Virus record (IMG/VR): IMGVR_UViG_3300008952_000034 | Location: 1 to 64,000 of that record | DNA length: 64,000 bases | Origin: a virus | Direction: 5' to 3' (one strand) | Shown: piece by piece, positions 1-64,000 of the stretch | How positions within the stretch are numbered: position 1 is the stretch's first letter | Layout: every line of letters begins with the position of its first letter | Position numbers and translations under genes: made by a program | The notes under the pieces: generated by a model | Database searches by the model: none | What the model was told of the DNA's origin: nothing | What the model saw: the letters and a program-made list of their open reading frames with translations, nothing else

Positions 1-627
1 GTGTGGTTAGAAAAATATGTTGCAAAAGATTTAACTGCACCCCAATATAATAAAATTGACGGCTTGTTAAATTATCTTAAAGTAAGAGGCATAGATCCTA
101 CATGGTATGATTTTATGTACTCACCTGATATGTATTTTAATTTTAATCAACGTTTAATTATTCCGTTCTATTGGAGGGGTGACGTTGTAGGTTACACTGG
201 TAGACTATTTGAAGATATTGAAAAAGTAAAATATGTTACAGATGTGCAACCGGGTTATGTGTTTAATATGGACACGCAAGATTGGACAAGAAAATTTGTT
301 ATTGTAACAGAAGGACCGTTTGATGCTATTACCGTTTCTGGAGTAAGCATACTAGGATCAGAGATAAATGACGTACAGCGAGAGCTGATAAACAATTTAA
401 ATAGACAGGTAATTGTAGTACCTGATAGAGATGCACCAGGAGAAAAATTGATTAATCAAGCAATAGAATTTGGATGGAGTGTTGCGTTTCCAGAATGGGA
501 TAAAACGGTTGATGATGTAGCCGAAGCTGTGTTAAAATATGGTAGACTGTTTACTATACAATCGATATTAAAATCAACAGAGTCTAGTAAACTTAAAATA
601 GACTTAAAGAGAAAGATGTATGGCTGA
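1..627 (+). CDS. gp61: DNA primase, T4 gp61-like (5' part cut by window edge)
   Basis: C-terminal part of a DnaG/gp61-type primase that makes RNA primers for lagging-strand synthesis together with the helicase encoded next. The Toprim signature is visible: a glutamate in VTEGPFDAI near residue 104 and an aspartate motif VVPDRDAPGE near residue 140. The frame is open from base 1 with a GTG there, and the usual N-terminal zinc-binding part is not seen, so the gene very probably begins upstream of the window. Its last bases overlap the helicase start by 8 nt, as expected for a coupled primase-helicase pair. Confidence 0.85.
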   Translation: MWLEKYVAKDLTAPQYNKIDGLLNYLKVRGIDPTWYDFMYSPDMYFNFNQRLIIPFYWRGDVVGYTGRLFEDIEKVKYVTDVQPGYVFNMDTQDWTRKFVIVTEGPFDAITVSGVSILGSEINDVQRELINNLNRQVIVVPDRDAPGEKLINQAIEFGWSVAFPEWDKTVDDVAEAVLKYGRLFTIQSILKSTESSKLKIDLKRKMYG

Positions 628-2047
628 TTATACTTTTGATGTACAAAAACTTTATTTAGAAATGTTCTTAGCAGATGCTGAATCATTTGCAAGAGCAAGT
701 AATATCTTTACACCAAAAAGTTTTGATAGAAAATTACAACCAATTGCAAAATTTATTAAAAATTACGTTGAAGAATACAAAGTTATGCCTGAAGTTGATC
801 AGGTTAATGCTAAACACGATATCAAATTAAAAGGTGCAAAAGATTTAGATCCATCTCACTTCTCATGGTTGTTAGATGAATTTGAAACATTTTCTAGACA
901 TAAGGCACTTGAAGGTGCAATACTCCAATCAGCTGATATGCTTGAAAAGGGCGACTATGCTCCAGTAGAGGATATGATTAAAGATGCAGTTGCAGTTGGA
1001 TTAACTCGTGATCTAGGTACAGACTACTTTGAAGATCCAAAAAGTAGACTTGAGTTCTTAAAGAGCTCAAACGGACAAGTCAGCACAGGTTGGCCAGCAA
1101 TTGACAAGAAACTCTTTGGTGGATTTAATAAAGGTGAACTAAACATTTTCGCAGGCGGATCAGGCGCAGGAAAAAGTTTGTTCTTACAAAATCTTGCAGT
1201 TAACTGGGCAATGGCTGGCTTGAACGTAGTATACATATCTTTTGAATTATCTGAATCGTTGGCGGCTATGAGGATAGATGCAATGACAACTAACATACCA
1301 ACAAGGCAAGTTATGAAACAAATGTCTGATGTTGAGATGAAAGTTAAAATGCTAAAGAAAAAAGCAGGTAACTTACAATTAAAATATATGCCAAGTGGTT
1401 ATACAATAATGGATATTAAAACTTATATAAAAGAATTAGAACTTAAAAACAAAAAGAAAATAGATTGTATACTAATTGATTACTTAGACTTAATGATGCC
1501 AAAAAGTAAAAAGGTATCTCCAAGTGATTTGTTTGTAAAGGACAAATACGTATCAGAAGAATTAAGAAATTTTGCAGTAGAGAAACAATGTTTATTAGCA
1601 ACAGCATCACAATTAAACAGAGCAAGTGTTGAAGAAATAGAATTTGATCATTCTCATATAGCAGGTGGACTATCTAAAGTACAAACAGCAGATAATGTGA
1701 TAGGTATCTTTACAAGTAGAGCTATGAGAGAGCGTGGAAGATATCAAATACAATTCATGAAAACCAGATCAAGTTCGGGTGTTGGACATAAAGTTGATTT
1801 AGAGTTTGACATTGAAACATTAAGAATACGAAATCTTGAAGAGGAGGAACAAAAATCTTCATTTGCATATAAAACATCAACAGTGTATGACACACTTAAA
1901 CAGAAGTCAAAAATAACTCCTTCCGATGCAACTCCTAACTTAGACCCTACCAAAGGTGAAGCTATGGGTGTTAAACAAAAAGCAGAAGTTGAAGGTACTA
2001 AATTAAGAAAACTACTAAACGAACTACACTCAGACGAAGAGCAGTAA
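620..2047 (+). CDS. gp41: Replicative DNA helicase, T4 gp41/DnaB family
   Basis: 475-aa hexameric 5'-3' replicative helicase. The RecA-like core has Walker A GGSGAGKSLFLQN (about residue 178), Walker B within CILIDYLDLM (about 283) and the sensor-like TASQLNRA near 328. The N-terminal 150 residues would form the helical DnaB-type collar. Length matches T4 gp41 (475 aa). It overlaps the primase by 8 nt, so the two subunits of the primosome are translationally coupled. The C-terminal 60 residues are charged and low in complexity. Confidence 0.93.
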   Translation: MADYTFDVQKLYLEMFLADAESFARASNIFTPKSFDRKLQPIAKFIKNYVEEYKVMPEVDQVNAKHDIKLKGAKDLDPSHFSWLLDEFETFSRHKALEGAILQSADMLEKGDYAPVEDMIKDAVAVGLTRDLGTDYFEDPKSRLEFLKSSNGQVSTGWPAIDKKLFGGFNKGELNIFAGGSGAGKSLFLQNLAVNWAMAGLNVVYISFELSESLAAMRIDAMTTNIPTRQVMKQMSDVEMKVKMLKKKAGNLQLKYMPSGYTIMDIKTYIKELELKNKKKIDCILIDYLDLMMPKSKKVSPSDLFVKDKYVSEELRNFAVEKQCLLATASQLNRASVEEIEFDHSHIAGGLSKVQTADNVIGIFTSRAMRERGRYQIQFMKTRSSSGVGHKVDLEFDIETLRIRNLEEEEQKSSFAYKTSTVYDTLKQKSKITPSDATPNLDPTKGEAMGVKQKAEVEGTKLRKLLNELHSDEEQ

Positions 2048-2105
2048 GCGTAAATTTTTTAAATTGTGTTTTTTAAAAATACGCGAATGCGTAAAAATGC
2101 GTAAA
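2048..2105 (+). repeat. GCGTAAA short direct repeats
   Basis: Three copies of GCGTAAA (2048, 2089, 2099), the last two as ATGCGTAAA 10 bp apart, lie directly after the helicase stop codon. No gene fits between 2048 and 2193. The spacing of one helical turn could suit a protein-binding site, but nothing more can be said. Confidence 0.35.
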
Positions 2106-2180
2106 GACAACCTGTCCTTTTTGAACTAACCACCTTTAATTGTATGTTCTGTAAAATTGTAGCACCTTATACTAACACTT

Positions 2181-2186
2181 TAAATA
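2181..2186 (+). promoter_or_regulatory. TAAATA late promoter box
   Basis: TTTAAATA-type box 7 nt before the ATG at 2194. It matches the series described for many genes of this window and predicts a transcript starting at or very near the start codon. Confidence 0.5.
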
Positions 2187-2193
2187 GTACATT

Positions 2194-2373
2194 ATGGGAA
2201 TACACTACGACTATAAAAGCACTAGGGCTGAGAAGCATTTACGTAAGAAGCAGAAAAAAGACGAAAGACGTAATCGTAAAAAACGTACGACTAAATCTTC
2301 TGAAAATGTTATTCCGTTAGATAAACTAATAACACTTGATATGTTAACAGACCCTAAAAGAAATGACATTTAA
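2194..2373 (+). CDS. Small basic hypothetical protein
   Basis: 59-aa lysine/arginine-rich protein; the central stretch (residues 14-32) is almost entirely charged, suggesting nucleic-acid binding or disorder. The start follows a TAAATA box by 7 nt and its stop overlaps the next gene by 11 nt. No family recognised. Confidence 0.6.
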   Translation: MGIHYDYKSTRAEKHLRKKQKKDERRNRKKRTTKSSENVIPLDKLITLDMLTDPKRNDI

Positions 2374-2548
2374 TATTAGTAGTCACCAAATATATCGCTT
2401 TCCGTGTATTGGTGTATGCAGTATAGATGCGGAAAGCGGATACTGTTTAGGATGTAGTCGCACTGAAGAAGAAGTATATAAGTGGGAAGATCCAAATACT
2501 ACTGACGAATGGAAGAAGAAGAACGAAGAAGAATTAAAAAATAGATGA
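2363..2548 (+). CDS. DUF1289 family zinc-binding-like protein
   Basis: 61-aa protein with the DUF1289 pattern PCIGVCSID followed by GYCLGCSRTEEEV, four cysteines that can bind a metal. DUF1289 proteins are common small proteins of unknown function in proteobacteria, so this looks host-derived. It overlaps the preceding basic protein by 11 nt and the radical SAM gene by 4 nt (ATGA), suggesting a three-gene operon. Confidence 0.75.
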   Translation: MTFNISSHQIYRFPCIGVCSIDAESGYCLGCSRTEEEVYKWEDPNTTDEWKKKNEEELKNR

Positions 2549-3600
2549 TAAATCAGAGACTATTTGATCATTACAAAATAGACACAAAGAAAAATTTACA
2601 AATTAAAAATATATGTCCAAGGCCATATGATACTATCTTAATAGATAAAAATGGATCTTGTTATGCTTGTGAATGCACATCGTGGTTACCACAAAGCATA
2701 GGAAACTTACAATTACAAAACTTATCTGAAATTACTGGGTCAGAAATACACAACCTTTTGCGAGAATCTGTAAGTGATGAAACATATCGTTACTGCAATG
2801 AGCACCAATGTTCTTATATAAAATCTGGAGCAGTATTAAATGATAATACAAATAAACTTAGACATCTACGTTTAGCTATTGACGATTCTTGTAATTTAAG
2901 ATGTCCTAGTTGCAGAAAAGGATTAATATTTCATAAAAACGGATCAGCATTTAGATTAGGCATTAAACTTGCTAATAAAATTAATAATTTTTTACAACAA
3001 GGAATAAATTATGATTTATTCCCCACACCCATTACAGTACATATAGGTTCGGATGGCGATCCTTTTGCTTCACACGTGTACAGACATTTCATGGAACAAA
3101 CACCAAAAAGCAAAATGATTCGTTATTCTATTTTGACAAACGCACTTATGTTTGAGGACTTTCATACAAAAGTACCACACATTATAAACAGTTTAGACGA
3201 ATTAGGAGTTAGTATTGATGGTGCTAGTAAAGAAACGTATGAGAAACTAAGACTAGGTGGCAAGTGGGACAACATTCATCGCAATTTAAAATGTATAGCT
3301 AACTTAAAACAAAAACATAATTTTAGATTTATATTACACTTTGTTGTACAAAAAGACAACTATCACGAAATGGAAAAAATTATTGACCTAGGCGAACAAT
3401 ACGGTGCTGACAGAGTTTGGCTTAACAAGATTGAAGACTGGGGTACCATAGACGATTTTAAAACACAAAACATATTTGAAACAACAGATTACAAACGTCA
3501 ACTAGACAATGTTGTGCAACGTATACAAAAACGCAATGATAGATTTATTGAGTGTCCTACATTAATAAGTGAAGCAGTTCGTTATAGAACCAAAAAATAA
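2545..3600 (+). CDS. Radical SAM protein with N-terminal cysteine-rich (twitch/SPASM-like) segment
   Basis: 351 aa. The radical SAM cluster motif CNLRCPSC (CxxxCxxC, about residue 117) binds the [4Fe-4S] that cleaves S-adenosylmethionine. An upstream segment with ICPRPYDT, GSCYACECTSW and CNEHQCSY could hold a second cluster, an arrangement called twitch-domain radical SAM. A later QKDNYHEM stretch lies in the barrel. Substrate unknown. One of five radical SAM genes in the window and the last of a 2194-3600 operon. It converges with the next gene with 2 nt between. Confidence 0.85.
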   Translation: MINQRLFDHYKIDTKKNLQIKNICPRPYDTILIDKNGSCYACECTSWLPQSIGNLQLQNLSEITGSEIHNLLRESVSDETYRYCNEHQCSYIKSGAVLNDNTNKLRHLRLAIDDSCNLRCPSCRKGLIFHKNGSAFRLGIKLANKINNFLQQGINYDLFPTPITVHIGSDGDPFASHVYRHFMEQTPKSKMIRYSILTNALMFEDFHTKVPHIINSLDELGVSIDGASKETYEKLRLGGKWDNIHRNLKCIANLKQKHNFRFILHFVVQKDNYHEMEKIIDLGEQYGADRVWLNKIEDWGTIDDFKTQNIFETTDYKRQLDNVVQRIQKRNDRFIECPTLISEAVRYRTKK

Positions 3601-3602
3601 TT

Positions 3603-4184
3603 TTATATTTCGCCTAGTTGACCTTCGTTTATGTTCTCTTTAAAACGTTTTACGTGTGTTTCTCTTGCCCACTGTTCTTCTTCTTTAGTTGGATTTAAAT
3701 AATTTATTGGTTCTTTATAGAAACAAAAACTAAATTGTAATCTAGGTATTTTTGGATTTTTACCCATGTCTATTCCGTGTAAAATATCAGAACGTAATAC
3801 AATTGGTGTAATACACTCAACTCTGTCTATTTCGTTCCTATCTTCATCATACCAGGTATTATAGGTATTTTTAGTGTTTAATACTGGAAAATTTATTTTT
3901 GCTATTACCGGGGGTCTGTCTATATGAGTTTCTACTTGGTGAGTGGAATTGGTCCCCCAGTAAGTATAAGACATATCTCTAACTTTTAAATGCATACTAT
4001 CAAACCATTTTCGCAATTCTAAATTTTCGTTTGATGAATAAAAATATTGTTTAACTTGTTCGCGGGTACAGGTGTTCCAAAAGCCTTTGGGTTTATCGTG
4101 GGCGGTAATACCTAAAAAAAATCCGTACAGGCTATCAGCAATTTTTTGTTGCTTTTCGCAATCCAAAATAAAATATGACTTCAT
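3603..4184 (-). CDS. Putative 2-oxoglutarate/Fe(II) dioxygenase-like protein
   Basis: 193 aa. A double-stranded beta-helix iron site is suggested by HID (within VETHIDRPP, about residue 88), a distal histidine in LHGIDMG and an arginine in PRLQFSF ten residues later, the usual HxD...H...R order. Substrate unknown. It is transcribed divergently from the SDR gene, sharing a palindromic TATTTAAATA late promoter 6 nt from its ATG. Family assignment rests on motif order only. Confidence 0.55.
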   Translation of the reverse strand: MKSYFILDCEKQQKIADSLYGFFLGITAHDKPKGFWNTCTREQVKQYFYSSNENLELRKWFDSMHLKVRDMSYTYWGTNSTHQVETHIDRPPVIAKINFPVLNTKNTYNTWYDEDRNEIDRVECITPIVLRSDILHGIDMGKNPKIPRLQFSFCFYKEPINYLNPTKEEEQWARETHVKRFKENINEGQLGEI

Positions 4185-4189
4185 GTGCA

Positions 4190-4201
4190 GTATTTAAATA
4201 C
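4190..4201. promoter_or_regulatory. Palindromic bidirectional late promoter GTATTTAAATAC
   Basis: Perfect 12-bp palindrome containing a TAAATA box on each strand. The leftward box is 6 nt from the ATG at 4184; the rightward box is 15 nt from the ATG at 4216. One site can therefore serve both divergent genes. Confidence 0.6.
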
Positions 4202-4215
4202 TCTTTAACACTCAT

Positions 4216-4725
4216 ATGAAAATTGCGATTACAGGACATAAAAAAGGTATTGGTAAAGCATTTGCAGAACAACTTGCTGAAAAAGGACACGAAATAGTTG
4301 GTATATCTAGAAGTGATGGAGAAAACATTCGTAGAACAACACACACAGCATCGTTAATAGAACCCTGTGATTTGCTTATAAACAATGCTATAAGTTTTTA
4401 TGCACAAACAGAACTTCTATTTGAAGTTTGGCATAGGTGGTCTACAGCAAAAGAAGTTCACTACATCTGGAACATATCAACAAAACTTTGTGAACATACT
4501 GAAGATATTACTATAAAGGGATTAACAATGAGAGAGTCAATGCAATATAGAAACCAAAAGATGGCTCTTGAATTGGCACACCAGCAACTTGAATCACAAC
4601 CTAGTAATATTAAGATGTCACTAATACGTCCAGGAAGTGTTAACACACAAACATTTAGTGAAGCAAACAGTATATCTGCTGAAGAATATGTCAAGGGAGT
4701 ATTAAATGCTTACCCACTGGAATAA
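4216..4725 (+). CDS. Short-chain dehydrogenase/reductase (short form)
   Basis: 169 aa. Rossmann motif TGHKKGIGKA at residue 6, LLINNAIS (NNA motif) near 55 and the catalytic YRNQK (YxxxK) near 112 are present, so it is probably an active NAD(P)H-dependent oxidoreductase although much shorter than the usual 250 aa. It overlaps the sulfotransferase by 20 nt. Substrate unknown; neighbours suggest modification of a glycan or a small molecule. Confidence 0.8.
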   Translation: MKIAITGHKKGIGKAFAEQLAEKGHEIVGISRSDGENIRRTTHTASLIEPCDLLINNAISFYAQTELLFEVWHRWSTAKEVHYIWNISTKLCEHTEDITIKGLTMRESMQYRNQKMALELAHQQLESQPSNIKMSLIRPGSVNTQTFSEANSISAEEYVKGVLNAYPLE

Positions 4726-5233
4726 ACTTATTAATACCGACTGTACTGTTATTGATATTGGGGTTAATACAATCTATCCTATATTTAAAAATGGCTCTAG
4801 TAGTTTAATGGCTGTTGCAGATAAAACTTATGTTAACAAACAAATTGCTAATTGTAACAATATTATTATACTGTTAAGAGATCCGGAAGAGCGTTTTGTT
4901 TCTGGAATCAATGAATACTGTAAACAAAACAATCTAGATGTTAGAGACACATGGGAATTAGTTTACAACGACAAAATAATAAACAGACATTTTGCTCCAC
5001 AATGGTTATGGCTATTTCATTTATATAAATTTTATCGAGGCAAGGTAATATTAAAACCGTTTAAAACTATAAAGGAATATTGCAAAGTTCATACAAACAA
5101 AGAAAAAAAGAAAACAGATGTTGCTTTAATAAAACAATTTGTTGAGGTGGATTATGAACTAATAGAAAACCATTTAAACAAACCTATATTACTTGAAAAA
5201 TTAATTAGAAAGTATAAAAATGTTTTGTCCTAG
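4706..5233 (+). CDS. Sulfotransferase-like protein
   Basis: 175 aa. FKNGSSSLM near residue 24 resembles the 5'-phosphosulfate-binding loop, and IILLRDPEERFVSGINEY near 52 is the 3'-phosphate (RDPxxRxxS) motif of PAPS-dependent sulfotransferases, which move sulfate onto sugars or lipids. It overlaps both the SDR gene before it and the radical SAM gene after it (14 nt), so it is the middle of a co-expressed trio. Confidence 0.75.
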   Translation: MLTHWNKLINTDCTVIDIGVNTIYPIFKNGSSSLMAVADKTYVNKQIANCNNIIILLRDPEERFVSGINEYCKQNNLDVRDTWELVYNDKIINRHFAPQWLWLFHLYKFYRGKVILKPFKTIKEYCKVHTNKEKKKTDVALIKQFVEVDYELIENHLNKPILLEKLIRKYKNVLS

Positions 5234-6242
5234 GCTAGAACACTTTATTAGATTAAATCAAGATGGCACTATTGGCAAGTGTGGACATATGGTTAAAGCT
5301 AAAGGATTTAAAACATTTAACGAATTACATAACAGTCAATGGCTTAAAAAAATACAAATGGATATGATTTTTGACAAGTGGCCAGATGAGTGCATGAGGT
5401 GTAAACAAACAGAAGATACAACAGGTGAAAGCATTCGTACTAAAAGTATAACAAGACATAAGATGTTACATCCACTCAAAGAAGATTACTTGGTTGTTGG
5501 TGGTGTGTTAGATAATGTATGCAACAGTGCTTGTCAAACTTGTAATGCTGGACTATCAACCAAAATTGGTAGTTTAGAAAAAAATTATATAAAAACAAAT
5601 AACTTTGCAAAGTTTCTTAAACTTCCACAAAGTAGAATTTTAGAAGTAGATGTCAATGGTGGTGAACCTACTGCTAGTAAAAATTATAAAAAATTATTAG
5701 CTAACTTGCCTCGTAAGACAAAAATAGTTAGAATGAATACCAACGGTTCAAGAATGATTGATGAAATAATAACATTACTCAAAAAGAAAATTATGGTTAT
5801 TGTTACAATAAGTCTTGATGGTGTAGGTGATGTTCACGACTATGTACGTTGGCCAATTAAATGGAAAGATTATACAAAAACTGTAGAAAAATATAAAAAA
5901 TTACAAGAACAATACAAACTACTTAAATTAGATTTTTGGACTACTGTTAGTTGCTTAAACGTAGGAGACTTACCTAACATTATAGAATATGCAAAAAATA
6001 AAAACATACCACACGCATGGGCATTTTTGAACACGCCTGATGCTTTAAATGTAAAATATAAAAACAATTTAACAACCAATGCCAAACATATAGCACCAGA
6101 TAAAATTGCTATTGCTGAAAATAATTCTAACCAACTTAGACTTTTTATTAAAAAACAAGACTATGTTAGAAAAATTAATATTAGAGATTATTTGAGTTTT
6201 AATCTAAACTTATTTAGGAATAATTTAGCAAATCTTTTATGA
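5220..6242 (+). CDS. Radical SAM protein with N-terminal twitch-like segment
   Basis: 340 aa. The N-terminus starts with FCPRLEHF and GKCGHM and continues to a CMRCKQTE motif (possible auxiliary cluster), followed by the radical SAM motif CNSACQTC near residue 104 and VNGGEPT (GGE motif) near 142. Same architecture as the genes at 45942 and 47025. Last gene of the 4216-6242 operon; its 3' end overlaps the convergent SGNH gene by 55 nt. Substrate unknown. Confidence 0.88.
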   Translation: MFCPRLEHFIRLNQDGTIGKCGHMVKAKGFKTFNELHNSQWLKKIQMDMIFDKWPDECMRCKQTEDTTGESIRTKSITRHKMLHPLKEDYLVVGGVLDNVCNSACQTCNAGLSTKIGSLEKNYIKTNNFAKFLKLPQSRILEVDVNGGEPTASKNYKKLLANLPRKTKIVRMNTNGSRMIDEIITLLKKKIMVIVTISLDGVGDVHDYVRWPIKWKDYTKTVEKYKKLQEQYKLLKLDFWTTVSCLNVGDLPNIIEYAKNKNIPHAWAFLNTPDALNVKYKNNLTTNAKHIAPDKIAIAENNSNQLRLFIKKQDYVRKINIRDYLSFNLNLFRNNLANLL

Positions 6243-6931
6243 TGTTCTACACCATAATGTATAAGATCTTTAGCTAAATTTGGTTCAGTTATTCTTTTTC
6301 TTTGTGCACCTTCTCCAAGATGTTTATCCCATACTGGCCAGCAGTTTTTAATAGTTGTATCACTAAAAATGTTTGCTACTTTTGGTGTGTTGTACACTTC
6401 TTGAGCAAAGCAATGAAATGTTTTTGCTTGTATTTTTTCTGCAAATTTTTCAACAAAAAAAACATTTTTTAAAAAGTTATTAAGATCTGTACTTTCATTT
6501 TCGTCTTTTAGTCTTGGATTATTACTTGTTAAATTTTCGGGTTTTCGATCTAATCTTTCTCTACGACTCCATTCTGGCCAACATACAATTATTATATTAG
6601 GAAACAATACTTTTTCACAACCATACAAAATACGCACAATTTTATCAGCACTTGCACCTGGTTGTCCTAAATTCCAATATCTTAATCTATCAGTATTATG
6701 TTTTGAAAGAAAACTTACCCAATACTCATTATCGTCTGAGCCAACACCAAACGTATGTGAACAACCTAATATCACAACATTCTTTTTTCCGTCTGGTACA
6801 TTAAATTCAGGACAACGATATCCATGAGAATTTAATTTATAAGAGAATTGTTTTATTTTACTTTTACTAATAAAAGTTGGCTGTTCTTCTGACTTGGGTA
6901 ATTCCTTATCACTGTAATATCCAAACTTCAT
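6188..6931 (-). CDS. SGNH/GDSL-like hydrolase
   Basis: 247 aa. Block I reads VVILGCSHTFGVG (GxSH in place of GDSL) near residue 51 and block II has NLGQPGASADK near 87. Members of this fold remove or add acyl groups on sugars. The start lies just downstream of CTATAATTA with 5 nt to the ATG. It converges on the radical SAM gene and overlaps it by 55 nt. Confidence 0.72.
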   Translation of the reverse strand: MKFGYYSDKELPKSEEQPTFISKSKIKQFSYKLNSHGYRCPEFNVPDGKKNVVILGCSHTFGVGSDDNEYWVSFLSKHNTDRLRYWNLGQPGASADKIVRILYGCEKVLFPNIIIVCWPEWSRRERLDRKPENLTSNNPRLKDENESTDLNNFLKNVFFVEKFAEKIQAKTFHCFAQEVYNTPKVANIFSDTTIKNCWPVWDKHLGEGAQRKRITEPNLAKDLIHYGVEHHKRFAKLFLNKFRLKLK

Positions 6932-6953
6932 AAAAGTAATTATAGAAAGAGCA

Positions 6954-7029
6954 TGGCGGTCTGTATGGGATTCGAACCCATGATCTTCCCCGTGACAGGG
7001 GGACGTGTTGACCGCTACACTAACAGACC
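6954..7029 (-). tRNA. tRNA-Asp (GTC)
   Basis: 76-nt cloverleaf on the minus strand. Acceptor GGTCTGT pairs with ACAGACC, anticodon loop CTGTCAC gives GTC, the T loop is TTCGAAT, the discriminator is G and the CCA end is encoded. Encoded CCA and a G73 are typical of bacterial tRNA-Asp. Confidence 0.95.
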
Positions 7030-7037
7030 GTTATGAT

Positions 7038-7469
7038 CTATTCAGTTACTGGGCAGTTTGGATTTTCAAGTGCATCATCCAATCGCCATTTTGCATCATT
7101 TAAAGCTAAAGTATTTGCAGATAATTCAGCTTGTAAGTTAGCAACTTCTACTTCTAGGTCAACTCTTACAGAGTCTACTTGATTTAGTTTAGCACTAACT
7201 TCGGTTGCTTGTCCTTGCCATCCTAAAATTTCGCTTTGTAATCCTGCTATCGCATCATCACGAACAGCTACTTCCATTGCCATTGCTTCTAACGTAGTTT
7301 CATTTAACGCCTCTAACGTTGAAATTTCTGTAATAGCATTGTCTAGATCTGCTTGTAAACCTTTAATAGATTTAGAGTTATCTGATACAATGTATAACAA
7401 AGCAACTACAAGAATAAAGTAAGCCCATGAAGCTGGTCTGCCAAGTTCTTTTTTTATTTTTTCTATCAT
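7038..7469 (-). CDS. Membrane-anchored coiled-coil protein
   Basis: 143 aa. A single N-terminal membrane segment (about residues 14-30, WAYFILVVALLYIV) is followed by about 100 residues of heptad-like coiled coil rich in L, E, D and A. The topology (N-in anchor, periplasmic coiled coil) resembles an inner-membrane spanin, but a partner is not obvious. It sits between tRNA genes. Confidence 0.6.
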   Translation of the reverse strand: MIEKIKKELGRPASWAYFILVVALLYIVSDNSKSIKGLQADLDNAITEISTLEALNETTLEAMAMEVAVRDDAIAGLQSEILGWQGQATEVSAKLNQVDSVRVDLEVEVANLQAELSANTLALNDAKWRLDDALENPNCPVTE

Positions 7470-7518
7470 AGTATTATTATTATATAGTCATATTACACTA
7501 TCTTGCAAGAAAATATTT

Positions 7519-7594
7519 TGGTGGACCGACGGGGGATCGAACCCCGGACCTCCTGAATGCAAATCAGGCGCTCTCCCAGCTGAGCTATCAGCCC
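7519..7594 (-). tRNA. tRNA-Ala (TGC)
   Basis: 76-nt cloverleaf on the minus strand. Acceptor GGGCTGA pairs with TCGGTCC, anticodon loop TTTGCAT gives TGC, the T arm has GGTTCGATCC, the discriminator is A and CCA is encoded. Confidence 0.95.
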
Positions 7595-7681
7595 ACAGTA
7601 ATTATGAACCAACCATACCAAAAACACCAAGTTCGCCTTTATTACCAAAAAGTGGTAATAACGTCCATTTTTACTTTTATG

Positions 7682-7757
7682 TGGTGCCCCCAGATGGACT
7701 TGAACCACCAACCTACTGATTACAAATCAGTTGCTCTACCAGTTGAGCCATGGGGGC
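7682..7757 (-). tRNA. tRNA-Thr (TGT)
   Basis: 76-nt cloverleaf on the minus strand. Acceptor GCCCCCA pairs with TGGGGGC, anticodon loop TTTGTAA gives TGT, the T loop is TTCAAGT, the discriminator is A and CCA is encoded. Third tRNA of the cluster. Confidence 0.94.
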
Positions 7758-7774
7758 ATAATGCACATCTTCTT

Positions 7775-8464
7775 TTACTTACAATTTTCCAATGCATGGT
7801 TAAAAAATTTGTAATAAACTTCGGTTGTAGGATTTTTTGGTTCATCCATTTGTAAAGAGTTAATATGGTTTGGGTGTAACGATTCGTCTACAAGATTTGT
7901 TTGTAATAATTTTTTTATATAGGTTTCTGAGTTATCAATTGCGTCTATTAACGATTGTTGACTAATACCTAATTTTTCTTTATGTTTACCAAACCATTCT
8001 ATATATTTTCCAAGTAATAACGGAACCTCTGGAAGTTCTTCATGAACAATAAAATCAACAATGTTTTTATTACCTGTTACTCCGGAGGTCCATGCACTAC
8101 AAATATAGTTTGGACAATCTTGTAATGCTTTGTTTAATATGTTAACTTCTTCTTTTAACAAACGTTTTAAGTATTCATTTAATTCTTTTTTAGTTTTATG
8201 ATCGGGCGGACATAGTTTAAGTTCTTTATTTTTTCCTCTACCAACTTCAGTAAGTCCTACTATTACGTAAGGTGTGTGTCCTAGTTGTTTAATTGCTTCA
8301 ACATTCTTTATAGTTCTTTGAATTATATCGTGGTTGTTGTCGCCTGGTACAGCATTATTGATTACCAACCAATTTTTAAACATACCATAATGTTGTTCTA
8401 AAAACTTTATTATCCTAGGAACTTGTAACCAACTGTCGCCATCAATGTATAAAACTTTATTCAT
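7775..8464 (-). CDS. SGNH-like hydrolase
   Basis: 229 aa. The N-terminal VLYIDGDSW gives a GDS-type nucleophile, VINNAVPGDNN an oxyanion-type block, IVGLTEVGR a block III-like segment and SLHPNHIN a D/SxxH-type histidine near the C-terminus. Probably an esterase-like SGNH protein acting on glycans, but diverged. It lies between the tRNAs and the sugar-nucleotide cluster and is expressed leftward with them. Confidence 0.6.
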   Translation of the reverse strand: MNKVLYIDGDSWLQVPRIIKFLEQHYGMFKNWLVINNAVPGDNNHDIIQRTIKNVEAIKQLGHTPYVIVGLTEVGRGKNKELKLCPPDHKTKKELNEYLKRLLKEEVNILNKALQDCPNYICSAWTSGVTGNKNIVDFIVHEELPEVPLLLGKYIEWFGKHKEKLGISQQSLIDAIDNSETYIKKLLQTNLVDESLHPNHINSLQMDEPKNPTTEVYYKFFNHALENCK

Positions 8465-8566
8465 TTTGTAATATATTATAGTACTTAATATGCTGTTAGT
8501 CTAGCCTTTTAAACGCACACAGAAGCACGTATACGCATGGTAAAGGTGTTGATGGAGTAACTGGTG

Positions 8567-9364
8567 CTACTCTTTTCTCATACCATTAAACACTGTTATT
8601 TTGAGTTTTGAATTATCTGCGTCAATTGATTTAAACATATCAAAATCAATATTTAATTTGTCTAATAATTTATCCATTGCCCGTACATCTTTTGGTAAAC
8701 ACATACCTCCATATCCTTTTAGGTCATCATTTACATCTAGGTATGTGTCTTTGCATCTGCCGCCTTTAACAAAAGCATTTTTAATTTTGGTATAATCACA
8801 ATTGGTTTTTTCACATAACTCATTCATTATGTTTGCAAAATTAATCTTGGTAGCGGCAAATACATTGTTATAATATTTTAAAATCTCTGCTTCGGTTGGT
8901 TTTAATCTTACTTTATCTTTTGGATAATGTCTGTGTGCTTCTACAATTTTTTGGTAAACAAAAGGATCGTTTGTTCCAACTGCAAGTACATTATGATTAT
9001 TAACAAAATCATCTTCTGCACAACGTTCTCTTAAAAACTCTGGAACAAAACAAATAGTTAAATCAGTAAAAGTGTCAATGGTTTGTTGTGTAAATCCACA
9101 TTCAACAGTAGACTTAATTGCTATTATGCCTTTATATTTTAACTGTTCTAACTCTTGTATTACTGCTGTAATAATTGATGTATCGCAACTGCCATCATCT
9201 CCTTGGGGTGTTGGTACACATATAAAAACTATTTCAGTATCAATAACATCTTTAACTTGAGATTGTAATTTAAGATCATGACATACAACAGTATGATTTA
9301 ATTTTTCAAATCCGTTTTTAATTGCTGTACCTACTACACCTACTCCTACGATACCTATTTTCAT
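8567..9364 (-). CDS. UDP-glucose/GDP-mannose dehydrogenase family protein (short form)
   Basis: 265 aa NAD-dependent nucleotide-sugar 6-dehydrogenase-like protein. Rossmann motif IGIVGVGVVG at the N-terminus, FICVPTP near residue 50, the conserved glutamate region IAIKSTVECG, and the catalytic cysteine in YGGMCLPKD near 220. Family members usually exceed 390 aa; the C-terminal sugar-nucleotide-binding domain is missing, so it may act in a non-canonical way. It overlaps the epimerase by 4 nt or less, in one operon with the glycosyltransferase. Confidence 0.85.
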   Translation of the reverse strand: MKIGIVGVGVVGTAIKNGFEKLNHTVVCHDLKLQSQVKDVIDTEIVFICVPTPQGDDGSCDTSIITAVIQELEQLKYKGIIAIKSTVECGFTQQTIDTFTDLTICFVPEFLRERCAEDDFVNNHNVLAVGTNDPFVYQKIVEAHRHYPKDKVRLKPTEAEILKYYNNVFAATKINFANIMNELCEKTNCDYTKIKNAFVKGGRCKDTYLDVNDDLKGYGGMCLPKDVRAMDKLLDKLNIDFDMFKSIDADNSKLKITVFNGMRKE

Positions 9365-10218
9365 CTTAGAGCCTCTATTGTTTTTGCGAGTCCTTTATGT
9401 AAAGGAGTATAATCATCAAACATTATCAACTCTCGTAATTGTTTAGTATCCGGACATCTACGTTTAGCACTACCTTCTGGTCCTTTATTAATTTTAAGTT
9501 TGGTAGGATCAACTCCCATTATATCTAAAATACATTTAGCAACATCTTCTATTTGTGTTTCTTCTTGTCTTCCTACGTTTACAATTTTATTTTTTGTATT
9601 TTTTACTAACTCGTGTGTTAGAAAAACTACATCATCAATGTAACAAAAACTTCTTGTATCGTTTCCATTAATATAATATTCTCCTTGTTTAACACGTTCA
9701 ACAAATTCACTTATAAAATGATCTTTTTGTTTGGGACCATATACATTAAAATAACGCAACACTAACCAGTCAAGTCCACAATTAGCAATTAAATTTTCAC
9801 CTAATGCTTTTGGTATACTATAACTCCATCTAGGATTTGTAATATCATTAAACATTACAGGAACATTTTCATCTGTAGGTACAGGATATAATTCTTTATC
9901 TATTGCTCCGTTAAAAATTTCACAAGTGCTTGTAAAAACAAATTTAGTATTTGTATTTTTATATCTTTCAATTAAGTTAAATGTTGGCAATGTATTGTTA
10001 AACGAAACTTCTGTTGGCGTTTTATAAAATAAACCTGTGCCGTTTGTTGCCGCCATATGTACAACAACATCGCAATCTGGCATACCACTTGTTACTGCTT
10101 TATCTTTAAGATCTTGTCCGTCTGCTGAATCATACGTAACCACTTCATGATAATTTTTTATAAAGTCATAATAGTGCGAACCAATAAATCCTTTGTGTCC
10201 TGTTAATACTATTTTCAT
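9361..10218 (-). CDS. NAD-dependent epimerase/dehydratase
   Basis: 285 aa extended SDR. TGHKGFIGSHY at the N-terminus binds NAD and YSIPK (YxxxK) near residue 140 is catalytic, with NVYGPKQ downstream as in sugar-nucleotide 4-epimerases and dehydratases. The ATG at 10218 overlaps the stop of the preceding glycosyltransferase (TAATG), so this start is preferred over an in-frame TTG upstream. It works with the flanking dehydrogenase to prepare an activated sugar. Confidence 0.88.
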   Translation of the reverse strand: MKIVLTGHKGFIGSHYYDFIKNYHEVVTYDSADGQDLKDKAVTSGMPDCDVVVHMAATNGTGLFYKTPTEVSFNNTLPTFNLIERYKNTNTKFVFTSTCEIFNGAIDKELYPVPTDENVPVMFNDITNPRWSYSIPKALGENLIANCGLDWLVLRYFNVYGPKQKDHFISEFVERVKQGEYYINGNDTRSFCYIDDVVFLTHELVKNTKNKIVNVGRQEETQIEDVAKCILDIMGVDPTKLKINKGPEGSAKRRCPDTKQLRELIMFDDYTPLHKGLAKTIEALR

Positions 10219-11021
10219 TATTTCCAATACAATTGTTCTGTTCTTTCACTTTTAATTTTGTCTTTAAAATCTTCTATGCTTGATTTACCTTGTGCTTTTC
10301 TATTGTCTCCTTTGAGATGATCCATAAATGTTCCTAATATCGAATTAACAAAAGGATGTTTTTTACCTAATCCAGATTCTCCTGTTATATCGTTACTAGA
10401 AGTACTATACTTGTTTTCAATTTCTTTTCTTGCAATATCAAATGTAAAACAATCTACCTGATATTCTAATTCAAACATCTTGCCTGATGTATATAAATTT
10501 TCAAACACATCTGCAAATTTTTTTATGTTAGGGTGTTGCAAATTATACATAATAAACCCTGTTTCAGAAAAAGGTAATCGTTTATTATTTGGTCTTCCTA
10601 TATATGCACACAAGTTATTATCTGGTAATAACTCTTCTAGTTTTTGCATTGGTGGCGTATCAAATGTAAGTGTATCTGCATCTATAAAAATTATTTTATC
10701 TGCTTTACTGTTTCTTATCATATGACACTGTGCAAATACTTTGTAACAATGTTTTATTGCATTATATCTAAAATCTTTTTTATCATTTCTTATTCCGTTT
10801 GCTTTGGGGGTGTTATACCGATCTAAGTATGGTTTAAGTTCTGGACATACTTCAAATATATCATATTCTTTTACTCTATCTAAACGCAAATTGGGCTGAA
10901 TGTTTTCACAATACAAATGTATTTTGACTTCTTGTGGCCAATACTTTAGAAATGTTTTTACCATTCTTTCTCCATACGAATGCCATCCTGCTTCGTGAAA
11001 CGTAGTAAAAATTTCTATCAT
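10218..11021 (-). CDS. Glycosyltransferase-like protein (paralogue 1 of 3)
   Basis: 267 aa. IFIDADTLTFD near residue 115 holds the DxD metal motif, and HPFVNSILGTFMDHLKG near the C-terminus is shared almost word for word with the protein at 19666 and weakly with that at 21695. The N-terminal TFHEAGWHSYGERMVKTF is also shared. The ATG at 11021 lies 6 nt after a TAAATA box, which decides this start over the TTG two codons upstream. Confidence 0.72.
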   Translation of the reverse strand: MIEIFTTFHEAGWHSYGERMVKTFLKYWPQEVKIHLYCENIQPNLRLDRVKEYDIFEVCPELKPYLDRYNTPKANGIRNDKKDFRYNAIKHCYKVFAQCHMIRNSKADKIIFIDADTLTFDTPPMQKLEELLPDNNLCAYIGRPNNKRLPFSETGFIMYNLQHPNIKKFADVFENLYTSGKMFELEYQVDCFTFDIARKEIENKYSTSSNDITGESGLGKKHPFVNSILGTFMDHLKGDNRKAQGKSSIEDFKDKIKSERTEQLYWK

Positions 11022-11027
11022 TGTCAA

Positions 11028-11033
11028 TATTTA
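11028..11033 (-). promoter_or_regulatory. TAAATA late promoter box
   Basis: AGTAAATA on the minus strand, 6 nt from the glycosyltransferase ATG at 11021; predicts a leaderless or nearly leaderless message for the 11021-8567 operon. Confidence 0.6.
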
Positions 11034-11084
11034 CTACAAAAATATTATTGGTTACTATTTCTTATAACCATAAGTAAACTTACT

Positions 11085-11270
11085 ATGAGAGATAAAATAC
11101 ACCTAATTAAACATTCAAAAAAACTTGCTGAAAGTAAAAAAGAAAAAACACTATTCAGAACTCAACGTCACCCCGTTGAAGCTGGCGCCCATGGTACTCT
11201 TAATTACACAATTAAAAAAGGTGTAAATAAGAACAAAATTGCTGACAATAAAATCATTAAAAGCAAATAA
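11085..11270 (+). CDS. Small basic hypothetical protein
   Basis: 61 aa, strongly basic (many K), with PVEAGAHGTLNYTIKKG in the middle. No family recognised. The ATG follows an AGTAAACTTACT palindrome rather than a normal ribosome-binding site. Confidence 0.5.
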   Translation: MRDKIHLIKHSKKLAESKKEKTLFRTQRHPVEAGAHGTLNYTIKKGVNKNKIADNKIIKSK

Positions 11271-11290
11271 AAGTCCTACATTACCAATTG

Positions 11291-11296
11291 TAAATA
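11291..11296 (+). promoter_or_regulatory. TAAATA late promoter box
   Basis: GTAAATA box 9 nt before the ATG at 11306, the loosest spacing of the series. Confidence 0.4.
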
Positions 11297-11305
11297 ATCG
11301 TGTAT

Positions 11306-11470
11306 ATGAAAAAGATGTTAAAAAAATTTTGGGATTGGAAAATAAAACTAATCCGTGACTATCCGGTTTGGTGTGCGTATGCGGCATGGCTGGAAGGAAT
11401 AATTATTGGGCTTTTAATTTACCATTACTTCCTAATAGAAAAATTAAGTTGCTGTGGAGTATATGGATAA
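11306..11470 (+). CDS. Small membrane protein
   Basis: 54 aa with a lysine-rich N-terminus and one membrane segment (about residues 24-44, AWLEGIIIGLLIYHYFL). It overlaps the next lipoprotein gene by 8 nt. No family recognised. Confidence 0.55.
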   Translation: MKKMLKKFWDWKIKLIRDYPVWCAYAAWLEGIIIGLLIYHYFLIEKLSCCGVYG

Positions 11471-11717
11471 AAAATTAGAACGAAATATAATACGGGCTCT
11501 CACTATAATATTAATTCTAATTGGCGTGTTTGGTTGTGCATCTGTTAAACCTATTACTAACTTAAAAACTAAAGAGATCACTACGCTCGATACCATATCA
11601 AAAATACCAACAATTGTTAGTGTATTAGGTTGTATGTTTGCACCGGGTAGTCCTAATTGTGACAAAGATATAAAAGACAAACCAGTATCGGCTATAACCG
11701 ATGCTGAAGTTGACTAA
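11463..11717 (+). CDS. Putative lipoprotein
   Basis: 84 aa with a signal peptide ending in a lipobox (LIGVFGCAS, Cys about residue 24) and a second conserved-looking LGCMFAPGSPNCDK. The ATG at 11463 is preferred over a GTG at 11454. It is coupled to the preceding membrane protein. Possibly exported to the envelope; role unknown. Confidence 0.6.
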   Translation: MDKKLERNIIRALTIILILIGVFGCASVKPITNLKTKEITTLDTISKIPTIVSVLGCMFAPGSPNCDKDIKDKPVSAITDAEVD

Positions 11718-12028
11718 ATCGCTAATCTATTTTTATCAAAATCAATATCTAATAATTCGTCTGGCTTACCGTTTGGATATGATGGTTCGATTGTAAACTC
11801 TTCTCCTGTAAGATCATTCTTACAACCTGCTAATAACCAATCCCATTTAAAATTACCATCTACAACAAATTCCCAAAGCACATCATACGTTCCATTATCT
11901 CTAGTTTGTAAAAGTAATTCTTTTTTACAATCTTCCATTGTATTATATGTTTGTTGCATTTGAAACGTTTGTTGAGTATCGATTGGATTTTGTGTTATCA
12001 GATATGCTAAAATTAAAATTTTGTACAT
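11714..12028 (-). CDS. Putative exported protein
   Basis: 104 aa with a short hydrophobic N-terminus (YKILILAYLI) that looks like a signal peptide, then TMEDCKKELL and LLAGCKNDL with two cysteines that may form a disulfide. Converges with the lipoprotein before it (4-nt overlap). Unknown function. Confidence 0.55.
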   Translation of the reverse strand: MYKILILAYLITQNPIDTQQTFQMQQTYNTMEDCKKELLLQTRDNGTYDVLWEFVVDGNFKWDWLLAGCKNDLTGEEFTIEPSYPNGKPDELLDIDFDKNRLAI

Positions 12029-12259
12029 CTATGAAAGATTAGCTGGCTTTTTTGGAAAATGTAATTCTAAAATATGTTGAAAGGGGGTTTTACCTGTTTG
12101 TTCATGCACTCCTGCTTGAATTGCACTAGAAATTATACCTGGTTGGTAATTTCCTGTAGCTATACTTGTTATTGAACTTGTTGTGATGCTACCCACTAAT
12201 GGTAATGCACAACCATTTAAAAACGTTATTACTAGTAATGCACCAACGATACGTTTCAT
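12029..12259 (-). CDS. Putative lipoprotein
   Basis: 76 aa with lipobox signal peptide (VITFLNGCALP), followed by TSSITSIATGNYQPG. Middle gene of a three-gene leftward set of small exported proteins that starts at 12471. Role unknown. Confidence 0.6.
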   Translation of the reverse strand: MKRIVGALLVITFLNGCALPLVGSITTSSITSIATGNYQPGIISSAIQAGVHEQTGKTPFQHILELHFPKKPANLS

Positions 12260-12279
12260 AGTGTTTTATTTGGGCCAAA

Positions 12280-12471
12280 CTACTCTGCAATTAAAGCACA
12301 GTTTTCTGTGTTGGCTTCCAATCCTTGATTTTTATCATATATCCAAAGGTATGAATATACAACTTCGTTACCGTTCACGGTACACTTTTTACCAAATGCG
12401 AGTTTTGGGTTTTTAATAGATCCACATCCTACTAGTAAAAGTGTTGTTAATATAATTAATATATTTTTCAT
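12280..12471 (-). CDS. Putative lipoprotein
   Basis: 63 aa with lipobox LTTLLLVGCGSIK (Cys about residue 16) and two further cysteines. First gene after the sigma70-type promoter at 12509-12536. Confidence 0.6.
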   Translation of the reverse strand: MKNILIILTTLLLVGCGSIKNPKLAFGKKCTVNGNEVVYSYLWIYDKNQGLEANTENCALIAE

Positions 12472-12508
12472 ATACGTCCTGTAATATTATTTATCATAAT
12501 ATACTACT

Positions 12509-12536
12509 ATAATAGCACATCTTCAAACATTGTCAA
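12509..12536 (-). promoter_or_regulatory. Sigma70-type promoter of the early family
   Basis: Minus strand TTGACA, 16-bp spacer, TGC-TATTAT (extended -10). Same architecture as the early promoters of 26-42 kb. It would drive the three exported proteins 12471-11714. Confidence 0.7.
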
Positions 12537-12616
12537 CCCGGTAATAATTGTATACTGTTAAGATCTCTAGGAAAAATACGATAAATATACACGTATATAA
12601 ATTTAGGGAGAATATT

Positions 12617-12730
12617 ATGTTATTTACAATTGGACTAGTTTTGGGATTTGTAATAGGGTGGTATGTTAACGAGAAAGTTGAAAATCTTGCTGACAAGGCA
12701 AATCCATTAAAATGGTTTAAAAAAAAGTAA
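12617..12730 (+). CDS. Mini membrane protein
   Basis: 37 aa: one membrane segment (LFTIGLVLGFVIGWYV) and a lysine-rich tail ending FKKK. A GGGAG ribosome-binding site 7 nt upstream sets the start. First of a chain of tiny rightward genes ending at the radical SAM gene at 13776. Confidence 0.55.
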   Translation: MLFTIGLVLGFVIGWYVNEKVENLADKANPLKWFKKK

Positions 12731-12742
12731 TAAGGAGTAATT

Positions 12743-12916
12743 ATGTTGGAAGAGCTTAAAAAATGGATTATTGCCATTGCAAACGATTTTTGTAATAGTT
12801 CAATTGCAACCTCAGGTACAATCTGCGACGAAACTGTTGAAACTGCAGGTGCGATCTGTGATGGAACTCGTAAAGCTAATGCCGAATTTGTTAAAGCAAT
12901 CATGGGCAAAGAGTAA
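12743..12916 (+). CDS. Small hypothetical protein with internal repeat
   Basis: 57 aa. Two similar units, TSGTICDETVE and TAGAICDGTRK, follow an amphipathic LEELKKWIIAI start. AAGGAG lies 7 nt upstream. No family recognised. Confidence 0.55.
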   Translation: MLEELKKWIIAIANDFCNSSIATSGTICDETVETAGAICDGTRKANAEFVKAIMGKE

Positions 12917-12936
12917 GTAACAGAAGGAGAAAACTT

Positions 12937-13092
12937 ATGTGGAAACCAAATCTTAAAGGATTAACCGATAAGATCAAGAATGTTGGTACTAAAGTTACTG
13001 GCGCTGGAAAAGGGCTAGGAACTAAGGCTAAGAATCTTGGTAAAGGTTCTGTAGACAAAGTTAAAAAACTAAACCCATTTAAAAAAAAATAA
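12937..13092 (+). CDS. Small Lys/Gly-rich peptide
   Basis: 51 aa, about one third lysine and glycine, with repeated KGLGTK/KNLGKG units and a C-terminal KLNPFKKK that resembles the NPLKWFKKK tail of the peptide at 12617. AGAAGGAG ribosome-binding site. It may bind membranes or nucleic acid; this is inference from composition. Confidence 0.5.
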   Translation: MWKPNLKGLTDKIKNVGTKVTGAGKGLGTKAKNLGKGSVDKVKKLNPFKKK

Positions 13093-13103
13093 GGAGGAAT
13101 CTT

Positions 13104-13247
13104 ATGTGGAAATGGCTTGAAAAAGTACTTGGCACATCTGAGCAACCTTTAATACTAACCAAGGAGGTAAAACCTAAATTGAAAACTTATAAAATTAAAG
13201 GAAGAACTTATTACCTTCGAAAAACGAAAAAGAAAGATAAAAAATAA
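13104..13247 (+). CDS. Small basic peptide (MW start)
   Basis: 47 aa: WKWLEKVLG amphipathic start, then IKGRTYYLRKTKKK basic tail. Strong AAGGAGG ribosome-binding site. Shares the MWxWL(E/K)K start with the next gene, so the two are probably paralogues. Confidence 0.5.
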   Translation: MWKWLEKVLGTSEQPLILTKEVKPKLKTYKIKGRTYYLRKTKKKDKK

Positions 13248-13250
13248 AAT

Positions 13251-13421
13251 ATGTGGACATGGTTAAAAAAAATAATTAGTGCTGAAGCAGTAGTTTTAGA
13301 TAAAAAACCTAAACGTGCAAGAACTAAACGTGGACGCTATAAAGGTGATAACAAATCTACTAAAGACTACAACGAAGCATGGGTTGGCGGCAAAGCGCCT
13401 AAAAGAAAACGAAGACGGTAG
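13251..13421 (+). CDS. Small basic peptide (MW start)
   Basis: 56 aa starting MWTWLKKIIS and ending in KAPKRKRRR; strongly basic. The ATG is 3 nt after the previous stop, so translation is probably coupled. Confidence 0.5.
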   Translation: MWTWLKKIISAEAVVLDKKPKRARTKRGRYKGDNKSTKDYNEAWVGGKAPKRKRRR

Positions 13422-13488
13422 TTGGCAAATACTAGACATCCTTGGCCAACACGAACAAGCCTATAGAGAAAAGAAATCCTGGGAGTAA
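13345..13488 (+). CDS. Possible small protein overlapping the previous gene
   Basis: 47-aa frame from a GTG, +1 to the MW peptide and overlapping it by 77 nt. The C-terminal half (GSWQILDILGQHEQ) reads as a normal coding segment where no other gene lies, which is the only reason to list it. A programmed frameshift from the previous gene is another explanation. Confidence 0.35.
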   Translation: MITNLLKTTTKHGLAAKRLKENEDGSWQILDILGQHEQAYREKKSWE

Positions 13489-13499
13489 TTAATCATCAA

Positions 13500-13628
13500 A
13501 TGAAAAAAAATTATAATGAATGGGAACGGATAAGTGTCTGGACTTTACGTGTTATGGTAGCAATGGCTTTTATTCTTGCATTTCTTATTATTACTGGAAA
13601 AATCGATTTATGGCTTGGATTAAATTAA
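13500..13628 (+). CDS. Mini membrane protein
   Basis: 42 aa with a charged N-terminus and one membrane segment (LRVMVAMAFILAFLII). It overlaps the lipoprotein gene at 13610 by 19 nt. Confidence 0.5.
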   Translation: MKKNYNEWERISVWTLRVMVAMAFILAFLIITGKIDLWLGLN

Positions 13629-13771
13629 CAATATTAACATTATTACTATGTGTTGCCTGTGCAAAAACAAATCAAACTTTTATACTCGACCCTTCAATTA
13701 CATATCCTGAAGAAAGAAATGTTGCTGTTGCCTGGCCTGTTCTTCCCGTTACTATAGAAGAAATTAAATAA
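13610..13771 (+). CDS. Putative small lipoprotein
   Basis: 53 aa: signal peptide with lipobox-like LLLCVACAK, then a proline-rich segment ending VTIEEIK. Its final codons contain the TAAATA box of the next gene. Confidence 0.5.
   Translation: MAWIKLTILTLLLCVACAKTNQTFILDPSITYPEERNVAVAWPVLPVTIEEIK
13765..13770 (+). promoter_or_regulatory. TAAATA late promoter box
   Basis: ATTAAATA lies across the end of the preceding gene and exactly 5 nt before the ATG at 13776, predicting transcription from the start codon itself. Confidence 0.6.
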
Positions 13772-13775
13772 TACT

Positions 13776-14786
13776 ATGTCGTTGATATATTCACCAATTC
13801 CGGTTTGTCTGGCATTTGAACCAATCAATTTATGTAATGCTCAATGTTTTTGTTGTCCATATACTGAATTTGCTACGGATAAAACGTTTATAAAACAAAA
13901 AATGTCAGTAGAACAAATAACACAATTAATGGATGATTGGGGTAATTTACTAAGAAAACATAATATAAAACCGTGGTCGGTTTCTGTTTTGCCGTGGCGA
14001 TATTCAGATCCTTTACTCAACCCCCATTTAGATACTGTATTACAATTAGCAGACAAGCATAAAACAAGAGTAAGTCTTACAACAAATGCTATATCGTTTG
14101 GTAAACGACAATGTGACCTTTTACAAAAATATAGTCATACATTAACAAAAATATTCATTTCAGTAATAGGATTTACTGAAAAAGAAGTATGGGAACAAAT
14201 GAAAGTTCACAGAAAAAAAGTGTTTCAAAGTTTAGAATTTGTAAGAGATAACTACCCTAATCTATCTAAGTTGATGAAAATTGCTATTAAAAATAGAAGC
14301 CAGGATCTTCCTCCAGGAGATACAGTAGAGGAATATGCAAAAAGAACATTAGGAAAAGCTACAGGAAAAGGTAATTGGATGAGTAATAGATTAGGAAAAG
14401 GAGATGCCGTTTGGGCGAAGCCTGTTAAATGGAATCCGGGTCCTAACAGTTTTGTTAATGGGTGTGGCCTAACTCCCGGAAAAATATTAAATCGTTTAGA
14501 AATCATGGTTAATGGTCGAGCGGCCCTTTGTTGTGATATGTCTTATGATCGTAATCATCCTATTGAGCAAACAAATTACGGTAATGTGTTCGATATTGGT
14601 ATTGAGGGTGTTTGGGCTAACTTAACAAAACAACACCAACTAATATACGATCAAAAGTATTCTGAAAAGAAACTAGGATTAATATGCAATAACTGTGATA
14701 GGTCTGGAATAAGCAGTATGGGTTGGAAACTTAAAGACACTATACAACGCCAACAAAAGTATAAAAGAAAGTTTTTTGATAGATAG
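13776..14786 (+). CDS. Radical SAM/SPASM protein
   Basis: 336 aa. The cluster motif CNAQCFCC stands near residue 19, and the C-terminal part carries SPASM-like cysteines (NGCGLTPG, ALCCDMS and LICNNCD). This layout, SAM domain first and SPASM last, differs from the other four radical SAM proteins here. SPASM enzymes often modify peptides. The gene follows a run of tiny peptide genes, which may or may not be substrates. Leaderless start predicted. Confidence 0.85.
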   Translation: MSLIYSPIPVCLAFEPINLCNAQCFCCPYTEFATDKTFIKQKMSVEQITQLMDDWGNLLRKHNIKPWSVSVLPWRYSDPLLNPHLDTVLQLADKHKTRVSLTTNAISFGKRQCDLLQKYSHTLTKIFISVIGFTEKEVWEQMKVHRKKVFQSLEFVRDNYPNLSKLMKIAIKNRSQDLPPGDTVEEYAKRTLGKATGKGNWMSNRLGKGDAVWAKPVKWNPGPNSFVNGCGLTPGKILNRLEIMVNGRAALCCDMSYDRNHPIEQTNYGNVFDIGIEGVWANLTKQHQLIYDQKYSEKKLGLICNNCDRSGISSMGWKLKDTIQRQQKYKRKFFDR

Positions 14787-14798
14787 CATATAAAATAA

Positions 14799-14922
14799 TT
14801 TACAAAATTTACAATTTGTAAATTCTTTACAAAAAAGTTGTAAATTTATTTACATCGTTTACAACGTACGACTTGATTTTTAACCATTTTTCTATTAATT
14901 TACAATAAATAAATTTTGTAAA
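14799..14922 (+). repeat. Cluster of TTTACAA/TTGTAAA sites
   Basis: Eight copies of TTTACAA in either orientation (14799, 14808, 14816r, 14826, 14838r, 14858, 14899, 14916r) plus one TTTACAT (14849) within 124 bp of 80% AT DNA, several forming inverted pairs such as TTTACAATTTGTAAA. No gene fits here. Resembles a multi-site operator or an AT-rich opening region. Confidence 0.65.
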
Positions 14923-14930
14923 GAAATTTT

Positions 14931-15128
14931 ATGAAAAAAGAAAAAGAAACAAGTAACTGTGTAATACGTGATGACAATCACGATTGGGGTGGTGCGGAAC
15001 CTGTAATTGAATACTCACCAATGCCGGAAGAAATAATTAAAGATGCTGATACTTTGCTAAACGAGTTACTTAAAAAATTTCCAGAAATTCATATCGACGA
15101 ACCTATGAATTGGCCTTTTCGTAGTTAA
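14931..15128 (+). CDS. Small acidic hypothetical protein
   Basis: 65 aa, acidic, with DDNHDWGGAEP in the middle. Located directly after the TTTACAA repeat cluster, so its expression is the most likely target of those sites. Convergent with the oxygenase gene. Confidence 0.5.
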   Translation: MKKEKETSNCVIRDDNHDWGGAEPVIEYSPMPEEIIKDADTLLNELLKKFPEIHIDEPMNWPFRS

Positions 15129-15131
15129 TTT

Positions 15132-15698
15132 TTATTCAATTATAGTAGCAATAAAATGAACACGGTGTTCGTGTCCACCATTAAGTGCAGTATGATATTT
15201 GGTATTATCAGTTATCCATGCATGGCCATCTGCTTTTAAATGTCGAGCTTCATTATCCACGACAGCAATACAACCCGGATTAGTTACAATCGGAATATGC
15301 AACCTACGTTCAGGATCACGATGCCATCTAATAACTGTCAATGAATTCTTCCAAACAAGTCTTGTTCTGCCGAGCTTGTACTTTGTTGATAAAGAATCGT
15401 ATACGTGTTTAAAGTATGTATGTTCTAATACTTTCACAAACTGACTGTACTTTGCTTCGTCTACTAACTCTAGTCTTTGTTGTTCTTTGTAGTTGTTATC
15501 GTATTCCCAATAACGACCTAACACATTACCGCCCGTGATAGAATTTTTATCTCCTGGTACTTGCGTTAAGCAAATTGCACCACCGTCATTTGTATCGCCA
15601 TAATATTGCTGTTGTTGAACTATACTTTCACACTCTTTAAGAGCTGTTTGCATTTTATCAACGTCAAACATAAATGGTGTTATCTCAAAATTTTGCAT
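15132..15698 (-). CDS. Aspartyl/asparaginyl beta-hydroxylase-like 2OG oxygenase
   Basis: 188 aa. VIRWHRDPERRLHIPIVTNP near residue 122 gives the first iron ligand (HRD) and the typical RLHIP strand, while NTKYHTALNGG near 165 gives the distal histidine and HRVHFIATI the 2-oxoglutarate-binding arginine. Fold and motif order match the aspartyl beta-hydroxylase/2OG-Fe(II) superfamily. Target unknown; it stands in an operon with glutamine synthetase. Confidence 0.75.
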   Translation of the reverse strand: MQNFEITPFMFDVDKMQTALKECESIVQQQQYYGDTNDGGAICLTQVPGDKNSITGGNVLGRYWEYDNNYKEQQRLELVDEAKYSQFVKVLEHTYFKHVYDSLSTKYKLGRTRLVWKNSLTVIRWHRDPERRLHIPIVTNPGCIAVVDNEARHLKADGHAWITDNTKYHTALNGGHEHRVHFIATIIE

Positions 15699-15700
15699 CT

Positions 15701-15916
15701 TTACTTACTGTGTGGAGGTAATTTCTTTTCAACCCACCAACGATGCTTACGTGTAATGGGATCGTACTTACGTACTTTTAACTTTTGATTTTTCTTTTCA
15801 CCTTTATTAGGTTTCATTGCATAATAATAAAATGCGTGATCTTTTGAATCTGAATCTTCTGGAACTAGTCTTACTTTAGTATAAGGTCGTTTAGTTTTTG
15901 GTTTATCTGCTGGCAT
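15701..15916 (-). CDS. Small basic hypothetical protein
   Basis: 71 aa, Lys/Arg-rich, with KVRKYDPITRKHRWWVEKKLP near the C-terminus. Its ATG overlaps the stop of glutamine synthetase by one base, so it is co-translated with it. It could be a nucleic-acid-binding or regulatory partner, but no family is recognised. Confidence 0.55.
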   Translation of the reverse strand: MPADKPKTKRPYTKVRLVPEDSDSKDHAFYYYAMKPNKGEKKNQKLKVRKYDPITRKHRWWVEKKLPPHSK

Positions 15917-16965
15917 TAACTTTCCATTGTTGTTAATATACGATTAGTAACCTTATAAGGATCAGCATTACCTGACGGGCGTCTGTCTTCTAAATAACCT
16001 TTCCAATTATTTTGTGTAAGTGCTAATGGAATTCTAATACTTGCTCCTCTATCACTAACACCGTAACTAAACTTATCAATGTGTTGTGTTTCGTGTAAGC
16101 CAGTTAAACGTTCATCATTCTTACTACCGTACTCTGCAATATGTTCTTTATGAAAAGAACTAAACAGATCGCAAATACTTTTAATATAATCTTCTCCACC
16201 TTCGTTTCTCATCTTATCAGTTGAGAAGTTAGTATGCATACCGTTGCCATTCCAATCTCCCTTAATTGGTTTTGCTTCAATGTTAACATCTATGCCATAT
16301 TTTTCTGCTGTTCTATAAAGTATATAACGTGCCATCCAAGCATTATCCGCGGCTTTTTTTGCACCTCTGCCAAACACTTGATACTCCCATTGTCCTAACA
16401 TTACTTCTGCGTTTGTTCCGTGTAATGATATTCCTGCTTTCAAACAATTTGAAATATGTTCATGCATTATGTCTCTACCTGTAAACATCCTTGCTCCTAC
16501 ACGATTAGCATTACCTACTAAGGTTTGGCCAACGTTGGCTGTACCTATTCCGCAATAATAATCACCTTGTTCTTTTGGATACCCTTCTGTAGGCCAACCT
16601 AATGGGCGTTCATTTTCAATAAACGTATACTCTTGTTCAAAACCAAACCAATATTCTTTTTGGTTCTCACTTGTAATTTTTGCTCTTGTATTTGATATGT
16701 GTGGCGTTCCATCTGCATTGTACACTTCACATAACACTATTTGATCAGAATCAAATGGACTATTGTATAAACGTATAGGTTTTAATACACAGTCCGAACT
16801 TGATCCTTTTGCTTGTTGTGTACTTGATCCATCAAATCCCCACTCAGGAACTTCTAATAAGTTTGTACAATATCTGTCTATGATTTTAATTTTTGATCTT
16901 AAAGTAGCTTCGGGTTGATATCCATCTAGCCAAACATATTCTAGTTTATTTTTTTTAACTTCCAT
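15916..16965 (-). CDS. glnII: Glutamine synthetase type II (eukaryotic-type)
   Basis: 349 aa, the full length of GSII (about 350 aa, against about 470 for bacterial GSI). It makes glutamine from glutamate, ammonia and ATP. Family marks: EVPEWGFDGSST near residue 38, FGFEQEYTF near 106 (metal-binding glutamate), GTNAEVMLGQWEYQ near 184, GDWNGNGMHTNFST near 237 and SDRGASIRIP near 304. All expected active-site blocks are present, so it is probably active. It overlaps genes on both sides, in an operon with an oxygenase. GSII is rare in phages, and acquisition from a host is likely. Confidence 0.95.
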   Translation of the reverse strand: MEVKKNKLEYVWLDGYQPEATLRSKIKIIDRYCTNLLEVPEWGFDGSSTQQAKGSSSDCVLKPIRLYNSPFDSDQIVLCEVYNADGTPHISNTRAKITSENQKEYWFGFEQEYTFIENERPLGWPTEGYPKEQGDYYCGIGTANVGQTLVGNANRVGARMFTGRDIMHEHISNCLKAGISLHGTNAEVMLGQWEYQVFGRGAKKAADNAWMARYILYRTAEKYGIDVNIEAKPIKGDWNGNGMHTNFSTDKMRNEGGEDYIKSICDLFSSFHKEHIAEYGSKNDERLTGLHETQHIDKFSYGVSDRGASIRIPLALTQNNWKGYLEDRRPSGNADPYKVTNRILTTMES

Positions 16966-17122
16966 TCTTTTCCTTCCATCTTTTATATCCTTTTATCCAG
17001 TAGTCTTCTTCGCTGTGTAGTCCTTCTACAAACGACTCAAAATCGGCTGTAATAGAATAAGGTTTAATTCTTGTGTCTTTCTTTAACAGTTTCCAAAACT
17101 TCTTTTCTCTTTTCTTTGCCAT
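16955..17122 (-). CDS. Small basic hypothetical protein
   Basis: 55 aa, lysine-rich with GLHSEEDYWIKGYKRW in the middle. Overlaps the glutamine synthetase start by 11 nt and lies 59 nt inside the preceding small membrane protein gene in another frame. Confidence 0.5.
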   Translation of the reverse strand: MAKKREKKFWKLLKKDTRIKPYSITADFESFVEGLHSEEDYWIKGYKRWKEKNGS

Positions 17123-17192
17123 ATCTAAATCCTAGGTAGTAAGCTACTACTATGAATGCTGTAATCAATACTGTGTGCCAAATATAAAACAT
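17064..17192 (-). CDS. Mini membrane protein
   Basis: 42 aa with one membrane segment (YIWHTVLITAFIVVAYYLGF) and a basic cytoplasmic tail. Its 3' half overlaps the next gene in a different frame. First in the set leading to glutamine synthetase. Confidence 0.45.
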   Translation of the reverse strand: MFYIWHTVLITAFIVVAYYLGFRYGKEKRKEVLETVKERHKN

Positions 17193-17202
17193 ATTGTATA
17201 TA

Positions 17203-18075
17203 TTAATTAAACACTGCGTTTAAATGTGATTGTGGTTTCCTTATATTGTTTGCAATAGCATCATCTTTTGATATTCTGTGTAAACTATTTCCTTCTACTC
17301 TGTAGTAAGGCTGGTTAACAAATTTAATATGTTTTTCTTTATCCAACACCTCGTTTAACTCAACTTTGTCGTACGGCGATTGGATATATGCATCTGAGTC
17401 GGCAATAGGTTTAACCTTTTCTCTATCCAGTTTATGTTTTATGTACAATGCCTGTGTGCCACACAGTACCATACACATAGGAACTACAACTTTATCGCCA
17501 AAGTAATCTTTAAATTCCTGCATAAAACTTTTAGGATATTTGTGAACGCACATACCAAACGTGGTCCAATGGCTATAGTCGTGATTGAGTGTTCTAGCAT
17601 ATTCGTACACTTGAAAAAATATTGGTTGATAAATGTCTCTTGCCATACAGAATTGATGCATAGGATCATTGCCTTGTTGAGATACATATGGCGCCCAGTT
17701 GTTCCACCAATTAGATTCATTGTTGTCTTCAAACATCCAGTCTGGCAACAGGGAACCCCCGGGCCAGTCTCCGGTGTCTTTGTATTCGTTGTGTTGTTCG
17801 GGTGTGCTTTTTTCTAACAGCCACACTGCCGCGTGAGATACATTGAATGGATCACGGTGGGTGAATCCACCATTCTGTGTGCAAACCCAGTTGATAAACT
17901 TATCTGCTAGTCCTACACGGTCTGGCAACCATAGTCTAAAGTTGAGTCTGTTGTCAAATGGAACTCTCAGTGCATTGTACACTGCTTGATTTACATGATT
18001 GGATGCAGGATCTTTGCTGTGATCTGCGTAACCTACTGTTTGATAAATTAAGTTTCTGTCTCTTTGTATTTTCAT
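17203..18075 (-). CDS. Hypothetical protein, 290 aa
   Basis: Aromatic-rich soluble protein (GDWPGGSLLPDWMFED, SNWWNNWAPYVSQQG, NHDYSHWTTFGMCVHKYP) without a motif I recognise. Two nucleotides separate it from clpP, so both are likely on the same transcript. Possible roles are open. Confidence 0.7.
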   Translation of the reverse strand: MKIQRDRNLIYQTVGYADHSKDPASNHVNQAVYNALRVPFDNRLNFRLWLPDRVGLADKFINWVCTQNGGFTHRDPFNVSHAAVWLLEKSTPEQHNEYKDTGDWPGGSLLPDWMFEDNNESNWWNNWAPYVSQQGNDPMHQFCMARDIYQPIFFQVYEYARTLNHDYSHWTTFGMCVHKYPKSFMQEFKDYFGDKVVVPMCMVLCGTQALYIKHKLDREKVKPIADSDAYIQSPYDKVELNEVLDKEKHIKFVNQPYYRVEGNSLHRISKDDAIANNIRKPQSHLNAVFN

Positions 18076-18077
18076 TG

Positions 18078-18683
18078 TTATTGCTCCTGTTTGTTGTCGT
18101 CTTCTCTACTAGTTACTATTTTATCTGCAAGTCCATAAGCTACTGCCTCGTCTGGTGTCATGAATTTATCTCTTTCCATATCATCTTTAAGTTTATCTAA
18201 AGGTTGCCCTGTGTGCTTTTCATAAATTTTTGTAAGTTCGTCCTTCCATCTTAACAATTCATTAGCTTGAATTTGTACATCTGTTGCTTGTCCTCTTGCT
18301 CCACCTAATGGTTGGTGTATCATATGTCTACCGTGTGGTAACATAAATCTTTTTCCCTTTGTTCCTGCTGTGGCAAGTAATGATCCCATTGAACAGGCTT
18401 GTCCAACAACAATAGTTTGTATGTCAGAGCGGACGTACTGCATGGTATCATATATCGCCATACCAGCAGTAACTAATCCGCCTGGGGAGTTTATGTATAA
18501 TGTAATATCTTTTTTGCTGTCTTGTGATTCTAAAAATAACAATTGGGCACACAATACTGATGATGTGCGTTCATCAATTGGGCCTTCCAACATTATAATT
18601 CTGTCTTTAAGTAAGCGAGAGAATATGTCGTAACTACGTTCTCCTTTACTTGTTTGTTCTATTACTATCGGTGTTAGTGGCAT
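18078..18683 (-). CDS. clpP: ATP-dependent Clp protease proteolytic subunit
   Basis: 201 aa serine peptidase of the S14 family. The catalytic triad is visible: Ser98 in GQACSMGS, His123 in MIHQPLGG and Asp172 in MERDKF. The oxyanion strand YINSPGG is at 63-69. Full length for ClpP (about 195-207 aa). T4-like marine phages sometimes carry clpP; it may act in prohead maturation or with host ClpX/ClpA for host take-over (inference). Confidence 0.96.
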
Positions 18684-18707
18684 ATAATTTATTGTATACT
18701 AAAAAAG

Positions 18708-19649
18708 TTATTTTGTCAATACTTGGCTTTTAACATATTCGAATGTTCTACGTAAGCCTTCTTCTAATGGAAAGTTTGGTTTCCATCCTGTAAGTTTCAT
18801 TATTTTGGTATTATCAGAATTTCTTCTCATACATCCAGCCGGACCTGCTGGAAGATATTTTTTTGTGATTTGTTTACCAGATATCTTTATTAACATATCA
18901 GCAAGTTGTGTCATTGTAATTGCCTCATCTGATCCCATATTGATTGGAATATGAACATTGTTTTCTATAAGTTTATCAAGTCCTACCATTAGGTCATCTA
19001 TATAACAGAAAGATCTAATTTGTGTTCCGTCTCCCCATATTTCTATTTCGCCTGGGTCTGATGCATTTAATATCTTAACACACATCGCGGCAACTACTTT
19101 TGAGTTTTCAAAAATATCTGAGTAAGGCCCATACATCGCATGGAATATTGGTAATGCAACTTTCATATCATAATACTTTGCATACTCTTGTACCAACTGC
19201 ATATTGTAAAGTTTTTCCATTCCGTATATATTTCCTGCAGGCTTGGCTGGCCATATGTGTTCATCTTCATTTAAGTCTGGACCATTGTGTCCTTGCACAT
19301 CTGTATTGTACATCATGGCCGAACAAGCATAAATGAAATGTGATTTATTCTTTGCCGCAAAGTCTAATGCATGAATTGATTGTATTGGATTACTTCTTCC
19401 GGTTGCCATTTGTGCTGAGCCGACAAACTTAGAGTTTGGTACGTCAGCCGACAAATGATAAACTCTATCAAAGTCGTTTTCAATTGTAATTTTATTTTCC
19501 ATATTATGGCCATGGAACTCATCAACAAAAACAGGATCACCTGTTTTAAGTTTTTTATCTAAACCAACAACGTAATGTCCTTGTTTCTTTAAATGCTGTG
19601 CTAAATTTTTTGCTATGAACCCTTGACAACCTGTAATAAGAACTTTCAT
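18708..19649 (-). CDS. NAD-dependent epimerase (GDP-mannose 3,5-epimerase-like)
   Basis: 313 aa extended SDR: TGCQGFIAKNL at the N-terminus, YGMEK (YxxxK) near residue 140, MYGPYSD and RSFCYIDDL downstream, and AGPAGCMRRNSDN near the C-terminus, which recalls GDP-mannose 3,5-epimerases. It probably makes a GDP-sugar donor for the neighbouring glycosyltransferases. The ATG is exactly 5 nt from a TAAATA box, so it can be expressed apart from the upstream operon. Confidence 0.85.
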   Translation of the reverse strand: MKVLITGCQGFIAKNLAQHLKKQGHYVVGLDKKLKTGDPVFVDEFHGHNMENKITIENDFDRVYHLSADVPNSKFVGSAQMATGRSNPIQSIHALDFAAKNKSHFIYACSAMMYNTDVQGHNGPDLNEDEHIWPAKPAGNIYGMEKLYNMQLVQEYAKYYDMKVALPIFHAMYGPYSDIFENSKVVAAMCVKILNASDPGEIEIWGDGTQIRSFCYIDDLMVGLDKLIENNVHIPINMGSDEAITMTQLADMLIKISGKQITKKYLPAGPAGCMRRNSDNTKIMKLTGWKPNFPLEEGLRRTFEYVKSQVLTK

Positions 19650-19654
19650 GCTTC

Positions 19655-19660
19655 TATTTA
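19655..19660 (-). promoter_or_regulatory. TAAATA late promoter box
   Basis: TTAAATA on the minus strand with exactly 5 nt to the ATG at 19649. It lies in the 16-nt gap after the glycosyltransferase gene. Confidence 0.6.
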
Positions 19661-19665
19661 ATTTT

Positions 19666-20505
19666 TTAATTTTTCAACGTCTTCCAATATGGATGTGTTT
19701 GTTTTGTGGTAAGATCTCGTTTTTTAGATGTCATAGCCACTTTACGATCATAACCTTTTAAATGATCCATGTATTGGCCAAGCTCACTATTAATAAATGG
19801 ATGCCTTGCTTTTCTATCTCCGGACCATCGGCCATCGTTTAAGTCCTCATTTTTTATTTTTCCGGCCTGTTCCATTTCAAGTCGCACTGCATCAAATGTA
19901 AACGAATCTGTATAACCTGCTATTGGAAAATGATTTAGGAATCCTTTTTGTATATTAAAGAACAAATCTTCAGCATAATATTGTTCCCACCTTTCAAAAA
20001 ATTCTGTTGCGTACTTATGAGCGGTGTTGAAAGCATAGTATCCTGTTTCTGAAAAGCCTTTCTTGGGTCTTCCTAGATATGATGTGAACGCAGTGTTTGG
20101 TAATATATGTTCTAGCCAAGACATAGGAATCTTTTCAAATGTAATAATGTCTGCATCTAAGTACCAAAGCATATCGGGTTTTGTTTTATAGTATGCATCT
20201 ATACAGGCAAATACTTTGTAGCTGAATCTAATAGCATCATATTCAAACTTATATTGTTGTGGTTGCCATTTTGTAAGTCTCGGATTATCTTTGTTTCTTT
20301 CAATAAACTCTTTTAATACAAGTTGCTCTTTACATAAATCATAATACTCTGTTCGAGGCAACTCAAGTTGTTGTGACATGTCATCTGGATACAAAAGTAT
20401 TTTTGCATGGCCCGGCCAATTCTTTACTGTACTTTGAATTCCTGCCTGTACAGGTTTAGGCCAATATTTTGGCCCCCATGTTGTTACAATTGTTAATGAT
20501 TTCAT
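19666..20505 (-). CDS. Glycosyltransferase-like protein (paralogue 2 of 3)
   Basis: 279 aa. LWYLDADIITFE near residue 117 is the DxD motif; HPFINSELGQYMDHLKG near the C-terminus nearly repeats that of the protein at 10218. Likely cytoplasmic transfer of a sugar onto a phage-directed or host polysaccharide. It overlaps the aminotransferase-like gene by 4 nt. Confidence 0.72.
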   Translation of the reverse strand: MKSLTIVTTWGPKYWPKPVQAGIQSTVKNWPGHAKILLYPDDMSQQLELPRTEYYDLCKEQLVLKEFIERNKDNPRLTKWQPQQYKFEYDAIRFSYKVFACIDAYYKTKPDMLWYLDADIITFEKIPMSWLEHILPNTAFTSYLGRPKKGFSETGYYAFNTAHKYATEFFERWEQYYAEDLFFNIQKGFLNHFPIAGYTDSFTFDAVRLEMEQAGKIKNEDLNDGRWSGDRKARHPFINSELGQYMDHLKGYDRKVAMTSKKRDLTTKQTHPYWKTLKN

Positions 20506-21698
20506 TTTACAAAGCTAGATATCACTTCGTACAATTTATCGATTCCTTCTTTGATATTTTCACTACCGTTTCCTACAAAGAATCCGTTGTTGTGTATATC
20601 ATCTGCGGCTGTCATTTGTTTTGAAGCTAAAAGAATTTTATTTGGGTTTACCCATTGTCCTGAAACAATAAAGTCTAAGTCTCTCATAACAGGTTGTTTT
20701 AAAAAGTTTCTTGATGCTAACGGTCTATTTTGTATTCCGGCTTTGCTCAATGCGTTAATAACTTCTGCTCTACGACCTTTTAACTCTCCATCTAGAACCA
20801 TTCCAAACGTAAACCAACTGCTTTCACCTATTTCTTTTTGTATTCTGCACCACGGCTTATCTGCAAACAGTGAGAAGAAATGTTCTTTGTTTGCTAAACG
20901 TGTTTCCATAATGTTATTCCATTTAGTTAATTGTGCTGAACCAATTGCTCCACTCATCTCTAGTGGTCTAATGTTATAGCCCGGAGTTGCAAAAATAAAG
21001 TTATCGTTAAATGCGTTTCCTGTTTTTTGATACAATGTCGAGTTATCTGGTAAATCTCTAACCCAACCATGTGCTCTCATACTTCGCATATAGTCTGCAT
21101 CATCTTTATCTGTGCATAAAACCATACCGCCTTCCATTGTTTGTATATGATGTGAAAAGAAAAATGAGAACGATCCTGCTAACCCTATCGCTCCTGTATA
21201 CAAACCATTATACTTTGCACCCATACTTTCGCAATTGTCTTCTATTAATAATAAATTGTGTTTGGTGCATATGTCTATTATCTTGCTATACTCGCAACTG
21301 TTACCTAGCAAGTTAACTGGCATGATAGCACAGGTATCAGGAGTAATTGCATCTTCAATTTTGTTTACATCAATATTCCAAGTGTTAGGATCTACATCAA
21401 CAAAGTTAATCTTAAATCCGTTTTGTACTATAGGAAAATATGTTGTTGCCCAACCAACCACCGGAACTATAATATTTCCTGTTAATTTATACTTCCACTT
21501 TAATAAACTTAACATTAATAAGTTTGCTGACGAACCGGAGTTAACCATTACAGCATGTTGACTACCAAACAGTTGTGCGAATTCTTGTTCGAACTGCTTA
21601 ACGTGTTTGCCCATTGTGTACATGTCTGTATCAATGACTTTTTGTATTGCTTCTAACTCTTCTTTCCCCCAAGTAGAATATGCTAATGGATATATCAT
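20502..21698 (-). CDS. DegT/DnrJ/EryC1-family enzyme, ColD/RfbH-like dehydratase type
   Basis: 398 aa PLP enzyme of the sugar-aminotransferase fold. VNSGSSANLLML near residue 52 binds PLP phosphate and LLIEDNCESMGA near 150 the pyridine. At the usual Schiff-base lysine position the sequence is FFFSHHIQTMEGG (about 180-191), with histidine, as in ColD (GDP-4-keto-6-deoxymannose 3-dehydratase) and RfbH. This predicts a 3-dehydratase making a 3,6-dideoxyhexose precursor rather than an aminotransferase. Flanked by glycosyltransferases. Confidence 0.86.
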   Translation of the reverse strand: MIYPLAYSTWGKEELEAIQKVIDTDMYTMGKHVKQFEQEFAQLFGSQHAVMVNSGSSANLLMLSLLKWKYKLTGNIIVPVVGWATTYFPIVQNGFKINFVDVDPNTWNIDVNKIEDAITPDTCAIMPVNLLGNSCEYSKIIDICTKHNLLLIEDNCESMGAKYNGLYTGAIGLAGSFSFFFSHHIQTMEGGMVLCTDKDDADYMRSMRAHGWVRDLPDNSTLYQKTGNAFNDNFIFATPGYNIRPLEMSGAIGSAQLTKWNNIMETRLANKEHFFSLFADKPWCRIQKEIGESSWFTFGMVLDGELKGRRAEVINALSKAGIQNRPLASRNFLKQPVMRDLDFIVSGQWVNPNKILLASKQMTAADDIHNNGFFVGNGSENIKEGIDKLYEVISSFVK

Positions 21699-22492
21699 TT
21701 GTCCTCCTTTGGAACCAGTACTGATGGGAATACACTAGGCTCTGCTAACTCTGGTTTATTGTGTAATTTCTTTTGGCCTTTCATATGTATTAAAAACTCT
21801 GACAGTGGAGATGTTGGTACTGGGTCTTTAGTATTCATTCCTTTATGATACTTCATTAAGTCCATTTGTTTACAATACTTAAATGAATCTCTTCCTATTG
21901 CCATTGTATATTGATCTGCTTGTTGGTTGTCATACCCCCATAACTCTCCACTAATATAAATCTCTTCTAATCTATTTGCCCATTTCTTTGCTTCTGGGTG
22001 CTTTGGGTTATGCATATAAAATCCGGTTTCATCTCTCATTTTTGGCCTGTCAAAAAATGTACACAATGAATCGGCTGGACAAATTTCTCTAAGATAATCT
22101 AAATTAGGTTTGGCTGTATACAATGTATCTGCATCTGAATATAATATAACATCTGCGTTAGAATTTTTTACCCTGTGTGTTTGTGCAAAAACTTTATGTG
22201 AAAACTTAACACCGTTGTTTTTCCATACGTACTTTTGTCTATCCTCTCGCCAACCATGTTTTACAGGATCGTCTTTCCATTTGTCTACAAATTCTTTTAG
22301 TTGAGGTTGTGCTTTATACAGTTCATGGTAAACAATATTATCTTGGAATATCTCTGGTTCTTGCTCTTGCCAATATGCATGAAGTATACAGTCTTTTGGC
22401 CAATACTTAACAAACGACTCTATCATGTTCTTGGCACATAGATCATAATATCCTTTATTATAAGTTGTGCAAATTTCTACAGTTCTTGACAT
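21695..22492 (-). CDS. Glycosyltransferase-like protein (paralogue 3 of 3)
   Basis: 265 aa from the ATG of MSRTVEICTTYNKG. DVILYSDADTLYTA near residue 112 is the DxD motif, MRDETGFYMHN and the C-terminal FLIHMKGQKK match the other two paralogues. An in-frame extension to 22579 exists but would read through the structured leader, so the internal ATG is chosen. First gene of the polysaccharide operon. Confidence 0.72.
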   Translation of the reverse strand: MSRTVEICTTYNKGYYDLCAKNMIESFVKYWPKDCILHAYWQEQEPEIFQDNIVYHELYKAQPQLKEFVDKWKDDPVKHGWREDRQKYVWKNNGVKFSHKVFAQTHRVKNSNADVILYSDADTLYTAKPNLDYLREICPADSLCTFFDRPKMRDETGFYMHNPKHPEAKKWANRLEEIYISGELWGYDNQQADQYTMAIGRDSFKYCKQMDLMKYHKGMNTKDPVPTSPLSEFLIHMKGQKKLHNKPELAEPSVFPSVLVPKEDK

Positions 22493-22684
22493 ATTGTAAT
22501 TTAGCAGGTTTGGTGTTGGCTGTCTACCTTTTACACCCGGGCACCTCTGTAGAAGATACCCAGGGGGGTCTACAGCCACTTAATTTATGCTTACCTATTC
22601 TTGCACACAGGAGTTGCCCTTTACGGCCATGTTGCTTCGGACTCTCGCCTTCACAACAGGTGTCTATACTTCCACCATAAGCAC
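22493..22684 (-). ncRNA. Structured 5' leader of the polysaccharide operon (riboswitch-like candidate)
   Basis: About 190 nt between a consensus promoter and the glycosyltransferase ATG, much less AT-rich than its surroundings. On the minus strand TGCTTA near the 5' end can pair with TAAGCA about 85 nt later; inside, TGTTG pairs with CAACA. A second domain has CTGTAGA paired with TCTACAG, enclosed by GGCTGT/ACAGCC, and may form a pseudoknot. It contains no convincing reading frame. The position before an exopolysaccharide-type gene recalls the wcaG RNA motif of marine phages, but I cannot confirm a match. Confidence 0.5.
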
Positions 22685-22691
22685 ACTAGTA

Positions 22692-22720
22692 ATTATATGA
22701 TCTTATAATGATTTAGTCAA
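22692..22720 (-). promoter_or_regulatory. Strong sigma70-type promoter
   Basis: Minus strand TTGACT, 17-bp spacer, TATAAT, the closest match to the vegetative consensus in the window. Transcription should start near 22684 and read the structured leader and the genes 22492-18708. Confidence 0.8.
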
Positions 22721-22744
22721 GCAAAACCAAATAACTATACATAT

Positions 22745-23017
22745 ATGACGTCACAAGTTCCTAAACGCACACGACAAATACAAAGGCATTACCTCGATAA
22801 AAAACAAGCAGAGAAGCATTGTATAGATATAGAACAATACTTTGAGCAGGAACTCCGAAGTTATATGAAATATGCTGTTAATGTAATACTACAAGGATCT
22901 ATACTAACTCATAGACAACGTGTAGATTTTATAAGAGGATGGATGCGTTCTTGGTTATCTGATGATAAGTTACACAAACGATTGCACAAACATAAGAATT
23001 CGTCTAGGCCTACTTAA
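22745..23017 (+). CDS. Hypothetical basic helical protein
   Basis: 90 aa, mostly helical and basic (KRTRQIQRHYLDKKQAEKH at the start, RGWMRSWLSDDKLHKRLHKHK at the end). No family recognised. Divergent from the polysaccharide operon and overlapping the convergent gene by 8 nt. Confidence 0.55.
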   Translation: MTSQVPKRTRQIQRHYLDKKQAEKHCIDIEQYFEQELRSYMKYAVNVILQGSILTHRQRVDFIRGWMRSWLSDDKLHKRLHKHKNSSRPT

Positions 23018-23210
23018 GAAGGTCAACGTTGTCTAGTTCACACACACCCCATATATGATCACCATGGGGAACATCGTTGAAATTTTTAGCATACTGTTCG
23101 CATATCTCTTGGCTCTCAAAATGCATACGATGCCATCCATCATAGTTCAATGATTCTGCTGTATGCCATCCACCATTTACTAAAAAATATACTACTAACG
23201 CCCATTTCAT
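23010..23210 (-). CDS. Putative exported small protein
   Basis: 66 aa with a hydrophobic N-terminus (WALVVYFLVNGGW), then HFESQEICEQYAKNF and WGVCELDNV, a two-cysteine layout also seen in the 11714 protein. The ATG is 6 nt from a TAAATA box. Confidence 0.55.
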   Translation of the reverse strand: MKWALVVYFLVNGGWHTAESLNYDGWHRMHFESQEICEQYAKNFNDVPHGDHIWGVCELDNVDLLK

Positions 23211-23216
23211 ATTTGT

Positions 23217-23222
23217 TATTTA
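23217..23222 (-). promoter_or_regulatory. TAAATA late promoter box
   Basis: CTAAATA on the minus strand, 6 nt from the ATG at 23210. It forms a divergent pair with the box at 23242. Confidence 0.6.
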
Positions 23223-23241
23223 GAATATTTCGACTATGTAT

Positions 23242-23247
23242 TAAATA
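23242..23247 (+). promoter_or_regulatory. TAAATA late promoter box
   Basis: TTAAATA on the plus strand, 7 nt from the ATG at 23255; partner of the divergent box at 23217. Confidence 0.55.
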
Positions 23248-23254
23248 CTAGGTT

Positions 23255-23434
23255 ATGGAAATAGTAGATACCAATTTTGTGTATGCTTTTATAGTAGCAT
23301 GGAATGACGTTTCTCGTGGTGTATTCCTCACTGAATACTTTGCTAGTTTAGACGAATGTATGTCATATTTGCAATCATGGATCCATGATCCCACTCAAGT
23401 TAATCTAGAGTGTATCCAATTAATTTCCGATTAG
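23255..23434 (+). CDS. Small hypothetical protein
   Basis: 59 aa soluble protein (YAFIVAWNDVSRGVFLTEYF, ECMSYLQSWIHD). Its compact pattern resembles the neighbouring 66-aa protein after that protein's signal region. It overlaps the convergent membrane-protein gene by 15 nt. Confidence 0.55.
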   Translation: MEIVDTNFVYAFIVAWNDVSRGVFLTEYFASLDECMSYLQSWIHDPTQVNLECIQLISD

Positions 23435-23689
23435 AGCGGCTATTATTATTAATGCTAGTGCATAATATGGATAGTATGACTTAATGTGACGCCACCATGT
23501 TTTACGAGTAAAAATTTTTTCCTGTGCAAAAATTTTAGATTTAGAAAACACGGTACCCACATCAGTTTCTATATTCCATAGTTGTGAGTCTCTTCGCCAT
23601 GGTTTGAGATCAAATATAATATAAAAGAAAACACCGCCTATAAAACAAATGAATAGAAAACCAAATATTACTTTAAGTATAGTAATCAT
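23420..23689 (-). CDS. Membrane protein (last of mini-membrane cassette)
   Basis: 89 aa with two membrane segments (near residues 3-27 and 70-88) and a basic central loop. The ATG at 23689 overlaps the previous stop by 4 nt (ATGA), which decides the start over an in-frame ATG 10 codons upstream. Last gene of a six-gene coupled chain. Confidence 0.6.
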   Translation of the reverse strand: MITILKVIFGFLFICFIGGVFFYIIFDLKPWRRDSQLWNIETDVGTVFSKSKIFAQEKIFTRKTWWRHIKSYYPYYALALIIIAALIGN

Positions 23690-23811
23690 GACTGGAATAC
23701 TAGATGTCCTTTCCACCATGCTAACAAAAGTGATGTGCTAGTTATTATTACCCAAAACCATACGAAGTCCCATAGTGTAGGACCTTTATCTTTATTTCCT
23801 TTAAAAGGCAT
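23686..23811 (-). CDS. Mini membrane protein
   Basis: 41 aa, one membrane segment (LWDFVWFWVIITSTSLLLAW) after a basic N-terminus. Overlaps the gene before by one base and the next by 4 nt. Confidence 0.55.
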   Translation of the reverse strand: MPFKGNKDKGPTLWDFVWFWVIITSTSLLLAWWKGHLVFQS

Positions 23812-23897
23812 TATACAGGTACTCCCTTCATATAAAGCATAGCCAGGAACATTACAAAACAAACCAATAAAAGTGCTGTTATTATATAAAATTTCAT
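23811..23897 (-). CDS. Mini membrane protein, 28 aa
   Basis: 28 aa, almost all one membrane helix (FYIITALLLVCFVMFLAML) with a short YMKGVPV tail. Overlaps its neighbours by 4 and 1 nt. Too small to trust alone; the unbroken overlap chain is the support. Confidence 0.5.
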   Translation of the reverse strand: MKFYIITALLLVCFVMFLAMLYMKGVPV

Positions 23898-23968
23898 TGT
23901 ACCTTCCATATTACCCATATACAGTATGGTATTGCTATTGAATAGTAGATAATAAACAGCCATTCCAT
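23894..23968 (-). CDS. Mini membrane protein, 24 aa
   Basis: 24 aa, a single aromatic-rich hydrophobic helix (WLFIIYYSIAIPYCIWVIW). Its stop overlaps the next ATG (ATGA) and its start the previous stop. Confidence 0.45.
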   Translation of the reverse strand: MEWLFIIYYSIAIPYCIWVIWKVQ

Positions 23969-24063
23969 TATCTAGTTGCCCACCACATTAATCCTATTAT
24001 TACAATAGCAACACCAAAATATAGCAATATAAAGAACAGTGTAACGTTGGGCTCTCCATGCAT
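23968..24063 (-). CDS. Mini membrane protein, 31 aa
   Basis: 31 aa: HGEPNVT then one membrane helix (LFFILLYFGVAIVIIGLMWW). Overlaps both neighbours by one base (TAATG type). Confidence 0.5.
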   Translation of the reverse strand: MHGEPNVTLFFILLYFGVAIVIIGLMWWATR

Positions 24064-24167
24064 TATAGATATACCCTATACAAGACATTCCATGTTAGTT
24101 GAAATATTATAAGCAGTGCTAATGTAATCAAAGCACCTAGAATTATGTAGGTAATCCATTGTTTCAT
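24063..24167 (-). CDS. Mini membrane protein, 34 aa
   Basis: 34 aa with one membrane helix (WITYIILGALITLALLIIF). First of the six-gene cassette; AATAAGTACTATTAT just upstream of the ATG could be a late-type promoter. Confidence 0.5.
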   Translation of the reverse strand: MKQWITYIILGALITLALLIIFQLTWNVLYRVYL

Positions 24168-24228
24168 ATAATAGTACTTATTGGCTATTGATGTGCTATA
24201 TACGTGTACACAGAGAGGAGACACACAC

Positions 24229-24450
24229 ATGACAACAAACAAAAATGGCTTTGAAATCAGAGCCGATATCTTAAAACTAGCACAAGATCATCTTCAAACA
24301 GAGTTTAGTTATGCCCAAAATCAATACGATCAAAGCATAACACAACCTGATTGGAAAGGTGGTACTGTGGCTAAACCTGTATATCCATGTACAAACGATG
24401 TAATCGAATGTGCTAAAGCGATGTATAACTTTGTAAACTCAAAAGTATAA
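24229..24450 (+). CDS. Conserved small phage protein
   Basis: 73 aa beginning TTNKNGFEIRADILKLAQDHL. I recognise this pattern from T4-like cyanophage genomes, where it is a common conserved protein without assigned function. An AGAGGAG site upstream of the ATG fixes this start rather than the in-frame TTG at 24181. Followed by a strong terminator. Confidence 0.75.
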   Translation: MTTNKNGFEIRADILKLAQDHLQTEFSYAQNQYDQSITQPDWKGGTVAKPVYPCTNDVIECAKAMYNFVNSKV

Positions 24451-24461
24451 GCAATAATCAT

Positions 24462-24508
24462 AGCGGCCTGGGTATAGTAACCTTTTTGGCCGCTGTGCAT
24501 TTTTTTTA
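24462..24508 (+). terminator. Rho-independent terminator
   Basis: AGCGGCC pairs with GGCCGCT across a 19-nt loop and is followed by a run of T. Ends the 24229 gene. Between here and 24663 I see no gene. Confidence 0.8.
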
Positions 24509-24663
24509 TATTGGGGGTATTTTATAGGCCACCTGGTGATTTTTAGACCATGGGGTTGCCATTTTACCAAATTTATCTTTCAAAAAAATTGCTATGCGAC
24601 CACCCCTTCAATAAAAAAGATTTTTCTACCACCCCACCCTTCAAACCACATCTGATGGTGTCA

Positions 24664-24691
24664 AGTGTAATGACAGCCCAATCATTACACT
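24664..24691 (+). promoter_or_regulatory. AGTGTAATGA inverted-repeat operator (copy 1)
   Basis: AGTGTAATGA and its reverse complement form arms around an 8-nt centre, just upstream of the -35 at 24702. The same site recurs at 42462 and 42780 before promoters of related genes. Confidence 0.7.
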
Positions 24692-24701
24692 ACAACTCCT
24701 A

Positions 24702-24729
24702 TTGACTCTTACTGCTTCTATGCTATTAT
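24702..24729 (+). promoter_or_regulatory. Early-family promoter, rightward
   Basis: TTGACT, 16-bp spacer, TGC-TATTAT extended -10, then GAAAGGAGTTGA ribosome-binding leader before the ATG at 24753. Confidence 0.7.
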
Positions 24730-24752
24730 TAAACTATAACGAAAGGAGTTGA

Positions 24753-24950
24753 ATGCCAAACATATCATCACAACAAGTAGCCTATCTAAAAAGCCTAGTC
24801 AAGTATAAGTCATACTCAGTACATCACAAGTATCACTCGCCTGCTCATATCAAGTTCAAGTCATATGCTAAAGCCAAAGCCTATTGCATAAAGCACAATC
24901 TTGACTATAAATCAAGTTGGGTCCTTACTACTGTCAATCACTGTATATAA
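24753..24950 (+). CDS. Small basic early protein (paralogue of 42558)
   Basis: 65 aa, basic and aromatic: VKYKSYSVHHKYHSP, AKAYCIKHNLDYKSSW, ending VLTTVNHC. About three quarters identical to the 64-aa protein at 42558, with the same operator, promoter and leader. No known family; a small regulatory or host-directed early protein is plausible. Confidence 0.7.
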   Translation: MPNISSQQVAYLKSLVKYKSYSVHHKYHSPAHIKFKSYAKAKAYCIKHNLDYKSSWVLTTVNHCI

Positions 24951-24965
24951 TAACCCAACATATGT

Positions 24966-24996
24966 ATAACACATTATATTCATTATAGTGTGTTAT
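24966..24996 (+). terminator. AT-rich inverted repeat after the 24753 gene
   Basis: ATAACACA pairs with TGTGTTAT and TTATA with TATAG inside, a 31-nt near-perfect hairpin 16 nt after the stop. It lacks a long T tail, so it may be a terminator, an RNA-stabilising end or an operator. Confidence 0.45.
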
Positions 24997-25017
24997 ATGT
25001 CATTAGTGCCGGAGGCC

Positions 25018-25480
25018 GATGTGGTAATCGTATTGCTCGGGCGGGGTAAACTCAGATTGGCTATGTGGTTATTGCATGATCGACTTACTTCATAAGTCAG
25101 GCCTTCTCTTCGTTCATGCCATATACACATAGAACTCTATACTATATAGGGGATTACCAATCCTTACCATACCAACCCAGCGTCCTACCAATCTCTACCA
25201 GCGTAGAAGGGTACCCATCGACCTTACCAAATACACCAAGTTAGAACACACCGGAAGCAGACATCAATAGGTCTCCATATTACCAACGCTTACCATTCCT
25301 TACCATCTCCGATAGCGTACCGACGGTATGGCATATTGTTCCAGATCGTACTCCGTCTCAACCATTCGCACGGTGGTCATATGGGCAGGATAGGTTAAGC
25401 GAAACAAAGTATTACCAAATAAAAATCCTTAGGATGGCCGGTATAGTTAAAATACGATATGCTTTTATTCCACCATACGA
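25018..25480. repeat. Non-coding region with phased TACCA repeats
   Basis: No gene is supported between 24951 and 25501. TACCA occurs ten times between 25155 and 25417, often as TTACCA and repeatedly exactly 10 bp apart (25155/25165, 25186/25196, 25281/25291/25301). A hairpin with arms GACTTA/TAAGTC sits at 25082-25098. The phasing puts sites on one face of the helix, as in iteron origins or multi-site operators. Confidence 0.5.
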
Positions 25481-25501
25481 CCACAATAGATATATAATGT
25501 T

Positions 25502-25684
25502 ATGCCTACCGAAAGAGAACGAGACAAATACAATCCAGAAATCAAGTACGACAACTCACCGTCCAATAGATTAAAGTTTCTAGATCGATACATATATAAC
25601 TTCTGCCTACCATGCCTCATTATAAAGTTCACCGTTATAGCATTAGCCATATATGGGTTATATAAAATCATATTCCCATCATAA
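25502..25684 (+). CDS. Small membrane protein
   Basis: 60 aa: charged N-terminus (PTERERDKYNPEIKYDN) and one C-terminal membrane segment (IKFTVIALAIYGLYKIIF). It lies isolated in a mostly non-coding region. No family recognised. Confidence 0.5.
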   Translation: MPTERERDKYNPEIKYDNSPSNRLKFLDRYIYNFCLPCLIIKFTVIALAIYGLYKIIFPS

Positions 25685-25729
25685 AAATCCTCAAGATAAT
25701 TGTATATTGTGATAGTACAATTCAAACTC

Positions 25730-25982
25730 TAGAGCTACCGCTGGGCTCAAAGGGTTGCGAAGCGAACTAGCGAAGCCGAGCTAGGTCTTTTACAATAGGA
25801 ATTATTATGTAGGATAGGCTTAGGAGAGCCTGGTCAAATCTGTCTTACGCGAAGGCCTGCGGCCGAGTTAGATCTATCGCCGAAAAAAATCGCCGGCGCT
25901 TATCGCTTCGCTCTGGGGTCACTCTTCCACCTACCGTTCAGGGGGAGGTGTCTGACAATATTGATTATGTCTAAATAATGTT
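25730..25982 (+). other. Structured GC-richer non-coding segment
   Basis: No reading frame is supported. Several compact hairpins can form: CTAGC/GCTAG, AGGCT/AGCCT, GGCC-tgc-GGCC and CACCT/AGGTG. GCGAAG or its complement recurs. At 25734 GCTACCGCT followed by CTCAA repeats the 3' end of the tRNA-like element at 25983. The whole could be one RNA of about 320 nt ending in that element, or a remnant of a recombined tRNA locus. Confidence 0.4.
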
Positions 25983-26055
25983 GGCGGTAGAGCTCGGGTA
26001 GATGAGCATCAGAATCATAAGCTGAATGCCGTGGGTGCAATTCCTGCTACCGCTA
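25983..26055 (+). tRNA. tRNA-Met-like element (CAT), degenerate
   Basis: Folds as a cloverleaf: acceptor GGCGGTA with TACCGCT (1-72 pair G-T), D stem GCTC/GAGC, anticodon stem with one A-G mismatch, loop ATCATAA reading CAT, and a T arm GTGGG/CCTGC. Deviations: G at position 8, T loop TGCAATT rather than TTCRANY, and no encoded CCA, unlike the three other tRNAs. It could be a divergent tRNA-Met, a tRNA pseudogene or a tRNA-like domain of a larger RNA. Confidence 0.5.
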
Positions 26056-26108
26056 CTCAAGACAATAGGCCCTATGCTTTTAACACTTGGGCCTACTGAT
26101 GACAATAA

Positions 26109-26327
26109 CTATGCAATCTGCAAGTAAGTCGCTCTGTTCGTTTTTCTTTGAACAATAAGACCCTTGGAAACTGCCTGCATCAATGAATCTTGAAATGATG
26201 CTCCGTTGATACCTTTACTAGGCAAGTCAAAAATACCTTGACCATATAATGCCCAATGGACATTTGATCTCCGTACTTCTACTCCTGCTCTTTTAAGGAA
26301 TTCAACTATTCTTTCATAATTTTCCAT
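26109..26327 (-). CDS. Small early protein, possible DNA-binding
   Basis: 72 aa with alternating helices and a C-terminal KGLIVQRKTNRATYLQI that resembles the wing of a winged helix; this is a weak impression only. First gene after the leftward early promoter at 26418. Confidence 0.55.
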   Translation of the reverse strand: MENYERIVEFLKRAGVEVRRSNVHWALYGQGIFDLPSKGINGASFQDSLMQAVSKGLIVQRKTNRATYLQIA

Positions 26328-26417
26328 CTTTAAATCCGCTTTCTTTTAGTAGATTAAAACTAAAAATTATTTGGTATTAATTGATATTAAGACTTTTATC
26401 GTCCCAAATACTCTATT

Positions 26418-26445
26418 ATTATAGCATATCCTGGAGATCTGTCAA
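26418..26445 (-). promoter_or_regulatory. Early promoter (leftward)
   Basis: Minus strand TTGACA, 16-bp spacer, TGC-TATAAT extended -10. Member of the early family; drives the gene at 26327. Confidence 0.8.
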
Positions 26446-26471
26446 TCTTGGTAATCTGGGGGTTTTGGGGG

Positions 26472-26654
26472 TTATTTCTTGAAATTCTCTAATAATTTGA
26501 ATACAATTACTAATGGTAGGAGTAATGTCCAAGCAAGGATTATCCATACTTCTTCTAGGGTCTTAAGTGGCTGGGCTCTACGGTTACTCAACGAGCCCAC
26601 CACTATTCTCTGGTTGGAGGGAGGTCCGACTTGAGAATTCTGTTTACCAACCAC
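26472..26654 (-). CDS. Small membrane protein
   Basis: 60 aa from a GTG start: polar N-terminal half, one membrane segment (WIILAWTLLLPLVIVFKLL) and a lysine tail. It overlaps the preceding mini gene by 11 nt and ends a leftward run. Confidence 0.5.
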   Translation of the reverse strand: MVGKQNSQVGPPSNQRIVVGSLSNRRAQPLKTLEEVWIILAWTLLLPLVIVFKLLENFKK

Positions 26655-26721
26655 TTGGTCTTCCTATCAGTAATACTAATAATGTGAAACAGGTTGCGAA
26701 TACAATTATATCAATTATCAT
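26644..26721 (-). CDS. Mini membrane protein, 25 aa
   Basis: 25 aa, one hydrophobic helix (IIDIIVFATCFTLLVLLIG). Overlaps the previous stop (ATGA) and the next gene. Supported mainly by the overlap chain. Confidence 0.45.
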   Translation of the reverse strand: MIIDIIVFATCFTLLVLLIGRPSGW

Positions 26722-26840
26722 TTGTACTTCTTTTTATTGAGTCTAACTAATGCTTCTAATTTACGATCAATCTTACGGAAGCCATAATATAGCAATATAA
26801 AGAAACCTACCACCAATAGTCCTAAAATAGTCTTTGTCAT
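26718..26840 (-). CDS. Mini membrane protein, 40 aa
   Basis: 40 aa: one membrane helix (TILGLLVVGFFILLYYGF) and a basic tail ending KKKYK. Its ATG overlaps the stop of the glucosaminidase gene by one base, so it may be a lysis accessory such as a small holin (inference). Confidence 0.5.
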   Translation of the reverse strand: MTKTILGLLVVGFFILLYYGFRKIDRKLEALVRLNKKKYK

Positions 26841-27487
26841 TATGGCAACTCTCTTTCTTTAATTGTTCTTAGAATGATTTTAGCATAATCTGGATTGGTA
26901 CTCCAGGCGTCTAATAATGATAATAACTTATTATAATCCCAAGTGCCCTTCTTAAGCTGAATCTTTCTCTCTACTCTAAATTCTGTATAGGCTGTGTGGG
27001 TATTAAGGATTCTTATCATATCTTTTACACTATCGCATTTCGTAGCATATTTCTTAAGGCCAAACTTCGCATCTGGCACATCCTTAGGCTTCATATGGTC
27101 TGACTCCAAGTCCCAAGTCCGTATGCCAAATAGGTTATTACCTTCTACTGAGAAACGAGATGTTCCCCATGCTGATTCAATACCTGCCATGGCAATTATG
27201 ATAGATGTTGGTACTCTACTATGCCTATCCGTAGTGAAGTTCAGATATTCAACACATTTACCTGTCGCATTAATGAATGAGTTGGCATTGTTGAACATAA
27301 ACTCTGGTTGGACTAATCCTAACTCTAGGATCTGCTCTAAATCCTTTTTATGGAATGTTTCTTCTAATTTTTCTACCGTTTGTTTATTGGGATTACTCGT
27401 ACCATACCAATATGATGCTCCTACCATGCCCATTATGATAAAGGCATATAATAACCCTAGATATAAATTTGTTAGTCCTTTTTTCAT
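26840..27487 (-). CDS. Membrane-anchored glucosaminidase/Bax-like cell-wall hydrolase
   Basis: 215 aa. One N-terminal membrane segment (LYLGLLYAFIIMGMVGASYW) places the enzyme in the periplasm. VPTSIIIAMAGIESAWGTS and NNLFGIRTW are the signature blocks of the Bax/mannosyl-glycoprotein endo-beta-N-acetylglucosaminidase-like family; the glutamate in GIESAWG is the likely catalytic acid. Probably peptidoglycan cleavage for lysis. Small membrane genes follow. Confidence 0.82.
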   Translation of the reverse strand: MKKGLTNLYLGLLYAFIIMGMVGASYWYGTSNPNKQTVEKLEETFHKKDLEQILELGLVQPEFMFNNANSFINATGKCVEYLNFTTDRHSRVPTSIIIAMAGIESAWGTSRFSVEGNNLFGIRTWDLESDHMKPKDVPDAKFGLKKYATKCDSVKDMIRILNTHTAYTEFRVERKIQLKKGTWDYNKLLSLLDAWSTNPDYAKIILRTIKERELP

Positions 27488-27488
27488 T

Positions 27489-27680
27489 TTAACTCATTAC
27501 CCTTTCCAGTCTGCTTAACCTATTTCTTTCACAATTTTTTAGGCCTCGTTTAATACTTTTTAATCGTTTATATTCTGCTTCATTCTCTTCAACTGATCGT
27601 TTGGCTAACTTGTCCATTCGCAAGTCATGTCTATTCATATTAGAATACATATTCTCTCGCATCTTACCTAATCTACTCAT
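27489..27680 (-). CDS. Small charged coiled-coil-like protein
   Basis: 63 aa, nearly all helix-forming and charged (DKLAKRSVEENEAEYKRLKSI). Its start overlaps the end of the AAA ATPase gene by one base. No family recognised. Confidence 0.5.
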   Translation of the reverse strand: MSRLGKMRENMYSNMNRHDLRMDKLAKRSVEENEAEYKRLKSIKRGLKNCERNRLSRLERVMS

Positions 27681-28771
27681 TACAGTTTCGCTCCTGTTCT
27701 TAAGTCGTACATTTCTCTCTCAGGCTTCATGCAGGTCTGTTCTGCCAATAATTTCCATTTATCCGGAGCCATTTTCCATAAGTCTGCAATCTTTAAAACC
27801 ATTCTCAAAGATATCTCTCTTAATTTGTGCTTATTGTCATATATGAATTGGATAAGCTCTTCTTCCTTTTCTTTTCCCATAGCATATTTTTCAAGCATAC
27901 CTATTCCACATATTTGTCTAATTCGTAGCATTCTATCTCTCATACTATCAATCGTTAGGTCTAGATAGTGACATCTACTTTGTAATGCCGCTAGATGATC
28001 TTGTAATTTTTTAGATTTAACATTGTCAAACTTGATATTGGTAATGAAGATAACACCACCATTGAATTCAAAAGAGTTAGGCATTCCTTCTGCCATTAAT
28101 GTTCTTGATTCTGTATTCCAGTGAAGTGATCTTTTAGGAGTAGTATCTAAGGCCGCTTTCAAAAGATTAAGTGCTAGGTCATCATATAAAATTGCATCAC
28201 AGTCATCAAAGCAACATACACAACCTTTGTCTTTATATTCATATAATTTCTTATATAAACCTATCGCTGACATCGCACCTTTAACCATTTCAAACTTTCT
28301 TTTTTCTCCTGCAATATCTGTGAACATATTCTGCTTCTCTAAAGCCTTTTCAACACCATAAGACTTACCAATCCCTGGAGGTCCACTTACTATCATTGCT
28401 CTAACTTTACTTGTCGCAACTGCATCAGCCATCTCATCCAGTATCGCAAATCTTGCTCCAATTCTTTCTATCGCTTGAGCATCTGTTTCTTTAGGCTTAT
28501 TAGAACCTACAGGCTTATATTTCTTTTTTAATTCATCTCTATGAGTAATATATTGTCCTTCCGGAACTATCGTTAGGCTACTGATTCCAGGTACATTAAT
28601 TCGTACCTTTTCCTTCTCGGTAAATCCTGAGAATTCTGTGACATCAACTGTGACAAATCCACCTTCTTTGCCACTTGTAAATTTTTGGTAATCTTTAAGA
28701 ATAGGAAATACTCGTCCAGACATATCTTGGCTTCTGTACGAGCCTTCTTCAATTTTGATGTATTTTTTCAA
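27680..28771 (-). CDS. AAA+ ATPase
   Basis: 363 aa. Walker A VSGPPGIGKSYGVEK near residue 127, Walker B CVCCFDDCDAILYDD near 182, an arginine-rich second-region-of-homology-like segment LAALQSRCHYLDL near 265 and a C-terminal lid. A single AAA domain; role unknown, possibly chaperone or host-take-over related. The start is TTG at 28771, 8 nt after GGGAGG and downstream of an early promoter. Confidence 0.85.
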   Translation of the reverse strand: MKKYIKIEEGSYRSQDMSGRVFPILKDYQKFTSGKEGGFVTVDVTEFSGFTEKEKVRINVPGISSLTIVPEGQYITHRDELKKKYKPVGSNKPKETDAQAIERIGARFAILDEMADAVATSKVRAMIVSGPPGIGKSYGVEKALEKQNMFTDIAGEKRKFEMVKGAMSAIGLYKKLYEYKDKGCVCCFDDCDAILYDDLALNLLKAALDTTPKRSLHWNTESRTLMAEGMPNSFEFNGGVIFITNIKFDNVKSKKLQDHLAALQSRCHYLDLTIDSMRDRMLRIRQICGIGMLEKYAMGKEKEEELIQFIYDNKHKLREISLRMVLKIADLWKMAPDKWKLLAEQTCMKPEREMYDLRTGAKL

Positions 28772-28797
28772 TTATTTTCCTCCCTTAAACATAGTTC

Positions 28798-28825
28798 ATT
28801 ATAACACAGATTGGCTATATGTCAA
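28798..28825 (-). promoter_or_regulatory. Early promoter (leftward)
   Basis: Minus strand TTGACA, 16-bp spacer, TGT-TATAAT. Drives the AAA ATPase, glucosaminidase and mini membrane genes. Confidence 0.85.
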
Positions 28826-28883
28826 CTGATCTGCGTCATTTTGGTAATTTGATTTTTTGGTAATTTGAATAAATATGTATAGA

Positions 28884-29195
28884 ATGAAAAGCATATTTTT
28901 AACAATTATATTTCTAATGTTTTTAGGTTGTGCTTCGCAAGAAGCATCGGCTATTGAGCTAGATTTTAAATCTGGAACTGACAGTATTGATACAAGTGTA
29001 CCTTTAGGTGATAATGGTAAATGTGTAGATGAACTTAAAGAATACGATCGTCTATTAGGTATCACATCTGCTAGTGATGAAGATAAGGCATCTGCTTTAT
29101 CAAAAAGAGATTTGGCTATATCAAAAAGAATGACTGGTAGACTTGAAGACTGCGAAACATTAATGCAAGAAGCGATCAATCTCATACCTGAATAA
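28884..29195 (+). CDS. Putative lipoprotein
   Basis: 103 aa with lipobox signal (IIFLMFLGCAS) and an acidic mature part ending ETLMQEAINLIPE. One of few rightward genes in the early region. A TAAATA box at 28870 is 8 nt from this ATG, so this start is chosen over an ATG three codons upstream. Confidence 0.6.
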   Translation: MKSIFLTIIFLMFLGCASQEASAIELDFKSGTDSIDTSVPLGDNGKCVDELKEYDRLLGITSASDEDKASALSKRDLAISKRMTGRLEDCETLMQEAINLIPE

Positions 29196-29217
29196 TTAAT
29201 TTCCTTTCTATTTTAAT

Positions 29218-29262
29218 GAACAGGCGAGTGAGTTGAAATGTTTTGAAAGGTCTCGCCTGTTC
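29218..29262. terminator. Bidirectional terminator between convergent genes
   Basis: GAACAGGCGAG pairs perfectly with CTCGCCTGTTC over a 23-nt loop between the convergent genes at 29195 and 29273. Confidence 0.65.
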
Positions 29263-29272
29263 ATATTCACAT

Positions 29273-29551
29273 CTAATTAGATGAGAATTTTGATATCAGA
29301 TTATACCATTGAACTTTTACCTTTGCCCAATTGGCTTTCTGAAATTCTTTAGTTTTTTCAACTTCTATGTTGAATTGGTTGCCTACCTTCCCTGGAACCA
29401 GGCTAACCTTTGTTAATAATTGGGTGACATCTTTCTTAACTAATACAGCCGATTCATTAACTTGATTTTGAATCGTATCTGCATTGGCAATTGCCTGAAC
29501 CCAAATATACATCACAAAGAATAAAACTATACTCTTGATATGTTTTTTCAT
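29273..29551 (-). CDS. Putative exported protein
   Basis: 92 aa with an N-terminal signal peptide (HIKSIVLFFVMYIWVQAIANA) and a helical, lysine-rich mature part. Overlaps the previous gene by 4 nt. Last gene of the 31832-29273 early transcript. Unknown. Confidence 0.55.
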   Translation of the reverse strand: MKKHIKSIVLFFVMYIWVQAIANADTIQNQVNESAVLVKKDVTQLLTKVSLVPGKVGNQFNIEVEKTKEFQKANWAKVKVQWYNLISKFSSN

Positions 29552-29862
29552 TGTCCCTCTATTGAAGCCGTTTGATTTTCAACAACTCTTAGGCCGGCTT
29601 CAGTTAATGCCCTTTGAATTGCTATTCGTTTACCGAATTCTGTATTTCCTTCTTCTGGTGTGTATCTATAAGTCCAATCTGGAGAACCATCTCCATTTGT
29701 ATGACCTCTAGGATACTTCTTACCATTAATTCTTATTAACCAACCTGCGACATTTACTACATCCATTTCATCTGAATCTTTATGTCTTCTTTCATAGTAA
29801 TCATCGTTAGTCCATTGAGCTTGTATCTTTAAAGGTAATCCGTTATCTGCTATTAATTTCAT
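29548..29862 (-). CDS. Hypothetical early protein
   Basis: 104 aa soluble protein (GWLIRINGKKYPRGHTNGDG, GKRIAIQRALTEAGLRVVEN). The ATG at 29862 overlaps the preceding stop (ATGA), which decides this start. No family recognised. Confidence 0.6.
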   Translation of the reverse strand: MKLIADNGLPLKIQAQWTNDDYYERRHKDSDEMDVVNVAGWLIRINGKKYPRGHTNGDGSPDWTYRYTPEEGNTEFGKRIAIQRALTEAGLRVVENQTASIEGQ

Positions 29863-30053
29863 TCTTTCACTTCCAACTCTTCCCAATCTGCTTCTTCTGT
29901 TGAGTCTTGTTTTTTCTTATATTTTTTTAAGGCAGATGTGTCTCCACTACCGATTGCCTTAAAGAATTCACTCATTGCTGACCCTTTTTCCTTCACCGTC
30001 TGACATCCGGACAGCATTATCACAGCAACTATCAATCCAAGGTATCTAATCAT
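29859..30053 (-). CDS. Putative lipoprotein
   Basis: 64 aa from MIRYLGLIVAVIMLSGCQ, a signal peptide with lipobox (LSGC, Cys about residue 17), followed by a lysine-rich and then acidic tail. Overlaps the zinc-ribbon gene by 8 nt. Confidence 0.6.
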   Translation of the reverse strand: MIRYLGLIVAVIMLSGCQTVKEKGSAMSEFFKAIGSGDTSALKKYKKKQDSTEEADWEELEVKE

Positions 30054-30225
30054 GATATCTATCCGTAAAGTTTTTAGGCAAACCATTTGGGTCATACTGC
30101 TCATCCTTCTTACAATTATCACAAGTAATAACCATTCTAGGTTCATCACCAATCAATAAACTACCACAAGTATCACATTCCAAAGTGGCTTTATTTTCAT
30201 AAAAGTCTTTAGTCCAATCGTCCAT
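30046..30225 (-). CDS. Small zinc-ribbon protein
   Basis: 59 aa with LECDTCGSLL and VITCDNCKKD, two CxxC knuckles that should bind one zinc. Overlaps both neighbours (8 nt and 1 nt). Possibly a regulator of transcription or translation, by analogy with other phage zinc ribbons. Confidence 0.65.
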   Translation of the reverse strand: MDDWTKDFYENKATLECDTCGSLLIGDEPRMVITCDNCKKDEQYDPNGLPKNFTDRYHD

Positions 30226-30374
30226 TATTTCTTTTCCTTCATTGCTATTACTTCATCAATATCATCACAAAGTTCTGGAAGATGTGTTTCAATCTTTTCA
30301 ATAATTGTTTCTTTGTAAGCCTTTAATTCTTCTACTGACATATCCATTAAATCTTGTTCTCTTCCACCAGTCAT
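30225..30374 (-). CDS. Small helical early protein
   Basis: 49 aa with SVEELKAYKETIIEKIE amphipathic helix and an acidic DDIDEV segment. Start and stop overlap neighbours by one base each. Confidence 0.55.
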   Translation of the reverse strand: MTGGREQDLMDMSVEELKAYKETIIEKIETHLPELCDDIDEVIAMKEKK

Positions 30375-30709
30375 TATACCTTCTCCTTTAATGTATGAAT
30401 TGGATCATCTTCATATGGTTCCCAATGAAGTTCATTAGTTTCTTCTAAATCATACCATTGATCTTCTATTGCTTTATATTCTTCTATCAATTCTGATGGC
30501 TCCATATTATGAAAACCTTTAAAGCCACCCTCTAAAATATATGTTAGAGTATCATAATCACCACACTTGTAATCATAATAGATGCCGTGAATCTCAACTT
30601 GTAGACATCTTTCAGCCATTACATATGGAGTTAGTTTCATCGCTCTCTCGTCTTCATATAAATGATCTTCGTGTCTATCAAATATAATTTCTTTTAATCT
30701 AGTTCCCAT
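30374..30709 (-). CDS. Acidic early protein
   Basis: 111 aa, acidic with many aromatic residues (GIYYDYKCGDYDTLTYIL, IEDQWYDLEETNEL). The ATG at 30709 has AAGGAG 5 nt upstream and overlaps the previous stop by one base, so it is preferred over an ATG nine codons upstream. Confidence 0.6.
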   Translation of the reverse strand: MGTRLKEIIFDRHEDHLYEDERAMKLTPYVMAERCLQVEIHGIYYDYKCGDYDTLTYILEGGFKGFHNMEPSELIEEYKAIEDQWYDLEETNELHWEPYEDDPIHTLKEKV

Positions 30710-30861
30710 TATATCTCCTTGAAAATACCTTTCCATGGTCTTGCATCTGATCCTATTTGAAAAGGGTTTCTTTTTGTAGTAGATCCTTTTTTTCGTCCAC
30801 CTTTGTTTCTATGAATTCTTCTAGGTTTTCTATTTGTAGTCATATTCTTTTTAGATGTCAT
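30709..30861 (-). CDS. Small strongly basic protein
   Basis: 50 aa, over 30% Lys/Arg in the first 32 residues (NRKPRRIHRNKGGRKKG), likely nucleic-acid binding. Coupled by overlaps on both sides. Confidence 0.55.
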   Translation of the reverse strand: MTSKKNMTTNRKPRRIHRNKGGRKKGSTTKRNPFQIGSDARPWKGIFKEI

Positions 30862-30992
30862 TGGTCTTCACCTTCTTCATCTTCTTCAAAAAGTTCTTCT
30901 AATTCTTTTAGAACTTTTGGATCTTCTAATTTGTCCCAATTGATTGTTTTATTAAAGCCAAAGGGATCATTACTTGTTTTCATCTTTTTCAT
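30858..30992 (-). CDS. Small acidic protein
   Basis: 44 aa ending in a run of E and D (ELEELFEEDEEGEDQ). Adjacent to a strongly basic 50-aa protein with 4-nt overlap, so the two could form a charge-complementary pair (inference). Confidence 0.5.
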   Translation of the reverse strand: MKKMKTSNDPFGFNKTINWDKLEDPKVLKELEELFEEDEEGEDQ

Positions 30993-31162
30993 ATTATATT
31001 CAACAAACCTAAAATGAATGGAACATAACAAAAAATCGCTATCGTTCCAGTTATCTTAGAATAAAATAATACCCTTTTATTATCCAAAGCCGTACCAACT
31101 CCTAACAAACATACCGTTAGAACATAAAATATGGCGAAACCTGGTATTATATATTGCATCAT
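30989..31162 (-). CDS. Small membrane protein, two helices
   Basis: 57 aa with two membrane segments (near residues 4-22 and 38-57) joined by a basic loop LDNKRVLFYSK; a hairpin-like topology. ATGA overlaps on both sides. Confidence 0.5.
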   Translation of the reverse strand: MMQYIIPGFAIFYVLTVCLLGVGTALDNKRVLFYSKITGTIAIFCYVPFILGLLNII

Positions 31163-31368
31163 TGGTTTTCCTCCTCTTCATCTTCATCTTCATCTTCATC
31201 TTCTTCATCTTCTTCATTTAAAAAGAATTCATTACAATGTGCCATATCTGCCACATCATCTTCTGACATATATTTTAGACAAGCCATTATAACCATATCT
31301 TTATCTAAGATACCATCATCAACCATCTCTAAAATCTTGTTCGTTGCTTCTCTAACATTAACTGACAT
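31159..31368 (-). CDS. Early protein with poly-acidic tail
   Basis: 69 aa: helical N-terminal 50 residues (REATNKILEMVDDGILDKDM), then an almost pure Glu/Asp tail encoded by a TCTTCA microsatellite. Such tails can mimic DNA or bind basic proteins. Confidence 0.6.
   Translation of the reverse strand: MSVNVREATNKILEMVDDGILDKDMVIMACLKYMSEDDVADMAHCNEFFLNEEDEEDEDEDEDEEEENQ
31170..31215. repeat. TCTTCA hexanucleotide microsatellite
   Basis: Near-perfect TCTTCA/TCT units encode the acidic tail of the gene at 31368 on the minus strand. Length variation between phage isolates is expected. Confidence 0.7.
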
Positions 31369-31832
31369 TAAAATGGTATCTCACTTTCTTTCGTTTTAAT
31401 TTTTTCATCAGATGTTTCTAATTCTTCTTTTTTCCATCTATAAGAATCAGTAGTCCAATCTGGATCTTCATAATTTTCATAATGAATATCTTTGTCGCTA
31501 TCCCAATCTTCATATGGTACACATTCTTCTATCTTTTGAACTCTAGGTTCTCTACCATATTTCTCATAATCTATTTCTGCTTGTTGGTCCCAATTATGGT
31601 CATAGTATTTCATTTCAACTGGCTCATCACCATAGTATCCATCTTGCCATTCAATCTTTTCAATGCCACCGTGTTCTTGTACGGCATCTTCCGCTTCTTC
31701 TTTTGAATTGGCAACCACTTCATAATCAACTTCTACATTGTAGAACTTTTTAACCTTAAATTTCTGCTTACCGATATCCTGGTGTGGATTATCTTTTTTA
31801 TATGTTCCGTTTATTATTTCTATTTTTTGCAT
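31368..31832 (-). CDS. Acidic early protein
   Basis: 154 aa, acidic and aromatic (DQQAEIDYEKYGREP, DWDSDKDIHYENYEDPDW). It starts MQKI, like the proteins at 39230 and 33524 (MQK). GGAGAAAGTTGAA leader after promoter 31857. No family recognised. Confidence 0.6.
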   Translation of the reverse strand: MQKIEIINGTYKKDNPHQDIGKQKFKVKKFYNVEVDYEVVANSKEEAEDAVQEHGGIEKIEWQDGYYGDEPVEMKYYDHNWDQQAEIDYEKYGREPRVQKIEECVPYEDWDSDKDIHYENYEDPDWTTDSYRWKKEELETSDEKIKTKESEIPF

Positions 31833-31856
31833 TTCAACTTTCTCCTTTATTACTTA

Positions 31857-31884
31857 ATTTTAACATGGTTTGGTAATCTGTCAA
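31857..31884 (-). promoter_or_regulatory. Early promoter (leftward)
   Basis: Minus strand TTGACA, 16-bp spacer with ATTACCA, TGT-TAAAAT. Drives genes from 31832 down to 29273. Confidence 0.75.
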
Positions 31885-31889
31885 CCTAC

Positions 31890-32000
31890 CTAGTATGGCC
31901 ATTTCATCATAATATGGATTGTATCTGTCACCCATAATAGATAAATCGTACATATTATGAATAGAACTGCCTTAAGCCCATAATCAATATATTTGTTCAT
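31890..32000 (-). CDS. Mini membrane protein, 36 aa
   Basis: 36 aa, one membrane helix (LKAVLFIICTIYLLWVTDTI). Its ATG overlaps the preceding stop by one base and its stop lies 6 nt before the next promoter. Confidence 0.5.
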   Translation of the reverse strand: MNKYIDYGLKAVLFIICTIYLLWVTDTIHIMMKWPY

Positions 32001-32131
32001 TATTTTGAACTCCAATGGTCATCATAAAGTGTTTTAATCTTGCCGTCTGCTATATAATAGCCAGTCACTTGTTTCTTCTTCTTTTTGCCTTTTACTTTTC
32101 TTGGCTTTTTAGTTTTTTTTGGTTTCACCAT
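32000..32131 (-). CDS. Small basic protein
   Basis: 43 aa with a polylysine N-terminal half (VKPKKTKKPRKVKGKKKKK) and a GYYIADGKIKTLYDDHW domain-like end. Overlaps the gene before by 23 nt. Confidence 0.5.
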   Translation of the reverse strand: MVKPKKTKKPRKVKGKKKKKQVTGYYIADGKIKTLYDDHWSSK

Positions 32132-32519
32132 ACATCCCCCTAGGACTAGGACTTGCATCTGGTCCTAGTAATTTCACCTGTTCAGCTCTAAATTTCAAAA
32201 TATGACTTTCCCAATCATAAGTCCAATGTGGATTATCTCCTATTGGACAAGGTATCCATCCATCCTTTGCTGATTGTATTACTCTTCTTTCAAATGCTCC
32301 TTCGCCATTTATGCTATCCAACAATTCATTTTGATGACATAGATATAAATGAACATTCCAATTAAAGTCTGTTTCAACTTTACCTGTTCCATTTTGTCCT
32401 TTAATTAAATCATAATAGATTTTAGTATCTGGATCACCATTCCATTCTGCTTTGGCTGTATTACTATAGACCATCATTGCTATAAATGTCACCGCCAATA
32501 GCCATTTTGTTTTATTCAT
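32109..32519 (-). CDS. Putative exported early protein
   Basis: 136 aa with signal peptide (WLLAVTFIAMMVYSNTAKA) then a soluble part with LYLCHQNEL and WIPCPIGDNP, which may form a disulfide. Unknown function in the periplasm. Confidence 0.6.
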   Translation of the reverse strand: MNKTKWLLAVTFIAMMVYSNTAKAEWNGDPDTKIYYDLIKGQNGTGKVETDFNWNVHLYLCHQNELLDSINGEGAFERRVIQSAKDGWIPCPIGDNPHWTYDWESHILKFRAEQVKLLGPDASPSPRGMYGETKKN

Positions 32520-32658
32520 CTTTCTTTTTTCCTATTCTCTTCGCATATCCAATTATTAATTGGACGAAGTCTTCTAACTTGCCATCGTTTTTCATTAACA
32601 AGTAAATTCCATATCCTAACAAAGGTGGCATCACGAATAAAATAAAGGCGTCCATCAT
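32512..32658 (-). CDS. Mini membrane protein, 48 aa
   Basis: 48 aa: one membrane helix (FILFVMPPLLGYGIYLLM) and a basic tail KRIGKKKDE. Overlaps neighbours by 8 nt and 1 nt. Confidence 0.5.
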   Translation of the reverse strand: MMDAFILFVMPPLLGYGIYLLMKNDGKLEDFVQLIIGYAKRIGKKKDE

Positions 32659-32810
32659 TACTTACTAACCACCTCTTTGATATATTTTCTACTCGCTTTT
32701 TTATATTTTTTGATTATTTTTTGACAATCTCTAATCAACACTAAAGAATAGATTGATGAGAACATAATAACCAATAACATCACAAATGAAATTATTAATT
32801 CTTTTTCCAT
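32658..32810 (-). CDS. Mini membrane protein, 50 aa
   Basis: 50 aa from MEKELIISF with one membrane helix and a basic cytoplasmic tail (KKYKKASRKYIK). A GGAGG site upstream sets the start; the ATG overlaps the previous stop by one base. Confidence 0.5.
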   Translation of the reverse strand: MEKELIISFVMLLVIMFSSIYSLVLIRDCQKIIKKYKKASRKYIKEVVSK

Positions 32811-32992
32811 TAGTTTTCCTCCGCTTGTTTCATTATTGTTAAAATTCCAAAAAATAATCCTATGGCTGTGAATACTACAAAACCAATCCAATTATCGTTT
32901 ATTGGAATTCCATGATGTCCACCTTCTATACAACCTACGGCAAATATCATTGATACAAAGAATATAATTGGATAAATTATTTTCATTACCAT
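32810..32992 (-). CDS. Small membrane protein, two helices
   Basis: 60 aa with two membrane segments separated by GGHHGIPINDN. AVGCIEGG could be a lipobox but the second helix argues for an integral protein. Confidence 0.5.
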   Translation of the reverse strand: MVMKIIYPIIFFVSMIFAVGCIEGGHHGIPINDNWIGFVVFTAIGLFFGILTIMKQAEEN

Positions 32993-33201
32993 AATCTCCC
33001 TTTACCTATTGACATACTATTTTCATCTTCAATAGGTTTAGTTTCATAATCAATTATTGCCAATTTGGTTTCATAATCAATTAATTGATTAAGATTATCA
33101 ATAGCATTATCTTTATTGCCATTTTCAATATCTTCTTTGATTGATGTTAGGATATCAACTTTATTTGTGAATCCATTTATTTCTAATATTGGTTTTGACA
33201 T
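32986..33201 (-). CDS. Early protein with SMSIxxGRLW tail
   Basis: 71 aa, acidic helical protein with an internal duplication (LIDYETK and IIDYETK). The C-terminus SMSIGKGRLW matches GMSISQGRLW at the end of the 41967 protein, suggesting shared origin of the 3' ends. Confidence 0.55.
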   Translation of the reverse strand: MSKPILEINGFTNKVDILTSIKEDIENGNKDNAIDNLNQLIDYETKLAIIDYETKPIEDENSMSIGKGRLW

Positions 33202-33524
33202 TACTTGCCTTCCTTTGATTCTGCTTCTAAATTTAAAGCAATATCAATATCTGATTCTTCTTCATCTGTGAAAACAGGTGCTTCTGCATCTGCTGGAACA
33301 AAGTCAAAAGCGAATTCATCTCCAACGGCATACATATTCACGCCACCTTCTGGATTGATATTCTCCTTATAAAATGTTCTGATTTCTTTATGAACAAAGT
33401 CACAATCACTTGGCTTATCTAATACCAAATACATTGTACCATTCGTCATTTGTATTCTTTGAACTATGCCAGATAATTCTGCTCTAACAAAGCCTTCTAA
33501 TTGTTTTTCTATATTTTTTTGCAT
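33201..33524 (-). CDS. Early protein with acidic tail
   Basis: 107 aa: an N-terminal beta-rich part (ELSGIVQRIQMTNGTMYLVL) that might be an OB-like fold and an acidic C-terminus as in single-stranded DNA-binding proteins; this is only an impression. First gene after promoter 33550, with AAGGAGTTGAA leader. Confidence 0.55.
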   Translation of the reverse strand: MQKNIEKQLEGFVRAELSGIVQRIQMTNGTMYLVLDKPSDCDFVHKEIRTFYKENINPEGGVNMYAVGDEFAFDFVPADAEAPVFTDEEESDIDIALNLEAESKEGK

Positions 33525-33549
33525 ATTATTTCAACTCCTTATATAATTC

Positions 33550-33577
33550 ATTATAACATGGATGGTAATACGGTCAA
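33550..33577 (-). promoter_or_regulatory. Early promoter (leftward)
   Basis: Minus strand TTGACC, 16-bp spacer (GTATTACCATCCATGT), TATAAT. The spacer is the same in promoters 39265 and 40787 apart from the first base region. Confidence 0.88.
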
Positions 33578-33596
33578 CCTCTAAAAAACCTATATT

Positions 33597-33761
33597 CTAT
33601 GCGGTTAATTTACGAATTGTATCCTCGATTTCGTATATTTCTTGCTCAATTTCCACCATTTTTACCATATTACCTGTGTAAGATAAATGCTCAAGTCTAT
33701 CCTCTAAAATAACCTTCTGTCCTTCTAGTTCTCTAATTCTATCTTTGATATCTTGCGACAT
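33597..33761 (-). CDS. Small coiled-coil protein
   Basis: 54 aa, heptad-like throughout (KDRIRELEGQKVILEDRLEHL, EIEQEIYEIEDTIRKL). Probably a dimeric helical hairpin. Last gene before promoter 33550. Confidence 0.55.
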   Translation of the reverse strand: MSQDIKDRIRELEGQKVILEDRLEHLSYTGNMVKMVEIEQEIYEIEDTIRKLTA

Positions 33762-33766
33762 TACTT

Positions 33767-33985
33767 CTACCATATTTCCTCCACTTCTGATTCTATATCT
33801 TCATCTTCCCATCCGTCGGAATCGTTGTCATAAATTTTTCCGCTTCTGGCTCCACATCTTGAACACTTATCTTCTTTTTCAGTCATTGGACCGTGTTCAC
33901 AACTGTCACACCACCAGTCATCGGCATGGTTTTTTTCTTCTTCCAAGTCCACATCACTTAAAATCTTATCCCATTCGTCTATCAT
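33767..33985 (-). CDS. Small zinc-ribbon protein
   Basis: 72 aa from MIDEWDKIL with WWCDSCEHGP and KCSRCGARSG, two CxxC knuckles 15 residues apart, then an acidic tail. The ATG overlaps the ligase-side neighbour's stop (TAATG), deciding the start. Confidence 0.65.
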   Translation of the reverse strand: MIDEWDKILSDVDLEEEKNHADDWWCDSCEHGPMTEKEDKCSRCGARSGKIYDNDSDGWEDEDIESEVEEIW

Positions 33986-34224
33986 TACCACATCCTTTCT
34001 ATCTTTGGTATATTCCATAAAGCATAACCAAGTCTATCTTCATTGTCTACTAGGTATCTAACTGCTTCTGTCTGTTCATTTTTTATGCTTAATCCTACAA
34101 AGTTATCTATGAACCCTACTTCTTTATCTTTAAAGAACACTGAACCAGTCTCTGGCTTTTTAGGAATAGTCCAACCGTCTTTTCTTAATTCGTTTTCCTG
34201 TTTATCGTTTAACCAAATATCCAT
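33985..34224 (-). CDS. Hypothetical early protein
   Basis: 79 aa soluble protein (LRKDGWTIPKKPETGSVFF). Overlaps the DNA ligase gene by one base and the zinc-ribbon gene by one base. Confidence 0.55.
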   Translation of the reverse strand: MDIWLNDKQENELRKDGWTIPKKPETGSVFFKDKEVGFIDNFVGLSIKNEQTEAVRYLVDNEDRLGYALWNIPKIERMW

Positions 34225-35513
34225 TATAATTTCTCTCCTTTTTCAAAACCTCTAAATCTTAAAAATCTAGGAAATCTTAAACTCCATTCATTTTTAGCAT
34301 TTTGATTCTGTGTTATTGCATCTGCTCTAACTTCTACAACTTGCCCAACTAATTTCTTTCTGGCTGACCAATATGTTTCTCTATCTGTATCACTTAATCC
34401 AGACCCTACATTGGTTCTAATCCACTTGCCGTCGTCTTTACCTTCAACAATAAGTGCTCCAAGTTTATCTGCATTTCTTCCTGTGCCTTCTTCTACTCCT
34501 ATAACTGTTAAAGATACTTCTATAAATGGTTTAACCTTTAACCATAATGTAGATCTTTTACATTCATAAACACCATTGATTGGTTTAACCATTATACCTT
34601 CAAAGCCTTTATCAATACACAATTTATTATAGTCTGCGAATTGCTTCTGTCCATCTTCATCACTTAAATTCATTTTCACATACTCAACCAAATTAATGTT
34701 TGGTCCATAATTGTAATCTTCTAATAATTGTTTTCTTTTTGTTATTGAAAGTCCACACTCTCCTGCTTTAAAATCTTCTAATGGTAGACAATCAAACAGA
34801 TTCAATACGGCATCGTCTGTCTTTGCTCCGCCCTTTCTGTGTATCTCTCTCATTAATGTTTGGAAGTCATCACTCATTACTTCACCATCAAACACCATTG
34901 ACTCAGACATTTGGTCTAACATTTCATCAAATTGTTGAAGTATTTTAGGAAAGTTTGACAATTCTTTACCGTTCCTACTGAACATTTTAACTTCATCTTT
35001 ATCTACATCACATATAACCACAACTCTAACGCCATCTAACTTTGGTTCTACCATTACATCACCAACCATTTTCTTTTCGTGTTTCGCTGAATCTGTGGCT
35101 AACATACATTCAAACACAGGAACCTGCATTGTTGAAAACTTATTGATTGTCTTATGTGTGACTCCACATCTTAAATCTTTTATTAAAATTCTTCTATACC
35201 AATCGTTCCATTCTTCCATTTTAGATCTATTACATAAATCTTCAATCTTATCTCTCATTGAATTACCTGTAAGCCATCTTTCTTCTAATTTTTTTAGAGT
35301 GTCTAAAAATTCTGCTTCAGGTATGCCAGGTCCATCTTTTTTAGCAACTGGAACCTTTTGAACTCCAAATGTTCTAAATCCATCTAACGCCACACACACA
35401 CCATCAAAGAATCTTATGTTATCTGCGTCGCTCTCTCGCTTAATAATGGCCTCTTTTTTCAATCGGCTGTTATCAGCTTCTAATTCTTGTATTATCTTCC
35501 AAGGTTTCATCAT
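34224..35513 (-). CDS. gp30: ATP-dependent DNA ligase, T4 gp30-like
   Basis: 429 aa. Adenylated lysine in VEPKLDGVRVV (motif I, about residue 152), FDGEVM (motif III, about 204), EGIMVKP (motif IV, about 300), LWLKVKP (motif V, about 316), then an OB domain ending in RFPRFLRFRG. Seals nicks with ATP. Close to T4 gp30 in motifs though somewhat shorter (487 aa in T4). Placed inside the early operon. Confidence 0.95.
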   Translation of the reverse strand: MMKPWKIIQELEADNSRLKKEAIIKRESDADNIRFFDGVCVALDGFRTFGVQKVPVAKKDGPGIPEAEFLDTLKKLEERWLTGNSMRDKIEDLCNRSKMEEWNDWYRRILIKDLRCGVTHKTINKFSTMQVPVFECMLATDSAKHEKKMVGDVMVEPKLDGVRVVVICDVDKDEVKMFSRNGKELSNFPKILQQFDEMLDQMSESMVFDGEVMSDDFQTLMREIHRKGGAKTDDAVLNLFDCLPLEDFKAGECGLSITKRKQLLEDYNYGPNINLVEYVKMNLSDEDGQKQFADYNKLCIDKGFEGIMVKPINGVYECKRSTLWLKVKPFIEVSLTVIGVEEGTGRNADKLGALIVEGKDDGKWIRTNVGSGLSDTDRETYWSARKKLVGQVVEVRADAITQNQNAKNEWSLRFPRFLRFRGFEKGEKL

Positions 35514-35722
35514 ACTTCTACTATCTCCACTTCAGTTTCTTTTGGTTCCATTATTCTTTTAAAAAACTCCCAAAACCATTTTTCTGCTTCTTCATCTGTC
35601 ATATTACAAATTTCTTCCTTTACAAAAGATTCACAATTTAATTTTGGTTCTTCTGCATTCGCAAGATTCCAAACAAATAGATAGATTATAAAAAATATTA
35701 TTATTGGTTTTTTTAATCGCAT
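35510..35722 (-). CDS. Putative exported small protein
   Basis: 70 aa: signal peptide (KPIIIFFIIYLFVWNLANA), then an acidic helical domain with two cysteines (LNCESFVKEEICNM). Overlaps the SleB-like hydrolase by 10 nt; perhaps a partner of it in the periplasm (inference). Confidence 0.6.
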   Translation of the reverse strand: MRLKKPIIIFFIIYLFVWNLANAEEPKLNCESFVKEEICNMTDEEAEKWFWEFFKRIMEPKETEVEIVEV

Positions 35723-36303
35723 ATCATAAACCGATGGTTTCCTATTATTGCCGTTTCAATATAATATCCTGCCCAACTTGGATTGGCAATGTGGGGGTTA
35801 TAATAAAATGTCGCTCCATCTGTTGGGTCCATACTATAATCATCGTTCATTACGAATAAAGCGACATGGATTGAATCTCTCCATGCTGTCATATTTTCTG
35901 GAATTATAGTTCCATCTTTATAAGTCACCCAAAGCATATCTCTATGACCATCACACCACCAACTGAATTGGCATCTGTTTTTAATTGGATAATATTTTCT
36001 TTCACTTTTATCTAATGTTGGGTCTTTTTTTGTTTTCCAACTTTCCCTAACTGGTCCTTCATGTACTACTTCACAAACCGTATTAGGCCATCTTTTATCT
36101 TCAATTCTGTTCTGTACGACATGAGCAACGGCAATCTTACCTATCATTGATTCGTGCCTTGCTTCAAAATATATATTTTGAGCCATACAATATAATTCAT
36201 CTATATTCTGTGGAGTTCCTGTTTCAACTTCATATGACAATGCAAGGGAGGCCATAACCGCCCTTGCCGTCTGCATAACTGTTTCTAAAGAACCAGTGAC
36301 CAT
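35713..36303 (-). CDS. Cell-wall hydrolase, SleB family
   Basis: 196 aa. MAQNIYFEARHESMIGKIAVAHVVQNRI is cut here to its core: YFEARHE holds the catalytic glutamate typical of the SleB/Hydrolase_2 family, and QFSWWCDGH and AWAGYYIE-like segments follow. Likely a lytic transglycosylase-type amidase of peptidoglycan. No clear signal peptide. Second wall hydrolase of the early region. Confidence 0.82.
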   Translation of the reverse strand: MVTGSLETVMQTARAVMASLALSYEVETGTPQNIDELYCMAQNIYFEARHESMIGKIAVAHVVQNRIEDKRWPNTVCEVVHEGPVRESWKTKKDPTLDKSERKYYPIKNRCQFSWWCDGHRDMLWVTYKDGTIIPENMTAWRDSIHVALFVMNDDYSMDPTDGATFYYNPHIANPSWAGYYIETAIIGNHRFMICD

Positions 36304-36687
36304 TTAGTCTGCTCTACTCTGCATATAACAATCAATACCATATTTTTCTAAAGCATCTGCGAAAGCATTACAGCCTTCTTCTTTGATGTCCATTGATTGA
36401 GTATGTCCATATCTGTGACCTTTAGGCATTAGATCATAATAAGATACTCTCCAACCGCCTCCGTAGCCATTAGAACCAATATCCATTTCTTTTAGAAATT
36501 TAACCAATCTGCCTCTTGCTGGACGAATAACTATATTCGCGAATCCGCAATAAAGTGGTTCTCCGTGTTTCGCCACATATTCATCAACAGCCTTTAAACA
36601 AGCCTTTTTGGCATTGGTCCACATATCATAAGGACTAACACCTTCTGCATTAAATTTAAGTAGGTCTTTTGTTTCTGTTTTTAACAT
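36304..36687 (-). CDS. Hypothetical early protein
   Basis: 127 aa. The region KHGEPLYCGFANIVIRPARGRLVKFLK and GGWRVSYYDLMP looks like a compact alpha/beta domain seen in phage early proteins, without known function. GGAGTTGAA leader places the start at 36687. First gene after promoter 36712. Confidence 0.62.
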   Translation of the reverse strand: MLKTETKDLLKFNAEGVSPYDMWTNAKKACLKAVDEYVAKHGEPLYCGFANIVIRPARGRLVKFLKEMDIGSNGYGGGWRVSYYDLMPKGHRYGHTQSMDIKEEGCNAFADALEKYGIDCYMQSRAD

Positions 36688-36711
36688 ATATTCAACTCCT
36701 TTTATAGTTTT

Positions 36712-36739
36712 AATATAACATGGCATTTCATACAGTCAA
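36712..36739 (-). promoter_or_regulatory. Early promoter (leftward)
   Basis: Minus strand TTGACT, 16-bp spacer, TGT-TATATT. A pair of GGCACTA-type palindromes begins 10 bp upstream of its -35. Confidence 0.8.
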
Positions 36740-36748
36740 CCGCCTAAA

Positions 36749-36797
36749 ACCACTATATCTTGTGTCGACTCTTTTTCTTGGCACTATATCTAGTGCC
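36749..36797. promoter_or_regulatory. Paired 18-bp palindromic operators, 31 bp apart
   Basis: ACCACTATATCTTGTGTC at 36749 and the perfect-arm GGCACTATATCTAGTGCC at 36780. Start-to-start distance is 31 bp, as in two other loci. They overlap the end of the gene at 36753-36962. Confidence 0.7.
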
Positions 36798-36962
36798 ATT
36801 CAATTTTTGGTATATTTCTACCGCTTTATTTTCAGCAACGAAACCATTGGGTGCCGTCACATAAATCATATCTTTTTCCTTCTGTTTTTGATCACGAAAA
36901 ACAGGTTGGGCATTTGGAAATCCATATTCCAAATCAGCGATGTCTATTTTAAATTTAGGCAA
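36753..36962 (-). CDS. Hypothetical early protein, C-terminus built on operator DNA
   Basis: 69 aa (YGFPNAQPVFRDQKQKEKD, NGTRYSAKKKSRHKI at the end). Its last 15 codons and stop are formed by the two palindromic operators. No family recognised. Confidence 0.55.
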   Translation of the reverse strand: MPKFKIDIADLEYGFPNAQPVFRDQKQKEKDMIYVTAPNGFVAENKAVEIYQKLNGTRYSAKKKSRHKI

Positions 36963-37071
36963 TTTGTATGAATCCTATTGCCCATAAAAAAACCATCACA
37001 GGTCCTATTGTCCAAGCACCAAACCACATAGCATCTAAAAATGATATTCCTATTGATTTTATCTTTGTCAT
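36955..37071 (-). CDS. Mini membrane protein, 38 aa
   Basis: 38 aa with one membrane helix (FGAWTIGPVMVFLWAIGFI). Overlaps its neighbours by 8 nt and 1 nt. Confidence 0.5.
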   Translation of the reverse strand: MTKIKSIGISFLDAMWFGAWTIGPVMVFLWAIGFIQIA

Positions 37072-37388
37072 CAATCTAATAACACCATATATTCTTTTGG
37101 ATAGTATTTTTGAAACCAAGCAATACCTTTCCTAACGGTTTCCCATTTAGGGTCATCACCATTATTTGGGTCTGCCAAATATTCTGCTCCTTTAATACAA
37201 TCATAGACAGCAACCGCATCTGGTTCCAACATAACCTTCTCACCTGAGAAAGGATTTTGAATTTCTTCTGGTTTGTCTAAGACTTCACATTCAAACGGTA
37301 ATGGTCTTTTCTTTTCATTACCATGTCCAACTTCATCTGAAGATTGTGAACCTCCATACATTAATGTCACTCCTGCATCTTTACTCAC
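37071..37388 (-). CDS. Conserved phage early protein
   Basis: 105 aa. The C-terminal part (LEPDAVAVYDCIKGAEYL and WFQKYYPKEYMVLLD) follows a pattern I have seen in small conserved phage proteins that end with YPxEYMxLLD; function unknown. Overlaps neighbours at both ends. Confidence 0.65.
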   Translation of the reverse strand: MSKDAGVTLMYGGSQSSDEVGHGNEKKRPLPFECEVLDKPEEIQNPFSGEKVMLEPDAVAVYDCIKGAEYLADPNNGDDPKWETVRKGIAWFQKYYPKEYMVLLD

Positions 37389-37620
37389 TATATTTCCTCT
37401 CTTCCTCTTCTATTCTATAATTGGCCTCACCGTCCGGTGTTCTCCAAATGTTCAATATCTTAACACCTTTATCTTTGAAGTCCTTATAGAATTCTTTTAA
37501 TACTTTATGGAATGGATATTGGAAATTGGCTTCGACAACCGTATATCCTCGAGTCATATCCTCATCTTTTAGATAGTCACCCTTCTCCTTTAAGAATCTA
37601 TATCTGATATGAACTGACAC
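37381..37620 (-). CDS. Hypothetical early protein
   Basis: 79 aa, alpha/beta pattern with YTVVEANFQYPFHKVLKEFY. Overlaps the following and preceding genes by 8 nt and 1 nt. No family recognised. Confidence 0.55.
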   Translation of the reverse strand: MSVHIRYRFLKEKGDYLKDEDMTRGYTVVEANFQYPFHKVLKEFYKDFKDKGVKILNIWRTPDGEANYRIEEEERKYSE

Positions 37621-38159
37621 TAGGCCGCCTTCCTTTTCTTCATTTGATCTAAAGTTCTTTCTAAGATGTCTATGTGATCTTTAATAGCATCTTCTTCTAA
37701 TGGCTTGAACTCTGTGTCAATTACTTCCTTGCCATCTTCTGTGTATCTGCTTTCAACATAGAACCAACTGAACTTTGGTTTGCCCCAATAGTTCTTCTCA
37801 CCAGCATCTTTCATCAGATATACATATTGTTCACCTGAGTGGAAACCGTTTTTGATATAGTCTGCTTCGTCTTTGTAGACTCTGTATCCTGTACCTTTCT
37901 CACCTCGGTCTCTGCCATAGTAGACATTTTGAACTTCATACATAGGATTTTCTCTATCATCAAAGTCTACCTTGTCTCCTATGATGTAATGCCATTTAGA
38001 TGAGTCACCTAATTTAATCGCTTCAGTGACTTTCTTTTTGTCTTCCCAATGCTCACAAAGGTTATATCCAAGTCCTCCTGGATACGAATCCCAATGTTGA
38101 TATGATGCTATGATTCTGCCTGACTTCTGTTTTATTCCTATTCTACCTCTAGTCGCCAT
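37620..38159 (-). CDS. Conserved phage protein (MATRGRIGI type)
   Basis: 179 aa. ATRGRIGIKQKSGRIIASY and HWDSYPGGLGYNLCEHW at the N-terminus match a widespread phage/plasmid protein pattern (RxRIGI...HWDGYPxGxG) with no established role. Overlaps genes on both sides by one base. Confidence 0.7.
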   Translation of the reverse strand: MATRGRIGIKQKSGRIIASYQHWDSYPGGLGYNLCEHWEDKKKVTEAIKLGDSSKWHYIIGDKVDFDDRENPMYEVQNVYYGRDRGEKGTGYRVYKDEADYIKNGFHSGEQYVYLMKDAGEKNYWGKPKFSWFYVESRYTEDGKEVIDTEFKPLEEDAIKDHIDILERTLDQMKKRKAA

Positions 38160-38548
38160 TATGCTCCTTCCATAAATTGTGATGTCAATTGTTCTCTTGG
38201 GGGTGCCTTGACATCTTTTAAATAATTTAAAGACGCCCTTGCTTCTTTCAAAGCATCATGAACGATACTTTGATGATCTTCGTCAAATATTTCTTTTTTA
38301 ATTCCATCATAATCTTTATATAAAAGTCCACCCATTGATGCATCGCCTAGTTCAACTCCTTTACAGAATACTCTCGCCGTTGCATATACCCAAACCTTCT
38401 TGCCATATGCGATATCTTGTTTAAGATGAAACATATTAAGTTTCGACGCATCATCATCAAATATTTCTTCTACATCCATTTCTTCTGGAGCGACATAACC
38501 AAACACTCTGAAAGGTCCGTAGTCTTTCTCCCATATTCTTTCTGACAT
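38159..38548 (-). CDS. Hypothetical early protein
   Basis: 129 aa soluble protein (VFGYVAPEEMDVEEIFDDDA, ALKEARASLNYLKDVKAP). One-base overlaps at both ends. No family recognised. Confidence 0.58.
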   Translation of the reverse strand: MSERIWEKDYGPFRVFGYVAPEEMDVEEIFDDDASKLNMFHLKQDIAYGKKVWVYATARVFCKGVELGDASMGGLLYKDYDGIKKEIFDEDHQSIVHDALKEARASLNYLKDVKAPPREQLTSQFMEGA

Positions 38549-38853
38549 TATTTTCCTCCCGTTGCCTTGTTAAAATTCTTATTAATTAAATGTTGATCCC
38601 TAGCATCTGTAACCACGAAAGGTTTTTTGCCTTCTTCTCTTTCTGATTTACTTGGATACTCCCAAACCTTTGGGTCTTTAATAACTTTCATTCCGTGAAT
38701 TTCTAAATATTCAATCATATTCTCCACAGCCGAAAACCTATCTGTTCTACAAGGTAAACCTGTACCGTTCGCATCACAGCCTAGGTCTTGTTGGATGTCA
38801 CCACCCAACTTAACCAATCTGTCTATATCTTTTTCTGTTAAGGTATCTGACAT
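38548..38853 (-). CDS. Hypothetical early protein
   Basis: 101 aa soluble protein (EKDIDRLVKLGGDIQQDLG, VENMIEYLEIHGMKVIK) without recognised family. One-base overlaps at both ends of the coupled run. Confidence 0.58.
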   Translation of the reverse strand: MSDTLTEKDIDRLVKLGGDIQQDLGCDANGTGLPCRTDRFSAVENMIEYLEIHGMKVIKDPKVWEYPSKSEREEGKKPFVVTDARDQHLINKNFNKATGGK

Positions 38854-39230
38854 TAAGCAACCTCCTTAAATTCTTCAACAGCCGGTGTCCAATCAATACC
38901 ATTGTCTGAATATTGCCAAGTACCTTTCATGAATAAGAATAAATGACCAACATTTTTTCTCATCTCTTCTTTATTCCAAGACAAATTTGATTCAATAACA
39001 TCACCAAATCCATCAACATACCAATAATCATCTTTTTTGAAAGTTGGCATTAATGTAGGTGAGTCAACAAGTTTTTGAGCCATTTCCTTATCATTATATT
39101 GACTCATTAAAACTCCCGTCAATGCTTCTGGCGTAGTTTTCCAACCTGTTTCAACGGCAACGACATTTTGACTATTGTCAATATATCCAACCATTATTCC
39201 GTGTTTATTTTTATAGTCTATTTTTTGCAT
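38853..39230 (-). CDS. Hypothetical early protein (MQKI start)
   Basis: 125 aa; beta-rich N-terminus (YKNKHGIMVGYIDNSQNVV) and aromatic C-terminus. GAAGGAGTTGAA leader places the start at 39230, downstream of promoter 39265. Confidence 0.6.
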   Translation of the reverse strand: MQKIDYKNKHGIMVGYIDNSQNVVAVETGWKTTPEALTGVLMSQYNDKEMAQKLVDSPTLMPTFKKDDYWYVDGFGDVIESNLSWNKEEMRKNVGHLFLFMKGTWQYSDNGIDWTPAVEEFKEVA

Positions 39231-39264
39231 TTTATTTTCAACTCCTTCTTTCAACATATAATTC

Positions 39265-39292
39265 AGTATAACATGGATGGTAATACCGTCAA
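39265..39292 (-). promoter_or_regulatory. Early promoter (leftward)
   Basis: Minus strand TTGACG, spacer GTATTACCATCCATGT, TATACT. Spacer identical to that of 33550 and 40787. Confidence 0.85.
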
Positions 39293-39327
39293 CCACCTAT
39301 AACCTTCCATTTTATGCGACTTTTTAA

Positions 39328-39603
39328 TCATCTGTGATATAAGGCAAACCTATCTGCGAACTTTTTATGACAAAAAGCCGACGGTCTTGAATAAATTTGA
39401 ACTCTTGAATCGTTTGAATAAATTGAACCACCCCTATACTTTCTTCGAAGTGGCACTATCTTCGCAAGTCTATTTGTCATTTTATGATTTTCAATTGTAT
39501 TTGGTATATCCTTTGCAAAGGCATATTCATATCCGGGTGCCTTATATTGGTTCAACCAATTCTGCATTTCTAAAGGTAAACAGAATTTGACAAGTCTATC
39601 CAT
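39328..39603 (-). CDS. Hypothetical early protein
   Basis: 91 aa basic protein (IVPLRRKYRGGSIYSNDSRV, CHKKFADRFALYHR). One-base overlap with the gene before it. No family recognised. Confidence 0.55.
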   Translation of the reverse strand: MDRLVKFCLPLEMQNWLNQYKAPGYEYAFAKDIPNTIENHKMTNRLAKIVPLRRKYRGGSIYSNDSRVQIYSRPSAFCHKKFADRFALYHR

Positions 39604-39848
39604 TACTTTCCAAAATAAGGTTGATTTAAAAATTTTCCAAAATAGTCATCGTCTCTCTTACCTTTTGCTGGCCTATGACCTAAATAATTGTGACCTTCTC
39701 CAACTACTTGAGGACCATGATCACAACTTATAACCCAACCTGCAGGTCCGTATAATACAGCCTTACCGGAATGAGTTTGACCTTGTTTATTTTGATAAAA
39801 AACTTTATCACCTTTTCTTATCTCGTCATAACATTCATCAGTCCACAT
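39603..39848 (-). CDS. Hypothetical early protein
   Basis: 81 aa with KGDKVFYQNKQGQTHSGKA, an SH3-like or KOW-like beta pattern by eye only. Overlaps neighbours by 11 nt and 1 nt. Confidence 0.55.
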   Translation of the reverse strand: MWTDECYDEIRKGDKVFYQNKQGQTHSGKAVLYGPAGWVISCDHGPQVVGEGHNYLGHRPAKGKRDDDYFGKFLNQPYFGK

Positions 39849-40485
39849 TTACTTTTTCTCCCTTTGAGTAATCTATGATTTCTTTGTTATCACCTATTCT
39901 TTCTGCTTCTAATTGAGCTTCATACTCCGCCATTGATTCTGTGATACCATACAAGTCATCTAACTCTTTACCTTCCGAAGTATTCCAAAATTTATCTGTA
40001 GACCCTTTAGGTACCGTATCAGATATATTCCAACATTGGTCGTCTCCATTATCCCATATTCCCATAAAGTCACAGCCACCTTCATAATAGGTTGTTCTGA
40101 TACTGACATTAGAATTATTGGCTAGGAACTCTTCATAAGCACCAATTGGTGGTGCCCAAGCTGAATCAAATCCAAATGATATTTCTGATTCATCATCATT
40201 AATATAGTTTCTATCAACGCCATAGAACTCATGAATGTCCCATTTCGTAGACCAGTTTTCTACCGCCCAGTCATACCAATTTGAATATCCATACTTCTTC
40301 ATCATTGCTTTATTTTTAGAACCGTCCGCCGTCGTCTCTATTAAGCCTTCTGGCATTGGATGAAAATAATGTAAAAGACCATCTGCTTGTTTTTCGTATT
40401 TTTCGTTCTTAACAATCTTTTCAATCTTATCAATTATCTTATTAGGTCCTGTGATAGTGATATTATTATTGCACCAATTAGGCAT
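39838..40485 (-). CDS. DUF1281-type ferredoxin-like-fold phage protein
   Basis: 215 aa from MPNWCNNNITITGP, the hallmark start of DUF1281/YubB-like proteins found on plasmids and phages; role unknown. The C-terminal half (GFDSAWAPPIGAYEEFL, YEGGCDFMGIW) also fits that family. A GGAGG site 7 nt before this ATG favours it over an ATG 17 codons upstream. Confidence 0.75.
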   Translation of the reverse strand: MPNWCNNNITITGPNKIIDKIEKIVKNEKYEKQADGLLHYFHPMPEGLIETTADGSKNKAMMKKYGYSNWYDWAVENWSTKWDIHEFYGVDRNYINDDESEISFGFDSAWAPPIGAYEEFLANNSNVSIRTTYYEGGCDFMGIWDNGDDQCWNISDTVPKGSTDKFWNTSEGKELDDLYGITESMAEYEAQLEAERIGDNKEIIDYSKGEKVNVD

Positions 40486-40762
40486 TAATAGCCTCCTTGG
40501 ATAAATGTGATCCTGGAACATTCCATCTAGTTCCACCTAATGTTCTAACCAAAACATATTTGATTTTGATCTTCTCAACCTTCGCTTCTAAAAGTGTATT
40601 TCTACGACCTCTAAAAAATACCGTATCACCCACCTTGAATGAATGAGCATTTATAGTATGAAGTTGGTTTCTTCTCAACTTAATAGCATCTACAACTGAA
40701 TCCACTTCTGAACTCTTTAGGCTGTAAATCCCTTTTATTATTGTTTCTAGTTTTTTGTTCAT
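40478..40762 (-). CDS. Hypothetical early protein, SH3-like
   Basis: 94 aa: N-terminal helix, then FKVGDTVFFRGRRNTLLEAKV, an SH3/KOW-like strand pattern like the protein at 39603. First gene after promoter 40787. Confidence 0.58.
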   Translation of the reverse strand: MNKKLETIIKGIYSLKSSEVDSVVDAIKLRRNQLHTINAHSFKVGDTVFFRGRRNTLLEAKVEKIKIKYVLVRTLGGTRWNVPGSHLSKEAINA

Positions 40763-40786
40763 ATATTCAACTCTCCTTTATTATTC

Positions 40787-40814
40787 ATTATAACATGGAT
40801 GGTAATACCGTCAA
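40787..40814 (-). promoter_or_regulatory. Early promoter (leftward)
   Basis: Minus strand TTGACG, spacer GTATTACCATCCATGT, TATAAT. Best-conserved member of the family. Confidence 0.9.
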
Positions 40815-40819
40815 CCTCA

Positions 40820-41062
40820 CTATTCTACCCATATTTCTTGACTTTTTAAAGCATCTTCAATCGTTGCTCTATTAGATTTGGTATAAACATAGAAGATTGA
40901 AGAATTCATTTCTTCTCCATCTACTACGGCATCTATACCTGCATATTTTAAAGCATTTTGAATTGACGGTACGATACTTCTATCTTCGTCTAAATCCCAA
41001 TCGCCTAAATCTTCTACGGCGAAAGTATGTTTATGACTTTCAACTTGTCCTTCATAACTCAT
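40820..41062 (-). CDS. Hypothetical early protein
   Basis: 80 aa acidic protein (FAVEDLGDWDLDEDRSIVPS, YVYTKSNRATIEDALK). Last gene before promoter 40787; one-base overlap upstream. No family recognised. Confidence 0.55.
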   Translation of the reverse strand: MSYEGQVESHKHTFAVEDLGDWDLDEDRSIVPSIQNALKYAGIDAVVDGEEMNSSIFYVYTKSNRATIEDALKSQEIWVE

Positions 41063-41268
41063 TATTTTATTCCTCCTATTTCTAAAATTGTATCTTTAAT
41101 AATTTGATGTCTTTCTTCATGTACCGATGCTCCCCAAGTACCTTCTTCGGTCTTCTCTATAACTTTCCCTGTCAATACCGCACCTTGATATATTTTTGAT
41201 GCGGTACTGACCTCTTCTACTGGTGTAAGGAGCATGACTAATCCTGTTATCAATCCTGTGACATTCAT
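41062..41268 (-). CDS. Small exported or membrane protein
   Basis: 68 aa with a hydrophobic N-terminus (VTGLITGLVMLLTPVEEVS) like a signal peptide; mature part has WGASVHEERHQII. Overlaps the next upstream gene by 4 nt. Confidence 0.52.
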   Translation of the reverse strand: MNVTGLITGLVMLLTPVEEVSTASKIYQGAVLTGKVIEKTEEGTWGASVHEERHQIIKDTILEIGGIK

Positions 41269-41393
41269 ATCAATTTCACCAATATAATAATTTGTAGAAC
41301 TATAATCACAACTGGAAGGATTGTTCTAACCAATTCCATAGTGTGGTTATATTCATCTAGTTTTCTTTCTAAATAATTTCTTTTATTTTTCAT
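41265..41393 (-). CDS. Mini membrane protein, 42 aa
   Basis: 42 aa: charged N-terminus (KNKRNYLERKLDEYN) and one C-terminal helix (TILPVVIIVLQIIILV). ATGA overlaps at both ends. Confidence 0.5.
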   Translation of the reverse strand: MKNKRNYLERKLDEYNHTMELVRTILPVVIIVLQIIILVKLI

Positions 41394-41659
41394 CTAAACT
41401 TGCTTTCTAAATTTCCTAAATGGATATCTACCCAATCTTCTAATTCATCTGCGAACCCTTTATACTCTTCAAAAGTATATCCTAATTCTTCTGCTTTCTT
41501 TTTAAATCTATGAGCAACTGATTTTGGTCCCATCAAAGCATCGTCACCATTCCATGAACATACACCTTCTGTGAAGTTTCCTAATTCATATTGCTCTATG
41601 AAATTATCATAAAGTTCTTCTAAACTTTGTTTGATTTTTTCTTTAACTATTTCTACCAT
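41390..41659 (-). CDS. Hypothetical early protein
   Basis: 89 aa helical acidic protein (EKIKQSLEELYDNFIEQYE, YKGFADELEDWVDIHLG). Overlaps the genes before and after by 7 and 4 nt. Confidence 0.55.
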   Translation of the reverse strand: MVEIVKEKIKQSLEELYDNFIEQYELGNFTEGVCSWNGDDALMGPKSVAHRFKKKAEELGYTFEEYKGFADELEDWVDIHLGNLESKFR

Positions 41660-41967
41660 AATCTCCCTTGGCTAATCGACATTCCATTTTCATCATAATT
41701 CATATATTCGTCCCAAAATTCTTCTGTCTCTTTTTCTCTTAACAGATTTGAATGTAATTGGTTCTCTTCATTTATTAAATCTAATGTTCTAAAGTCTGCC
41801 AACATATCTTCAAAAGGTATTTGGTCGTTGCTATTCCATCTAACAACTCCTTCTTTATCAATATAGGCACCTGTGTGACCATTAGTACCATTAAAATTAT
41901 CTCTAATTTGGTCTTCGTTGTATCCACTACCGTTTCTATTATTGTATCCTATCATTGAATTTGACAT
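41653..41967 (-). CDS. Early protein with SMSIxxGRLW-type tail
   Basis: 104 aa, Asn/Gly-rich start (IGYNNRNGSGYNEDQ) and C-terminus GMSISQGRLW, nearly the same tail as the 71-aa protein at 32986. No family recognised. Confidence 0.55.
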   Translation of the reverse strand: MSNSMIGYNNRNGSGYNEDQIRDNFNGTNGHTGAYIDKEGVVRWNSNDQIPFEDMLADFRTLDLINEENQLHSNLLREKETEEFWDEYMNYDENGMSISQGRLW

Positions 41968-42221
41968 TAGTTTTTCTCCTTACCTGAGTACCAAGGTGAT
42001 TTATAAGTGTGGTCTCCGCCAACGGCTTCAACTTCTCTCCAAGGACCTTTGATACTGAAACTATATGGATTGACCATTGCTCCAGGATTTTTAAACATTC
42101 TTTCTAAAATTCTTCTGCATTTAGACAAAGTAAACGGTCCACCATAAATTGTATAATCTTCTAAACCGTCTTCGCCCATTTCCATTTCTGTGATATAAAA
42201 TTGTTTTCTATTTTTTAGCAT
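41967..42221 (-). CDS. Hypothetical early protein
   Basis: 84 aa (KNRKQFYITEMEMGEDGLEDY, PFTLSKCRRILERMFKNPG). First gene of the whole leftward early region; GAAGGAGTTGAA leader and promoter 42245 fix the start at 42221. Confidence 0.6.
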   Translation of the reverse strand: MLKNRKQFYITEMEMGEDGLEDYTIYGGPFTLSKCRRILERMFKNPGAMVNPYSFSIKGPWREVEAVGGDHTYKSPWYSGKEKN

Positions 42222-42244
42222 TTCAACTCCTTCTTTCATACTTC

Positions 42245-42272
42245 AGTATAACATAGGTCTAGTACCCGTCAA
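42245..42272 (-). promoter_or_regulatory. Early promoter (leftward, first)
   Basis: Minus strand TTGACG, 16-bp spacer, TGT-TATACT. Start of the leftward early region; operators lie 90 bp upstream. Confidence 0.85.
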
Positions 42273-42361
42273 CCTGGTAAAAGAAAATAGGTGAAAATTT
42301 TGGTATATATAAAGCCGAGCAGAAAAGCCAGTAAAATAGCGACTAATTCATCAGATTGAAT

Positions 42362-42457
42362 GGCACTAGATATAGTGTTGGTCTTATTTGAAGACACAAG
42401 ATGTAGTGCCACACGATTTCGTACCGGTTGACAAGATCAACTACAAGATATAGTCTT
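42362..42457. promoter_or_regulatory. Palindromic operator cluster
   Basis: GGCACTAGATATAGTGTT at 42362, GACACAAGATGTAGTGCC at 42393 (31 bp on) and a weaker ACTACAAGATATAGTCTT at 42440 (47 bp on, 31+16). Located between the divergent leftward and rightward early promoters, where no gene fits. Confidence 0.7.
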
Positions 42458-42461
42458 ATCA

Positions 42462-42489
42462 AGTGTAATTGATGAGCTGTCATTACACT
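42462..42489 (+). promoter_or_regulatory. AGTGTAAT inverted-repeat operator (copy 2)
   Basis: AGTGTAATTGA...TCATTACACT arms; same element as at 24664 with one extra T in the left arm. Sits 10 bp upstream of the -35 of the next promoter. Confidence 0.7.
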
Positions 42490-42498
42490 GAAATGATG

Positions 42499-42526
42499 AT
42501 GACATATCAGCAATTCATGTTATAAT
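42499..42526 (+). promoter_or_regulatory. Early promoter (rightward)
   Basis: ATGACA, 16-bp spacer, TGT-TATAAT, then AAAAAGGAGTTGAA leader before the ATG at 42558. Confidence 0.75.
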
Positions 42527-42557
42527 ATATTATAACCAAAAAAAAGGAGTTGAATCA

Positions 42558-42752
42558 ATGCCAATCGTGTCTAAGCAATTTGTAGAGTTCTTAAATGCCC
42601 AAGTCAAATATAAGTCGTACTCTGTTCATCACAAGTATCATCGTCCCGCTTATATCAAATTTAAAACTTATGCTCAAGCCAAATCTTATTGCATAAAGCA
42701 TAATTTAGATCATAGTAGTAGTTGGGTTCTAACTACTGTCAATCATTGTTAG
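42558..42752 (+). CDS. Small basic early protein (paralogue of 24753)
   Basis: 64 aa sharing VKYKSYSVHHKYH, YCIKHNLD and SSWVLTTVNHC with the protein at 24753, 18 kb away. Basic and histidine-rich; no family known. Controlled by the AGTGTAATGA operator. Confidence 0.72.
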   Translation: MPIVSKQFVEFLNAQVKYKSYSVHHKYHRPAYIKFKTYAQAKSYCIKHNLDHSSSWVLTTVNHC

Positions 42753-42778
42753 TAATCTAAACTATCAAATCTAATTTT

Positions 42779-42808
42779 CAGTGTAATTGATGAGCTATCA
42801 TTACACTG
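42779..42808 (+). promoter_or_regulatory. AGTGTAAT inverted-repeat operator (copy 3)
   Basis: AGTGTAATTGATGA...TCATTACACT, almost identical to copy 2 including the centre GATGAGCT. Confidence 0.7.
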
Positions 42809-42817
42809 GAATCATAA

Positions 42818-42845
42818 ATGACATATCAGCAATTCATGTTATAAT
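42818..42845 (+). promoter_or_regulatory. Early promoter (rightward)
   Basis: ATGACA, 16-bp spacer identical to that of 42499, TGT-TATAAT, then GAAAGGAGTTGA before the ATG at 42868. Confidence 0.75.
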
Positions 42846-42867
42846 ATATTATACAGAAAGGAGTTGA

Positions 42868-43137
42868 ATGAATAAAAATGATAAAATGCTTTATCAAAAA
42901 GCATATAAGCAATTAGAAGCAAGAATCGTATCACATCTGCCATTGACTGACATGAGTCAAGCTCATATTAATACAAATTTGAATTTAAAACACTATCTTC
43001 AAACTTGTCAAAGTCATATTAAATATTTTATTAATGATTTGACGAAAGAGCTTAAAAGAGATACTGATCTTTCTAAAGATGATCTTAAAAAAATCGTTAA
43101 GCAATTGACGATAGATTACATCAATACGATTACATAG
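42868..43137 (+). CDS. Hypothetical early protein
   Basis: 89 aa helical, basic protein (LYQKAYKQLEARIVSHLP, KDDLKKIVKQLTIDYINTI). Shares promoter and operator with the 24753/42558 family but not sequence. No family recognised. Confidence 0.6.
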   Translation: MNKNDKMLYQKAYKQLEARIVSHLPLTDMSQAHINTNLNLKHYLQTCQSHIKYFINDLTKELKRDTDLSKDDLKKIVKQLTIDYINTIT

Positions 43138-43146
43138 AAGCGATAT

Positions 43147-43174
43147 GATAATGGGTCAGCGATGGCCCATTATC
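43147..43174 (+). terminator. Hairpin terminator without long T run
   Basis: GATAATGGG pairs with CCCATTATC around a 10-nt loop, 9 nt after the 43137 stop. The T tail is absent, so it may be a weak terminator. Confidence 0.5.
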
Positions 43175-43196
43175 TAAATTACCAAATATACCTAAA

Positions 43197-43385
43197 TTAC
43201 CAAATTGAATCTTCTTTTGGTTTCTTATCTTTGTCAAATTGTTTTGAGTTTGGTGTGTTGTTGGCCAAGTCGTCTAAAAATTTTTCTTCTTCGATTTGAT
43301 TTAATCTTCTCTCAACCGGAAACCTAATCACATTTTTAAATTGAGTAAATTTGATTTGTCTCTTCAACCAATCAATATATTTCAT
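43197..43385 (-). CDS. Small hypothetical protein
   Basis: 62 aa basic/acidic mixed protein (YIDWLKRQIKFTQFKNVIRF). Follows the basic protein at 43391 by 5 nt on the same strand. Confidence 0.5.
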   Translation of the reverse strand: MKYIDWLKRQIKFTQFKNVIRFPVERRLNQIEEEKFLDDLANNTPNSKQFDKDKKPKEDSIW

Positions 43386-43390
43386 ATTGA

Positions 43391-43885
43391 TTATTTTGGT
43401 TTAACAGTTTTTGATTTTAATGGTGGACGAGCACCTGTTTTCGTTCCGCCGAGTTTCGGTGCTGAACCTTTTGTTTTTTTAATCTGAACACCTTTTAATC
43501 TTTTAGCACCTGCTCCAGATCTTTTTGTGATACCTAATTTCTTTCCTGCCGTTCTGGCTTTGATTGATCTTCTCTTTCTAATCTTTGCAGACCTTTGCGG
43601 GTCAGTTTTTTGAAAACAGGTTGATGGTTTGGCAACGATTCTGCCTTTTCTTGGACCGCTCGTGCATCTAAAACCTTTCGTAGGCATTCCACCTTTCTTT
43701 CTTCTAAAAATTTGGCTCACTCCTTCTGAAATTGCAGAATGATCTGACATTTCTAAAATATTACCATCAACCATTTCTGGTACTATATCTTGTGTCAACC
43801 GAGTTGATTGACCACTAGATATTGTGGCACTAGATGTAGTGCCTTCTGAATTTTTTGGTACTACGATGAATTCTTTGATCTTCAT
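43391..43885 (-). CDS. Basic protein with operator-derived N-terminal segment
   Basis: 164 aa; N-terminal third normal, residues 14-36 (TTSSATISSGQSTRLTQDIV) encoded by three palindromic operators, C-terminal half strongly basic (RSAKIRKRRSIKARTAGKK, KGVQIKKTKG). KGFRCTSGPRKGR and PSTCFQK hold two cysteines. Likely a packaged or DNA-associated late protein (inference). ATG exactly 5 nt from a TAAATA box. Confidence 0.6.
   Translation of the reverse strand: MKIKEFIVVPKNSEGTTSSATISSGQSTRLTQDIVPEMVDGNILEMSDHSAISEGVSQIFRRKKGGMPTKGFRCTSGPRKGRIVAKPSTCFQKTDPQRSAKIRKRRSIKARTAGKKLGITKRSGAGAKRLKGVQIKKTKGSAPKLGGTKTGARPPLKSKTVKPK
43779..43843. promoter_or_regulatory. Three palindromic operator-like sites within a gene
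   Basis: GGTACTATATCTTGTGTC at 43779, GACCACTAGATATTGTGG at 43810 (31 bp on) and perfect-arm GGCACTAGATGTAGTGCC at 43826 (16 bp on). They are read as codons by the gene above. Confidence 0.65.
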
Positions 43886-43890
43886 ATCGG

Positions 43891-43896
43891 TATTTA
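43891..43896 (-). promoter_or_regulatory. TAAATA late promoter box
   Basis: GGTAAATA on the minus strand with exactly 5 nt to the ATG at 43885. Confidence 0.6.
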
Positions 43897-43914
43897 CCTA
43901 GACAACTCTGGATA

Positions 43915-43968
43915 GAGAACTGACGAGAACTGACGAGAACTGACGAGAACTAATAGAACTAATAGAAC
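43915..43968 (+). repeat. Tandem 10-bp repeats GAGAACTGAC
   Basis: Three exact GAGAACTGAC units followed by degenerate GAGAACTAAT, AGAACTAAT and AGAACTAAA units. No gene lies between 43886 and 44065. Confidence 0.7.
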
Positions 43969-44051
43969 TAAAGCAATACGAACTGATAGTAGTAACAATA
44001 TATTACAGGGTGCTACATTTTAACAAGATCAACTTCATTGTTGTAAACGGT

Positions 44052-44057
44052 TAAATA
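44052..44057 (+). promoter_or_regulatory. TAAATA late promoter box
   Basis: GTTAAATA box 8 nt before the ATG at 44066. Confidence 0.5.
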
Positions 44058-44065
44058 CAAGCACA

Positions 44066-44302
44066 ATGAAGATATTAGAAGTAATAGGAACAAAAGAAAA
44101 CATAGGACCAGCACCGTCAGGTGTATGCTCTAAACCTACATCATCTTTACCAGCATCTTGGGTATCTTCTTGTAAGTCACAAGGCAAAAGAAAACGTACC
44201 GGGAACCGTGTAGCCAAGCTAGGTGGTAAGACTAAAAAGGTTGCAGGTAAACGAATCAAAGGTAAGAAATACGGTGGACCTTTGCCAGATTATTCAGAAT
44301 AA
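44066..44302 (+). CDS. Small basic protein
   Basis: 78 aa, basic (KSQGKRKRTGNRVAKLGGKT, GKRIKGKKYGGPLPDY). Composition resembles the C-terminal half of the divergent 43391 protein, but no alignment is convincing. Two cysteines in CSKPTSSLPASWVSSC. Confidence 0.55.
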   Translation: MKILEVIGTKENIGPAPSGVCSKPTSSLPASWVSSCKSQGKRKRTGNRVAKLGGKTKKVAGKRIKGKKYGGPLPDYSE

Positions 44303-44355
44303 CAAGCTAAACCAAAGACCTAATAGCGAGCCAATAGCGAGCCATAACTAGGTAT

Positions 44356-45492
44356 ATGCAAATAGGCTTTATAGGATTAGGTAAATTGGGTATGCCATGT
44401 GCAGAAGCAGTTTCAGACAAAGGATTTAATGTGCTTGGATATGATATACTGCCTAAAACCAGTACAAAGATAGATATAAAAGATTCAATACAAGAAGTTA
44501 TAGAACAATCGGATATTGTATTTGTTGCAACTCCTACTCCACATGAAGAAGGATACGATGGAAGAAATCCTACAAGTCATCTGCCACCTAAAGACTTTAA
44601 CTATGATTCAGTAAAAGAAGTTTTAAAAGAATGCAACAAGTATGTTAAGAATGAACAAACACTTACATTAATATCAACAGTACTACCCGGAACAATAAGA
44701 AGAGAACTTGCTCCTATTGTTACAAATACAAGATTGATTTATAATCCTTATCTAATTGCTATGGGTAGTGTAGGTTGGGATATGATTAATCCTGAAATGA
44801 TTATTATAGGCACAATGAAAGGCAATATAGTTACAGCCAATAGAGCAAAACATCTTTTGCATTTCTACGGAAGGATATGCGATAACAATCCTAGAATAGA
44901 ATTTGGCACTTGGGAAGAAGCAGAAGCAATTAAAATATTCTACAACACTTTCATTAGCAACAAACTTGCATTAGTTAATATGATACAAGACGTTGCTGAA
45001 CGTTTGGGCAACATGGATGTTGATATAGTGACCAAAGCACTGGCAAAAAGCACTCAAAGAATTAACAGTCCTGCCTACATGAAAGCAGGTATGGGAGATG
45101 GTGGTGCTTGTCATCCGCGTGATAATATAGCACTTCGTTGGTTAGCAAAAGATATAGGATTAGGATATGACCTATTTCAAAGTATAATGACTGCACGTGA
45201 AAAACAAGCAGAAAATATGGCAAAAGCAATATTAAAATATGGTAAAAACATATACTTTACATCAGACTCTTACAAACCTAACACAAATTTAATAGATGGA
45301 TCATACTCTTTACTCGTACAATATTACGTTAAAAAACATGGTGGAACACTAGTAAATGGTTTTGATACTCCCGTAGAAGTTATTGTAAGGGTGCATGAAA
45401 CAAATAATATAACAGCAGATAATAAAACTGTTATATTTGATCCATGGAGAACATATCCAAAAGCAAATAATGTAGTTTATTATGGTAAATAA
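44356..45492 (+). CDS. UDP-glucose/GDP-mannose dehydrogenase family protein
   Basis: 378 aa, close to full family length. Rossmann IGFIGLGKLGMP at the N-terminus, VFVATPTP near residue 55, TLISTVLPG near 112 and the catalytic cysteine in GDGGACHPRDN near 253. The C-terminal domain has HETNN and IFDPW, as in nucleotide-sugar dehydrogenases. Second such enzyme of the window; product probably an activated sugar acid. Confidence 0.85.
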   Translation: MQIGFIGLGKLGMPCAEAVSDKGFNVLGYDILPKTSTKIDIKDSIQEVIEQSDIVFVATPTPHEEGYDGRNPTSHLPPKDFNYDSVKEVLKECNKYVKNEQTLTLISTVLPGTIRRELAPIVTNTRLIYNPYLIAMGSVGWDMINPEMIIIGTMKGNIVTANRAKHLLHFYGRICDNNPRIEFGTWEEAEAIKIFYNTFISNKLALVNMIQDVAERLGNMDVDIVTKALAKSTQRINSPAYMKAGMGDGGACHPRDNIALRWLAKDIGLGYDLFQSIMTAREKQAENMAKAILKYGKNIYFTSDSYKPNTNLIDGSYSLLVQYYVKKHGGTLVNGFDTPVEVIVRVHETNNITADNKTVIFDPWRTYPKANNVVYYGK

Positions 45493-45516
45493 GTACTATT
45501 ATAGGAGAATTGATAT

Positions 45517-45924
45517 ATGCCAAATTCAGACAACCAAGATGGGGTATTTAATAAATTAACAAAAGAGATTAAGTACCATCACAATAAACCTGATCCAGCT
45601 GATGGGGATCCTGCAAATGATTCAGTTGTAACACAATCCTTTGGTGGCAACATAGAAACAGCAAAATCACATTTTTTTCATGCTGATGCTTTAACTAATA
45701 TGGATACAAATGGTACTCAACTAGATTATGCTATCACAGCTGATGGCAATGGCATTAAATTTACAATCGCTTTTGGTACTAAGGGTGCTGGAACTGCCGA
45801 AGCTGATGATTGGGCGGCTACATGGACAACTACTAAAGATAGTTTACTAGCGGCTAACAAATATGTAAATGTGAGAGCAGATCAATATTGGAGATCGACT
45901 GACGCTACACCTCACTTATTTTAA
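45517..45924 (+). CDS. Putative structural or secreted beta-rich protein
   Basis: 135 aa, Asp/Thr/Asn/Ala-rich, little Lys at the C-terminus; DAWAATW-like and YVNVRADQYWRST segments. Leadered by TAGGAGAATTG after a TAAATA box at 45486, as are the structural proteins at 58402. Composition recalls those small virion proteins, but no alignment is evident. Confidence 0.5.
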   Translation: MPNSDNQDGVFNKLTKEIKYHHNKPDPADGDPANDSVVTQSFGGNIETAKSHFFHADALTNMDTNGTQLDYAITADGNGIKFTIAFGTKGAGTAEADDWAATWTTTKDSLLAANKYVNVRADQYWRSTDATPHLF

Positions 45925-45941
45925 TATAAAAAAGTTTTAAT

Positions 45942-47036
45942 ATGTTAATAGAACAATCAACATATTGTTCTTTATCCACATCTGCTTGGGACGACAGAAA
46001 CAAAAAGATGTGTTGTTGGGCAAAATTACCAGAATATAAAAATTATCAAGAAATGCACAATAACAATACTGTCAAACAGTTAGTCGATGATTTACAAAAC
46101 GGAATAAGAAACCCAATATGTAAAACTTGTTGGGCAATGGAAGACGATGGCATCTTTAGTATGAGACAACAATCGTTACAAAACGAAGGATTACCAAAAA
46201 CAAACGATTTTTTACAACAAGAACTACAAGATAAGAAATTAAAATATCTAATGTTAAATTCTGGAATACAGTGCAACTTCGCTTGTAGGACTTGCGGACC
46301 ATGGAGTAGTACAGGGCATTACAATGAATGGGCAGAGAAAAACGGGAGAGCCTGGAAAACAGACAACGTTGACTTGGAAGGATTATTAAAGCAAGACTTA
46401 TCTAATGTAAAAAATATTGAAGTACTTGGTGGAGAACCTTTTACAAATTTAGATCATTTAAAGGTTATTGACAAGTTAAAGAATTCTCAACCATATTGGT
46501 TAACTTATACAACAAATGGGTCTGTGAGAATAAGAAAAGAAATATTAGATAAATTTACAAATTTCAAAGCAGTCAACATCTGTTTATCAATTGATGCTAT
46601 AGGTAAACCTTTTGAATATATTAGAACTTTAGGCAAATGGGATCAAATTGTGAAAAATGTAGCAAATCTACAAGAGCAAATGAAAACATACAAACACCTA
46701 AGTATTAACGCACATATAACTATTAGTGCTTTAAATGTATTGTATATAAACGAGTCAATCGATTGGCTTGATTCTAAAAATATTCCATTTGACTTTACAT
46801 ATTGTTATAACCCAAACGAATATTCAATGAATCTTTTTAATGAAAAACAAAAACGACATATCATTAACTACCTTAAAGATAAAAAGGAAACTGCACCAAT
46901 AATCAAACACATAGAAAACTCGAAGTTTGATGAAGAGTTGTTCGAAAAATTTAAATATGCGGTTTCTTTTACAGAAAAATTTAGAAAACTTTCATTAAAA
47001 GATTATCTACCTAAACTTCACGAACTAGTAATATAA
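45942..47036 (+). CDS. Radical SAM protein with twitch-like N-terminal segment
   Basis: 364 aa. N-terminal cysteine set (TYCSLSTSAW, MCCWAKLPEY, ICKTCWAMED) is followed by the radical SAM motif CNFACRTC near residue 110 and LGGEPF (GGE) near 166. Same layout as proteins at 5220 and 47025. It converges with the latter, with 12-nt overlap. Substrate unknown. Confidence 0.88.
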   Translation: MLIEQSTYCSLSTSAWDDRNKKMCCWAKLPEYKNYQEMHNNNTVKQLVDDLQNGIRNPICKTCWAMEDDGIFSMRQQSLQNEGLPKTNDFLQQELQDKKLKYLMLNSGIQCNFACRTCGPWSSTGHYNEWAEKNGRAWKTDNVDLEGLLKQDLSNVKNIEVLGGEPFTNLDHLKVIDKLKNSQPYWLTYTTNGSVRIRKEILDKFTNFKAVNICLSIDAIGKPFEYIRTLGKWDQIVKNVANLQEQMKTYKHLSINAHITISALNVLYINESIDWLDSKNIPFDFTYCYNPNEYSMNLFNEKQKRHIINYLKDKKETAPIIKHIENSKFDEELFEKFKYAVSFTEKFRKLSLKDYLPKLHELVI

Positions 47037-48095
47037 TTTAAAATTAGGAATATAATCATCTATGTTTATATTTCTTCTAGTATTAATTGGTTCAAGATAA
47101 TTTATTGTTTTAGAATAATCATAATTTTCTTGTGTGTATAGTGTACTTGTAAGATATTCAAATCCTGAACCTTGTATTTGTTTTTCAAATTCTTTTTTTA
47201 AATCCAATGGTGCATTTAAAATACAAAGTTCTGCAGGTGTATGAACGTGTTGAATATACTGACCAACATATCTTTCCCTTTGCTCAAAGTATTGATACAA
47301 GTCATTAAACCATTCAATAAAGTCTTTAATATTAAACATTGATAGTATTTGAATTGCTGTATCTATTTTTACTGTAAGGGTAGACAGCTCTGTTAGTGTT
47401 TTAATATTTTCTGTTACCTTTTCAAAGTTACTTGGATATCTTATATAATCATTTGCTTGTCCATAAGCATCAACACTTACTGAAATGTTCACATTTTTAA
47501 AATAAGGTAGATATGAATAAAACTTTTCTTGGACATTTGTTAAATTTGTTACAACGTTTAGATGTATGTTCTTTAGAATATTGTTATCTTTTAAAAACTG
47601 AAAATAAGTTATATATTGTTGAATTATTGAAGGCTCTCCTCCTTGTAAAGTTAAGTGTTTGAGATCGTAACTTAACTCACATATTTCATCTAACTCTTTA
47701 TCTGCAATAGAAGTAACACTATTATTATCAGTAAATCGTCCTAGCTCTTTTGCCCACATTGAACTTCTTGATGGATCACACATGACACATTTCAAATTAC
47801 AAAAATTAGATAGATCTAAATCAAGATGTTGTGGTAAATTGTTGTGTTCTAGATCTTTAAATTGTCCATTGTAAAGTTGTCTAAAACTTTGTATACCTTT
47901 ATCTTCCATTTCATAACAAGGAGTACAATCTTTAATTTTAATATTATTAGACAAATTTTGTCTAGCCTTTAATAATTTAGAATGCCATACAGTTTTTGGA
48001 GAGTCGTTATATCTTTTAAAAGAAGCACAGCACAAAGCATGACCTCTTTGTGTGTGTGAAAATTGTGCCCCTATTATACCTTGTTTGCAATACAT
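47025..48095 (-). CDS. Radical SAM protein with twitch-like N-terminal segment
   Basis: 356 aa from MYCKQGIIG. N-terminal HALCCASFKRY and CTPCYEMED cysteines, then CNLKCVMC near residue 95 and LQGGEPS (GGE) near 152. The ATG at 48095 is exactly 5 nt from a TAAATA box, which rules out an in-frame start 7 codons upstream. Paired back-to-back with the radical SAM gene at 45942. Confidence 0.88.
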   Translation of the reverse strand: MYCKQGIIGAQFSHTQRGHALCCASFKRYNDSPKTVWHSKLLKARQNLSNNIKIKDCTPCYEMEDKGIQSFRQLYNGQFKDLEHNNLPQHLDLDLSNFCNLKCVMCDPSRSSMWAKELGRFTDNNSVTSIADKELDEICELSYDLKHLTLQGGEPSIIQQYITYFQFLKDNNILKNIHLNVVTNLTNVQEKFYSYLPYFKNVNISVSVDAYGQANDYIRYPSNFEKVTENIKTLTELSTLTVKIDTAIQILSMFNIKDFIEWFNDLYQYFEQRERYVGQYIQHVHTPAELCILNAPLDLKKEFEKQIQGSGFEYLTSTLYTQENYDYSKTINYLEPINTRRNINIDDYIPNFKLYY

Positions 48096-48100
48096 AACAG

Positions 48101-48106
48101 TATTTA
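48101..48106 (-). promoter_or_regulatory. TAAATA late promoter box
   Basis: GTTAAATA on the minus strand, exactly 5 nt from the ATG at 48095. Confidence 0.62.
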
Positions 48107-48113
48107 ACGGCCA

Positions 48114-48144
48114 CAAAAAAAGGGCGATATTTCTACCGCCCTTT
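48114..48144 (-). terminator. Rho-independent terminator
   Basis: Minus strand AAAGGGCG pairs with CGCCCTTT around a 10-nt loop and is followed by a T run. Ends the 48160 gene; the stem nearly equals that of the terminator at 59854. Confidence 0.82.
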
Positions 48145-48159
48145 AAATTAAAATATTAA

Positions 48160-48474
48160 TTACGCAGAGTAATTAATAACTTTTCTGCCTGATTTTCTTA
48201 GCAATGAAATTATATTTGCTTTCATTGTTAATGCAGATGATTTAGGTGCAACACCTAAAATATTCACAGTAAAGTCTAAACCTTTAGATAACAACTTGTT
48301 AGTTGCAGTCTTTCTTGCAGTATTTTTTACTGCTAGGTTTTTAAACTTAATTTTGCCACCGTTAACTTCTCCATTTACTTTATAGTTAGAAGCCGGTTCT
48401 GCAAATACACCAATTTGCTTTGCTCTAGTTTTAAAGTTTCTAGTGTAAACAACGTATTGTGTTGAGTTTGCCAT
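48160..48474 (-). CDS. Hypothetical early-type basic protein
   Basis: 104 aa from MANSTQYVVYTRNF, basic, with repeated ARKTATNK/ALTMKAN segments. GGAAAATAACC precedes this ATG; an in-frame start 19 codons upstream lies inside the promoter leader. Ends at a terminator, so it is a single-gene transcript. Confidence 0.62.
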   Translation of the reverse strand: MANSTQYVVYTRNFKTRAKQIGVFAEPASNYKVNGEVNGGKIKFKNLAVKNTARKTATNKLLSKGLDFTVNILGVAPKSSALTMKANIISLLRKSGRKVINYSA

Positions 48475-48596
48475 ATGGTTATTTTCCTTTTTAGTATAAG
48501 GAAAAAATGTCTTTACTATATTGCTAAACATATTTCTCCTTGGTTAATTAAAGTTGCCGGATTTTCAATCTCTGTTATCCTAACAACCATGCCACT

Positions 48597-48625
48597 ATTA
48601 TAATATAAGTTGTATGAAATGTCAA
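48597..48625 (-). promoter_or_regulatory. Sigma70-type promoter
   Basis: Minus strand TTGACA, 17-bp spacer, TATAAT, driving the 48474 gene. Confidence 0.75.
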
Positions 48626-48649
48626 CCGTATGATGCTGGTAAAGGTAAA

Positions 48650-49102
48650 CTAATTGTCTTTGATGCTTGGCACGTGGAATAGATCTATACCTTCGTCTAA
48701 TAATTTCTTTGCTTCTTTCTTTGTAGCAGTGCCGTAAAACTCTTGATTTCTTTTACCTTTGTGTGCTTTACGTGCCTCTTTAGGAAACTCTTTGCCAACA
48801 TTTTCAAAGTTTTTTTTAACGTGTTTCTCTAATGACTTTAATAAAGATCTTGCTCTGCCTCCCATTACCATTTGATCGCCAGTCATGTTTAAAACATTTT
48901 CTTTACCACGTTCTCTTGGAGATTTTTGATTACTCTTTTTACCAATGTTAGGAGACATAATGTCTTTACGCACTTTGGTGCTATCACACATTGGACACAG
49001 TAATTGTCCTTGTGCTAATTGATTCTCATAATCTTCATTGCTAGGAAACCAACCCTCAAATTTTGCAGTACATTCACATATTAAAGAAAACTTTATTGAC
49101 AT
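48650..49102 (-). CDS. DUF1178-like zinc-ribbon protein
   Basis: 150 aa. Start IKFSLICECTAKFEGWFPSN and LLCPMCDSTKVRKDIMSPNIG follow the DUF1178 pattern of small proteobacterial zinc-ribbon proteins (C...C-x2-C). The C-terminal part, KEAKKLLDEGIDLFHVP, also fits. Role unknown; probably acquired from a host. Start exactly 5 nt from a TAAATA box. Confidence 0.75.
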   Translation of the reverse strand: MSIKFSLICECTAKFEGWFPSNEDYENQLAQGQLLCPMCDSTKVRKDIMSPNIGKKSNQKSPRERGKENVLNMTGDQMVMGGRARSLLKSLEKHVKKNFENVGKEFPKEARKAHKGKRNQEFYGTATKKEAKKLLDEGIDLFHVPSIKDN

Positions 49103-49107
49103 AATAT

Positions 49108-49113
49108 TATTTA
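49108..49113 (-). promoter_or_regulatory. TAAATA late promoter box
   Basis: AGTAAATA on the minus strand, exactly 5 nt from the ATG at 49102. Confidence 0.6.
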
Positions 49114-49124
49114 CTATTATACAG

Positions 49125-49153
49125 TTGACAACTTTTAAAGTCTACTATATTAT
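49125..49153 (+). promoter_or_regulatory. Sigma70-type promoter
   Basis: TTGACA, 17-bp spacer, TATTAT, driving the two small genes at 49161 and 49267. Confidence 0.65.
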
Positions 49154-49160
49154 ATACATA

Positions 49161-49283
49161 ATGATATACGATAAAGGAAAACCTAAAAAAACATCGCAAG
49201 GTAAAAGAAAAAATGCTAAAAGAAGTTCAATGAATAAATCAAAGAAGAGGAGTTTTAAACCATACCGTGCCCAAGGAAGATAA
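49161..49283 (+). CDS. Small basic peptide
   Basis: 40 aa, over 40% Lys/Arg (KPKKTSQGKRKNAKRSS). Seven nucleotides after the promoter -10, so almost leaderless. Overlaps the coiled-coil gene by 17 nt. Confidence 0.5.
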   Translation: MIYDKGKPKKTSQGKRKNAKRSSMNKSKKRSFKPYRAQGR

Positions 49284-49443
49284 AAATTTACAAACTAAAA
49301 AGTTAGAAGCTGAAGTTGGTAATTTACAAGTACAAAATGCAGACTATCAACAAATAGTACAAGAACTATCAGACAAATTAAAAAAGTACGAAAACAAATA
49401 TGGAACAGTTTTTACGAAAGGTTCCTCAGACAATACAAAGTAG
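49267..49443 (+). CDS. Small coiled-coil protein (GTG start)
   Basis: 58 aa from GTG, heptad-like (LEAEVGNLQVQNADYQQIVQ). AGAGGAG lies 12 nt upstream. Its 3' end overlaps the convergent membrane-protein gene by 32 nt. Confidence 0.5.
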   Translation: MPKEDKNLQTKKLEAEVGNLQVQNADYQQIVQELSDKLKKYENKYGTVFTKGSSDNTK

Positions 49444-49867
49444 CATCTTTTTTAGTTCTAAACTTTAAGGTATTATAATCAACAACATAAATTCGTGTTG
49501 GACCAAATTCTTCCACAACTTTTTCAAATTTTTCATCATACGCATGAAAGGGTTCTCTATCTGGTAGAGTAACTTTTGTTCCCCAAACCATTGGCCACCA
49601 ATGCATAGGATTCCTTCCATACATCTCAGATACCCACATAGTTGGTAATGCAACTGCTAAGAAAGGAATTATTGTTAATGGTTCCATCCACCACGACAAC
49701 TTATCAAAAAATATATCAATTATATGAACAAGCCCCCACCAAACTCCTACAATAACAGTCAGGATAATTCCTACTATTGCTAACCCTTCATCATCGTCTA
49801 TATCAATATCGTGATGGATTCTGTATCTATGATGTTTTTTAGGTTGTTTTTTATAACTCAAGATCAT
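49412..49867 (-). CDS. Membrane protein
   Basis: 151 aa with membrane segments near residues 29-50 (LAIVGIILTVIVGVWWGLVHI) and 62-82, flanked by basic and acidic soluble parts. Start exactly 5 nt from a TAAATA box. It stands divergent from the TctA-like gene; whether it replaces TctB is unclear and unlikely. Confidence 0.6.
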   Translation of the reverse strand: MILSYKKQPKKHHRYRIHHDIDIDDDEGLAIVGIILTVIVGVWWGLVHIIDIFFDKLSWWMEPLTIIPFLAVALPTMWVSEMYGRNPMHWWPMVWGTKVTLPDREPFHAYDEKFEKVVEEFGPTRIYVVDYNTLKFRTKKDATLYCLRNLS

Positions 49868-49872
49868 AAAAC

Positions 49873-49878
49873 TATTTA
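49873..49878 (-). promoter_or_regulatory. TAAATA late promoter box
   Basis: ATTAAATA on the minus strand, exactly 5 nt from the ATG at 49867. Confidence 0.6.
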
Positions 49879-49961
49879 ATATTATGAAATAATTAATAGT
49901 ACATATTTTGTTGTAACGCTCCCAAGGAAGTTCACATCAAAAACCCCCAAATTCGATTATT

Positions 49962-51398
49962 ATGGAACTTGTCATACTAATGGCAGGTATTGTTTATGGC
50001 TTGATCATTGGCCTAATACCAGCCGCAGGAGCAACAACAGGACTAATCACACTATTTGGATTCATGCCCTACTTTGTAGGCGACCCGTACTTGGGTGTAA
50101 TCTTTTGTGTAGCAGTTGTAGCCTCATCCACAACCGGTGATTCTTTTAGTGGTGTGCTGTTAGGCATACCTGGAGCCAACTCTGCGGCCGCAACAATGGT
50201 AGATGGGTTTCCTATGGCCAAGAATGGAGAAGCAACCAGAGCCTTGTCAGCGGCAATAACATCATCAACCTTTAATGGATTGCTCTTTGGATCACTTACA
50301 TTTTTGTTCTTACCTTGGTACACGCAAGTTGTTATGTATATGGGCATACCCGAACTGTGGGCATTAGTATTATTAGCATTTGTCACTGTAGGTTTTGTTT
50401 CCACTAGGAAATATGTTAGAAGTACACTAGCTATAGTGCTAGGAATAACAATAGGACTAGTTGGTGTTGATGTAAACAATGTACCTCGTTTCACAATGGG
50501 TTGGAGATACCTTGAAGACAGTGTACAGATACTGCCTTTTGTTGCAGGACTGTTTGCTATACCAGAACTTTGGAATGGTTGGTTCAATAGGAAAAAAACA
50601 ACAACAATAAAAGCAGAACAAGGCAGTTGGCAAGATCTAAAACAAGGAATCAAAGACACTATTAGATGTTGGAAGGATAGTATTAGAGGAGGAGCCATAG
50701 GTTCGTTTATAGGACTACTACCTGGACTAGGTGGTGCAATGGCTGACTGGTTAGCATACGGTTCTACTGTGGCCGCTAACCCAAAAGAAAAATTTGGAGA
50801 AGGAAATGTAAGAGGCATAGTAGGAGCAGAAGGAGCCAACAATGCACAAAAAGCCTCTTCATTTATTCCAACAGTTTTATTTGGTATTCCAGGTGCACCC
50901 TTTGCCGCGATACTGATGGGACTATTTTTATACCTAGGTATTGACTTAGGATCTCCAGATACATTTTACGATAAAAAATTATTTGACAGCATGACTTTTG
51001 CTTTCCTTATAGGAACAATGATAACTGCTGTTATTTGTTATGGACTGGCATATTTCGCAGGGTGGGTAACACGTATTCCATATGTGTATTACTTTCCTTT
51101 CATACTTGCTGTTATTGTTTGGGCAACCTTACAGTACACAGGCGGGTGGGAAGACCTTGCAGTACTTGTAGCATTCTCTATATTAGGATTGCTATGTAAA
51201 AAATTCCAAGTTAGCAGGCCAGCACTGTTAATTGGGTACCTGTTAAGTGACAGGATATACAATCTCACTTACCAATTAACATCACTCCATACGGTAAATG
51301 ATTTAATTACAAGACCACTCTTTATTTCTATAATGATTTGTGTTATACTTTTACTATATTGGGGAATAACAAAAAGGAGTCGATTAGACTATGCTTAA
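49962..51398 (+). CDS. tctA: Tripartite tricarboxylate transporter TctA family membrane subunit
   Basis: 478 aa (family about 500), roughly ten membrane segments. Signature blocks: GLIPAAGATTGLITL near residue 18, GDSFSGVLLGIPGANSA near 60, and in the second half LLPGLGGAMADWLAYGST, EGANNAQKASSFIPTVLFGIPG. TctA forms the large membrane channel of a TctABC system that imports citrate or related carboxylates with a periplasmic binding protein. Overlaps the TctC-like gene by 8 nt. A metabolic gene captured from a host is the best explanation. Confidence 0.9.
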   Translation: MELVILMAGIVYGLIIGLIPAAGATTGLITLFGFMPYFVGDPYLGVIFCVAVVASSTTGDSFSGVLLGIPGANSAAATMVDGFPMAKNGEATRALSAAITSSTFNGLLFGSLTFLFLPWYTQVVMYMGIPELWALVLLAFVTVGFVSTRKYVRSTLAIVLGITIGLVGVDVNNVPRFTMGWRYLEDSVQILPFVAGLFAIPELWNGWFNRKKTTTIKAEQGSWQDLKQGIKDTIRCWKDSIRGGAIGSFIGLLPGLGGAMADWLAYGSTVAANPKEKFGEGNVRGIVGAEGANNAQKASSFIPTVLFGIPGAPFAAILMGLFLYLGIDLGSPDTFYDKKLFDSMTFAFLIGTMITAVICYGLAYFAGWVTRIPYVYYFPFILAVIVWATLQYTGGWEDLAVLVAFSILGLLCKKFQVSRPALLIGYLLSDRIYNLTYQLTSLHTVNDLITRPLFISIMICVILLLYWGITKRSRLDYA

Positions 51399-52437
51399 GA
51401 AAATAATATTGGCTTTGTTTATAATGACAACAACAGCCATGGCAGATTATAATTTAATTGTGCCACAAAAACCATCTGGTGGAACTTCTGTGTGGGCACA
51501 GATAGTTGTAGCAGAATGGGAGAAACACTTAGGAGAAAAAATCAATTTGATTTATAAACCTGGTGCAAGAGATCAGTTGGGACCAAACGAGTTCCAAAAT
51601 GAATTAAGGTTTGACGACAAGACTATACTAGTATCACATGGTGGTAACGGTATATCGTATCTTGTTGAACCTGTTGATTACAATTATTTAGATTGGGAAT
51701 CAATTGGACAGATGAACTTGAATATCATTGTAGGTGCAAGAAACAAGGCCGATACTAAAAACGGTCCTATAAAGTTTCCATCAGGTTCTGGAATGACTCC
51801 AGAGATTATGGCAATCGTTATGTTGCTTACAGGACCAAATGGTGATCCAATTAAAACATTTGAAGACAAGATTGTTTGGGTAAAAGGAATGAAAGGGTCT
51901 GAAAGAAGACTTGCTTTTATTAGAGGTGACTTAAATGCAACCAGAGAAAACCCTGCCGCATATAAGAAACACGTGATACCTGTAATTGAAAAAGGTGATG
52001 CTTACACATGGTTCCATCATGGACTACTTGATGTAAACACAGGACAACACGGAAAAGATCCTAACTTTACTGAACCAACATTCGAGGCTTTGTATAAAGC
52101 AACATACGGAGTAGCACCAAGTGGTGACTTCTATGATGCATACAAACTTGTTAAGAGTTGGAGAGATGCACTGCAAAAAGCATTTTGGGTTAACAAAGGA
52201 AATCCAAACAAACAAAAACTTGTTGATGCATTAAACAAAATGATAAATGATCTAGAATCAGTTGCCGCTATTGAGAAGAAAGTTGGCAAATACGAATGGA
52301 GAACAGGTGCTGACGGTGATGCCGCTGTGAGAACATTGAAGTCGTTTATTACACCTAAAGCACTGAAGACTTTGGTTAACTTTAAAAGAGAACAGTTAGG
52401 TTATAACACAGTCTACAAAGAGGAACTTACGCAATAA
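51391..52437 (+). CDS. tctC: Tripartite tricarboxylate transporter substrate-binding protein (TctC-like)
   Basis: 348 aa with a signal peptide (ILALFIMTTTAMA), then VPQKPSGGTSVWAQIVVAEW and INLIYKPGARDQLG, the TctC/Bug family pattern at the ligand-binding cleft. It should bind an organic acid in the periplasm and hand it to TctA. Couples with tctA (8-nt overlap) and with the next gene (1-nt overlap). TctB, the small membrane subunit, is not seen. Confidence 0.8.
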   Translation: MLKKIILALFIMTTTAMADYNLIVPQKPSGGTSVWAQIVVAEWEKHLGEKINLIYKPGARDQLGPNEFQNELRFDDKTILVSHGGNGISYLVEPVDYNYLDWESIGQMNLNIIVGARNKADTKNGPIKFPSGSGMTPEIMAIVMLLTGPNGDPIKTFEDKIVWVKGMKGSERRLAFIRGDLNATRENPAAYKKHVIPVIEKGDAYTWFHHGLLDVNTGQHGKDPNFTEPTFEALYKATYGVAPSGDFYDAYKLVKSWRDALQKAFWVNKGNPNKQKLVDALNKMINDLESVAAIEKKVGKYEWRTGADGDAAVRTLKSFITPKALKTLVNFKREQLGYNTVYKEELTQ

Positions 52438-53009
52438 TGTATATTCTTTTCACAGGAGCACCAGGATCAAAATGGAGCAGTGTGGCCAAAAACATTTATA
52501 GGTCACCTGACATTGATCAATCTGACAGCACCAGTGAAAGGACATACAAGCACGGAAAGGTAAACCATATGGGATCATACTTTGATCCTGGAATGGAATT
52601 TGAAAACACAAAAGAAAATTGGGATAAACCTTTCTCAGGCACAGGCAAAAGAATTATTAAATCACACACGTTTGCACACGAACTAGACGAACTAAAAACA
52701 TTAGGTTATCCGATAGTAATGGTTTATAGGAATGATATTGAATCTTATAAGTGGTGGATTGATGCTGGTGGATTTGATATTACCTATCCTAATTACAGTT
52801 ATTTTGAGTCTTTAGAAAAAATGTGGACTCATATACAAAACGAAAACAACGACATAATGCAGTTTATTAAAGACAATCAAAACAGAGTTATTTGTCCTGT
52901 AGACAATGTGGATCTTTGTAGAGCACTCAGTATTAGTTTTCCTGACGCCAACGGCAGGATACATAATTACGAACACAACGATATTAAAGTTTACTTGTAC
53001 AAACAATGA
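52437..53009 (+). CDS. Sulfotransferase/P-loop-like protein
   Basis: 190 aa. ILFTGAPGSKWSSVAKNIY at the N-terminus is P-loop-like, and YPIVMVYRNDIESYKWW near residue 98 resembles the R-motif of sulfotransferases. Could be a sulfotransferase or small kinase. Translation is coupled to tctC and the methyltransferase by 1- and 4-nt overlaps. Confidence 0.6.
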   Translation: MYILFTGAPGSKWSSVAKNIYRSPDIDQSDSTSERTYKHGKVNHMGSYFDPGMEFENTKENWDKPFSGTGKRIIKSHTFAHELDELKTLGYPIVMVYRNDIESYKWWIDAGGFDITYPNYSYFESLEKMWTHIQNENNDIMQFIKDNQNRVICPVDNVDLCRALSISFPDANGRIHNYEHNDIKVYLYKQ

Positions 53010-53665
53010 ATAAAAGAATATTTGCAGAACTACTTACACATAGTCAAAACAACCTAGACAAAATTTCACAACCTTATATCAAAGAAAAATTTGGTGTTGA
53101 AGTAAAGAGATGTAACACCTTAGAGGAATACGCAGATGTAATTGACGATGCTTGTCTACACAAATACTTCTCCAAGTATTGGCAGAACGATATGAAGAAA
53201 TGGAAGTACTCTGGACTTGCCCTAATCAACGAAGTGAATGCTTTAAAGCCAAGAGCAGTGCTTGACGTTGGCTGTGGATACAATGAGTTCAAAGGTAAGA
53301 TACACAATTTAATTGGTATAGATCCTTATAATGATTTAGCAGACCACGAAGTCGGCACACTAGGATATAGGACTGATGAAAAGTTTGATGTTATACTATG
53401 TCTTGGCTCAGTAAACTTTGGTAGCAGGGATAAGATACTTGCAGAAGTAGGCAGATGTGTAGACTTACTAGCAGACGGTGGCACTATGTTCTTCAGGGTG
53501 AACCCGGGTTTACAACACAACAAGACTGAGGCAAAGTGGATAGAGTTCTATGCATGGAACGTACCTTTTATCATAGAATTATCAGATATTTTTAACCTAA
53601 AAATACTAGACATACGTGATGATAGCAATCAACGTAAGTATTTCATCTATAGGAAAGTAAAATAA
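53006..53665 (+). CDS. Class I SAM-dependent methyltransferase
   Basis: 219 aa. Motif I AVLDVGCGYNEF near residue 75, motif II-like DPYNDLAD and FDVILCLGSVNFG near 129. Target unknown; the association with a sulfotransferase-like gene suggests a glycan or small molecule. Last gene of the 49962-53665 operon. Confidence 0.8.
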   Translation: MNKRIFAELLTHSQNNLDKISQPYIKEKFGVEVKRCNTLEEYADVIDDACLHKYFSKYWQNDMKKWKYSGLALINEVNALKPRAVLDVGCGYNEFKGKIHNLIGIDPYNDLADHEVGTLGYRTDEKFDVILCLGSVNFGSRDKILAEVGRCVDLLADGGTMFFRVNPGLQHNKTEAKWIEFYAWNVPFIIELSDIFNLKILDIRDDSNQRKYFIYRKVK

Positions 53666-53678
53666 GCATTATTTCCAA

Positions 53679-53706
53679 TAGACATTTACTATAATTCTGT
53701 TATAAT
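53679..53706 (+). promoter_or_regulatory. Early-family promoter before the structural cluster
   Basis: TAGACA, 16-bp spacer, TGT-TATAAT. Immediately followed by the TAAATA box at 53713, so the first structural-cluster gene has both early-type and late-type promoters. Confidence 0.6.
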
Positions 53707-53712
53707 ATTGCT

Positions 53713-53718
53713 TAAATA
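53713..53718 (+). promoter_or_regulatory. TAAATA late promoter box
   Basis: CTTAAATA with exactly 5 nt to the ATG at 53724; opens the late gene cluster. Confidence 0.65.
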
Positions 53719-53723
53719 CCATT

Positions 53724-54023
53724 ATGCAGAAACAAACAAGAAGTATATTAGAAGAATTAAACAATGTATCCTTTACTAAAGACAAGGAAAATGTTGTAGA
53801 AAGTCGTGCATCTCATATTTTAGACTCGGCAATACGACTTTTAACATACATTAAAGAAAATTTTGAGCCTGAAACTGCATACAAATTAGAAAAACGATTT
53901 CATTCAGCAATAAAAAATATGGACGCATCTAAGTTTTCAAAAGGCGTTGCTCGTATTAAAGAAAACAAAGACATTAAAGAAAACGTACTTAAAATTAAAA
54001 ACGGCGACTATAAAGAGGACTAA
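53724..54023 (+). CDS. Conserved T4-like phage protein
   Basis: 99 aa helical protein (VVESRASHILDSAIRLL, AYKLEKRFHSAIKNMDASKF). I recognise the ESRAxxxxxSAI pattern from T4-like cyanophage structural clusters, where the function is unassigned. Two nt precede the next ATG. Confidence 0.7.
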   Translation: MQKQTRSILEELNNVSFTKDKENVVESRASHILDSAIRLLTYIKENFEPETAYKLEKRFHSAIKNMDASKFSKGVARIKENKDIKENVLKIKNGDYKED

Positions 54024-54025
54024 TC

Positions 54026-55246
54026 ATGTTAATTGAAGATGTCCTATTAGAATTTAAAAGGACTCACTTAGAACATATAGAAGATATTATTATTACAGAT
54101 GGATTTGAGGGTGGTAAAGCAGTGATAGAATATTTCCGAGGATTATTACTAACACTTAAAGGTACATCATCAGAAGCAGTTTCAGTATCAGTTAAATGGG
54201 ATGGTGCTCCTGCTGTGGTATGTGGTACACATCCTGAAACAGGAAAGTTCTTTGTTGCAACTAAATCAGCATTTGCTCAAAATGCCAAAGTGAATTATAC
54301 TAAAAACGATATTGCAAAAAATCATGGCACAGATGATTTAGGACAAAAACTTTTAAAATGTCTTGTACACTTAAAAAAAATAAACATACAAGGAGTAGTA
54401 CAGGGCGACTTATTGTTCACTGATGATGATATAACAAGAAAGAATATCGGTGGCCAACCACATATAACATTTACACCTAACACAATTACATATGCAGTAC
54501 TTGAAGATTCAGAGATTGGCAAAAGAATTGATGCCGCTAAAGTAGGAATTATATTTCATACAACATATAATGGCGAAACACTTGCAGACATGAGTGCATC
54601 AGCAGGTGCAGATGTAGAAGCATTTGGAGTATCGCCAGATGTATTTTTCGATAATGCAACATACAAAGATGTATCAGGTTCTGCTAAATTTACAGCAGAC
54701 GAAACAGCACAATTTTACAACAGTATTGAAAAGTTAGAAGCACTACTTAATAATATACCTCGTGACTTATCAAGTTTATTAGGACAGAACAATGACTTTG
54801 TTGGCTACTTCCAACTATATATTAATGCAATGGTCAAGCAAGGACAACTACCAACCAATGTAAATCAATTCTTGCAAGGTTTCAAACAGTTCTATATAGA
54901 TAGAATGCAACAACAAATTGCAGGATTAAAAGCACAAAAGGCTTTAGCACTAAGACAAGACAAAATAAAAAATATGCCTGCATTTTTAAACAGAACCAAA
55001 AAGCCATTACAAGCGATGCTAACATTTTATAAAGCAGTACAACAAATGAAAGGCTTTATACTTAAAAAAATGAATCAAGCAATGACCATAGGATCATTTG
55101 CACAAACAGATAATGGATTAGAAGTTACAGATCCAGAAGGATTCGTTGCTGTTGACAAGGCTGGTAATGCTGTTAAACTTGTAGATAGATTAGGATTCTC
55201 AAGAAGAAACTTGACTGCTATCAAAAAATTCCAAAAAACTAATTAA
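54026..55246 (+). CDS. DUF6267-type protein with ligase-like nucleotidyl motif
   Basis: 406 aa. N-terminus HLEHIEDIIITDGFEGGKA and VSVKWDGAPAVVCGTHP (about residue 60) match a conserved T4-like marine phage family (DUF6267). KWDGAP resembles the KxDG motif of DNA/RNA ligases, and VVQGDLLF and KVGIIFHTTYNG follow in the order of later ligase motifs, so a nucleotidyltransferase role is possible. The C-terminal 150 residues are helical. Confidence 0.75.
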   Translation: MLIEDVLLEFKRTHLEHIEDIIITDGFEGGKAVIEYFRGLLLTLKGTSSEAVSVSVKWDGAPAVVCGTHPETGKFFVATKSAFAQNAKVNYTKNDIAKNHGTDDLGQKLLKCLVHLKKINIQGVVQGDLLFTDDDITRKNIGGQPHITFTPNTITYAVLEDSEIGKRIDAAKVGIIFHTTYNGETLADMSASAGADVEAFGVSPDVFFDNATYKDVSGSAKFTADETAQFYNSIEKLEALLNNIPRDLSSLLGQNNDFVGYFQLYINAMVKQGQLPTNVNQFLQGFKQFYIDRMQQQIAGLKAQKALALRQDKIKNMPAFLNRTKKPLQAMLTFYKAVQQMKGFILKKMNQAMTIGSFAQTDNGLEVTDPEGFVAVDKAGNAVKLVDRLGFSRRNLTAIKKFQKTN

Positions 55247-56290
55247 AGTTTTATTAATTTGTTCACTTAACTTTTCTTTATTAAAAAACGTATCATAATT
55301 ATGTTGTCTTAAAGCAATTGTCTGACGATATATATCGCTCCAGTCTTTTGTTTTTAAATCTTTACACAAAGAAACAATAGCATTTATTTTTTTATCTCTA
55401 TCATTTTCTAAATCATATGATTCATCAAAGTAAGAACCAAATGTTTTAAAACCCATCTCTCTTAATTTTTGTAGATACAAATAATTACCATGCACAACAA
55501 ATACGTGTTGAGCTATAATAGGTTTCCATATTTTTTCTGTCATAAAAACTTCGTAATCATTATCGTTAGTTTCAGAAACTATTGAACAAACTGTATCAAC
55601 ATATGGTTGTTCAGTTATATCTTGATCCAGCCCCCACTTTGGATAGTCTTCTGGTTTTACCCATGGTAGTTCATGTTCTTGTGTTAATCTAACTGGATTA
55701 TCTAATCCTAAAAAAGTATATAAACTATTTGATAATATGTTTTCTTTTAACAATTTATTATATAATTTAACTCTATGTTCTCTTGGTTGCTTATTCAAAT
55801 ATAAAAAATCATTTTTCTTATACCAGTAGCTACCAAAATGATCATGAGTAAATTTAAACGTATGATTTAAATGCTTATGGTACATATAACTCCAGAACCA
55901 AGATACATCGCCAGTCCATATATGATGAGGATAAGGTATGTCTACTTCTTTCATTTTTTCACCAGTAACAAATATTTGAGATTTTATATTATCTAACGAT
56001 TCCCACGGATTAGCTAATACAAATTTAAAACCTTGTTGATGCAAAAGTTCTAATCTATTAATTAAATCATTTTTATAACCACTATTGTCTAGAACTCTAT
56101 TATTGTGTATTCTCATATCAATAAGTGCAAACTTTCTATCGTATTGTTCTAAATCATAATTGTGTAAAGTGTAATACTCTCCTGTGTATTCAAATATTTG
56201 ATCAGGTATGGAATGCGTATCAATAAACTGCTCGTATGTTTGATGAGCACCTGTTTTCATTAAATCAGTTAGAAAGAAATTACGTTGCAT
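55199..56290 (-). CDS. Glycosyltransferase-like protein
   Basis: 363 aa. EVFMTEKIWKPIIAQHVFVVHG near residue 250 resembles the sugar-nucleotide-binding EKxxxPxxxxxxPV segment of fucosyltransferase-like and exostosin-like glycosyltransferases, and REMGFKTFGSYFDESYD follows. Leftward in a rightward cluster and overlapping the 54026 gene by 48 nt, so it appears to be an insertion. Likely modifies a virion or surface glycan. Confidence 0.65.
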   Translation of the reverse strand: MQRNFFLTDLMKTGAHQTYEQFIDTHSIPDQIFEYTGEYYTLHNYDLEQYDRKFALIDMRIHNNRVLDNSGYKNDLINRLELLHQQGFKFVLANPWESLDNIKSQIFVTGEKMKEVDIPYPHHIWTGDVSWFWSYMYHKHLNHTFKFTHDHFGSYWYKKNDFLYLNKQPREHRVKLYNKLLKENILSNSLYTFLGLDNPVRLTQEHELPWVKPEDYPKWGLDQDITEQPYVDTVCSIVSETNDNDYEVFMTEKIWKPIIAQHVFVVHGNYLYLQKLREMGFKTFGSYFDESYDLENDRDKKINAIVSLCKDLKTKDWSDIYRQTIALRQHNYDTFFNKEKLSEQINKTLISFLEFFDSSQVSS

Positions 56291-56295
56291 ATACC

Positions 56296-56303
56296 TATAA
56301 ATA
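56296..56303 (+). promoter_or_regulatory. TATAAATA late promoter (exact T4 consensus)
   Basis: TATAAATA with exactly 5 nt to the ATG at 56309. The only full T4 late consensus in the structural cluster; it decides the start of the 56309 gene. Confidence 0.75.
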
Positions 56304-56308
56304 TGAGT

Positions 56309-57163
56309 ATGTTAACACCCTTTTTACAGTATGTATCTGAAGCAAGAATAGTAAGACGACAAAGCGACCTACAAAGATATACATTTCAGGAAATTACCGA
56401 ACGTATATATCTTAGTTTTCTTACACTATCACTATTAAAAAACTTTAAACAAACAGCAGGATTTGTCAAATCATATGGAACGAATACTCTATCATATGGT
56501 GAATTTACTAAAGTACGAGGCACAGCGAATGACCTTCATAATATGTTGGCAATAGTAGCAGGTGATCCAAGTGTAGTTGAAAAACTTGCAAATAAAAACC
56601 AAGCTATGGCACTAAGACAAAGACAGAGCGTACCAGTATTAGCAATACGAAGATACCTTAGAAGTTTTAGCAAAGACTATGAATTTTTAACACAATTAGA
56701 ATCAGCACTAGGTATTAACAATATGGATTATAAAAATTTAAGAAGAGCAATTAGTGACTATCCTAGTTTAGATTCAAAAAGAAAACAATATACTGCAACA
56801 AGATTACTACAAGCACTAAAGGCTAAACTATCAGGTACTGACTTACAAAGACAAGCACAAATATTTGCTGACAAACAACATCTTGAATTAGATGATGTAG
56901 TAGATGCTGAACGAACAGTTCCAGGAAAAGAATTAACATCAAATGAACTAGTTGGATACAGATTACTAGTCGGACCAAGTAATGTTAGACGTGCTAAAAT
57001 TGCCGCTGATATGATACGTCAAGGTCGTGCAGTTCCTGCTCCTGTTATGTCTTCTTTCGCTCCTATAGTTAAAATGATCGATGATATAGTAAAAGGCGGT
57101 TACACATACGTTAGACTTGTACAATCTATTCATGACCGAGCAAAAACGAAGACCAAAAAATAG
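56309..57163 (+). CDS. Conserved helical structural-cluster protein
   Basis: 284 aa from MLTPFLQYVSEARIVRRQ, basic and helical (RQSDLQRYTFQEITERIYL, VPVLAIRRYLRSFSKDY). Two other in-frame ATGs lie just upstream, but the late promoter favours this one. Possibly a virion or assembly protein; no family recognised. Confidence 0.62.
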   Translation: MLTPFLQYVSEARIVRRQSDLQRYTFQEITERIYLSFLTLSLLKNFKQTAGFVKSYGTNTLSYGEFTKVRGTANDLHNMLAIVAGDPSVVEKLANKNQAMALRQRQSVPVLAIRRYLRSFSKDYEFLTQLESALGINNMDYKNLRRAISDYPSLDSKRKQYTATRLLQALKAKLSGTDLQRQAQIFADKQHLELDDVVDAERTVPGKELTSNELVGYRLLVGPSNVRRAKIAADMIRQGRAVPAPVMSSFAPIVKMIDDIVKGGYTYVRLVQSIHDRAKTKTKK

Positions 57164-57281
57164 AACTTATTGTTTTAGATGTGCCTGTGATCCACATTGT
57201 GATAAAGACTGCAAAAATTGTGAAAAGTGTGATACTTGTGACTGTCCAAAATGTTTGCAGAGATTTGCTGTAGATAGCTGA
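57132..57281 (+). CDS. Cysteine-rich small protein
   Basis: 49 aa with 12 cysteines in CFRCACDPHCDKDC and CEKCDTCDCPKC, a metal-binding pattern. Similar Cys-rich 50-aa proteins occur in this place in T4-like cyanophages (recollection). It overlaps the end of the 56309 gene by 32 nt in another frame. Confidence 0.65.
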   Translation: MTEQKRRPKNRTYCFRCACDPHCDKDCKNCEKCDTCDCPKCLQRFAVDS

Positions 57282-57282
57282 G

Positions 57283-57288
57283 TAAATA
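57283..57288 (+). promoter_or_regulatory. TAAATA late promoter box
   Basis: AGTAAATA 6 nt before the ATG at 57295; it overlaps the last base region of the Cys-rich gene. Confidence 0.6.
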
Positions 57289-57294
57289 TAGTAC

Positions 57295-57672
57295 ATGGCA
57301 ACACCAAATAACTTTAAAATAACTAATTCAATTGGAAGTACTGATAACTTTGCAGGTCCTGACGTACAATTCTTTTATATTACATTAATAACAGCAGATG
57401 GTAGTACAGTTTTAGATGTACGTACAGAATTAGGTTACAACGAAACACTTCATAATTTACAACGAACTATTTTACAAAGAGGTACTATATTATACCAAAG
57501 AGTTGAAAACGCCGCTACTGGTAGATTAGATATTTGTATGGAAAGACCTGGTTGGACAGCGGCAACACTTCAAACAGCAATAAGAGATATGGGTACAAGT
57601 GTTGGTACTAATACTAAAGACGTTTCTATGTCTACAGTAACCGAGACTGAACTAAAATTAGACAACTCATAA
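57295..57672 (+). CDS. Small virion-type protein (paralogue family)
   Basis: 125 aa beta-rich, ending ATLQTAIRDMGTSVG-type segment, which is shared with the proteins at 58402 and 58849 (IQTAIRGLD, LQTALRAVS). The three are probably repeated virion components. Leaderless start. Confidence 0.6.
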   Translation: MATPNNFKITNSIGSTDNFAGPDVQFFYITLITADGSTVLDVRTELGYNETLHNLQRTILQRGTILYQRVENAATGRLDICMERPGWTAATLQTAIRDMGTSVGTNTKDVSMSTVTETELKLDNS

Positions 57673-57681
57673 TATCCTAAT

Positions 57682-57687
57682 TAAATA
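57682..57687 (+). promoter_or_regulatory. TAAATA late promoter box
   Basis: ATTAAATA 6 nt before the ATG at 57694. Confidence 0.58.
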
Positions 57688-57693
57688 ACTTTA

Positions 57694-58305
57694 ATGTATC
57701 CTACAAATTATAGTTTTTGGGTGGCGTATAAACAACACCAATACAATCCTACCTTTCTCAAAGATGCTGGACCAGGTCAAGAACCACAAAGAGAAACTGC
57801 ACTCAAATATGTAAAAAAATGGAATACTTGTATAGATGTTGGAAGTCAATTTGGTTTTTGGACACGACCATTACTAAAAAAATTTAAAACAGTACACTGT
57901 TTTGAACCTAATCCTTTATTTCGTGAATGCTTTTTAAAAAATATACCATTAGATAATGTAACACTACATCCATATGGATTATCTAATAATGAACACACAG
58001 CATATCAAAGTAAAGATGGTCAAGTATTAAGTATGAAAGAAGGGTCTGTACAATGCAAAACACTTGATAGTTTCAAATTCAGTAATGTTGATTTTATTAA
58101 AATTGATGTTGATGGTTTTGAACATCAAGTTTTAATAGGTGCAAAACAGACAATTAAAAAGTTTAATCCAGTTATAAACATCGAAATGAAAAAAATGAAA
58201 AGATCTTTAACTGTTTTTAATTGTACTAATTTTTTAAAGAAAAGAGGCTATAGAATGGCCAAACGAGTCAAATCCGACGAGGTATGGGTTAAAAAAGTAA
58301 TATAA
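57694..58305 (+). CDS. FkbM-family methyltransferase
   Basis: 203 aa SAM-dependent methyltransferase. TCIDVGSQFGFW near residue 47 is motif I, VHCFEPNPLFRECF near 67, CKTLDSF near 124 and VDFIKIDVDGFEHQVL near 133 are typical FkbM blocks. FkbM enzymes O-methylate sugars or small molecules. Inserted among virion genes with its own late promoter. Confidence 0.88.
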   Translation: MYPTNYSFWVAYKQHQYNPTFLKDAGPGQEPQRETALKYVKKWNTCIDVGSQFGFWTRPLLKKFKTVHCFEPNPLFRECFLKNIPLDNVTLHPYGLSNNEHTAYQSKDGQVLSMKEGSVQCKTLDSFKFSNVDFIKIDVDGFEHQVLIGAKQTIKKFNPVINIEMKKMKRSLTVFNCTNFLKKRGYRMAKRVKSDEVWVKKVI

Positions 58306-58330
58306 CTACTAAATTTACCAAACCATTTAC

Positions 58331-58401
58331 TAAATAGAAACATACAGTCACCTGAGCGGTGACTAAAGCCAAATAATCAGAGAATATAAGGAGGATTAAA
58401 A
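58331..58401 (+). promoter_or_regulatory. Late promoter with hairpin leader and strong RBS
   Basis: CTAAATA at 58330-58336, a perfect hairpin GTCACC/GGTGAC at 58347-58363 and AAGGAGG at 58388. In contrast to the leaderless genes this leader is 60 nt and fits a highly translated virion gene. Confidence 0.7.
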
Positions 58402-58821
58402 ATGGCATACGACAGCACAATACCAGCAGGCGGTCCAGGAAACTTTGTATCACCAAATCTTGCTATAGAGCATGAAGGGGTAAGAGTTGACTTTATCACT
58501 GTTGATTATATAAATGCGATGAACGGTGAGGTAACACACTCATTAGCATCGGCAAACACAGCGGGTCTTAAATTAGCTATAGAAGCAATCCAAAACCAAG
58601 GAGTAAACGTCCTAGGTTCAGGTGCTTTAGGTAATTCAAACACTGAACAAACTTACATGGTAAGAGCGGACAGTTTAGACACGATTAGTTCAACTACAAC
58701 GGTAGCGGCAATCCAAACGGCAATTAGAGGATTGGACGCCCTAACACCTGACAAAGTAACAGCAACTATATCTTCAGCAACAGCGGCTGACAGAGATATG
58801 TCTGATACTCAGGTAGCATAA
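58402..58821 (+). CDS. Small virion-type protein (paralogue family)
   Basis: 139 aa, beta-rich, low in Lys, with Ser/Thr/Ala-rich C-terminus and the IQTAIRGLD segment near residue 97. LGSGALGNSNTEQTYM matches VGAGPLHNSDTEKTYI of the next protein, so the two are clear paralogues. Strong AAGGAGG site and hairpin leader suggest high expression, as for a decoration or tail protein. Confidence 0.65.
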   Translation: MAYDSTIPAGGPGNFVSPNLAIEHEGVRVDFITVDYINAMNGEVTHSLASANTAGLKLAIEAIQNQGVNVLGSGALGNSNTEQTYMVRADSLDTISSTTTVAAIQTAIRGLDALTPDKVTATISSATAADRDMSDTQVA

Positions 58822-58848
58822 TAATATAAGTTATAGGAGGAAACTAAA

Positions 58849-59262
58849 ATGGCTTATACAGGATCAAGTGTTGCAGGTGGAGAAGGTAACGCAACTTTTC
58901 ATGCAACAAGTAAATTAGATTTCTTAGGCAAAGAACTAGAAATCTTCACTGTTGACTTTGTTGACGACATGAGTGGACAAACAGCAAAAGACGCTGACCA
59001 GTACACTGCGGAACTTACTATAAGAAATTATGGTAATATCGTAGGTGCAGGCCCACTACATAACTCAGACACAGAAAAAACTTACATTTCTGAAGGTACT
59101 GATATGTATGTTGGGTCACCAGCAAGTGCAGGTGGAACATTCACGTTTACTGAAACAACAGCATCAAGTTCAACAGCAACCCTACAAACAGCTCTTAGAG
59201 CAGTTTCGGGACAAAACGCATCAACAACAGCGACTAACAAGACGCTAGTAATTGGTACGTAA
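58849..59262 (+). CDS. Small virion-type protein (paralogue family)
   Basis: 137 aa, paralogue of the previous protein: both start MAY and share GAGPLHNSDTEKTY and LQTALRAVS segments. Beta-rich. AGGAGG ribosome-binding site 9 nt upstream. Confidence 0.65.
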   Translation: MAYTGSSVAGGEGNATFHATSKLDFLGKELEIFTVDFVDDMSGQTAKDADQYTAELTIRNYGNIVGAGPLHNSDTEKTYISEGTDMYVGSPASAGGTFTFTETTASSSTATLQTALRAVSGQNASTTATNKTLVIGT

Positions 59263-59283
59263 TATTAGAAGGAGGAATAAATT

Positions 59284-59826
59284 ATGCCAGCAACAAGTAA
59301 CAATACAGGCATTATGTCTAGAAGACAATCTTTCAATGGTAAAGGTTTAACTTTCATTGAAATGATCTTTGATGACGAAATAGCAACAACGGCTTCTAGT
59401 CCTGACACTAAAGACAGTGCTTTTGAAATTTGCAGTGAAATCATCCAAGAAAAAGGAACTTTACTAGCAAAATCTTATTCATTAGGAAACAAATGTACTG
59501 AAAAAGATGCGGCGACGGCGGCTTCAATGACTGAAGACGAATTAATCGACGTATACACTTTCATAGTAGAGGGAACACCAGGTCAGTATAATACTGCAGA
59601 CTCGGCTGGAGACATTAACATGGATCCAGGTCAAGCAGACAGTTCTGACCCAGGCGTTATTGCAGATGCAGAAGCAGACATTGAAACAGAAATTCTAGCT
59701 AGACTTTCTGAAAACGACTCTGCGGCATCAGTTCACGTTGACGTTAGATATCTTCCAGCAGATGGAGTTACATCAGCAGGTGAAGAAATCATATACGGTG
59801 TGAACAGTGCTAGAGTTAATGGTTAA
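59284..59826 (+). CDS. Acidic virion-type protein
   Basis: 180 aa, acidic, Ser/Ala/Thr-rich; SRRQSFNGKGLTFIEMIFDDE at the start, two-cysteine middle (FEICSEIIQEKGTLL, GNKCTEKDAAT). GGAGGAA site. Last gene of a cluster of highly expressed small proteins, followed by a terminator. Confidence 0.6.
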   Translation: MPATSNNTGIMSRRQSFNGKGLTFIEMIFDDEIATTASSPDTKDSAFEICSEIIQEKGTLLAKSYSLGNKCTEKDAATAASMTEDELIDVYTFIVEGTPGQYNTADSAGDINMDPGQADSSDPGVIADAEADIETEILARLSENDSAASVHVDVRYLPADGVTSAGEEIIYGVNSARVNG

Positions 59827-59853
59827 TAATTAACTACTAGAAATTAAATTACC

Positions 59854-59887
59854 AAAAGGGCGGATCTTTTTTAGGTTCGCCCTTTTG
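59854..59887 (+). terminator. Rho-independent terminator
   Basis: AAAAGGGCG pairs with CGCCCTTTT across a 15-nt loop rich in T. Ends the 58402-59826 transcript. Confidence 0.78.
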
Positions 59888-59917
59888 TCACAATTAAATA
59901 TCCAAAAGGAGTTTACA

Positions 59918-60157
59918 ATGGAAAAATTTGTAGTAGAGATATGTGTTGGAGATGAAATTGAAATTGGACGTTTTCATCTTGCTAAACAAAAAATAACAGA
60001 GATTAATTTAGACAAATGGGGTCATCCAATAGTAACTACTACTAGTGGTAGAAAAGTTGGACTATTTGCTAAAAGATTAAAGAAATTAATACCAGAAGAA
60101 GATATAAAACGAAATATAGCATTAGAAGATTACGTAGAAGAAGACAATAGAAAATAA
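59918..60157 (+). CDS. Small structural-cluster protein
   Basis: 79 aa from MEKFVVEICVGDEIEIG, beta-rich; RKVGLFAKRLKKL near the end. AAAGGAG site 8 nt upstream fixes this start; a TAAATA box lies at 59895-59900. Overlaps the next gene by one base. Unknown. Confidence 0.58.
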   Translation: MEKFVVEICVGDEIEIGRFHLAKQKITEINLDKWGHPIVTTTSGRKVGLFAKRLKKLIPEEDIKRNIALEDYVEEDNRK

Positions 60158-60792
60158 TGCCTACACCGTTAGAAAATACTCTATCTATAATTCTAGGTCC
60201 AGAAAATTATATGAGGGAAAAAGATCCCTACATATACGATATTCCAGAATCAAACCTATGTTGGTTACATAACTGCGGATCAGCATCTAAATCTACATTA
60301 ACATGGTTAAGAAGAGACTATGGTAATATGAAAAAAATGAAGCCTGACGAATTAAAAACAAATGAAAAACCTGCTTTTGTTTTATTACATGAACCGGAGT
60401 ATAGATGGTGGAATGGTGTAATAGAATGGGGAACAAATTTTGATGACTACGCATGGTTTAAAAATGAAAAAATAATGGAATGGTGGCCACACTTTGATAG
60501 ATTTACACTAGCACCATGGGAACTTATTGAACAAACTAAAGTACAACATTACATAAAAGTTAGTCCAGACTTACCTGAAAAAATGGAAAATTTTTGCAGA
60601 GAACAAAACCTAAAATTATATGGTGAATTTCCGTATAAAAAACCTAGGTGGAGAACAGTTAAGTACATAGAGAGAATGGCAAAGGCTTTAAGGCCTGCGT
60701 TGGAAACTGAGATGAGAAGAAATCCAAAGTTAAGACAAAAGTTAGATGAGTATTTAGAAAAAGACTACGAGTATTACAATAAAGCAAAATAA
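60157..60792 (+). CDS. Sulfotransferase-like protein
   Basis: 211 aa. LCWLHNCGSASKSTLTWLRR near residue 31 resembles the phosphosulfate loop and FVLLHEPEYRWWNGVIEW near 71 the 3'-phosphate motif of sulfotransferases, here with HEPEYR in place of RDPxxR. Third sulfotransferase-like gene of the window. Overlaps neighbours by one base at each end. Confidence 0.62.
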   Translation: MPTPLENTLSIILGPENYMREKDPYIYDIPESNLCWLHNCGSASKSTLTWLRRDYGNMKKMKPDELKTNEKPAFVLLHEPEYRWWNGVIEWGTNFDDYAWFKNEKIMEWWPHFDRFTLAPWELIEQTKVQHYIKVSPDLPEKMENFCREQNLKLYGEFPYKKPRWRTVKYIERMAKALRPALETEMRRNPKLRQKLDEYLEKDYEYYNKAK

Positions 60793-61262
60793 TGTACGAA
60801 TTTCGTGTCCACACACTTGTTGATATAACAGATAACGGAAACTTAAAAAAAGAATTTCCTTTTAAAACAACTGGAGGTGAAGTGGTTCATGACAAAAATA
60901 CTTTAACCATTGCACGACATCAAAATTCTAACTTCAATACAATGATACAATTACTTCAAATGAGAGGTAACATTACTTGGGAGTTACCGCCTATAAGAGT
61001 AAATGAAACTCTAGGAAATAGTGCATTTGGTACTGCTTATGAAGGCAAACACATATCATGGCACTTTACATTTTTCTCAGAACAAACAGATGTTTATGGT
61101 GAACCACAACACCCAACCGCACAACTACTTGATGACTTTCATTTAGTACCTATATTAAATTTTTGCAAGGAAACTGCAACTTTTCCAACAGCAACTTTTA
61201 TAACACAAAATTCTGAAACAATAAACACGTACTTTTCGTACGCTGGAGAAATTAATAAATAG
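60792..61262 (+). CDS. Conserved T4-like structural-cluster protein
   Basis: 156 aa. YEFRVHTLVDITDNGNL, ARHQNSNFNTMIQLLQMR and FGTAYEGKHISWHFTFFSEQ follow a pattern known from T4-like cyanophages (conserved, function unassigned). Coupled to the previous gene. Confidence 0.7.
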   Translation: MYEFRVHTLVDITDNGNLKKEFPFKTTGGEVVHDKNTLTIARHQNSNFNTMIQLLQMRGNITWELPPIRVNETLGNSAFGTAYEGKHISWHFTFFSEQTDVYGEPQHPTAQLLDDFHLVPILNFCKETATFPTATFITQNSETINTYFSYAGEINK

Positions 61263-61304
61263 TAATGATTAAGGCAAACACAGGCAAACATAGGCAGTTA
61301 AGGC

Positions 61305-61604
61305 ATGACACAGACAGAGTACCTAGCGGTAAAAAGAGATTTATTAAATTTAAAAAAAGAATTGGAATTTATGCCAACTGAGTTAGAAAAAACAAACCTA
61401 GAAGCACACGTTGACTTATGTAGCGAAAGATACAAAGGTCTACACGACAGATTGTCGGCGATTGAACTGCGACTAGGAAAAATGCACGATGATCAAGACA
61501 AGAATCACAAAGGTCAGACAAAAACAATTATAGCCACAGCAGGTACAGTAGTGGCAGGATTATTATCAACAGTAGTTGTAATCCTAATGAAAATGCCTAG
61601 TTAA
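61305..61604 (+). CDS. Coiled-coil protein with C-terminal membrane anchor
   Basis: 99 aa: heptads for about 70 residues (LSAIELRLGKMHDD), then one membrane helix (IIATAGTVVAGLLSTVVVIL). The topology resembles XhlA-type hemolysin/holin accessory proteins, so a lysis role is possible. Confidence 0.6.
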   Translation: MTQTEYLAVKRDLLNLKKELEFMPTELEKTNLEAHVDLCSERYKGLHDRLSAIELRLGKMHDDQDKNHKGQTKTIIATAGTVVAGLLSTVVVILMKMPS

Positions 61605-61636
61605 TATAACTACTTTAAACATCAATTACCAAATAT

Positions 61637-61873
61637 ATGTTCGTACAAATAGCACCCCATGTAAAAGTATTCCTTACCAACACCCAAGTTGAATTTGTTA
61701 ACAAATACAAGGATAAAGAATCATTTCGTAGCACAGATTTATTACCAGAAGAAGTGGAAATTGCAAGAATACTAGGAGATAAAAGTATCTTCGTAAGAAA
61801 AAAACTTGACATTGGCATACAATACGCTTTAAATAGACGTATTAGATTTGTACAAAATGCCATTAAAAAATAA
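61637..61873 (+). CDS. Structural-cluster hypothetical protein
   Basis: 78 aa. FLTNTQVEFVNKYKDKE, helical and basic; overlaps the next gene by 17 nt. No family recognised. Confidence 0.55.
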   Translation: MFVQIAPHVKVFLTNTQVEFVNKYKDKESFRSTDLLPEEVEIARILGDKSIFVRKKLDIGIQYALNRRIRFVQNAIKK

Positions 61874-62360
61874 ACAAGAATTAGTAAGACAAATTGAGGC
61901 TTATGGTCTTAAAAATAAACTTGCAGAATTAGCACGTAAAGAAGTAGCAAAAAAACCATTCCGTCATTTACCCAAGCAGTTCTCTAAAGGGATCCTTATA
62001 GGAAACATAGCAATCGTACCTAAAAAGCATACAGGCACAAGATATGTCTACGTAATAGCAGACATGATTGGGGCAAAACTACTATATGAAGATATAAACT
62101 TAAAACAAACAGCAATTCTTGTGGCACACCATTTGGCAGATAGTAAAAATCCACCTAGGGAGGTATTGGAACACGACACACATTTTGCTTCACAACTGTT
62201 TAATATAACAAGTGCTAAAGGTATGATTAAAATGGCACAAAAAGAACGTAATAATAGTATGGAAGAGATATATACACAGCGATTAGAAGATGCACACCGA
62301 TTAGCCGATGAATATAAGGGTAAAATACAAGAAATATTCCAATCTACCTTTGGTGTTTAA
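61857..62360 (+). CDS. Structural-cluster hypothetical protein
   Basis: 167 aa from MPLKNKQELVRQ; IVPKKHTGTRYVYVIADMIG in the middle and a helical C-terminus (RLEDAHRLADEYKGKIQ). The ATG at 61857 is preferred over a TTG three codons upstream. No family recognised. Confidence 0.6.
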   Translation: MPLKNKQELVRQIEAYGLKNKLAELARKEVAKKPFRHLPKQFSKGILIGNIAIVPKKHTGTRYVYVIADMIGAKLLYEDINLKQTAILVAHHLADSKNPPREVLEHDTHFASQLFNITSAKGMIKMAQKERNNSMEEIYTQRLEDAHRLADEYKGKIQEIFQSTFGV

Positions 62361-62364
62361 TAAC

Positions 62365-62370
62365 TAAATA
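62365..62370 (+). promoter_or_regulatory. TAAATA late promoter box
   Basis: ACTAAATA with exactly 5 nt to the ATG at 62376. Confidence 0.65.
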
Positions 62371-62375
62371 ACAAT

Positions 62376-63242
62376 ATGCAAAGCATAGAACTAACAAAAC
62401 CAGTAACTACAGAGTCATTACTATCCGAGTTTGAAAGTAGATTTAATCAAACTATGGATTTAAGCAAATTTACTAGAGAAGAGTTAGAAGATACTGCAAA
62501 TAAAATTAGAACTAGAATTCACGACATTACACAAAATGAACATTTTGGACAAGAATTAAAAAATCATGACTATCAAAAAAATCAAAGTATGTTAGATATT
62601 ATTAATCAATCAATTAAAGAGTATGGGTCAGACACAGCAGAAAATCCAGTTTTAAACAAAGCAACAGCACCAATCAAAGACAAACTTAGAAAAGGACAAG
62701 CATTAAGTCCAGATGAAAGAGGAGCGGCGGCAAAACTTATGGCAAGTAAAGAAGTTAAAGAAGGCGTAGAAGAACAATCAGAATTAATTTTAGCGGCTAA
62801 AGATATGATGGACAAAGTTACAGGGTATCTAGAAGATTTAGCAACAATGAAAACTGAAAGTATGTTAGAACTTGCTGATAGAATTAGAGACGAAATGGGA
62901 GCAGAAAAGTCAGATGCTTTCTTACAAAAAGTTCAACCAGCTATTGAACAAGCAGAAGCAACACTAGGAACAACAAGACAAGAACTTGACAACGGTGTAA
63001 GAATATTGACCGGCGAAGAAGTTGCATCAGACCCTATGGGTTCTGATGATTCCATGAATATGGACGAACCAGACACAGACCTAGGAGGAGACGTAGACCT
63101 AGGAGGAGACGCTGAAACAGATGAGTTTGGCGCTTCTGATGCAGAAGCAGGTGGAACAGAACCTGAAGGCAGAGAACAAAGAGAATCCAGAGAAGTATTT
63201 GAAACTTCAAACAGAATCTACGGCAAACTAGCAGGGAAGTAA
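62376..63242 (+). CDS. Acidic structural-cluster protein, scaffold-like
   Basis: 288 aa, acidic, helical N-terminal two thirds and an Asp/Gly-rich tail with repeats (TDLGGDVDLGGDAETD). The N-terminal LSEFESRFNQTMDLSKFTRE recalls conserved cyanophage structural-cluster proteins. Composition suits a scaffold or prohead core protein, but this is inference. Confidence 0.58.
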   Translation: MQSIELTKPVTTESLLSEFESRFNQTMDLSKFTREELEDTANKIRTRIHDITQNEHFGQELKNHDYQKNQSMLDIINQSIKEYGSDTAENPVLNKATAPIKDKLRKGQALSPDERGAAAKLMASKEVKEGVEEQSELILAAKDMMDKVTGYLEDLATMKTESMLELADRIRDEMGAEKSDAFLQKVQPAIEQAEATLGTTRQELDNGVRILTGEEVASDPMGSDDSMNMDEPDTDLGGDVDLGGDAETDEFGASDAEAGGTEPEGREQRESREVFETSNRIYGKLAGK

Positions 63243-63246
63243 TCCC

Positions 63247-63597
63247 ATGCGATTTTTCGAATTTAAAAATAAAGATTTAGAATCAGCATTAGTTAATACC
63301 TTAATGAATATGAAAGGTGATGCTGATAAAAAAGATCAATCATCAGAAATAAGTTTTGATGCTGTTGACAATATAATGACTAACATAGGTTATCCATCAT
63401 TCAATTATGATATTTTTAAACAGATGTATGACCAAGGTGAAGCACTAAAAAACATTGTCGCAGATTTTGATGAAGAAAAGATTGTAATTAAAACAGAACA
63501 AGACGCAGAAGCAGATCCAGAAATGGACTTTGATAATCAAGGTTCTACAGATAAAGTAAAGCAGATGGCCAAGTCTGCGATGAACCGAAGAAAATAG
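63247..63597 (+). CDS. Conserved T4-like structural-cluster protein
   Basis: 116 aa. NIGYPSFNYDIFKQMYDQGEALK and EEKIVIKTEQD follow a pattern seen in small conserved T4-like cyanophage proteins. Acidic C-terminus. Four nt after the previous stop. Confidence 0.62.
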   Translation: MRFFEFKNKDLESALVNTLMNMKGDADKKDQSSEISFDAVDNIMTNIGYPSFNYDIFKQMYDQGEALKNIVADFDEEKIVIKTEQDAEADPEMDFDNQGSTDKVKQMAKSAMNRRK

Positions 63598-63615
63598 CAG
63601 ATAACTAACATTACA

Positions 63616-64000
63616 ATGAATAATAACCTTCGGCAGGTGGATCTTGTATCAACAACGAAAGGTTTGTTGAACCTTCATCAATTTTGGAACAAACCTATTG
63701 TGGTATTCAACAGTGCATCTTTCTGTGGCTTTACTAATCAGTTGTCCGCTTTTGAAGAACTGCACAAGACAGGCAAAGTAATACCTATTGCCCTGCCAAC
63801 AAATGAATTTGGTGCCCAAGAACCTGGACACTCTCTAGAAATCAATCAACACTACTGTAAGAAATACAACGTGACATATCCAATAATGGACAAGACAGAT
63901 CTAGAACATAAATTTTTTAAAACTTTTGGCATACCAGACTGGAACTTCAATAAATGGTTATTTGATTCTAAACACAATTTTGTTAAGAAGTTTAACAGTA
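63616..64000 (+). CDS. Glutathione peroxidase family protein (cut by window end)
   Basis: First 128 residues of a GPx-like thiol peroxidase. VVFNSASFCGFTNQ carries the peroxidatic Cys37, ALPTNEFGAQEPG the glutamine (Gln68), and DWNFNKWLFD the Trp-Asn pair (109-110) of the catalytic tetrad. Cys81 in HYCKKYNVTYP sits where bacterial and plant Cys-GPx enzymes have the resolving cysteine for thioredoxin. So it should reduce hydroperoxides, probably with thioredoxin. Follows structural genes by 18 nt. Rare in phages. Confidence 0.88.
   Translation, partial: MNNNLRQVDLVSTTKGLLNLHQFWNKPIVVFNSASFCGFTNQLSAFEELHKTGKVIPIALPTNEFGAQEPGHSLEINQHYCKKYNVTYPIMDKTDLEHKFFKTFGIPDWNFNKWLFDSKHNFVKKFNS

Follow-up and report, generated by a model that had tools for sequence, protein, structure and literature searches.

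Many presumed late genes in the 64,000-nt window of phage DNA, the whole stretch that was analysed, carry a TAAATA box a few nucleotides before the start codon. We interpret these boxes as T4-type late promoters whose leader has been lost at many late units, leaving predicted leaders of 0-3 nt, and give this interpretation a probability of roughly 0.84. The boxes, their spacing and conservation, an initiator signature at two spacings, the absence of Shine-Dalgarno (SD) sequences and an enrichment at divergent gene starts are observed. T4-type late messages typically have a leader with an SD site. None of the listed matches in the open-licence literature, within the text available from them, reports leaderless T4-type late transcripts.

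Boxes next to start codons

Spacing is given as a gap, the number of nucleotides between the last A of the TAAATA box and the start codon, which is ATG at every listed site. All nine gap-5 sites and all five gap-6 sites claimed in the earlier note are present. Coordinates below run from the box to the start codon.

13765..13776, plus strand: TAAATA, gap 5, ATG 13776, radical-SAM-like gene; singleton among box families
19649..19660, minus strand: TAAATA, gap 5, ATG 19649, nucleotide-sugar-epimerase-like gene; singleton
43885..43896, minus strand: TAAATA, gap 5, ATG 43885; gap 5 kept in 7/7 distinct homologs
48095..48106, minus strand: TAAATA, gap 5, ATG 48095, radical-SAM gene; box in 8/37 distinct family members
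49102..49113, minus strand: TAAATA, gap 5, ATG 49102; box in 7/10 distinct homologs
49867..49878, minus strand: TAAATA, gap 5, ATG 49867; singleton
53713..53724, plus strand: TAAATA, gap 5, ATG 53724, virion structural protein (phrog_11854); 35/36 distinct homologs, gap 5-8
56296..56309, plus strand: TATAAATA, gap 5, ATG 56309; gap 5 in 53/53 distinct homologs
62365..62376, plus strand: TAAATA, gap 5, ATG 62376, virion structural protein (phrog_14154); 49/51 distinct homologs, gap 5-8
4184..4196, minus strand: TAAATA, gap 6, ATG 4184; singleton
11021..11033, minus strand: TAAATA, gap 6, ATG 11021; singleton
23210..23222, minus strand: TAAATA, gap 6, ATG 23210; singleton
57283..57295, plus strand: TAAATA, gap 6, ATG 57295; box in 8/9 distinct homologs
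57682..57694, plus strand: TAAATA, gap 6, ATG 57694, methyltransferase-like gene; box in just 2/32 distinct homologs
2181..2194, plus strand: TAAATA, gap 7, ATG 2194, called gene; singleton, with A-T at box+5/+6 and no pyrimidine-purine step
44052..44066, plus strand: TAAATA, gap 8, ATG 44066, called gene, predicted 3-nt leader; 7/7 distinct homologs
28870..28884, plus strand: weak candidate, TAAATA, gap 8, ATG 28884; singleton, gene caller preferred 28917
23255 (gap 7) and 11306 (gap 9): weak candidates

The window thus holds 16 firm and 3 weak sites at gap 5-9, so that the figure of at least eighteen genes given previously is reached only when the weak candidates are counted. A further box, at 71668 (gap 8), lies past the end of the window. 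The core TAAATA, present at all listed sites, is identical to that of late promoters in T4 and cyanophages. Its previously proposed form, (T/C/G)TAAATA, fails at 56309, where the preceding base is A. That gene has the only copy of the full T4 octamer TATAAATA in the window; the octamer is nearly absent from this phage, in which the first two bases of the T4 box are not kept. Late-box variants noted in published reports are NATAAATA in S-PM2 and CTAAATA in Aeh1. The box at 4184 overlaps a palindrome, TATTTAAATA, common to it and the plus-strand gene at 4216.

TAAATA occurs at gap 5-8 in front of 14 of the 127 called genes. When the 60-nt upstream regions were dinucleotide-shuffled 300 times, the mean was 1.10 and the maximum 5, so the layout is commoner than chance would give. 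Six relatives have 5-13 box genes at these gaps (shuffle means 0.3-1.2, maxima 2-5). A count of TAAATA-Nk-ATG that is independent of called starts gave 9, 5, 3 and 4 occurrences at k = 5, 6, 7 and 8, and 0-2 at each remaining k up to 40. The control words ATAAAT and TATAAA showed no peak at k = 5-8; the commoner word AATTAA occurred 5 and 7 times at k = 5 and 6, versus 1-8 times at other k. For k = 5 plus 6 over the whole genome, a second-order Markov null, which was not matched for the actual count of TAAATA sites and on which no conclusion was built, had a mean of 5.6 and a maximum of 11 of 100, the observed count being 14. The spacing peak was seen again in loci around the helicase; contig G008, from a more divergent group, showed little excess (13 versus 10 for the reversed pattern).

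Chance, or AT-rich composition combined with misplaced start codons, might be thought to produce such a pattern in a genome of 34% GC, as TAAATA is made of A and T only. Moreover, eight of the listed sites are singletons, and the gene caller picked other starts at 13776 (13902, later than the box-proximal ATG) and at 56309 (56303). Against this stand the shuffle tests, the persistence of the peak in relatives of 38-44% GC (five of the six that show the excess), the fact that the box-proximal starts of phage HTVC008M are those of its public annotation, and the conservation of the 56309 family (53/53). Chance is thus an extremely improbable account of the layout and, for the conserved families, is ruled out by shuffles and conservation, while individual singleton sites could still be fortuitous.

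Conserved spacing and the predicted start of transcription

Among diverged homologs, spacing is best conserved in families with 53/53, 49/51, 35/36, 7/7 and 7/7 members retaining it. Summed over 25 families, 287 of 494 distinct homologs have a box at gap 4-9; retention is low for 57694 (2/32), 71668 (11/30) and 48095 (8/37). The box genes of the window include those for virion proteins phrog_14154 and phrog_11854, and those of relatives include tail-spike and PAAR-like genes; radical-SAM, epimerase and ribonucleotide-reductase genes also carry the box. In the tail-spike family the box lies at gap 6-9 in 29 of 35 members; the remaining 6 all have an SD sequence and a box up to 70 nt farther upstream. 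Likewise, the Atu_ph07 homolog of 62376 is leadered, with TAAATA about 65 nt upstream plus GAGGAAA.

The T4 late box is placed at -13 to -6 in one report (PMC1524935), so transcription begins at box+6. T4-type promoters at the gaps seen here should therefore yield leaders of 0-3 nt. The bases around the predicted start were counted in seven records after removal of 79 duplicate starts, because our own record had been pooled with G001, which overlaps about 62% of it (746/1211 60-mers). Removing the duplicates left the odds as they were. A pyrimidine occupies position -1 in 33 of 34 gap-5 genes, compared with 276 of 580 ATG genes lacking a box. All 10 gap-8 genes have a pyrimidine-purine step at box+5/+6 (160/580 in non-box ATG genes), and just 4 of them have a pyrimidine at -1. 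The signature is mixed at gap 6 (0.51 at box+5/6, 0.42 at box+6/7). Gap-7 genes show the step at -1/ATG (0.80) no less strongly than that at box+5/6 (0.67). Leadered boxes vary in this respect: the step is found in 0.73 of 26 clade boxes with an SD sequence, in 0.50 of 24 T4 boxes and in just 0.36-0.47 of those of S-PM2, PA5oct, Melnitz, HTVC008M and Mosig. For two of these phages, Melnitz and Mosig, some other offset matches or surpasses the box+5/+6 step.

These data bear on the idea that TAAATA is a translation-initiation element of non-SD type acting near the AUG, rather than a promoter. Consistent with it, the box sits at the position of a ribosome-binding site in genes without an SD 4-mer (0/61). 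Yet the gap varies from 5 to 8 between homologs of one gene, the step at gap 8 stays with the box and not with the ATG, and the same box is found farther upstream in SD-bearing homologs. The identity with the T4 and cyanophage promoter core and the roughly fourfold higher frequency of box genes at divergent starts also argue for a promoter. A translation element in its place is disfavoured by the homolog spacing and the signature, and we regard it as quite improbable.

Under the late-promoter interpretation, RNA polymerase, presumably the host core enzyme together with a sigma factor resembling gp55, would open the TAAATA box and begin transcription about six bases past its last A. Many late units in this clade would have lost the leader of their first gene, and the start codon would therefore fall at or near +1: at +1 for gap 5, +1/+2 for gap 6, +1 to +3 for gap 7 and +4 for gap 8. 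The resulting late mRNAs, with leaders of 0-3 nt and no SD sequence, would presumably use the 70S leaderless route of translation; early genes, and many genes farther along the same units, keep their SD sites. The proposal in the earlier note, which puts the A of ATG at roughly +1, is accordingly upheld as a prediction, drawn from the T4 position, the conservation and the clear step at gaps 5 and 8. Strict leaderlessness is predicted for gap 5 (leader 0); for gaps 6-8 the predicted 0-3 nt mean that messages would not always be leaderless.

Shine-Dalgarno sites and transcription units

An SD 4-mer was found in the scanned region of none of 61 distinct clade box genes, this absence being partly forced by the position of the box. 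The three late genes noted earlier as leadered, 45517, 58402 and 59918, do carry SD sites (AGGAG, AAGGAGG and AAAGGAG, respectively). Features used for contrast are:

45486..45517, plus strand: leadered, TAAATA 25 nt before ATG 45517, AGGAG
59895..59918, plus strand: leadered, TAAATA 17 nt before ATG 59918, AAAGGAG
26840..42239, minus strand: presumed early block (clamp-loader-like, ligase and endolysin genes), its early timing being predicted

In the presumed early block, 24 of 44 called minus-strand genes have an SD 4-mer and none of the 44 has a box at gap 4-9. Box genes are enriched as first genes of units: 28 of 61 have a divergent start, versus 73 of 613 other genes. Many internal and early genes retain SD sites, and the description of this phage as translating mainly leaderless messages is too strong.

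The boxes could also be real late promoters while most protein is made from longer read-through mRNAs, leaderless 5' ends being minor. Such a situation is conceivable for the 33 of 61 box genes that have a same-strand upstream neighbour, just 15-21 nt away for 62376, 19649 and 57694. The other 28, however, diverge from their upstream gene, and both the spacing and the base before ATG are conserved. Furthermore, since box genes lack SD sequences, initiation would gain nothing from a longer mRNA. We therefore consider predominant read-through unlikely.

T4, SAR11 phages and jumbo relatives

T4, with its gp55/gp33/gp45 late-promoter system, has the same TAAATA core upstream of virion genes and a predicted start six bases after the box. 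Its boxes differ in being most frequent 20-29 nt upstream of ATG, where an SD sequence usually intervenes; taken with S-PM2 and PA5oct, the peak lies at 20-39 nt. A box at gap 5-8 precedes 0/256 called genes in T4, 0/197 in S-PM2, 2/314 in PA5oct and 2/192 in Melnitz, which rules out a layout general to T4-like phages. Nor is the trait unique to the phage studied here. In HTVC008M, a T4-like SAR11 phage, TAAATA stands at a gap of exactly 5 from the annotated starts of the tail-tape-measure, DNA-end-protector, tail-tube-cap, baseplate-wedge, wedge-initiator and tail-completion genes, and 26 of 27 distinct tail-tube-cap upstreams in relatives show the layout. HTVC008M and Mosig, likewise a T4-like phage of SAR11, belong to another family (Kyanoviridae) and use it in a smaller share of genes, 13/190 and 6/182, the latter within the shuffle maximum of 7 for Mosig; in two gap-5 genes of HTVC008M (13944 and 49760) there is an SD-like 4-mer, located at the box or ahead of it. 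Of 49 distinct upstreams of gp25-like genes in jumbo-type metagenomic contigs, 33 have a box at gap 4-7, whereas the gp25-like gene of PA5oct, judged by eye, is leadered. The layout, called unusual for a T4 relative, is so relative to T4 itself.

No genome-wide box excess was found in PA5oct, Atu_ph07, RaK2, Phosso or 2.275.O; SCTP-2 gave 80 versus 65. A trait of all alphaproteobacterial phages is unsupported, Cr30, phiM12, Phosso and Atu_ph07 being without excess. Bacterial leaderless genes, described in one study (PMC3160421) as having a -10-like box some 10-12 bp upstream of the start, follow the same logic of a promoter box too close to the start for a leader; they use a host sigma-70 box, the present phage one of the phage late-promoter type.

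A search of nine clade contigs, all fragments, did not find the late sigma factor gp55 (phrog_234), and gp55 queries had no match in the clade loci, likewise fragments, reached by walking from the helicase. A divergent gp55 is present in all six jumbo relatives searched. The clamp gp45 (phrog_223) was not found in the nine clade fragments, an absence that says little because five of those six gp55-bearing relatives also lack it.

Ocean phage lineages appear to have removed the late leader, the predicted transcription start being the start codon. This loss may explain why late promoters of SAR11 myophages could not be predicted by the cyanophage procedure (PMC7029224). It also offers a simple rule for locating late genes and correcting start codons in marine phages of the T4 superfamily. 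Pelagibacter HTCC1062 infected with HTVC008M or Mosig would be a cultured test system for phage leaderless translation.

A broader and doubtful proposal is that marine T4-superfamily phages repeatedly switched part of the late programme to leaderless mRNAs through leader loss, as a takeover of translation in which a phage bS21 would re-tune ribosomes from ordinary messages towards these ones and the IF3 of some leader-keeping relatives would oppose them. HTVC008M and 5 of 9 clade contigs have a bS21 scoring above the Pfam cut-off, and in one study (PMC6375957) a viral bS21 left E. coli ribosomes with about 5% of their GFP translation. IF3 is present in Atu_ph07, Phosso, 2.275.O and RaK2, and was not found in HTVC008M, Mosig or the nine clade fragments. 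Against the proposal, bS21 also occurs in PA5oct, Atu_ph07, Phosso, 2.275.O and SCTP-2, all without genome-wide excess, and IF3 is likewise missing from PA5oct, SCTP-2, T4, S-PM2 and Melnitz; reports on the effect of IF3 on leaderless mRNA conflict (PMC9031893). The case for bS21 as a simple cause of the layout is thereby weakened.

Megablast of the 40-60 kb segment against 50,697 phage records gave no match. The closest named relatives are the jumbo phages PA5oct, Atu_ph07, Phosso, RaK2, Vibrio 2.275.O and SCTP-2, as judged from the helicase, whose best protein matches are jumbo phages, and in part from the clamp-loader-like protein, which also matches many T4-like phages at lower identity. 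A scan of one genome collection with the TctA gene returned a single locus, 29% identical, in Desulfobacteraceae.

TAAATA boxes in front of start codons

All 14 TAAATA boxes that an earlier note had named at a gap of 5 or 6 nt (the gap, k, being the number of nucleotides between the last A of the box and the start codon) are present, nine at gap 5 and five at gap 6. A further class at gaps of 7-9 nt held up for genes 2194 and 44066 (genes are designated by the position of their ATG), the sites at 28884, 23255 and 11306 being weak; one more box gene, 71668, lies beyond the window end. The note had proposed counting box-to-ATG distances against shuffled sequence, and the outcome agrees with the spacing it described: with starts taken from our own gene calls, TAAATA occurs at gap 5-8 in 14 of 127 genes, whereas 300 dinucleotide shuffles gave 1.10 such genes on average and never more than 5. 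Scoring TAAATA-Nk-ATG with no use of gene calls gave 9, 5, 3 and 4 occurrences at k = 5, 6, 7 and 8; all remaining spacings up to k = 40 gave 0-2. Of three control words, two lacked a peak at those spacings, and AATTAA, with counts of 5 (k = 5) and 7 (k = 6), stayed inside its own range of 1-8. The gene caller picked different starts for 13776 and 56309, the latter of which is settled by homology.

One box pair lies between divergent genes:

4184-4216: palindromic TATTTAAATA, separating genes 4184 (minus strand) and 4216 (plus strand)

The palindrome places a TAAATA box on both strands, at gap 6 for 4184 and gap 15 for 4216, and is a candidate two-way late promoter.

Relatives of the phage and conservation of the spacing

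The window covers bases 1 to 64,000 of a 72,662-base IMG/VR virus record; its 40-60 kb part had no near DNA match in 50,697 phage records. Jumbo phage PA5oct has the most similar replicative helicase (51% identity), followed by Atu_ph07, Phosso, Vibrio 2.275.O, SCTP-2 and RaK2; a clamp-loader-like protein matches PA5oct-type phages best, with Atu_ph07 and many T4-like phages ranking lower. By these matches, the phage is a distant relative of T4 by way of jumbo phages. Among related metagenomic contigs ("the clade"), G001 (92,942 bases) encodes the 62376 protein with 100% identity and has about 62% of the record in common with it. Matches to gp55 and gp45 numbered zero in the nine clade contigs searched, all of them fragments.

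Other genes in the window include:

49962-51395: TctA-family tricarboxylate transporter subunit (PF01970, 317 bits), with relatives only 24-30% identical among phage records and one locus (29%) among genomes
2545, 5220, 13776, 45942 and 47025: radical-SAM-like genes, a sixth being at record position 65291
15919-16965: protein matching glutamine-synthetase N and C domains (PF03951, PF00120)
18081-18683: Clp-type head maturation protease, 60% identical to that of Atu_ph07, adjoining an epimerase-like gene

The record also encodes UDP-glucose dehydrogenase, epimerase and aminotransferase genes which, with the six radical-SAM-like genes, are perhaps involved in surface-sugar remodelling.

The 80 loci homologous to 62376 reduce to 52 distinct upstream regions, 50 of which have TAAATA 5-8 nt before the ATG. 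Genes with a box at gap 4-9 from the record, six relatives and 79 loci fell into 45 protein families, of which 25 have two or more members; eight of the listed window sites are singletons. Since selection on outcome was to be avoided, every homolog of the 25 families with an alignable start was scored, box or not. The sum is 287 boxes in 494 homologs, with wide differences between families; as homologous sites are related, these counts are not independent events.

Box occurrence among distinct homologs of individual families
56309: 53/53, all at gap 5, down to 53% identity
62376: 49/51
53724: 35/36
43885: 7/7
44066: 7/7
57295: 8/9
49102: 7/10
71668: 11/30
48095: 8/37
57694: 2/32

At helicase-neighbourhood loci, boxes number 28, 45, 12, 42 and 35 at gaps 5-9, other spacings being mostly in single digits (exceptions 10, 24 and 16). 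The peak persists in relatives of 38-44% GC. Contigs G001-G007 have 11-19 boxes versus 1-8 for the reversed pattern; the more divergent G008 shows little excess (13 versus 10).

Named phages vary in this respect. The commonest box distance is 20-29 nt in T4 and PA5oct, 20-39 in S-PM2 and 20-34 in Melnitz, an OM43 phage belonging to the HTVC008M family; gap 5-8 is found in 0/256, 2/314, 0/197 and 2/192 genes, respectively. The T4-like SAR11 phage Mosig has 6/182 (shuffle maximum 7). HTVC008M, also a T4-like SAR11 phage, has 13/190 (shuffle maximum 6). By publicly annotated starts, the gap-5 genes of HTVC008M include tail tape measure, DNA end protector, tail tube cap, baseplate wedge, wedge initiator and tail completion; in two, 13944 and 49760, an SD-like 4-mer also lies at the box or ahead of it. 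For the tail tube cap, 56 of 80 IMG/VR loci, whose match reaches the protein start, were scored (the 24 left out include most of the distant ones): the box stands precisely 5 nt before the start in 26 of 27 distinct upstreams; the remaining, most diverged one has it at 21 together with an SD. Of 49 distinct upstreams of metagenomic gp25-like genes, on contigs found chiefly through gp55, 33 have a box at gap 4-7; the genes of T4 and Melnitz lack it, and that of PA5oct, which begins with GTG, is leadered as judged by eye. The name gp25 comes from annotated matches; gp25 and gp48 we take to be T4 gene names.

Predicted transcription start and leader length

The T4 late box spans -13 to -6 (PMC1524935), so that gap 5 places +1 on the A of the ATG, as the earlier note had proposed. 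Start signatures were counted in seven clade records, with 79 duplicate starts taken out. At gap 5, a pyrimidine occupies -1 in 33 of 34 genes, versus 276/580 box-free ATG genes and 90/218 genes with an SD 4-mer. At gap 8, all 10 genes show the pyrimidine-purine step at box+5/+6 (positions -4/-3), versus 160/580 controls, and only 4 of the 10 have a pyrimidine at -1; here a 3-nt leader is predicted. Gap 7 is compatible with either start: the step occurs in 6/8 genes (controls 132/580) but a -1 pyrimidine in 7/8. At gap 6 the step occurs in 3/7. Averaged by family, the step reaches 0.92 at gap 5 and 0.93 at gap 8, as compared to 0.67 at gap 7 (0.80 for the -1/ATG step) and 0.51 versus 0.42 at gap 6. 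Leadered clade boxes with an SD (n = 26) score 0.73 (next offset 0.50), T4 boxes (n = 24) 0.50, and those of S-PM2, PA5oct, Melnitz, HTVC008M and Mosig only 0.36-0.47; in Melnitz and Mosig another offset equals or exceeds that of the step. Together, box position and start signature predict leaders of 0, 0-1, 0-2 and 3 nt at gaps 5, 6, 7 and 8, most firmly at gaps 5 and 8.

Separately, TATAAT (sigma-70 -10 type) is commonest 5-9 nt before called starts in G004, G006 and G007 (7, 5 and 4; 0-2 in other 5-nt bins), and early genes may be leaderless too.

Probable promoter role of the boxes, and translation machinery

Box genes are divergent from their upstream neighbour in 28 of 61 distinct clade cases, versus 73 of 613 other genes. 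The presumed early block (26.8-42.3 kb) has SD 4-mers in 24 of 44 genes and no box gene; the 82 genes elsewhere in the record include 14 with a box and 21 with an SD. None of the 61 clade box genes has an SD 4-mer, which is partly mechanical because the box fills much of the SD space. Natural leadered/leaderless pairs carry more weight. Of 35 tail-spike homologs, 29 show the box at gap 6-9; an SD plus TAAATA within 70 nt upstream is present in each of the remaining six, among them the record's own gene 67367. Read by eye, the Atu_ph07 counterpart of 62376 shows TAAATA about 65 nt upstream of its annotated start, with GAGGAAA close to that start. The Phosso match to 62376 falls mainly in a gene overlapping the end of a 105-codon gene; the TAAATA (about 40 nt before the start) and GGAAGG seen by eye belong to this upstream gene, making a weaker pair. 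For 56309, the Atu_ph07 homolog begins within its upstream neighbour, hence no such promoter is found there. The best interpretation of the boxes is that they are T4-type late promoters lacking the usual leader, rather than translation elements; their spacing is real and conserved in the best-sampled families, and leader loss in the marine clade would be the simplest history.

Cyanophage and T4-like late-promoter studies describe the motif and, in the portions consulted, not a leaderless placement (PMC2984593, PMC3037559, PMC1524935); in pelagimyophages, late-promoter prediction with the cyanophage procedure failed (PMC7029224). Box-to-start nearness has served as an argument before, for bacterial -10-like boxes (PMC3160421). 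The alphaproteobacterium S. meliloti has 171 mapped leaderless mRNAs beginning at AUG (PMC3616915), and a 2017 paper calls phage transcripts "often leaderless", in a remark that does not refer to T4-type promoters (PMC5312081). According to a review, IF3 and S1/S2 inhibit leaderless translation, conflicting IF3 results being cited (PMC9031893); S21 is core in pelagimyophages (PMC7029224).

The distributions of bS21 and IF3 offer leads on the translation machinery:

G001:C1:71838-71981: bS21 homolog (PF01165); others are in contigs G003, G004, G005, G006 and G007
Atu_ph07 (W06), 256-501, minus strand: IF3 (PF00707); also in RaK2 (W07), Phosso (W08) and Vibrio 2.275.O (W09)

bS21 exceeds the Pfam cut-off in five of nine clade contigs and falls below it in a sixth (G006); it was found also in HTVC008M, PA5oct, Atu_ph07, Phosso, 2.275.O and SCTP-2. 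IF3 occurs in 4 of 20 records, all four from the six jumbo relatives; the 16 that lack it include HTVC008M, Mosig, PA5oct, T4 and the nine clade fragments. Near bS21 in G001 (about 74.7-81 kb), translations inspected by eye include ORFs resembling ClpS and Suf-type Fe-S assembly proteins.

What the first reader, a model, noticed from the sequence alone, without database searches (positions are those of the whole stretch)
23420..24167. Six mini membrane proteins with 1- or 4-nt stop/start overlaps
Genes of 34, 31, 24, 28, 41 and 89 codons follow one another without gap, each with a single (the last with two) membrane helix. Standard gene finders miss most of them. Perfect overlap in six consecutive genes is strong evidence for real translation. 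They may form a small membrane complex or act as toxins, holins or superinfection-exclusion factors.
Basis: seen in the sequence. Interest (0 to 1): 0.75.

Follow-up and report, generated by a model that had tools for sequence, protein, structure and literature searches.

The report
Phage operon of six micro membrane proteins
A marine T4-like virus of bacteria carries six tiny, back-to-back genes for membrane-spanning micro-proteins; at least four are clearly real genes that recur, reshuffled, in relatives (in one of which a member lies directly behind the cell-wall-cutting lysis enzyme), but what they do is untested.

Summary
On the minus strand, 24167-23420 is tiled by six ATG ORFs (34, 31, 24, 28, 41, 89 aa) overlapping by 1, 1, 4, 1 and 4 nt. 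Shuffles of the whole window never gave more than four such ORFs in a row. Pooled codon usage fits these frames and no other. P2 and P3 have no relative outside a near-identical contig. Overlap itself is not special here: the phage has other coupled runs of 9, 5, 5, 4 and 4 genes. All six being membrane proteins is unusual (6/6 against 21/57, p = 0.004). In contig L150 the order is P1-P5-P4-M53, again tightly joined; in L011 the P4 relative overlaps the endolysin stop. Best reading: a modular, translationally coupled cassette of inner-membrane microproteins in a T4-like, probably Pelagibacter-type, phage, most likely accessory to lysis (about 35%); host-membrane modulation and superinfection exclusion are live rivals. 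No holin, toxin or exclusion family was matched.

The parts
24063..24167 (-). P1, 34 aa, one predicted helix; first gene of the unit
   Evidence: relative in L150 4715-4822 (44% identity, E 2.4e-6 in a search of that locus; above all 2000 class-preserving shuffles; its start supports ATG at 24167)
23968..24063 (-). P2, 31 aa, one predicted helix; 1-nt overlap with P1
   Evidence: no independent relative found
23894..23968 (-). P3, 24 aa, one predicted helix; 1-nt overlap with P2
   Evidence: no independent relative; highest per-codon usage score of the six
23811..23897 (-). P4, 28 aa, one predicted helix; 4-nt overlap with P3; GGAAGG 4 nt ahead of the start
   Evidence: relatives in L150 5001-5096 (57%) and, overlapping the endolysin stop by 1 nt, L011 12249-12338 (46%)
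23686..23811 (-). P5, 41 aa, one predicted helix with a basic N-terminus; 1-nt overlap with P4
   Evidence: relative in L150 4819-5004 (33%, 1 of 2000 shuffles as high; shared W(W/Y)KGH motif)
23420..23689 (-). P6, 89 aa, two predicted helices; 4-nt overlap with P5; residues 1-33 are a conserved mini-protein, the rest has no relative
   Evidence: 70-73% identity to 38-45 aa genes in L004-L008; pN 0.15, pS 0.86; model
24168..24228 (.). 61-nt divergent intergenic stretch; the likely start region of the six-gene unit
   Evidence: lies between P1 and the plus-strand 73-aa gene 24229-24450; no promoter match better than chance
23255..23434 (+). U59, convergent gene that overlaps the end of P6 by 15 nt and bounds the unit
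   Evidence: 56% identical relative in L150 2786-2971
23010..23210 (-). D66, conserved neighbour used to establish synteny
   Evidence: 71% identical relative in L150 4080-4277
26840..27487 (-). Endolysin: glucosaminidase with N-terminal membrane anchor; context for the lysis reading
   Evidence: Pfam PF01832 3.2e-16; PHROG endolysins; Pelagibacter phage relatives
26718..26840 (-). E40, mini membrane protein coupled to the endolysin (1-nt overlap); same kind as the six
   Evidence: 67% identical relative in L011 11340-11465, two genes upstream of its endolysin
26644..26721 (-). E25, 25-aa mini membrane protein coupled to E40 (4-nt overlap); member of a widely conserved family
   Evidence: 12 distinct peptides in 24 locus hits

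Best explanation
Shown by sequence: a six-gene, all-membrane cassette in a T4-like marine phage, bounded by a divergent gene upstream and a convergent gene downstream, with every internal start overlapping the previous stop. Some of its genes belong to a pool of micro-genes that in relatives stand in another order or inside the endolysin operon. Inferred: one mRNA is read by termination-reinitiation, giving linked amounts of small inner-membrane proteins (one span each, P6 a hairpin). Most likely they are accessory lysis factors: very small holin/pinholin- or antiholin-like helices that influence when the inner membrane is depolarised and the membrane-anchored glucosaminidase endolysin acts. 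The coding claim I hold at about 0.95 (lower, about 0.85, for P2 and P3 singly); the lysis role at about 0.35.
For: Coding: run length against shuffles, codon usage (+12.7 bits against -22.7 and -26.7 for shifted frames, 0 of 5000 recodings), relatives with pN below pS. Modularity: L150 has P1-P5-P4-M53 joined by -4, -4 and 0 nt next to conserved neighbours. Lysis link: in L011 the P4 relative overlaps the endolysin stop, and M53 and E40 lie in the same run; in the window E40 and E25 follow the endolysin with 1- and 4-nt overlaps. The endolysin carries an N-terminal helix rich in small residues, as SAR endolysins do, which are activated by pinholins (PMC9636201, PMC12642591), and none of the small membrane proteins of the window that were scanned matches a holin family. 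Coupling by 1- and 4-nt overlaps is experimentally established in bacteria (PMC6728339, PMC10666635).
Against: In the window the cassette is 2.5 kb from the endolysin and separated from it by a non-coding region and plus-strand genes. Mini membrane genes also lie elsewhere in this genome (30-42 kb), and the P6-like and E25-like genes sit in tail or other regions of distant phages. Cultured pelagiphages with a related endolysin show no detectable cassette relative. Helices of 24-41 aa are shorter than known holins. The weak holin and spanin hits for the L150 proteins (E 0.04) are at chance level for membrane helices.
Confidence: 0.36

Rival explanations
1. Unrelated micro-proteins packed together: each gene independently tunes some host membrane protein (transporter, respiratory or secretion component) early in infection, like other small phage takeover proteins; they share an operon only because the genome is compact and small genes shuffle easily.
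For: Overlap packing is genome-wide; gene content and order differ between relatives; mini membrane genes occur in many unrelated places.
Against: All six being membrane proteins is more than expected (p = 0.004), and families recur together (P1, P4, P5 in L150).
Confidence: 0.3
2. Superinfection-exclusion or immunity factors: single helices that sit in the inner membrane and block DNA entry of a second phage, with variable gene content reflecting competition between phages.
For: Small membrane proteins are a common form of exclusion factor (general knowledge, for example T4 Imm); rapid turnover of gene content. The only exclusion-like hit in the window is a weak one for a different gene, 29859-30053 (E 0.003).
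Against: No match of the six to any PHROG exclusion family or PADLOC model.
Confidence: 0.22
3. Chance ORFs in AT-rich DNA, or remnants of one longer broken gene.
For: AT-rich DNA easily gives hydrophobic peptides (22% of shuffled ORFs); P2 and P3 lack independent relatives; the P1 codon score is neutral.
Against: Run length, pooled codon usage, conserved relatives and substitution pattern all speak against it.
Confidence: 0.03

Closest known systems
Pinholin / SAR-endolysin lysis systems (phage 21 S21 with its SAR endolysin; phage N4 gp63 and gp61)
   Same: Small membrane proteins whose relatives are encoded beside a membrane-anchored endolysin; no recognisable sequence family is expected for holins.
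   Different: Known ones are about 68-110 aa; here helices of 24-41 aa, several at once, in the window not adjacent to the endolysin. No function tested.
Phage small (under 100 aa) proteins, as reviewed in PMC11323111
   Same: Short, poorly annotated, phage-encoded.
   Different: The families here have no match in Pfam, NCBIfam or PHROGs, and they form one run of six membrane proteins.
Overlapping gene pairs with termination-reinitiation (PMC6728339, PMC10666635)
   Same: The same -4 and -1 nt overlaps.
   Different: The described cases are mainly pairs of ordinary-sized genes; here five consecutive junctions link micro-genes. Coupling was not measured.
T4-like pelagiphages HTVC008M and Mosig EXVC030M (Kyanoviridae)
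   Same: Related glucosaminidase endolysin (32.8% and 37.6% identity).
   Different: No detectable relative of the cassette in either genome, and no run of mini membrane genes at their endolysin.

Membership tests
Holins / pinholins | Match to a known holin family | tested here: not met
   No Pfam, NCBIfam or PHROG holin match for the six. One E 0.045 hit for L150 M53 is not reproduced by its L011 relative.
Holins / pinholins | Gene beside the endolysin | tested here: inconclusive
   Not adjacent in the window (2.5 kb away); the P4 relative is adjacent in L011.
Holins / pinholins | Forms holes, depolarises the membrane and triggers lysis at a set time | not testable with these tools
   Needs expression assays.
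Superinfection-exclusion proteins | Match to a known exclusion family (PHROG) | tested here: not met
   the weak Cor hit is to a different gene of the window.
Superinfection-exclusion proteins | Blocks a second phage | not testable with these tools
   Needs a challenge assay.
Toxin or anti-phage defence proteins | Match to a known toxin or defence family | tested here: not met
   PADLOC: only an E 0.02 chance-level hit of P3; nothing in Pfam or NCBIfam.
Translationally coupled operon (termination-reinitiation) | Short (-1 or -4 nt) overlaps in co-directed genes | tested here: met
   All five junctions; overlaps or abutment re-formed in rearranged L150.
Translationally coupled operon (termination-reinitiation) | Downstream translation depends on upstream translation | not testable with these tools
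   Needs reporter fusions or ribosome profiling.

The most novel reading that the evidence does not exclude
The cassette encodes one hetero-oligomeric membrane device: several micro-helices made in linked amounts by chained termination-reinitiation, inserted together and assembled into a pore or regulator of lysis, whose subunits are swapped between phages as modules.
Probability: 0.13. Interest if true: 0.75.

Novelty: new variant of a known kind. Interest (0 to 1): 0.42.

Why it matters
Single-span micro-proteins of 24-41 aa are easily lost in annotation. Here four of six can be shown from sequence alone to be conserved genes, and the comparison shows how such genes travel: as coupled modules that re-form tight stop/start junctions after rearrangement and share families with the endolysin operon. 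If the cassette controls lysis, it would offer a candidate for the unrecognised holin of marine T4-like phages, and a small test bed for the assembly of membrane complexes from chained micro-genes.

Tried and rejected
Isolate genomes: no DNA match and no protein match of the cassette (the low-complexity filter may mask membrane helices); a direct search of HTVC008M and Mosig also gave nothing. A concatenated P1-P5 query wasted patterns on junctions and found only the same-sample contig. ATPase and endolysin queries were used to fetch neighbourhoods; few reach the cassette, because the close relatives' contigs end in the non-coding region beyond the endolysin. P6 residues 1-33 in bacterial genomes: none. 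Weak hits rejected as composition effects of membrane helices: synaptobrevin, Phr, S1FA, PsbL, CrgA, ThsB, phrog_14464, and the holin and spanin hits of L150 proteins. Chance ORFs rejected. The promoter and terminator scan was no better than shuffles. A resemblance of an L012 ORF to P2 (WWAS/WWAT ending) is too weak to count, as is P1 against a 30-aa ORF of L016 (8 of 2000 shuffles as high, among many comparisons).

Full report
What is there. Six ATG-started ORFs tile the minus strand from 24167 to 23420 without a gap. P1 to P5 are 24-41 aa with one hydrophobic helix each; P6 is 89 aa with two. Junction overlaps are 1, 1, 4, 1 and 4 nt. The unit is bounded: upstream, 61 nt separate P1 from a divergent 73-aa gene that has a good ribosome-site sequence and a relative in L098, near clamp-loader-like and dUTPase-like genes (those two names are my reading of the translations). 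Downstream, P6 runs 15 nt into the convergent gene U59, which is conserved in L150. So the six are probably transcribed as one unit of their own. P4 and P5 have purine-rich, ribosome-site-like sequences 4 and 10 nt ahead of their starts; P1 has none.

More than chance. In 200 dinucleotide shuffles of the whole window, both strands, the longest run of coupled ATG ORFs of at least 24 aa was four, in 2 shuffles. But the same scan finds runs of 9, 5, 5, 4 and 4 genes between 30 and 42 kb on this strand. Overlap is therefore the general packing style of this phage and not a mark of this cluster. What is special is that all six are membrane proteins, against 21 of 57 other coupled small ORF calls (Fisher p = 0.004). 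The 57 are mechanical calls and include doubtful antisense ORFs, so this figure is approximate.

Coding evidence. A synonymous-codon model trained on 15 larger ORFs scores the six frames together at +12.7 bits, their shifted frames at -22.7 and -26.7, and none of 5000 random synonymous recodings as high. Single genes are too short to judge one by one: P1 and P6 are near zero, and some accepted neighbouring genes score near zero too. The same-sample contig L003/L009 differs in the cassette at two sites, both synonymous in P6; it is not an independent line of evidence.

Independent relatives. A search with P4 (window and L011) found L150 (contig IMGVR_UViG_3300009103_001286). L150 carries relatives of U59 (56%) and D66 (71%), then a run of P1-like (35 aa), P5-like (61 aa), P4-like (31 aa) and a 53-aa membrane protein, M53, joined by -4, -4 and 0 nt. 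Gene order differs (P5 before P4), and P2, P3 and P6 are absent, yet the junctions are again tight. Scores of the P1, P4 and P6 relatives exceed all 2000 shuffles that keep the hydrophobic/polar pattern; P5 exceeds 1999 of 2000. pN/pS: P4 0.32/0.61 and 0.34/0.80, P1 0.41/0.54, P5 0.39/0.61, P6 residues 1-33 0.15/0.86. The P1 and P5 values are weak evidence on their own, because divergence is high and the genes are short. P2 and P3 rest on tiling, hydropathy and pooled codon usage only.

P6 is composite. Its first 33 residues are about 70-73% identical to a 38-45 aa single-helix gene in L004-L008 that lies after a large protein with membrane segments in the tail-gene region and before an Fe-S-scaffold-like gene (neighbour names are my reading of the sequences). 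The remaining 56 residues, with a basic linker and a second helix, have no relative found. A single-sequence model gives helices 2-27, 34-42 and 51-88 with modest confidence.

Link to lysis. In L011, a relative of this phage (ATPase 89% identical), the run after the ATPase is M53, a 34-aa ORF, E40, a 40-aa ORF, endolysin, P4-like, E25; most junctions overlap, and the P4-like start (GTG) overlaps the endolysin stop by 1 nt. In the window the endolysin is followed by E40 and E25 with 1- and 4-nt overlaps. So P4, and the M53 of the L150 cassette, also occur in an endolysin operon. The endolysin is a glucosaminidase (Pfam 3.2e-16) with an N-terminal helix rich in small residues, as in membrane-anchored SAR endolysins, which are activated when pinholins depolarise the membrane (PMC9636201, PMC12642591); that it is a SAR endolysin is inference. 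None of the small membrane proteins of the window that were scanned matches a holin; not every gene was scanned. This makes lysis control the best single guess, but mini membrane genes also lie elsewhere in the genome and in tail regions of other phages, so the link is only suggestive.

Which phage. The window encodes a DnaB-like helicase (phrog_19), a DNA ligase and the phrog_1250 ATPase. Its endolysin finds Pelagibacter phages, among them the Kyanoviridae HTVC008M and Mosig. A T4-like, probably pelagiphage-type virus is likely; the host is inferred, not shown. Those two isolates have no detectable relative of the cassette.

How it most likely works. Shown: conserved coding for four of six, the coupling signature, and modular rearrangement. 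Inferred: chained termination-reinitiation yields linked amounts of the micro-proteins (mechanism known from PMC6728339 and PMC10666635, which also reports that short overlaps are enriched in subunits of heteromeric complexes); they insert in the inner membrane. Charge distribution suggests a cytoplasmic linker for P6 and a cytoplasmic C-terminus for P2 and P3. Most likely role: accessory lysis factors (about 0.35), against unrelated host-membrane modulators (0.30) and superinfection exclusion (0.22).

Novelty. Phage small membrane proteins and coupled overlapping genes are known kinds. The six have no match in Pfam, NCBIfam, PHROGs or PADLOC above chance level, and I found no description of an all-membrane coupled micro-gene cassette in the papers searched (open-licence papers only; a key survey of small phage genes, Fremin et al. 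2022, was not held). I rate it a new variant of a known kind, of moderate interest.

Noticed in passing
window 26644-26721 (-); also L011, L012, L016, L032, L033, L035, L037, L038, L039, L052, L060, L072, L073, L078, L083: A 24-26 aa single-helix protein (M-ELIVFATVFTLLVLLTG) is conserved in marine T4-like phages: 12 distinct peptides in 24 locus hits, usually joined by 0-4 nt overlaps to its neighbours; pN 0.07 against pS 0.84 between two of them. It is a cleaner subject for a functional study than the six genes given.
   Followed up: partly
window 24480-26100; L011 12410-13809: Long non-coding stretch between the endolysin operon and the cassette, with similar-looking motifs in both (runs like CCACCCCA and long A/T tracts). 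A tRNA lies at 25983-26055 (missed by ARAGORN), and tRNA-Leu and tRNA-Thr at the matching place in L013 and L014. Contigs of close relatives (L010-L015) end in or near it, possibly a repeat or a genome end.
   Followed up: partly
window 30046-31687 (-): Run of nine small genes joined by 1- or 4-nt overlaps, mostly soluble and acidic: longer than the run reported, and likewise of unknown function.
   Followed up: no
window 29859-30053 (-): Small lipoprotein-like gene with weak PHROG hits to Cor superinfection exclusion (E 0.003) and to Rz-like spanin (E 0.015); a similar gene is in L012.
   Followed up: no
window 23010-23210 (-); L150 3894-4477 and 5921-6256: D66 resembles a family of small proteins beginning MKWxLxVYF that seems to occur in several copies in L150 and once in L155 and L156. 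Function unknown.
   Followed up: no
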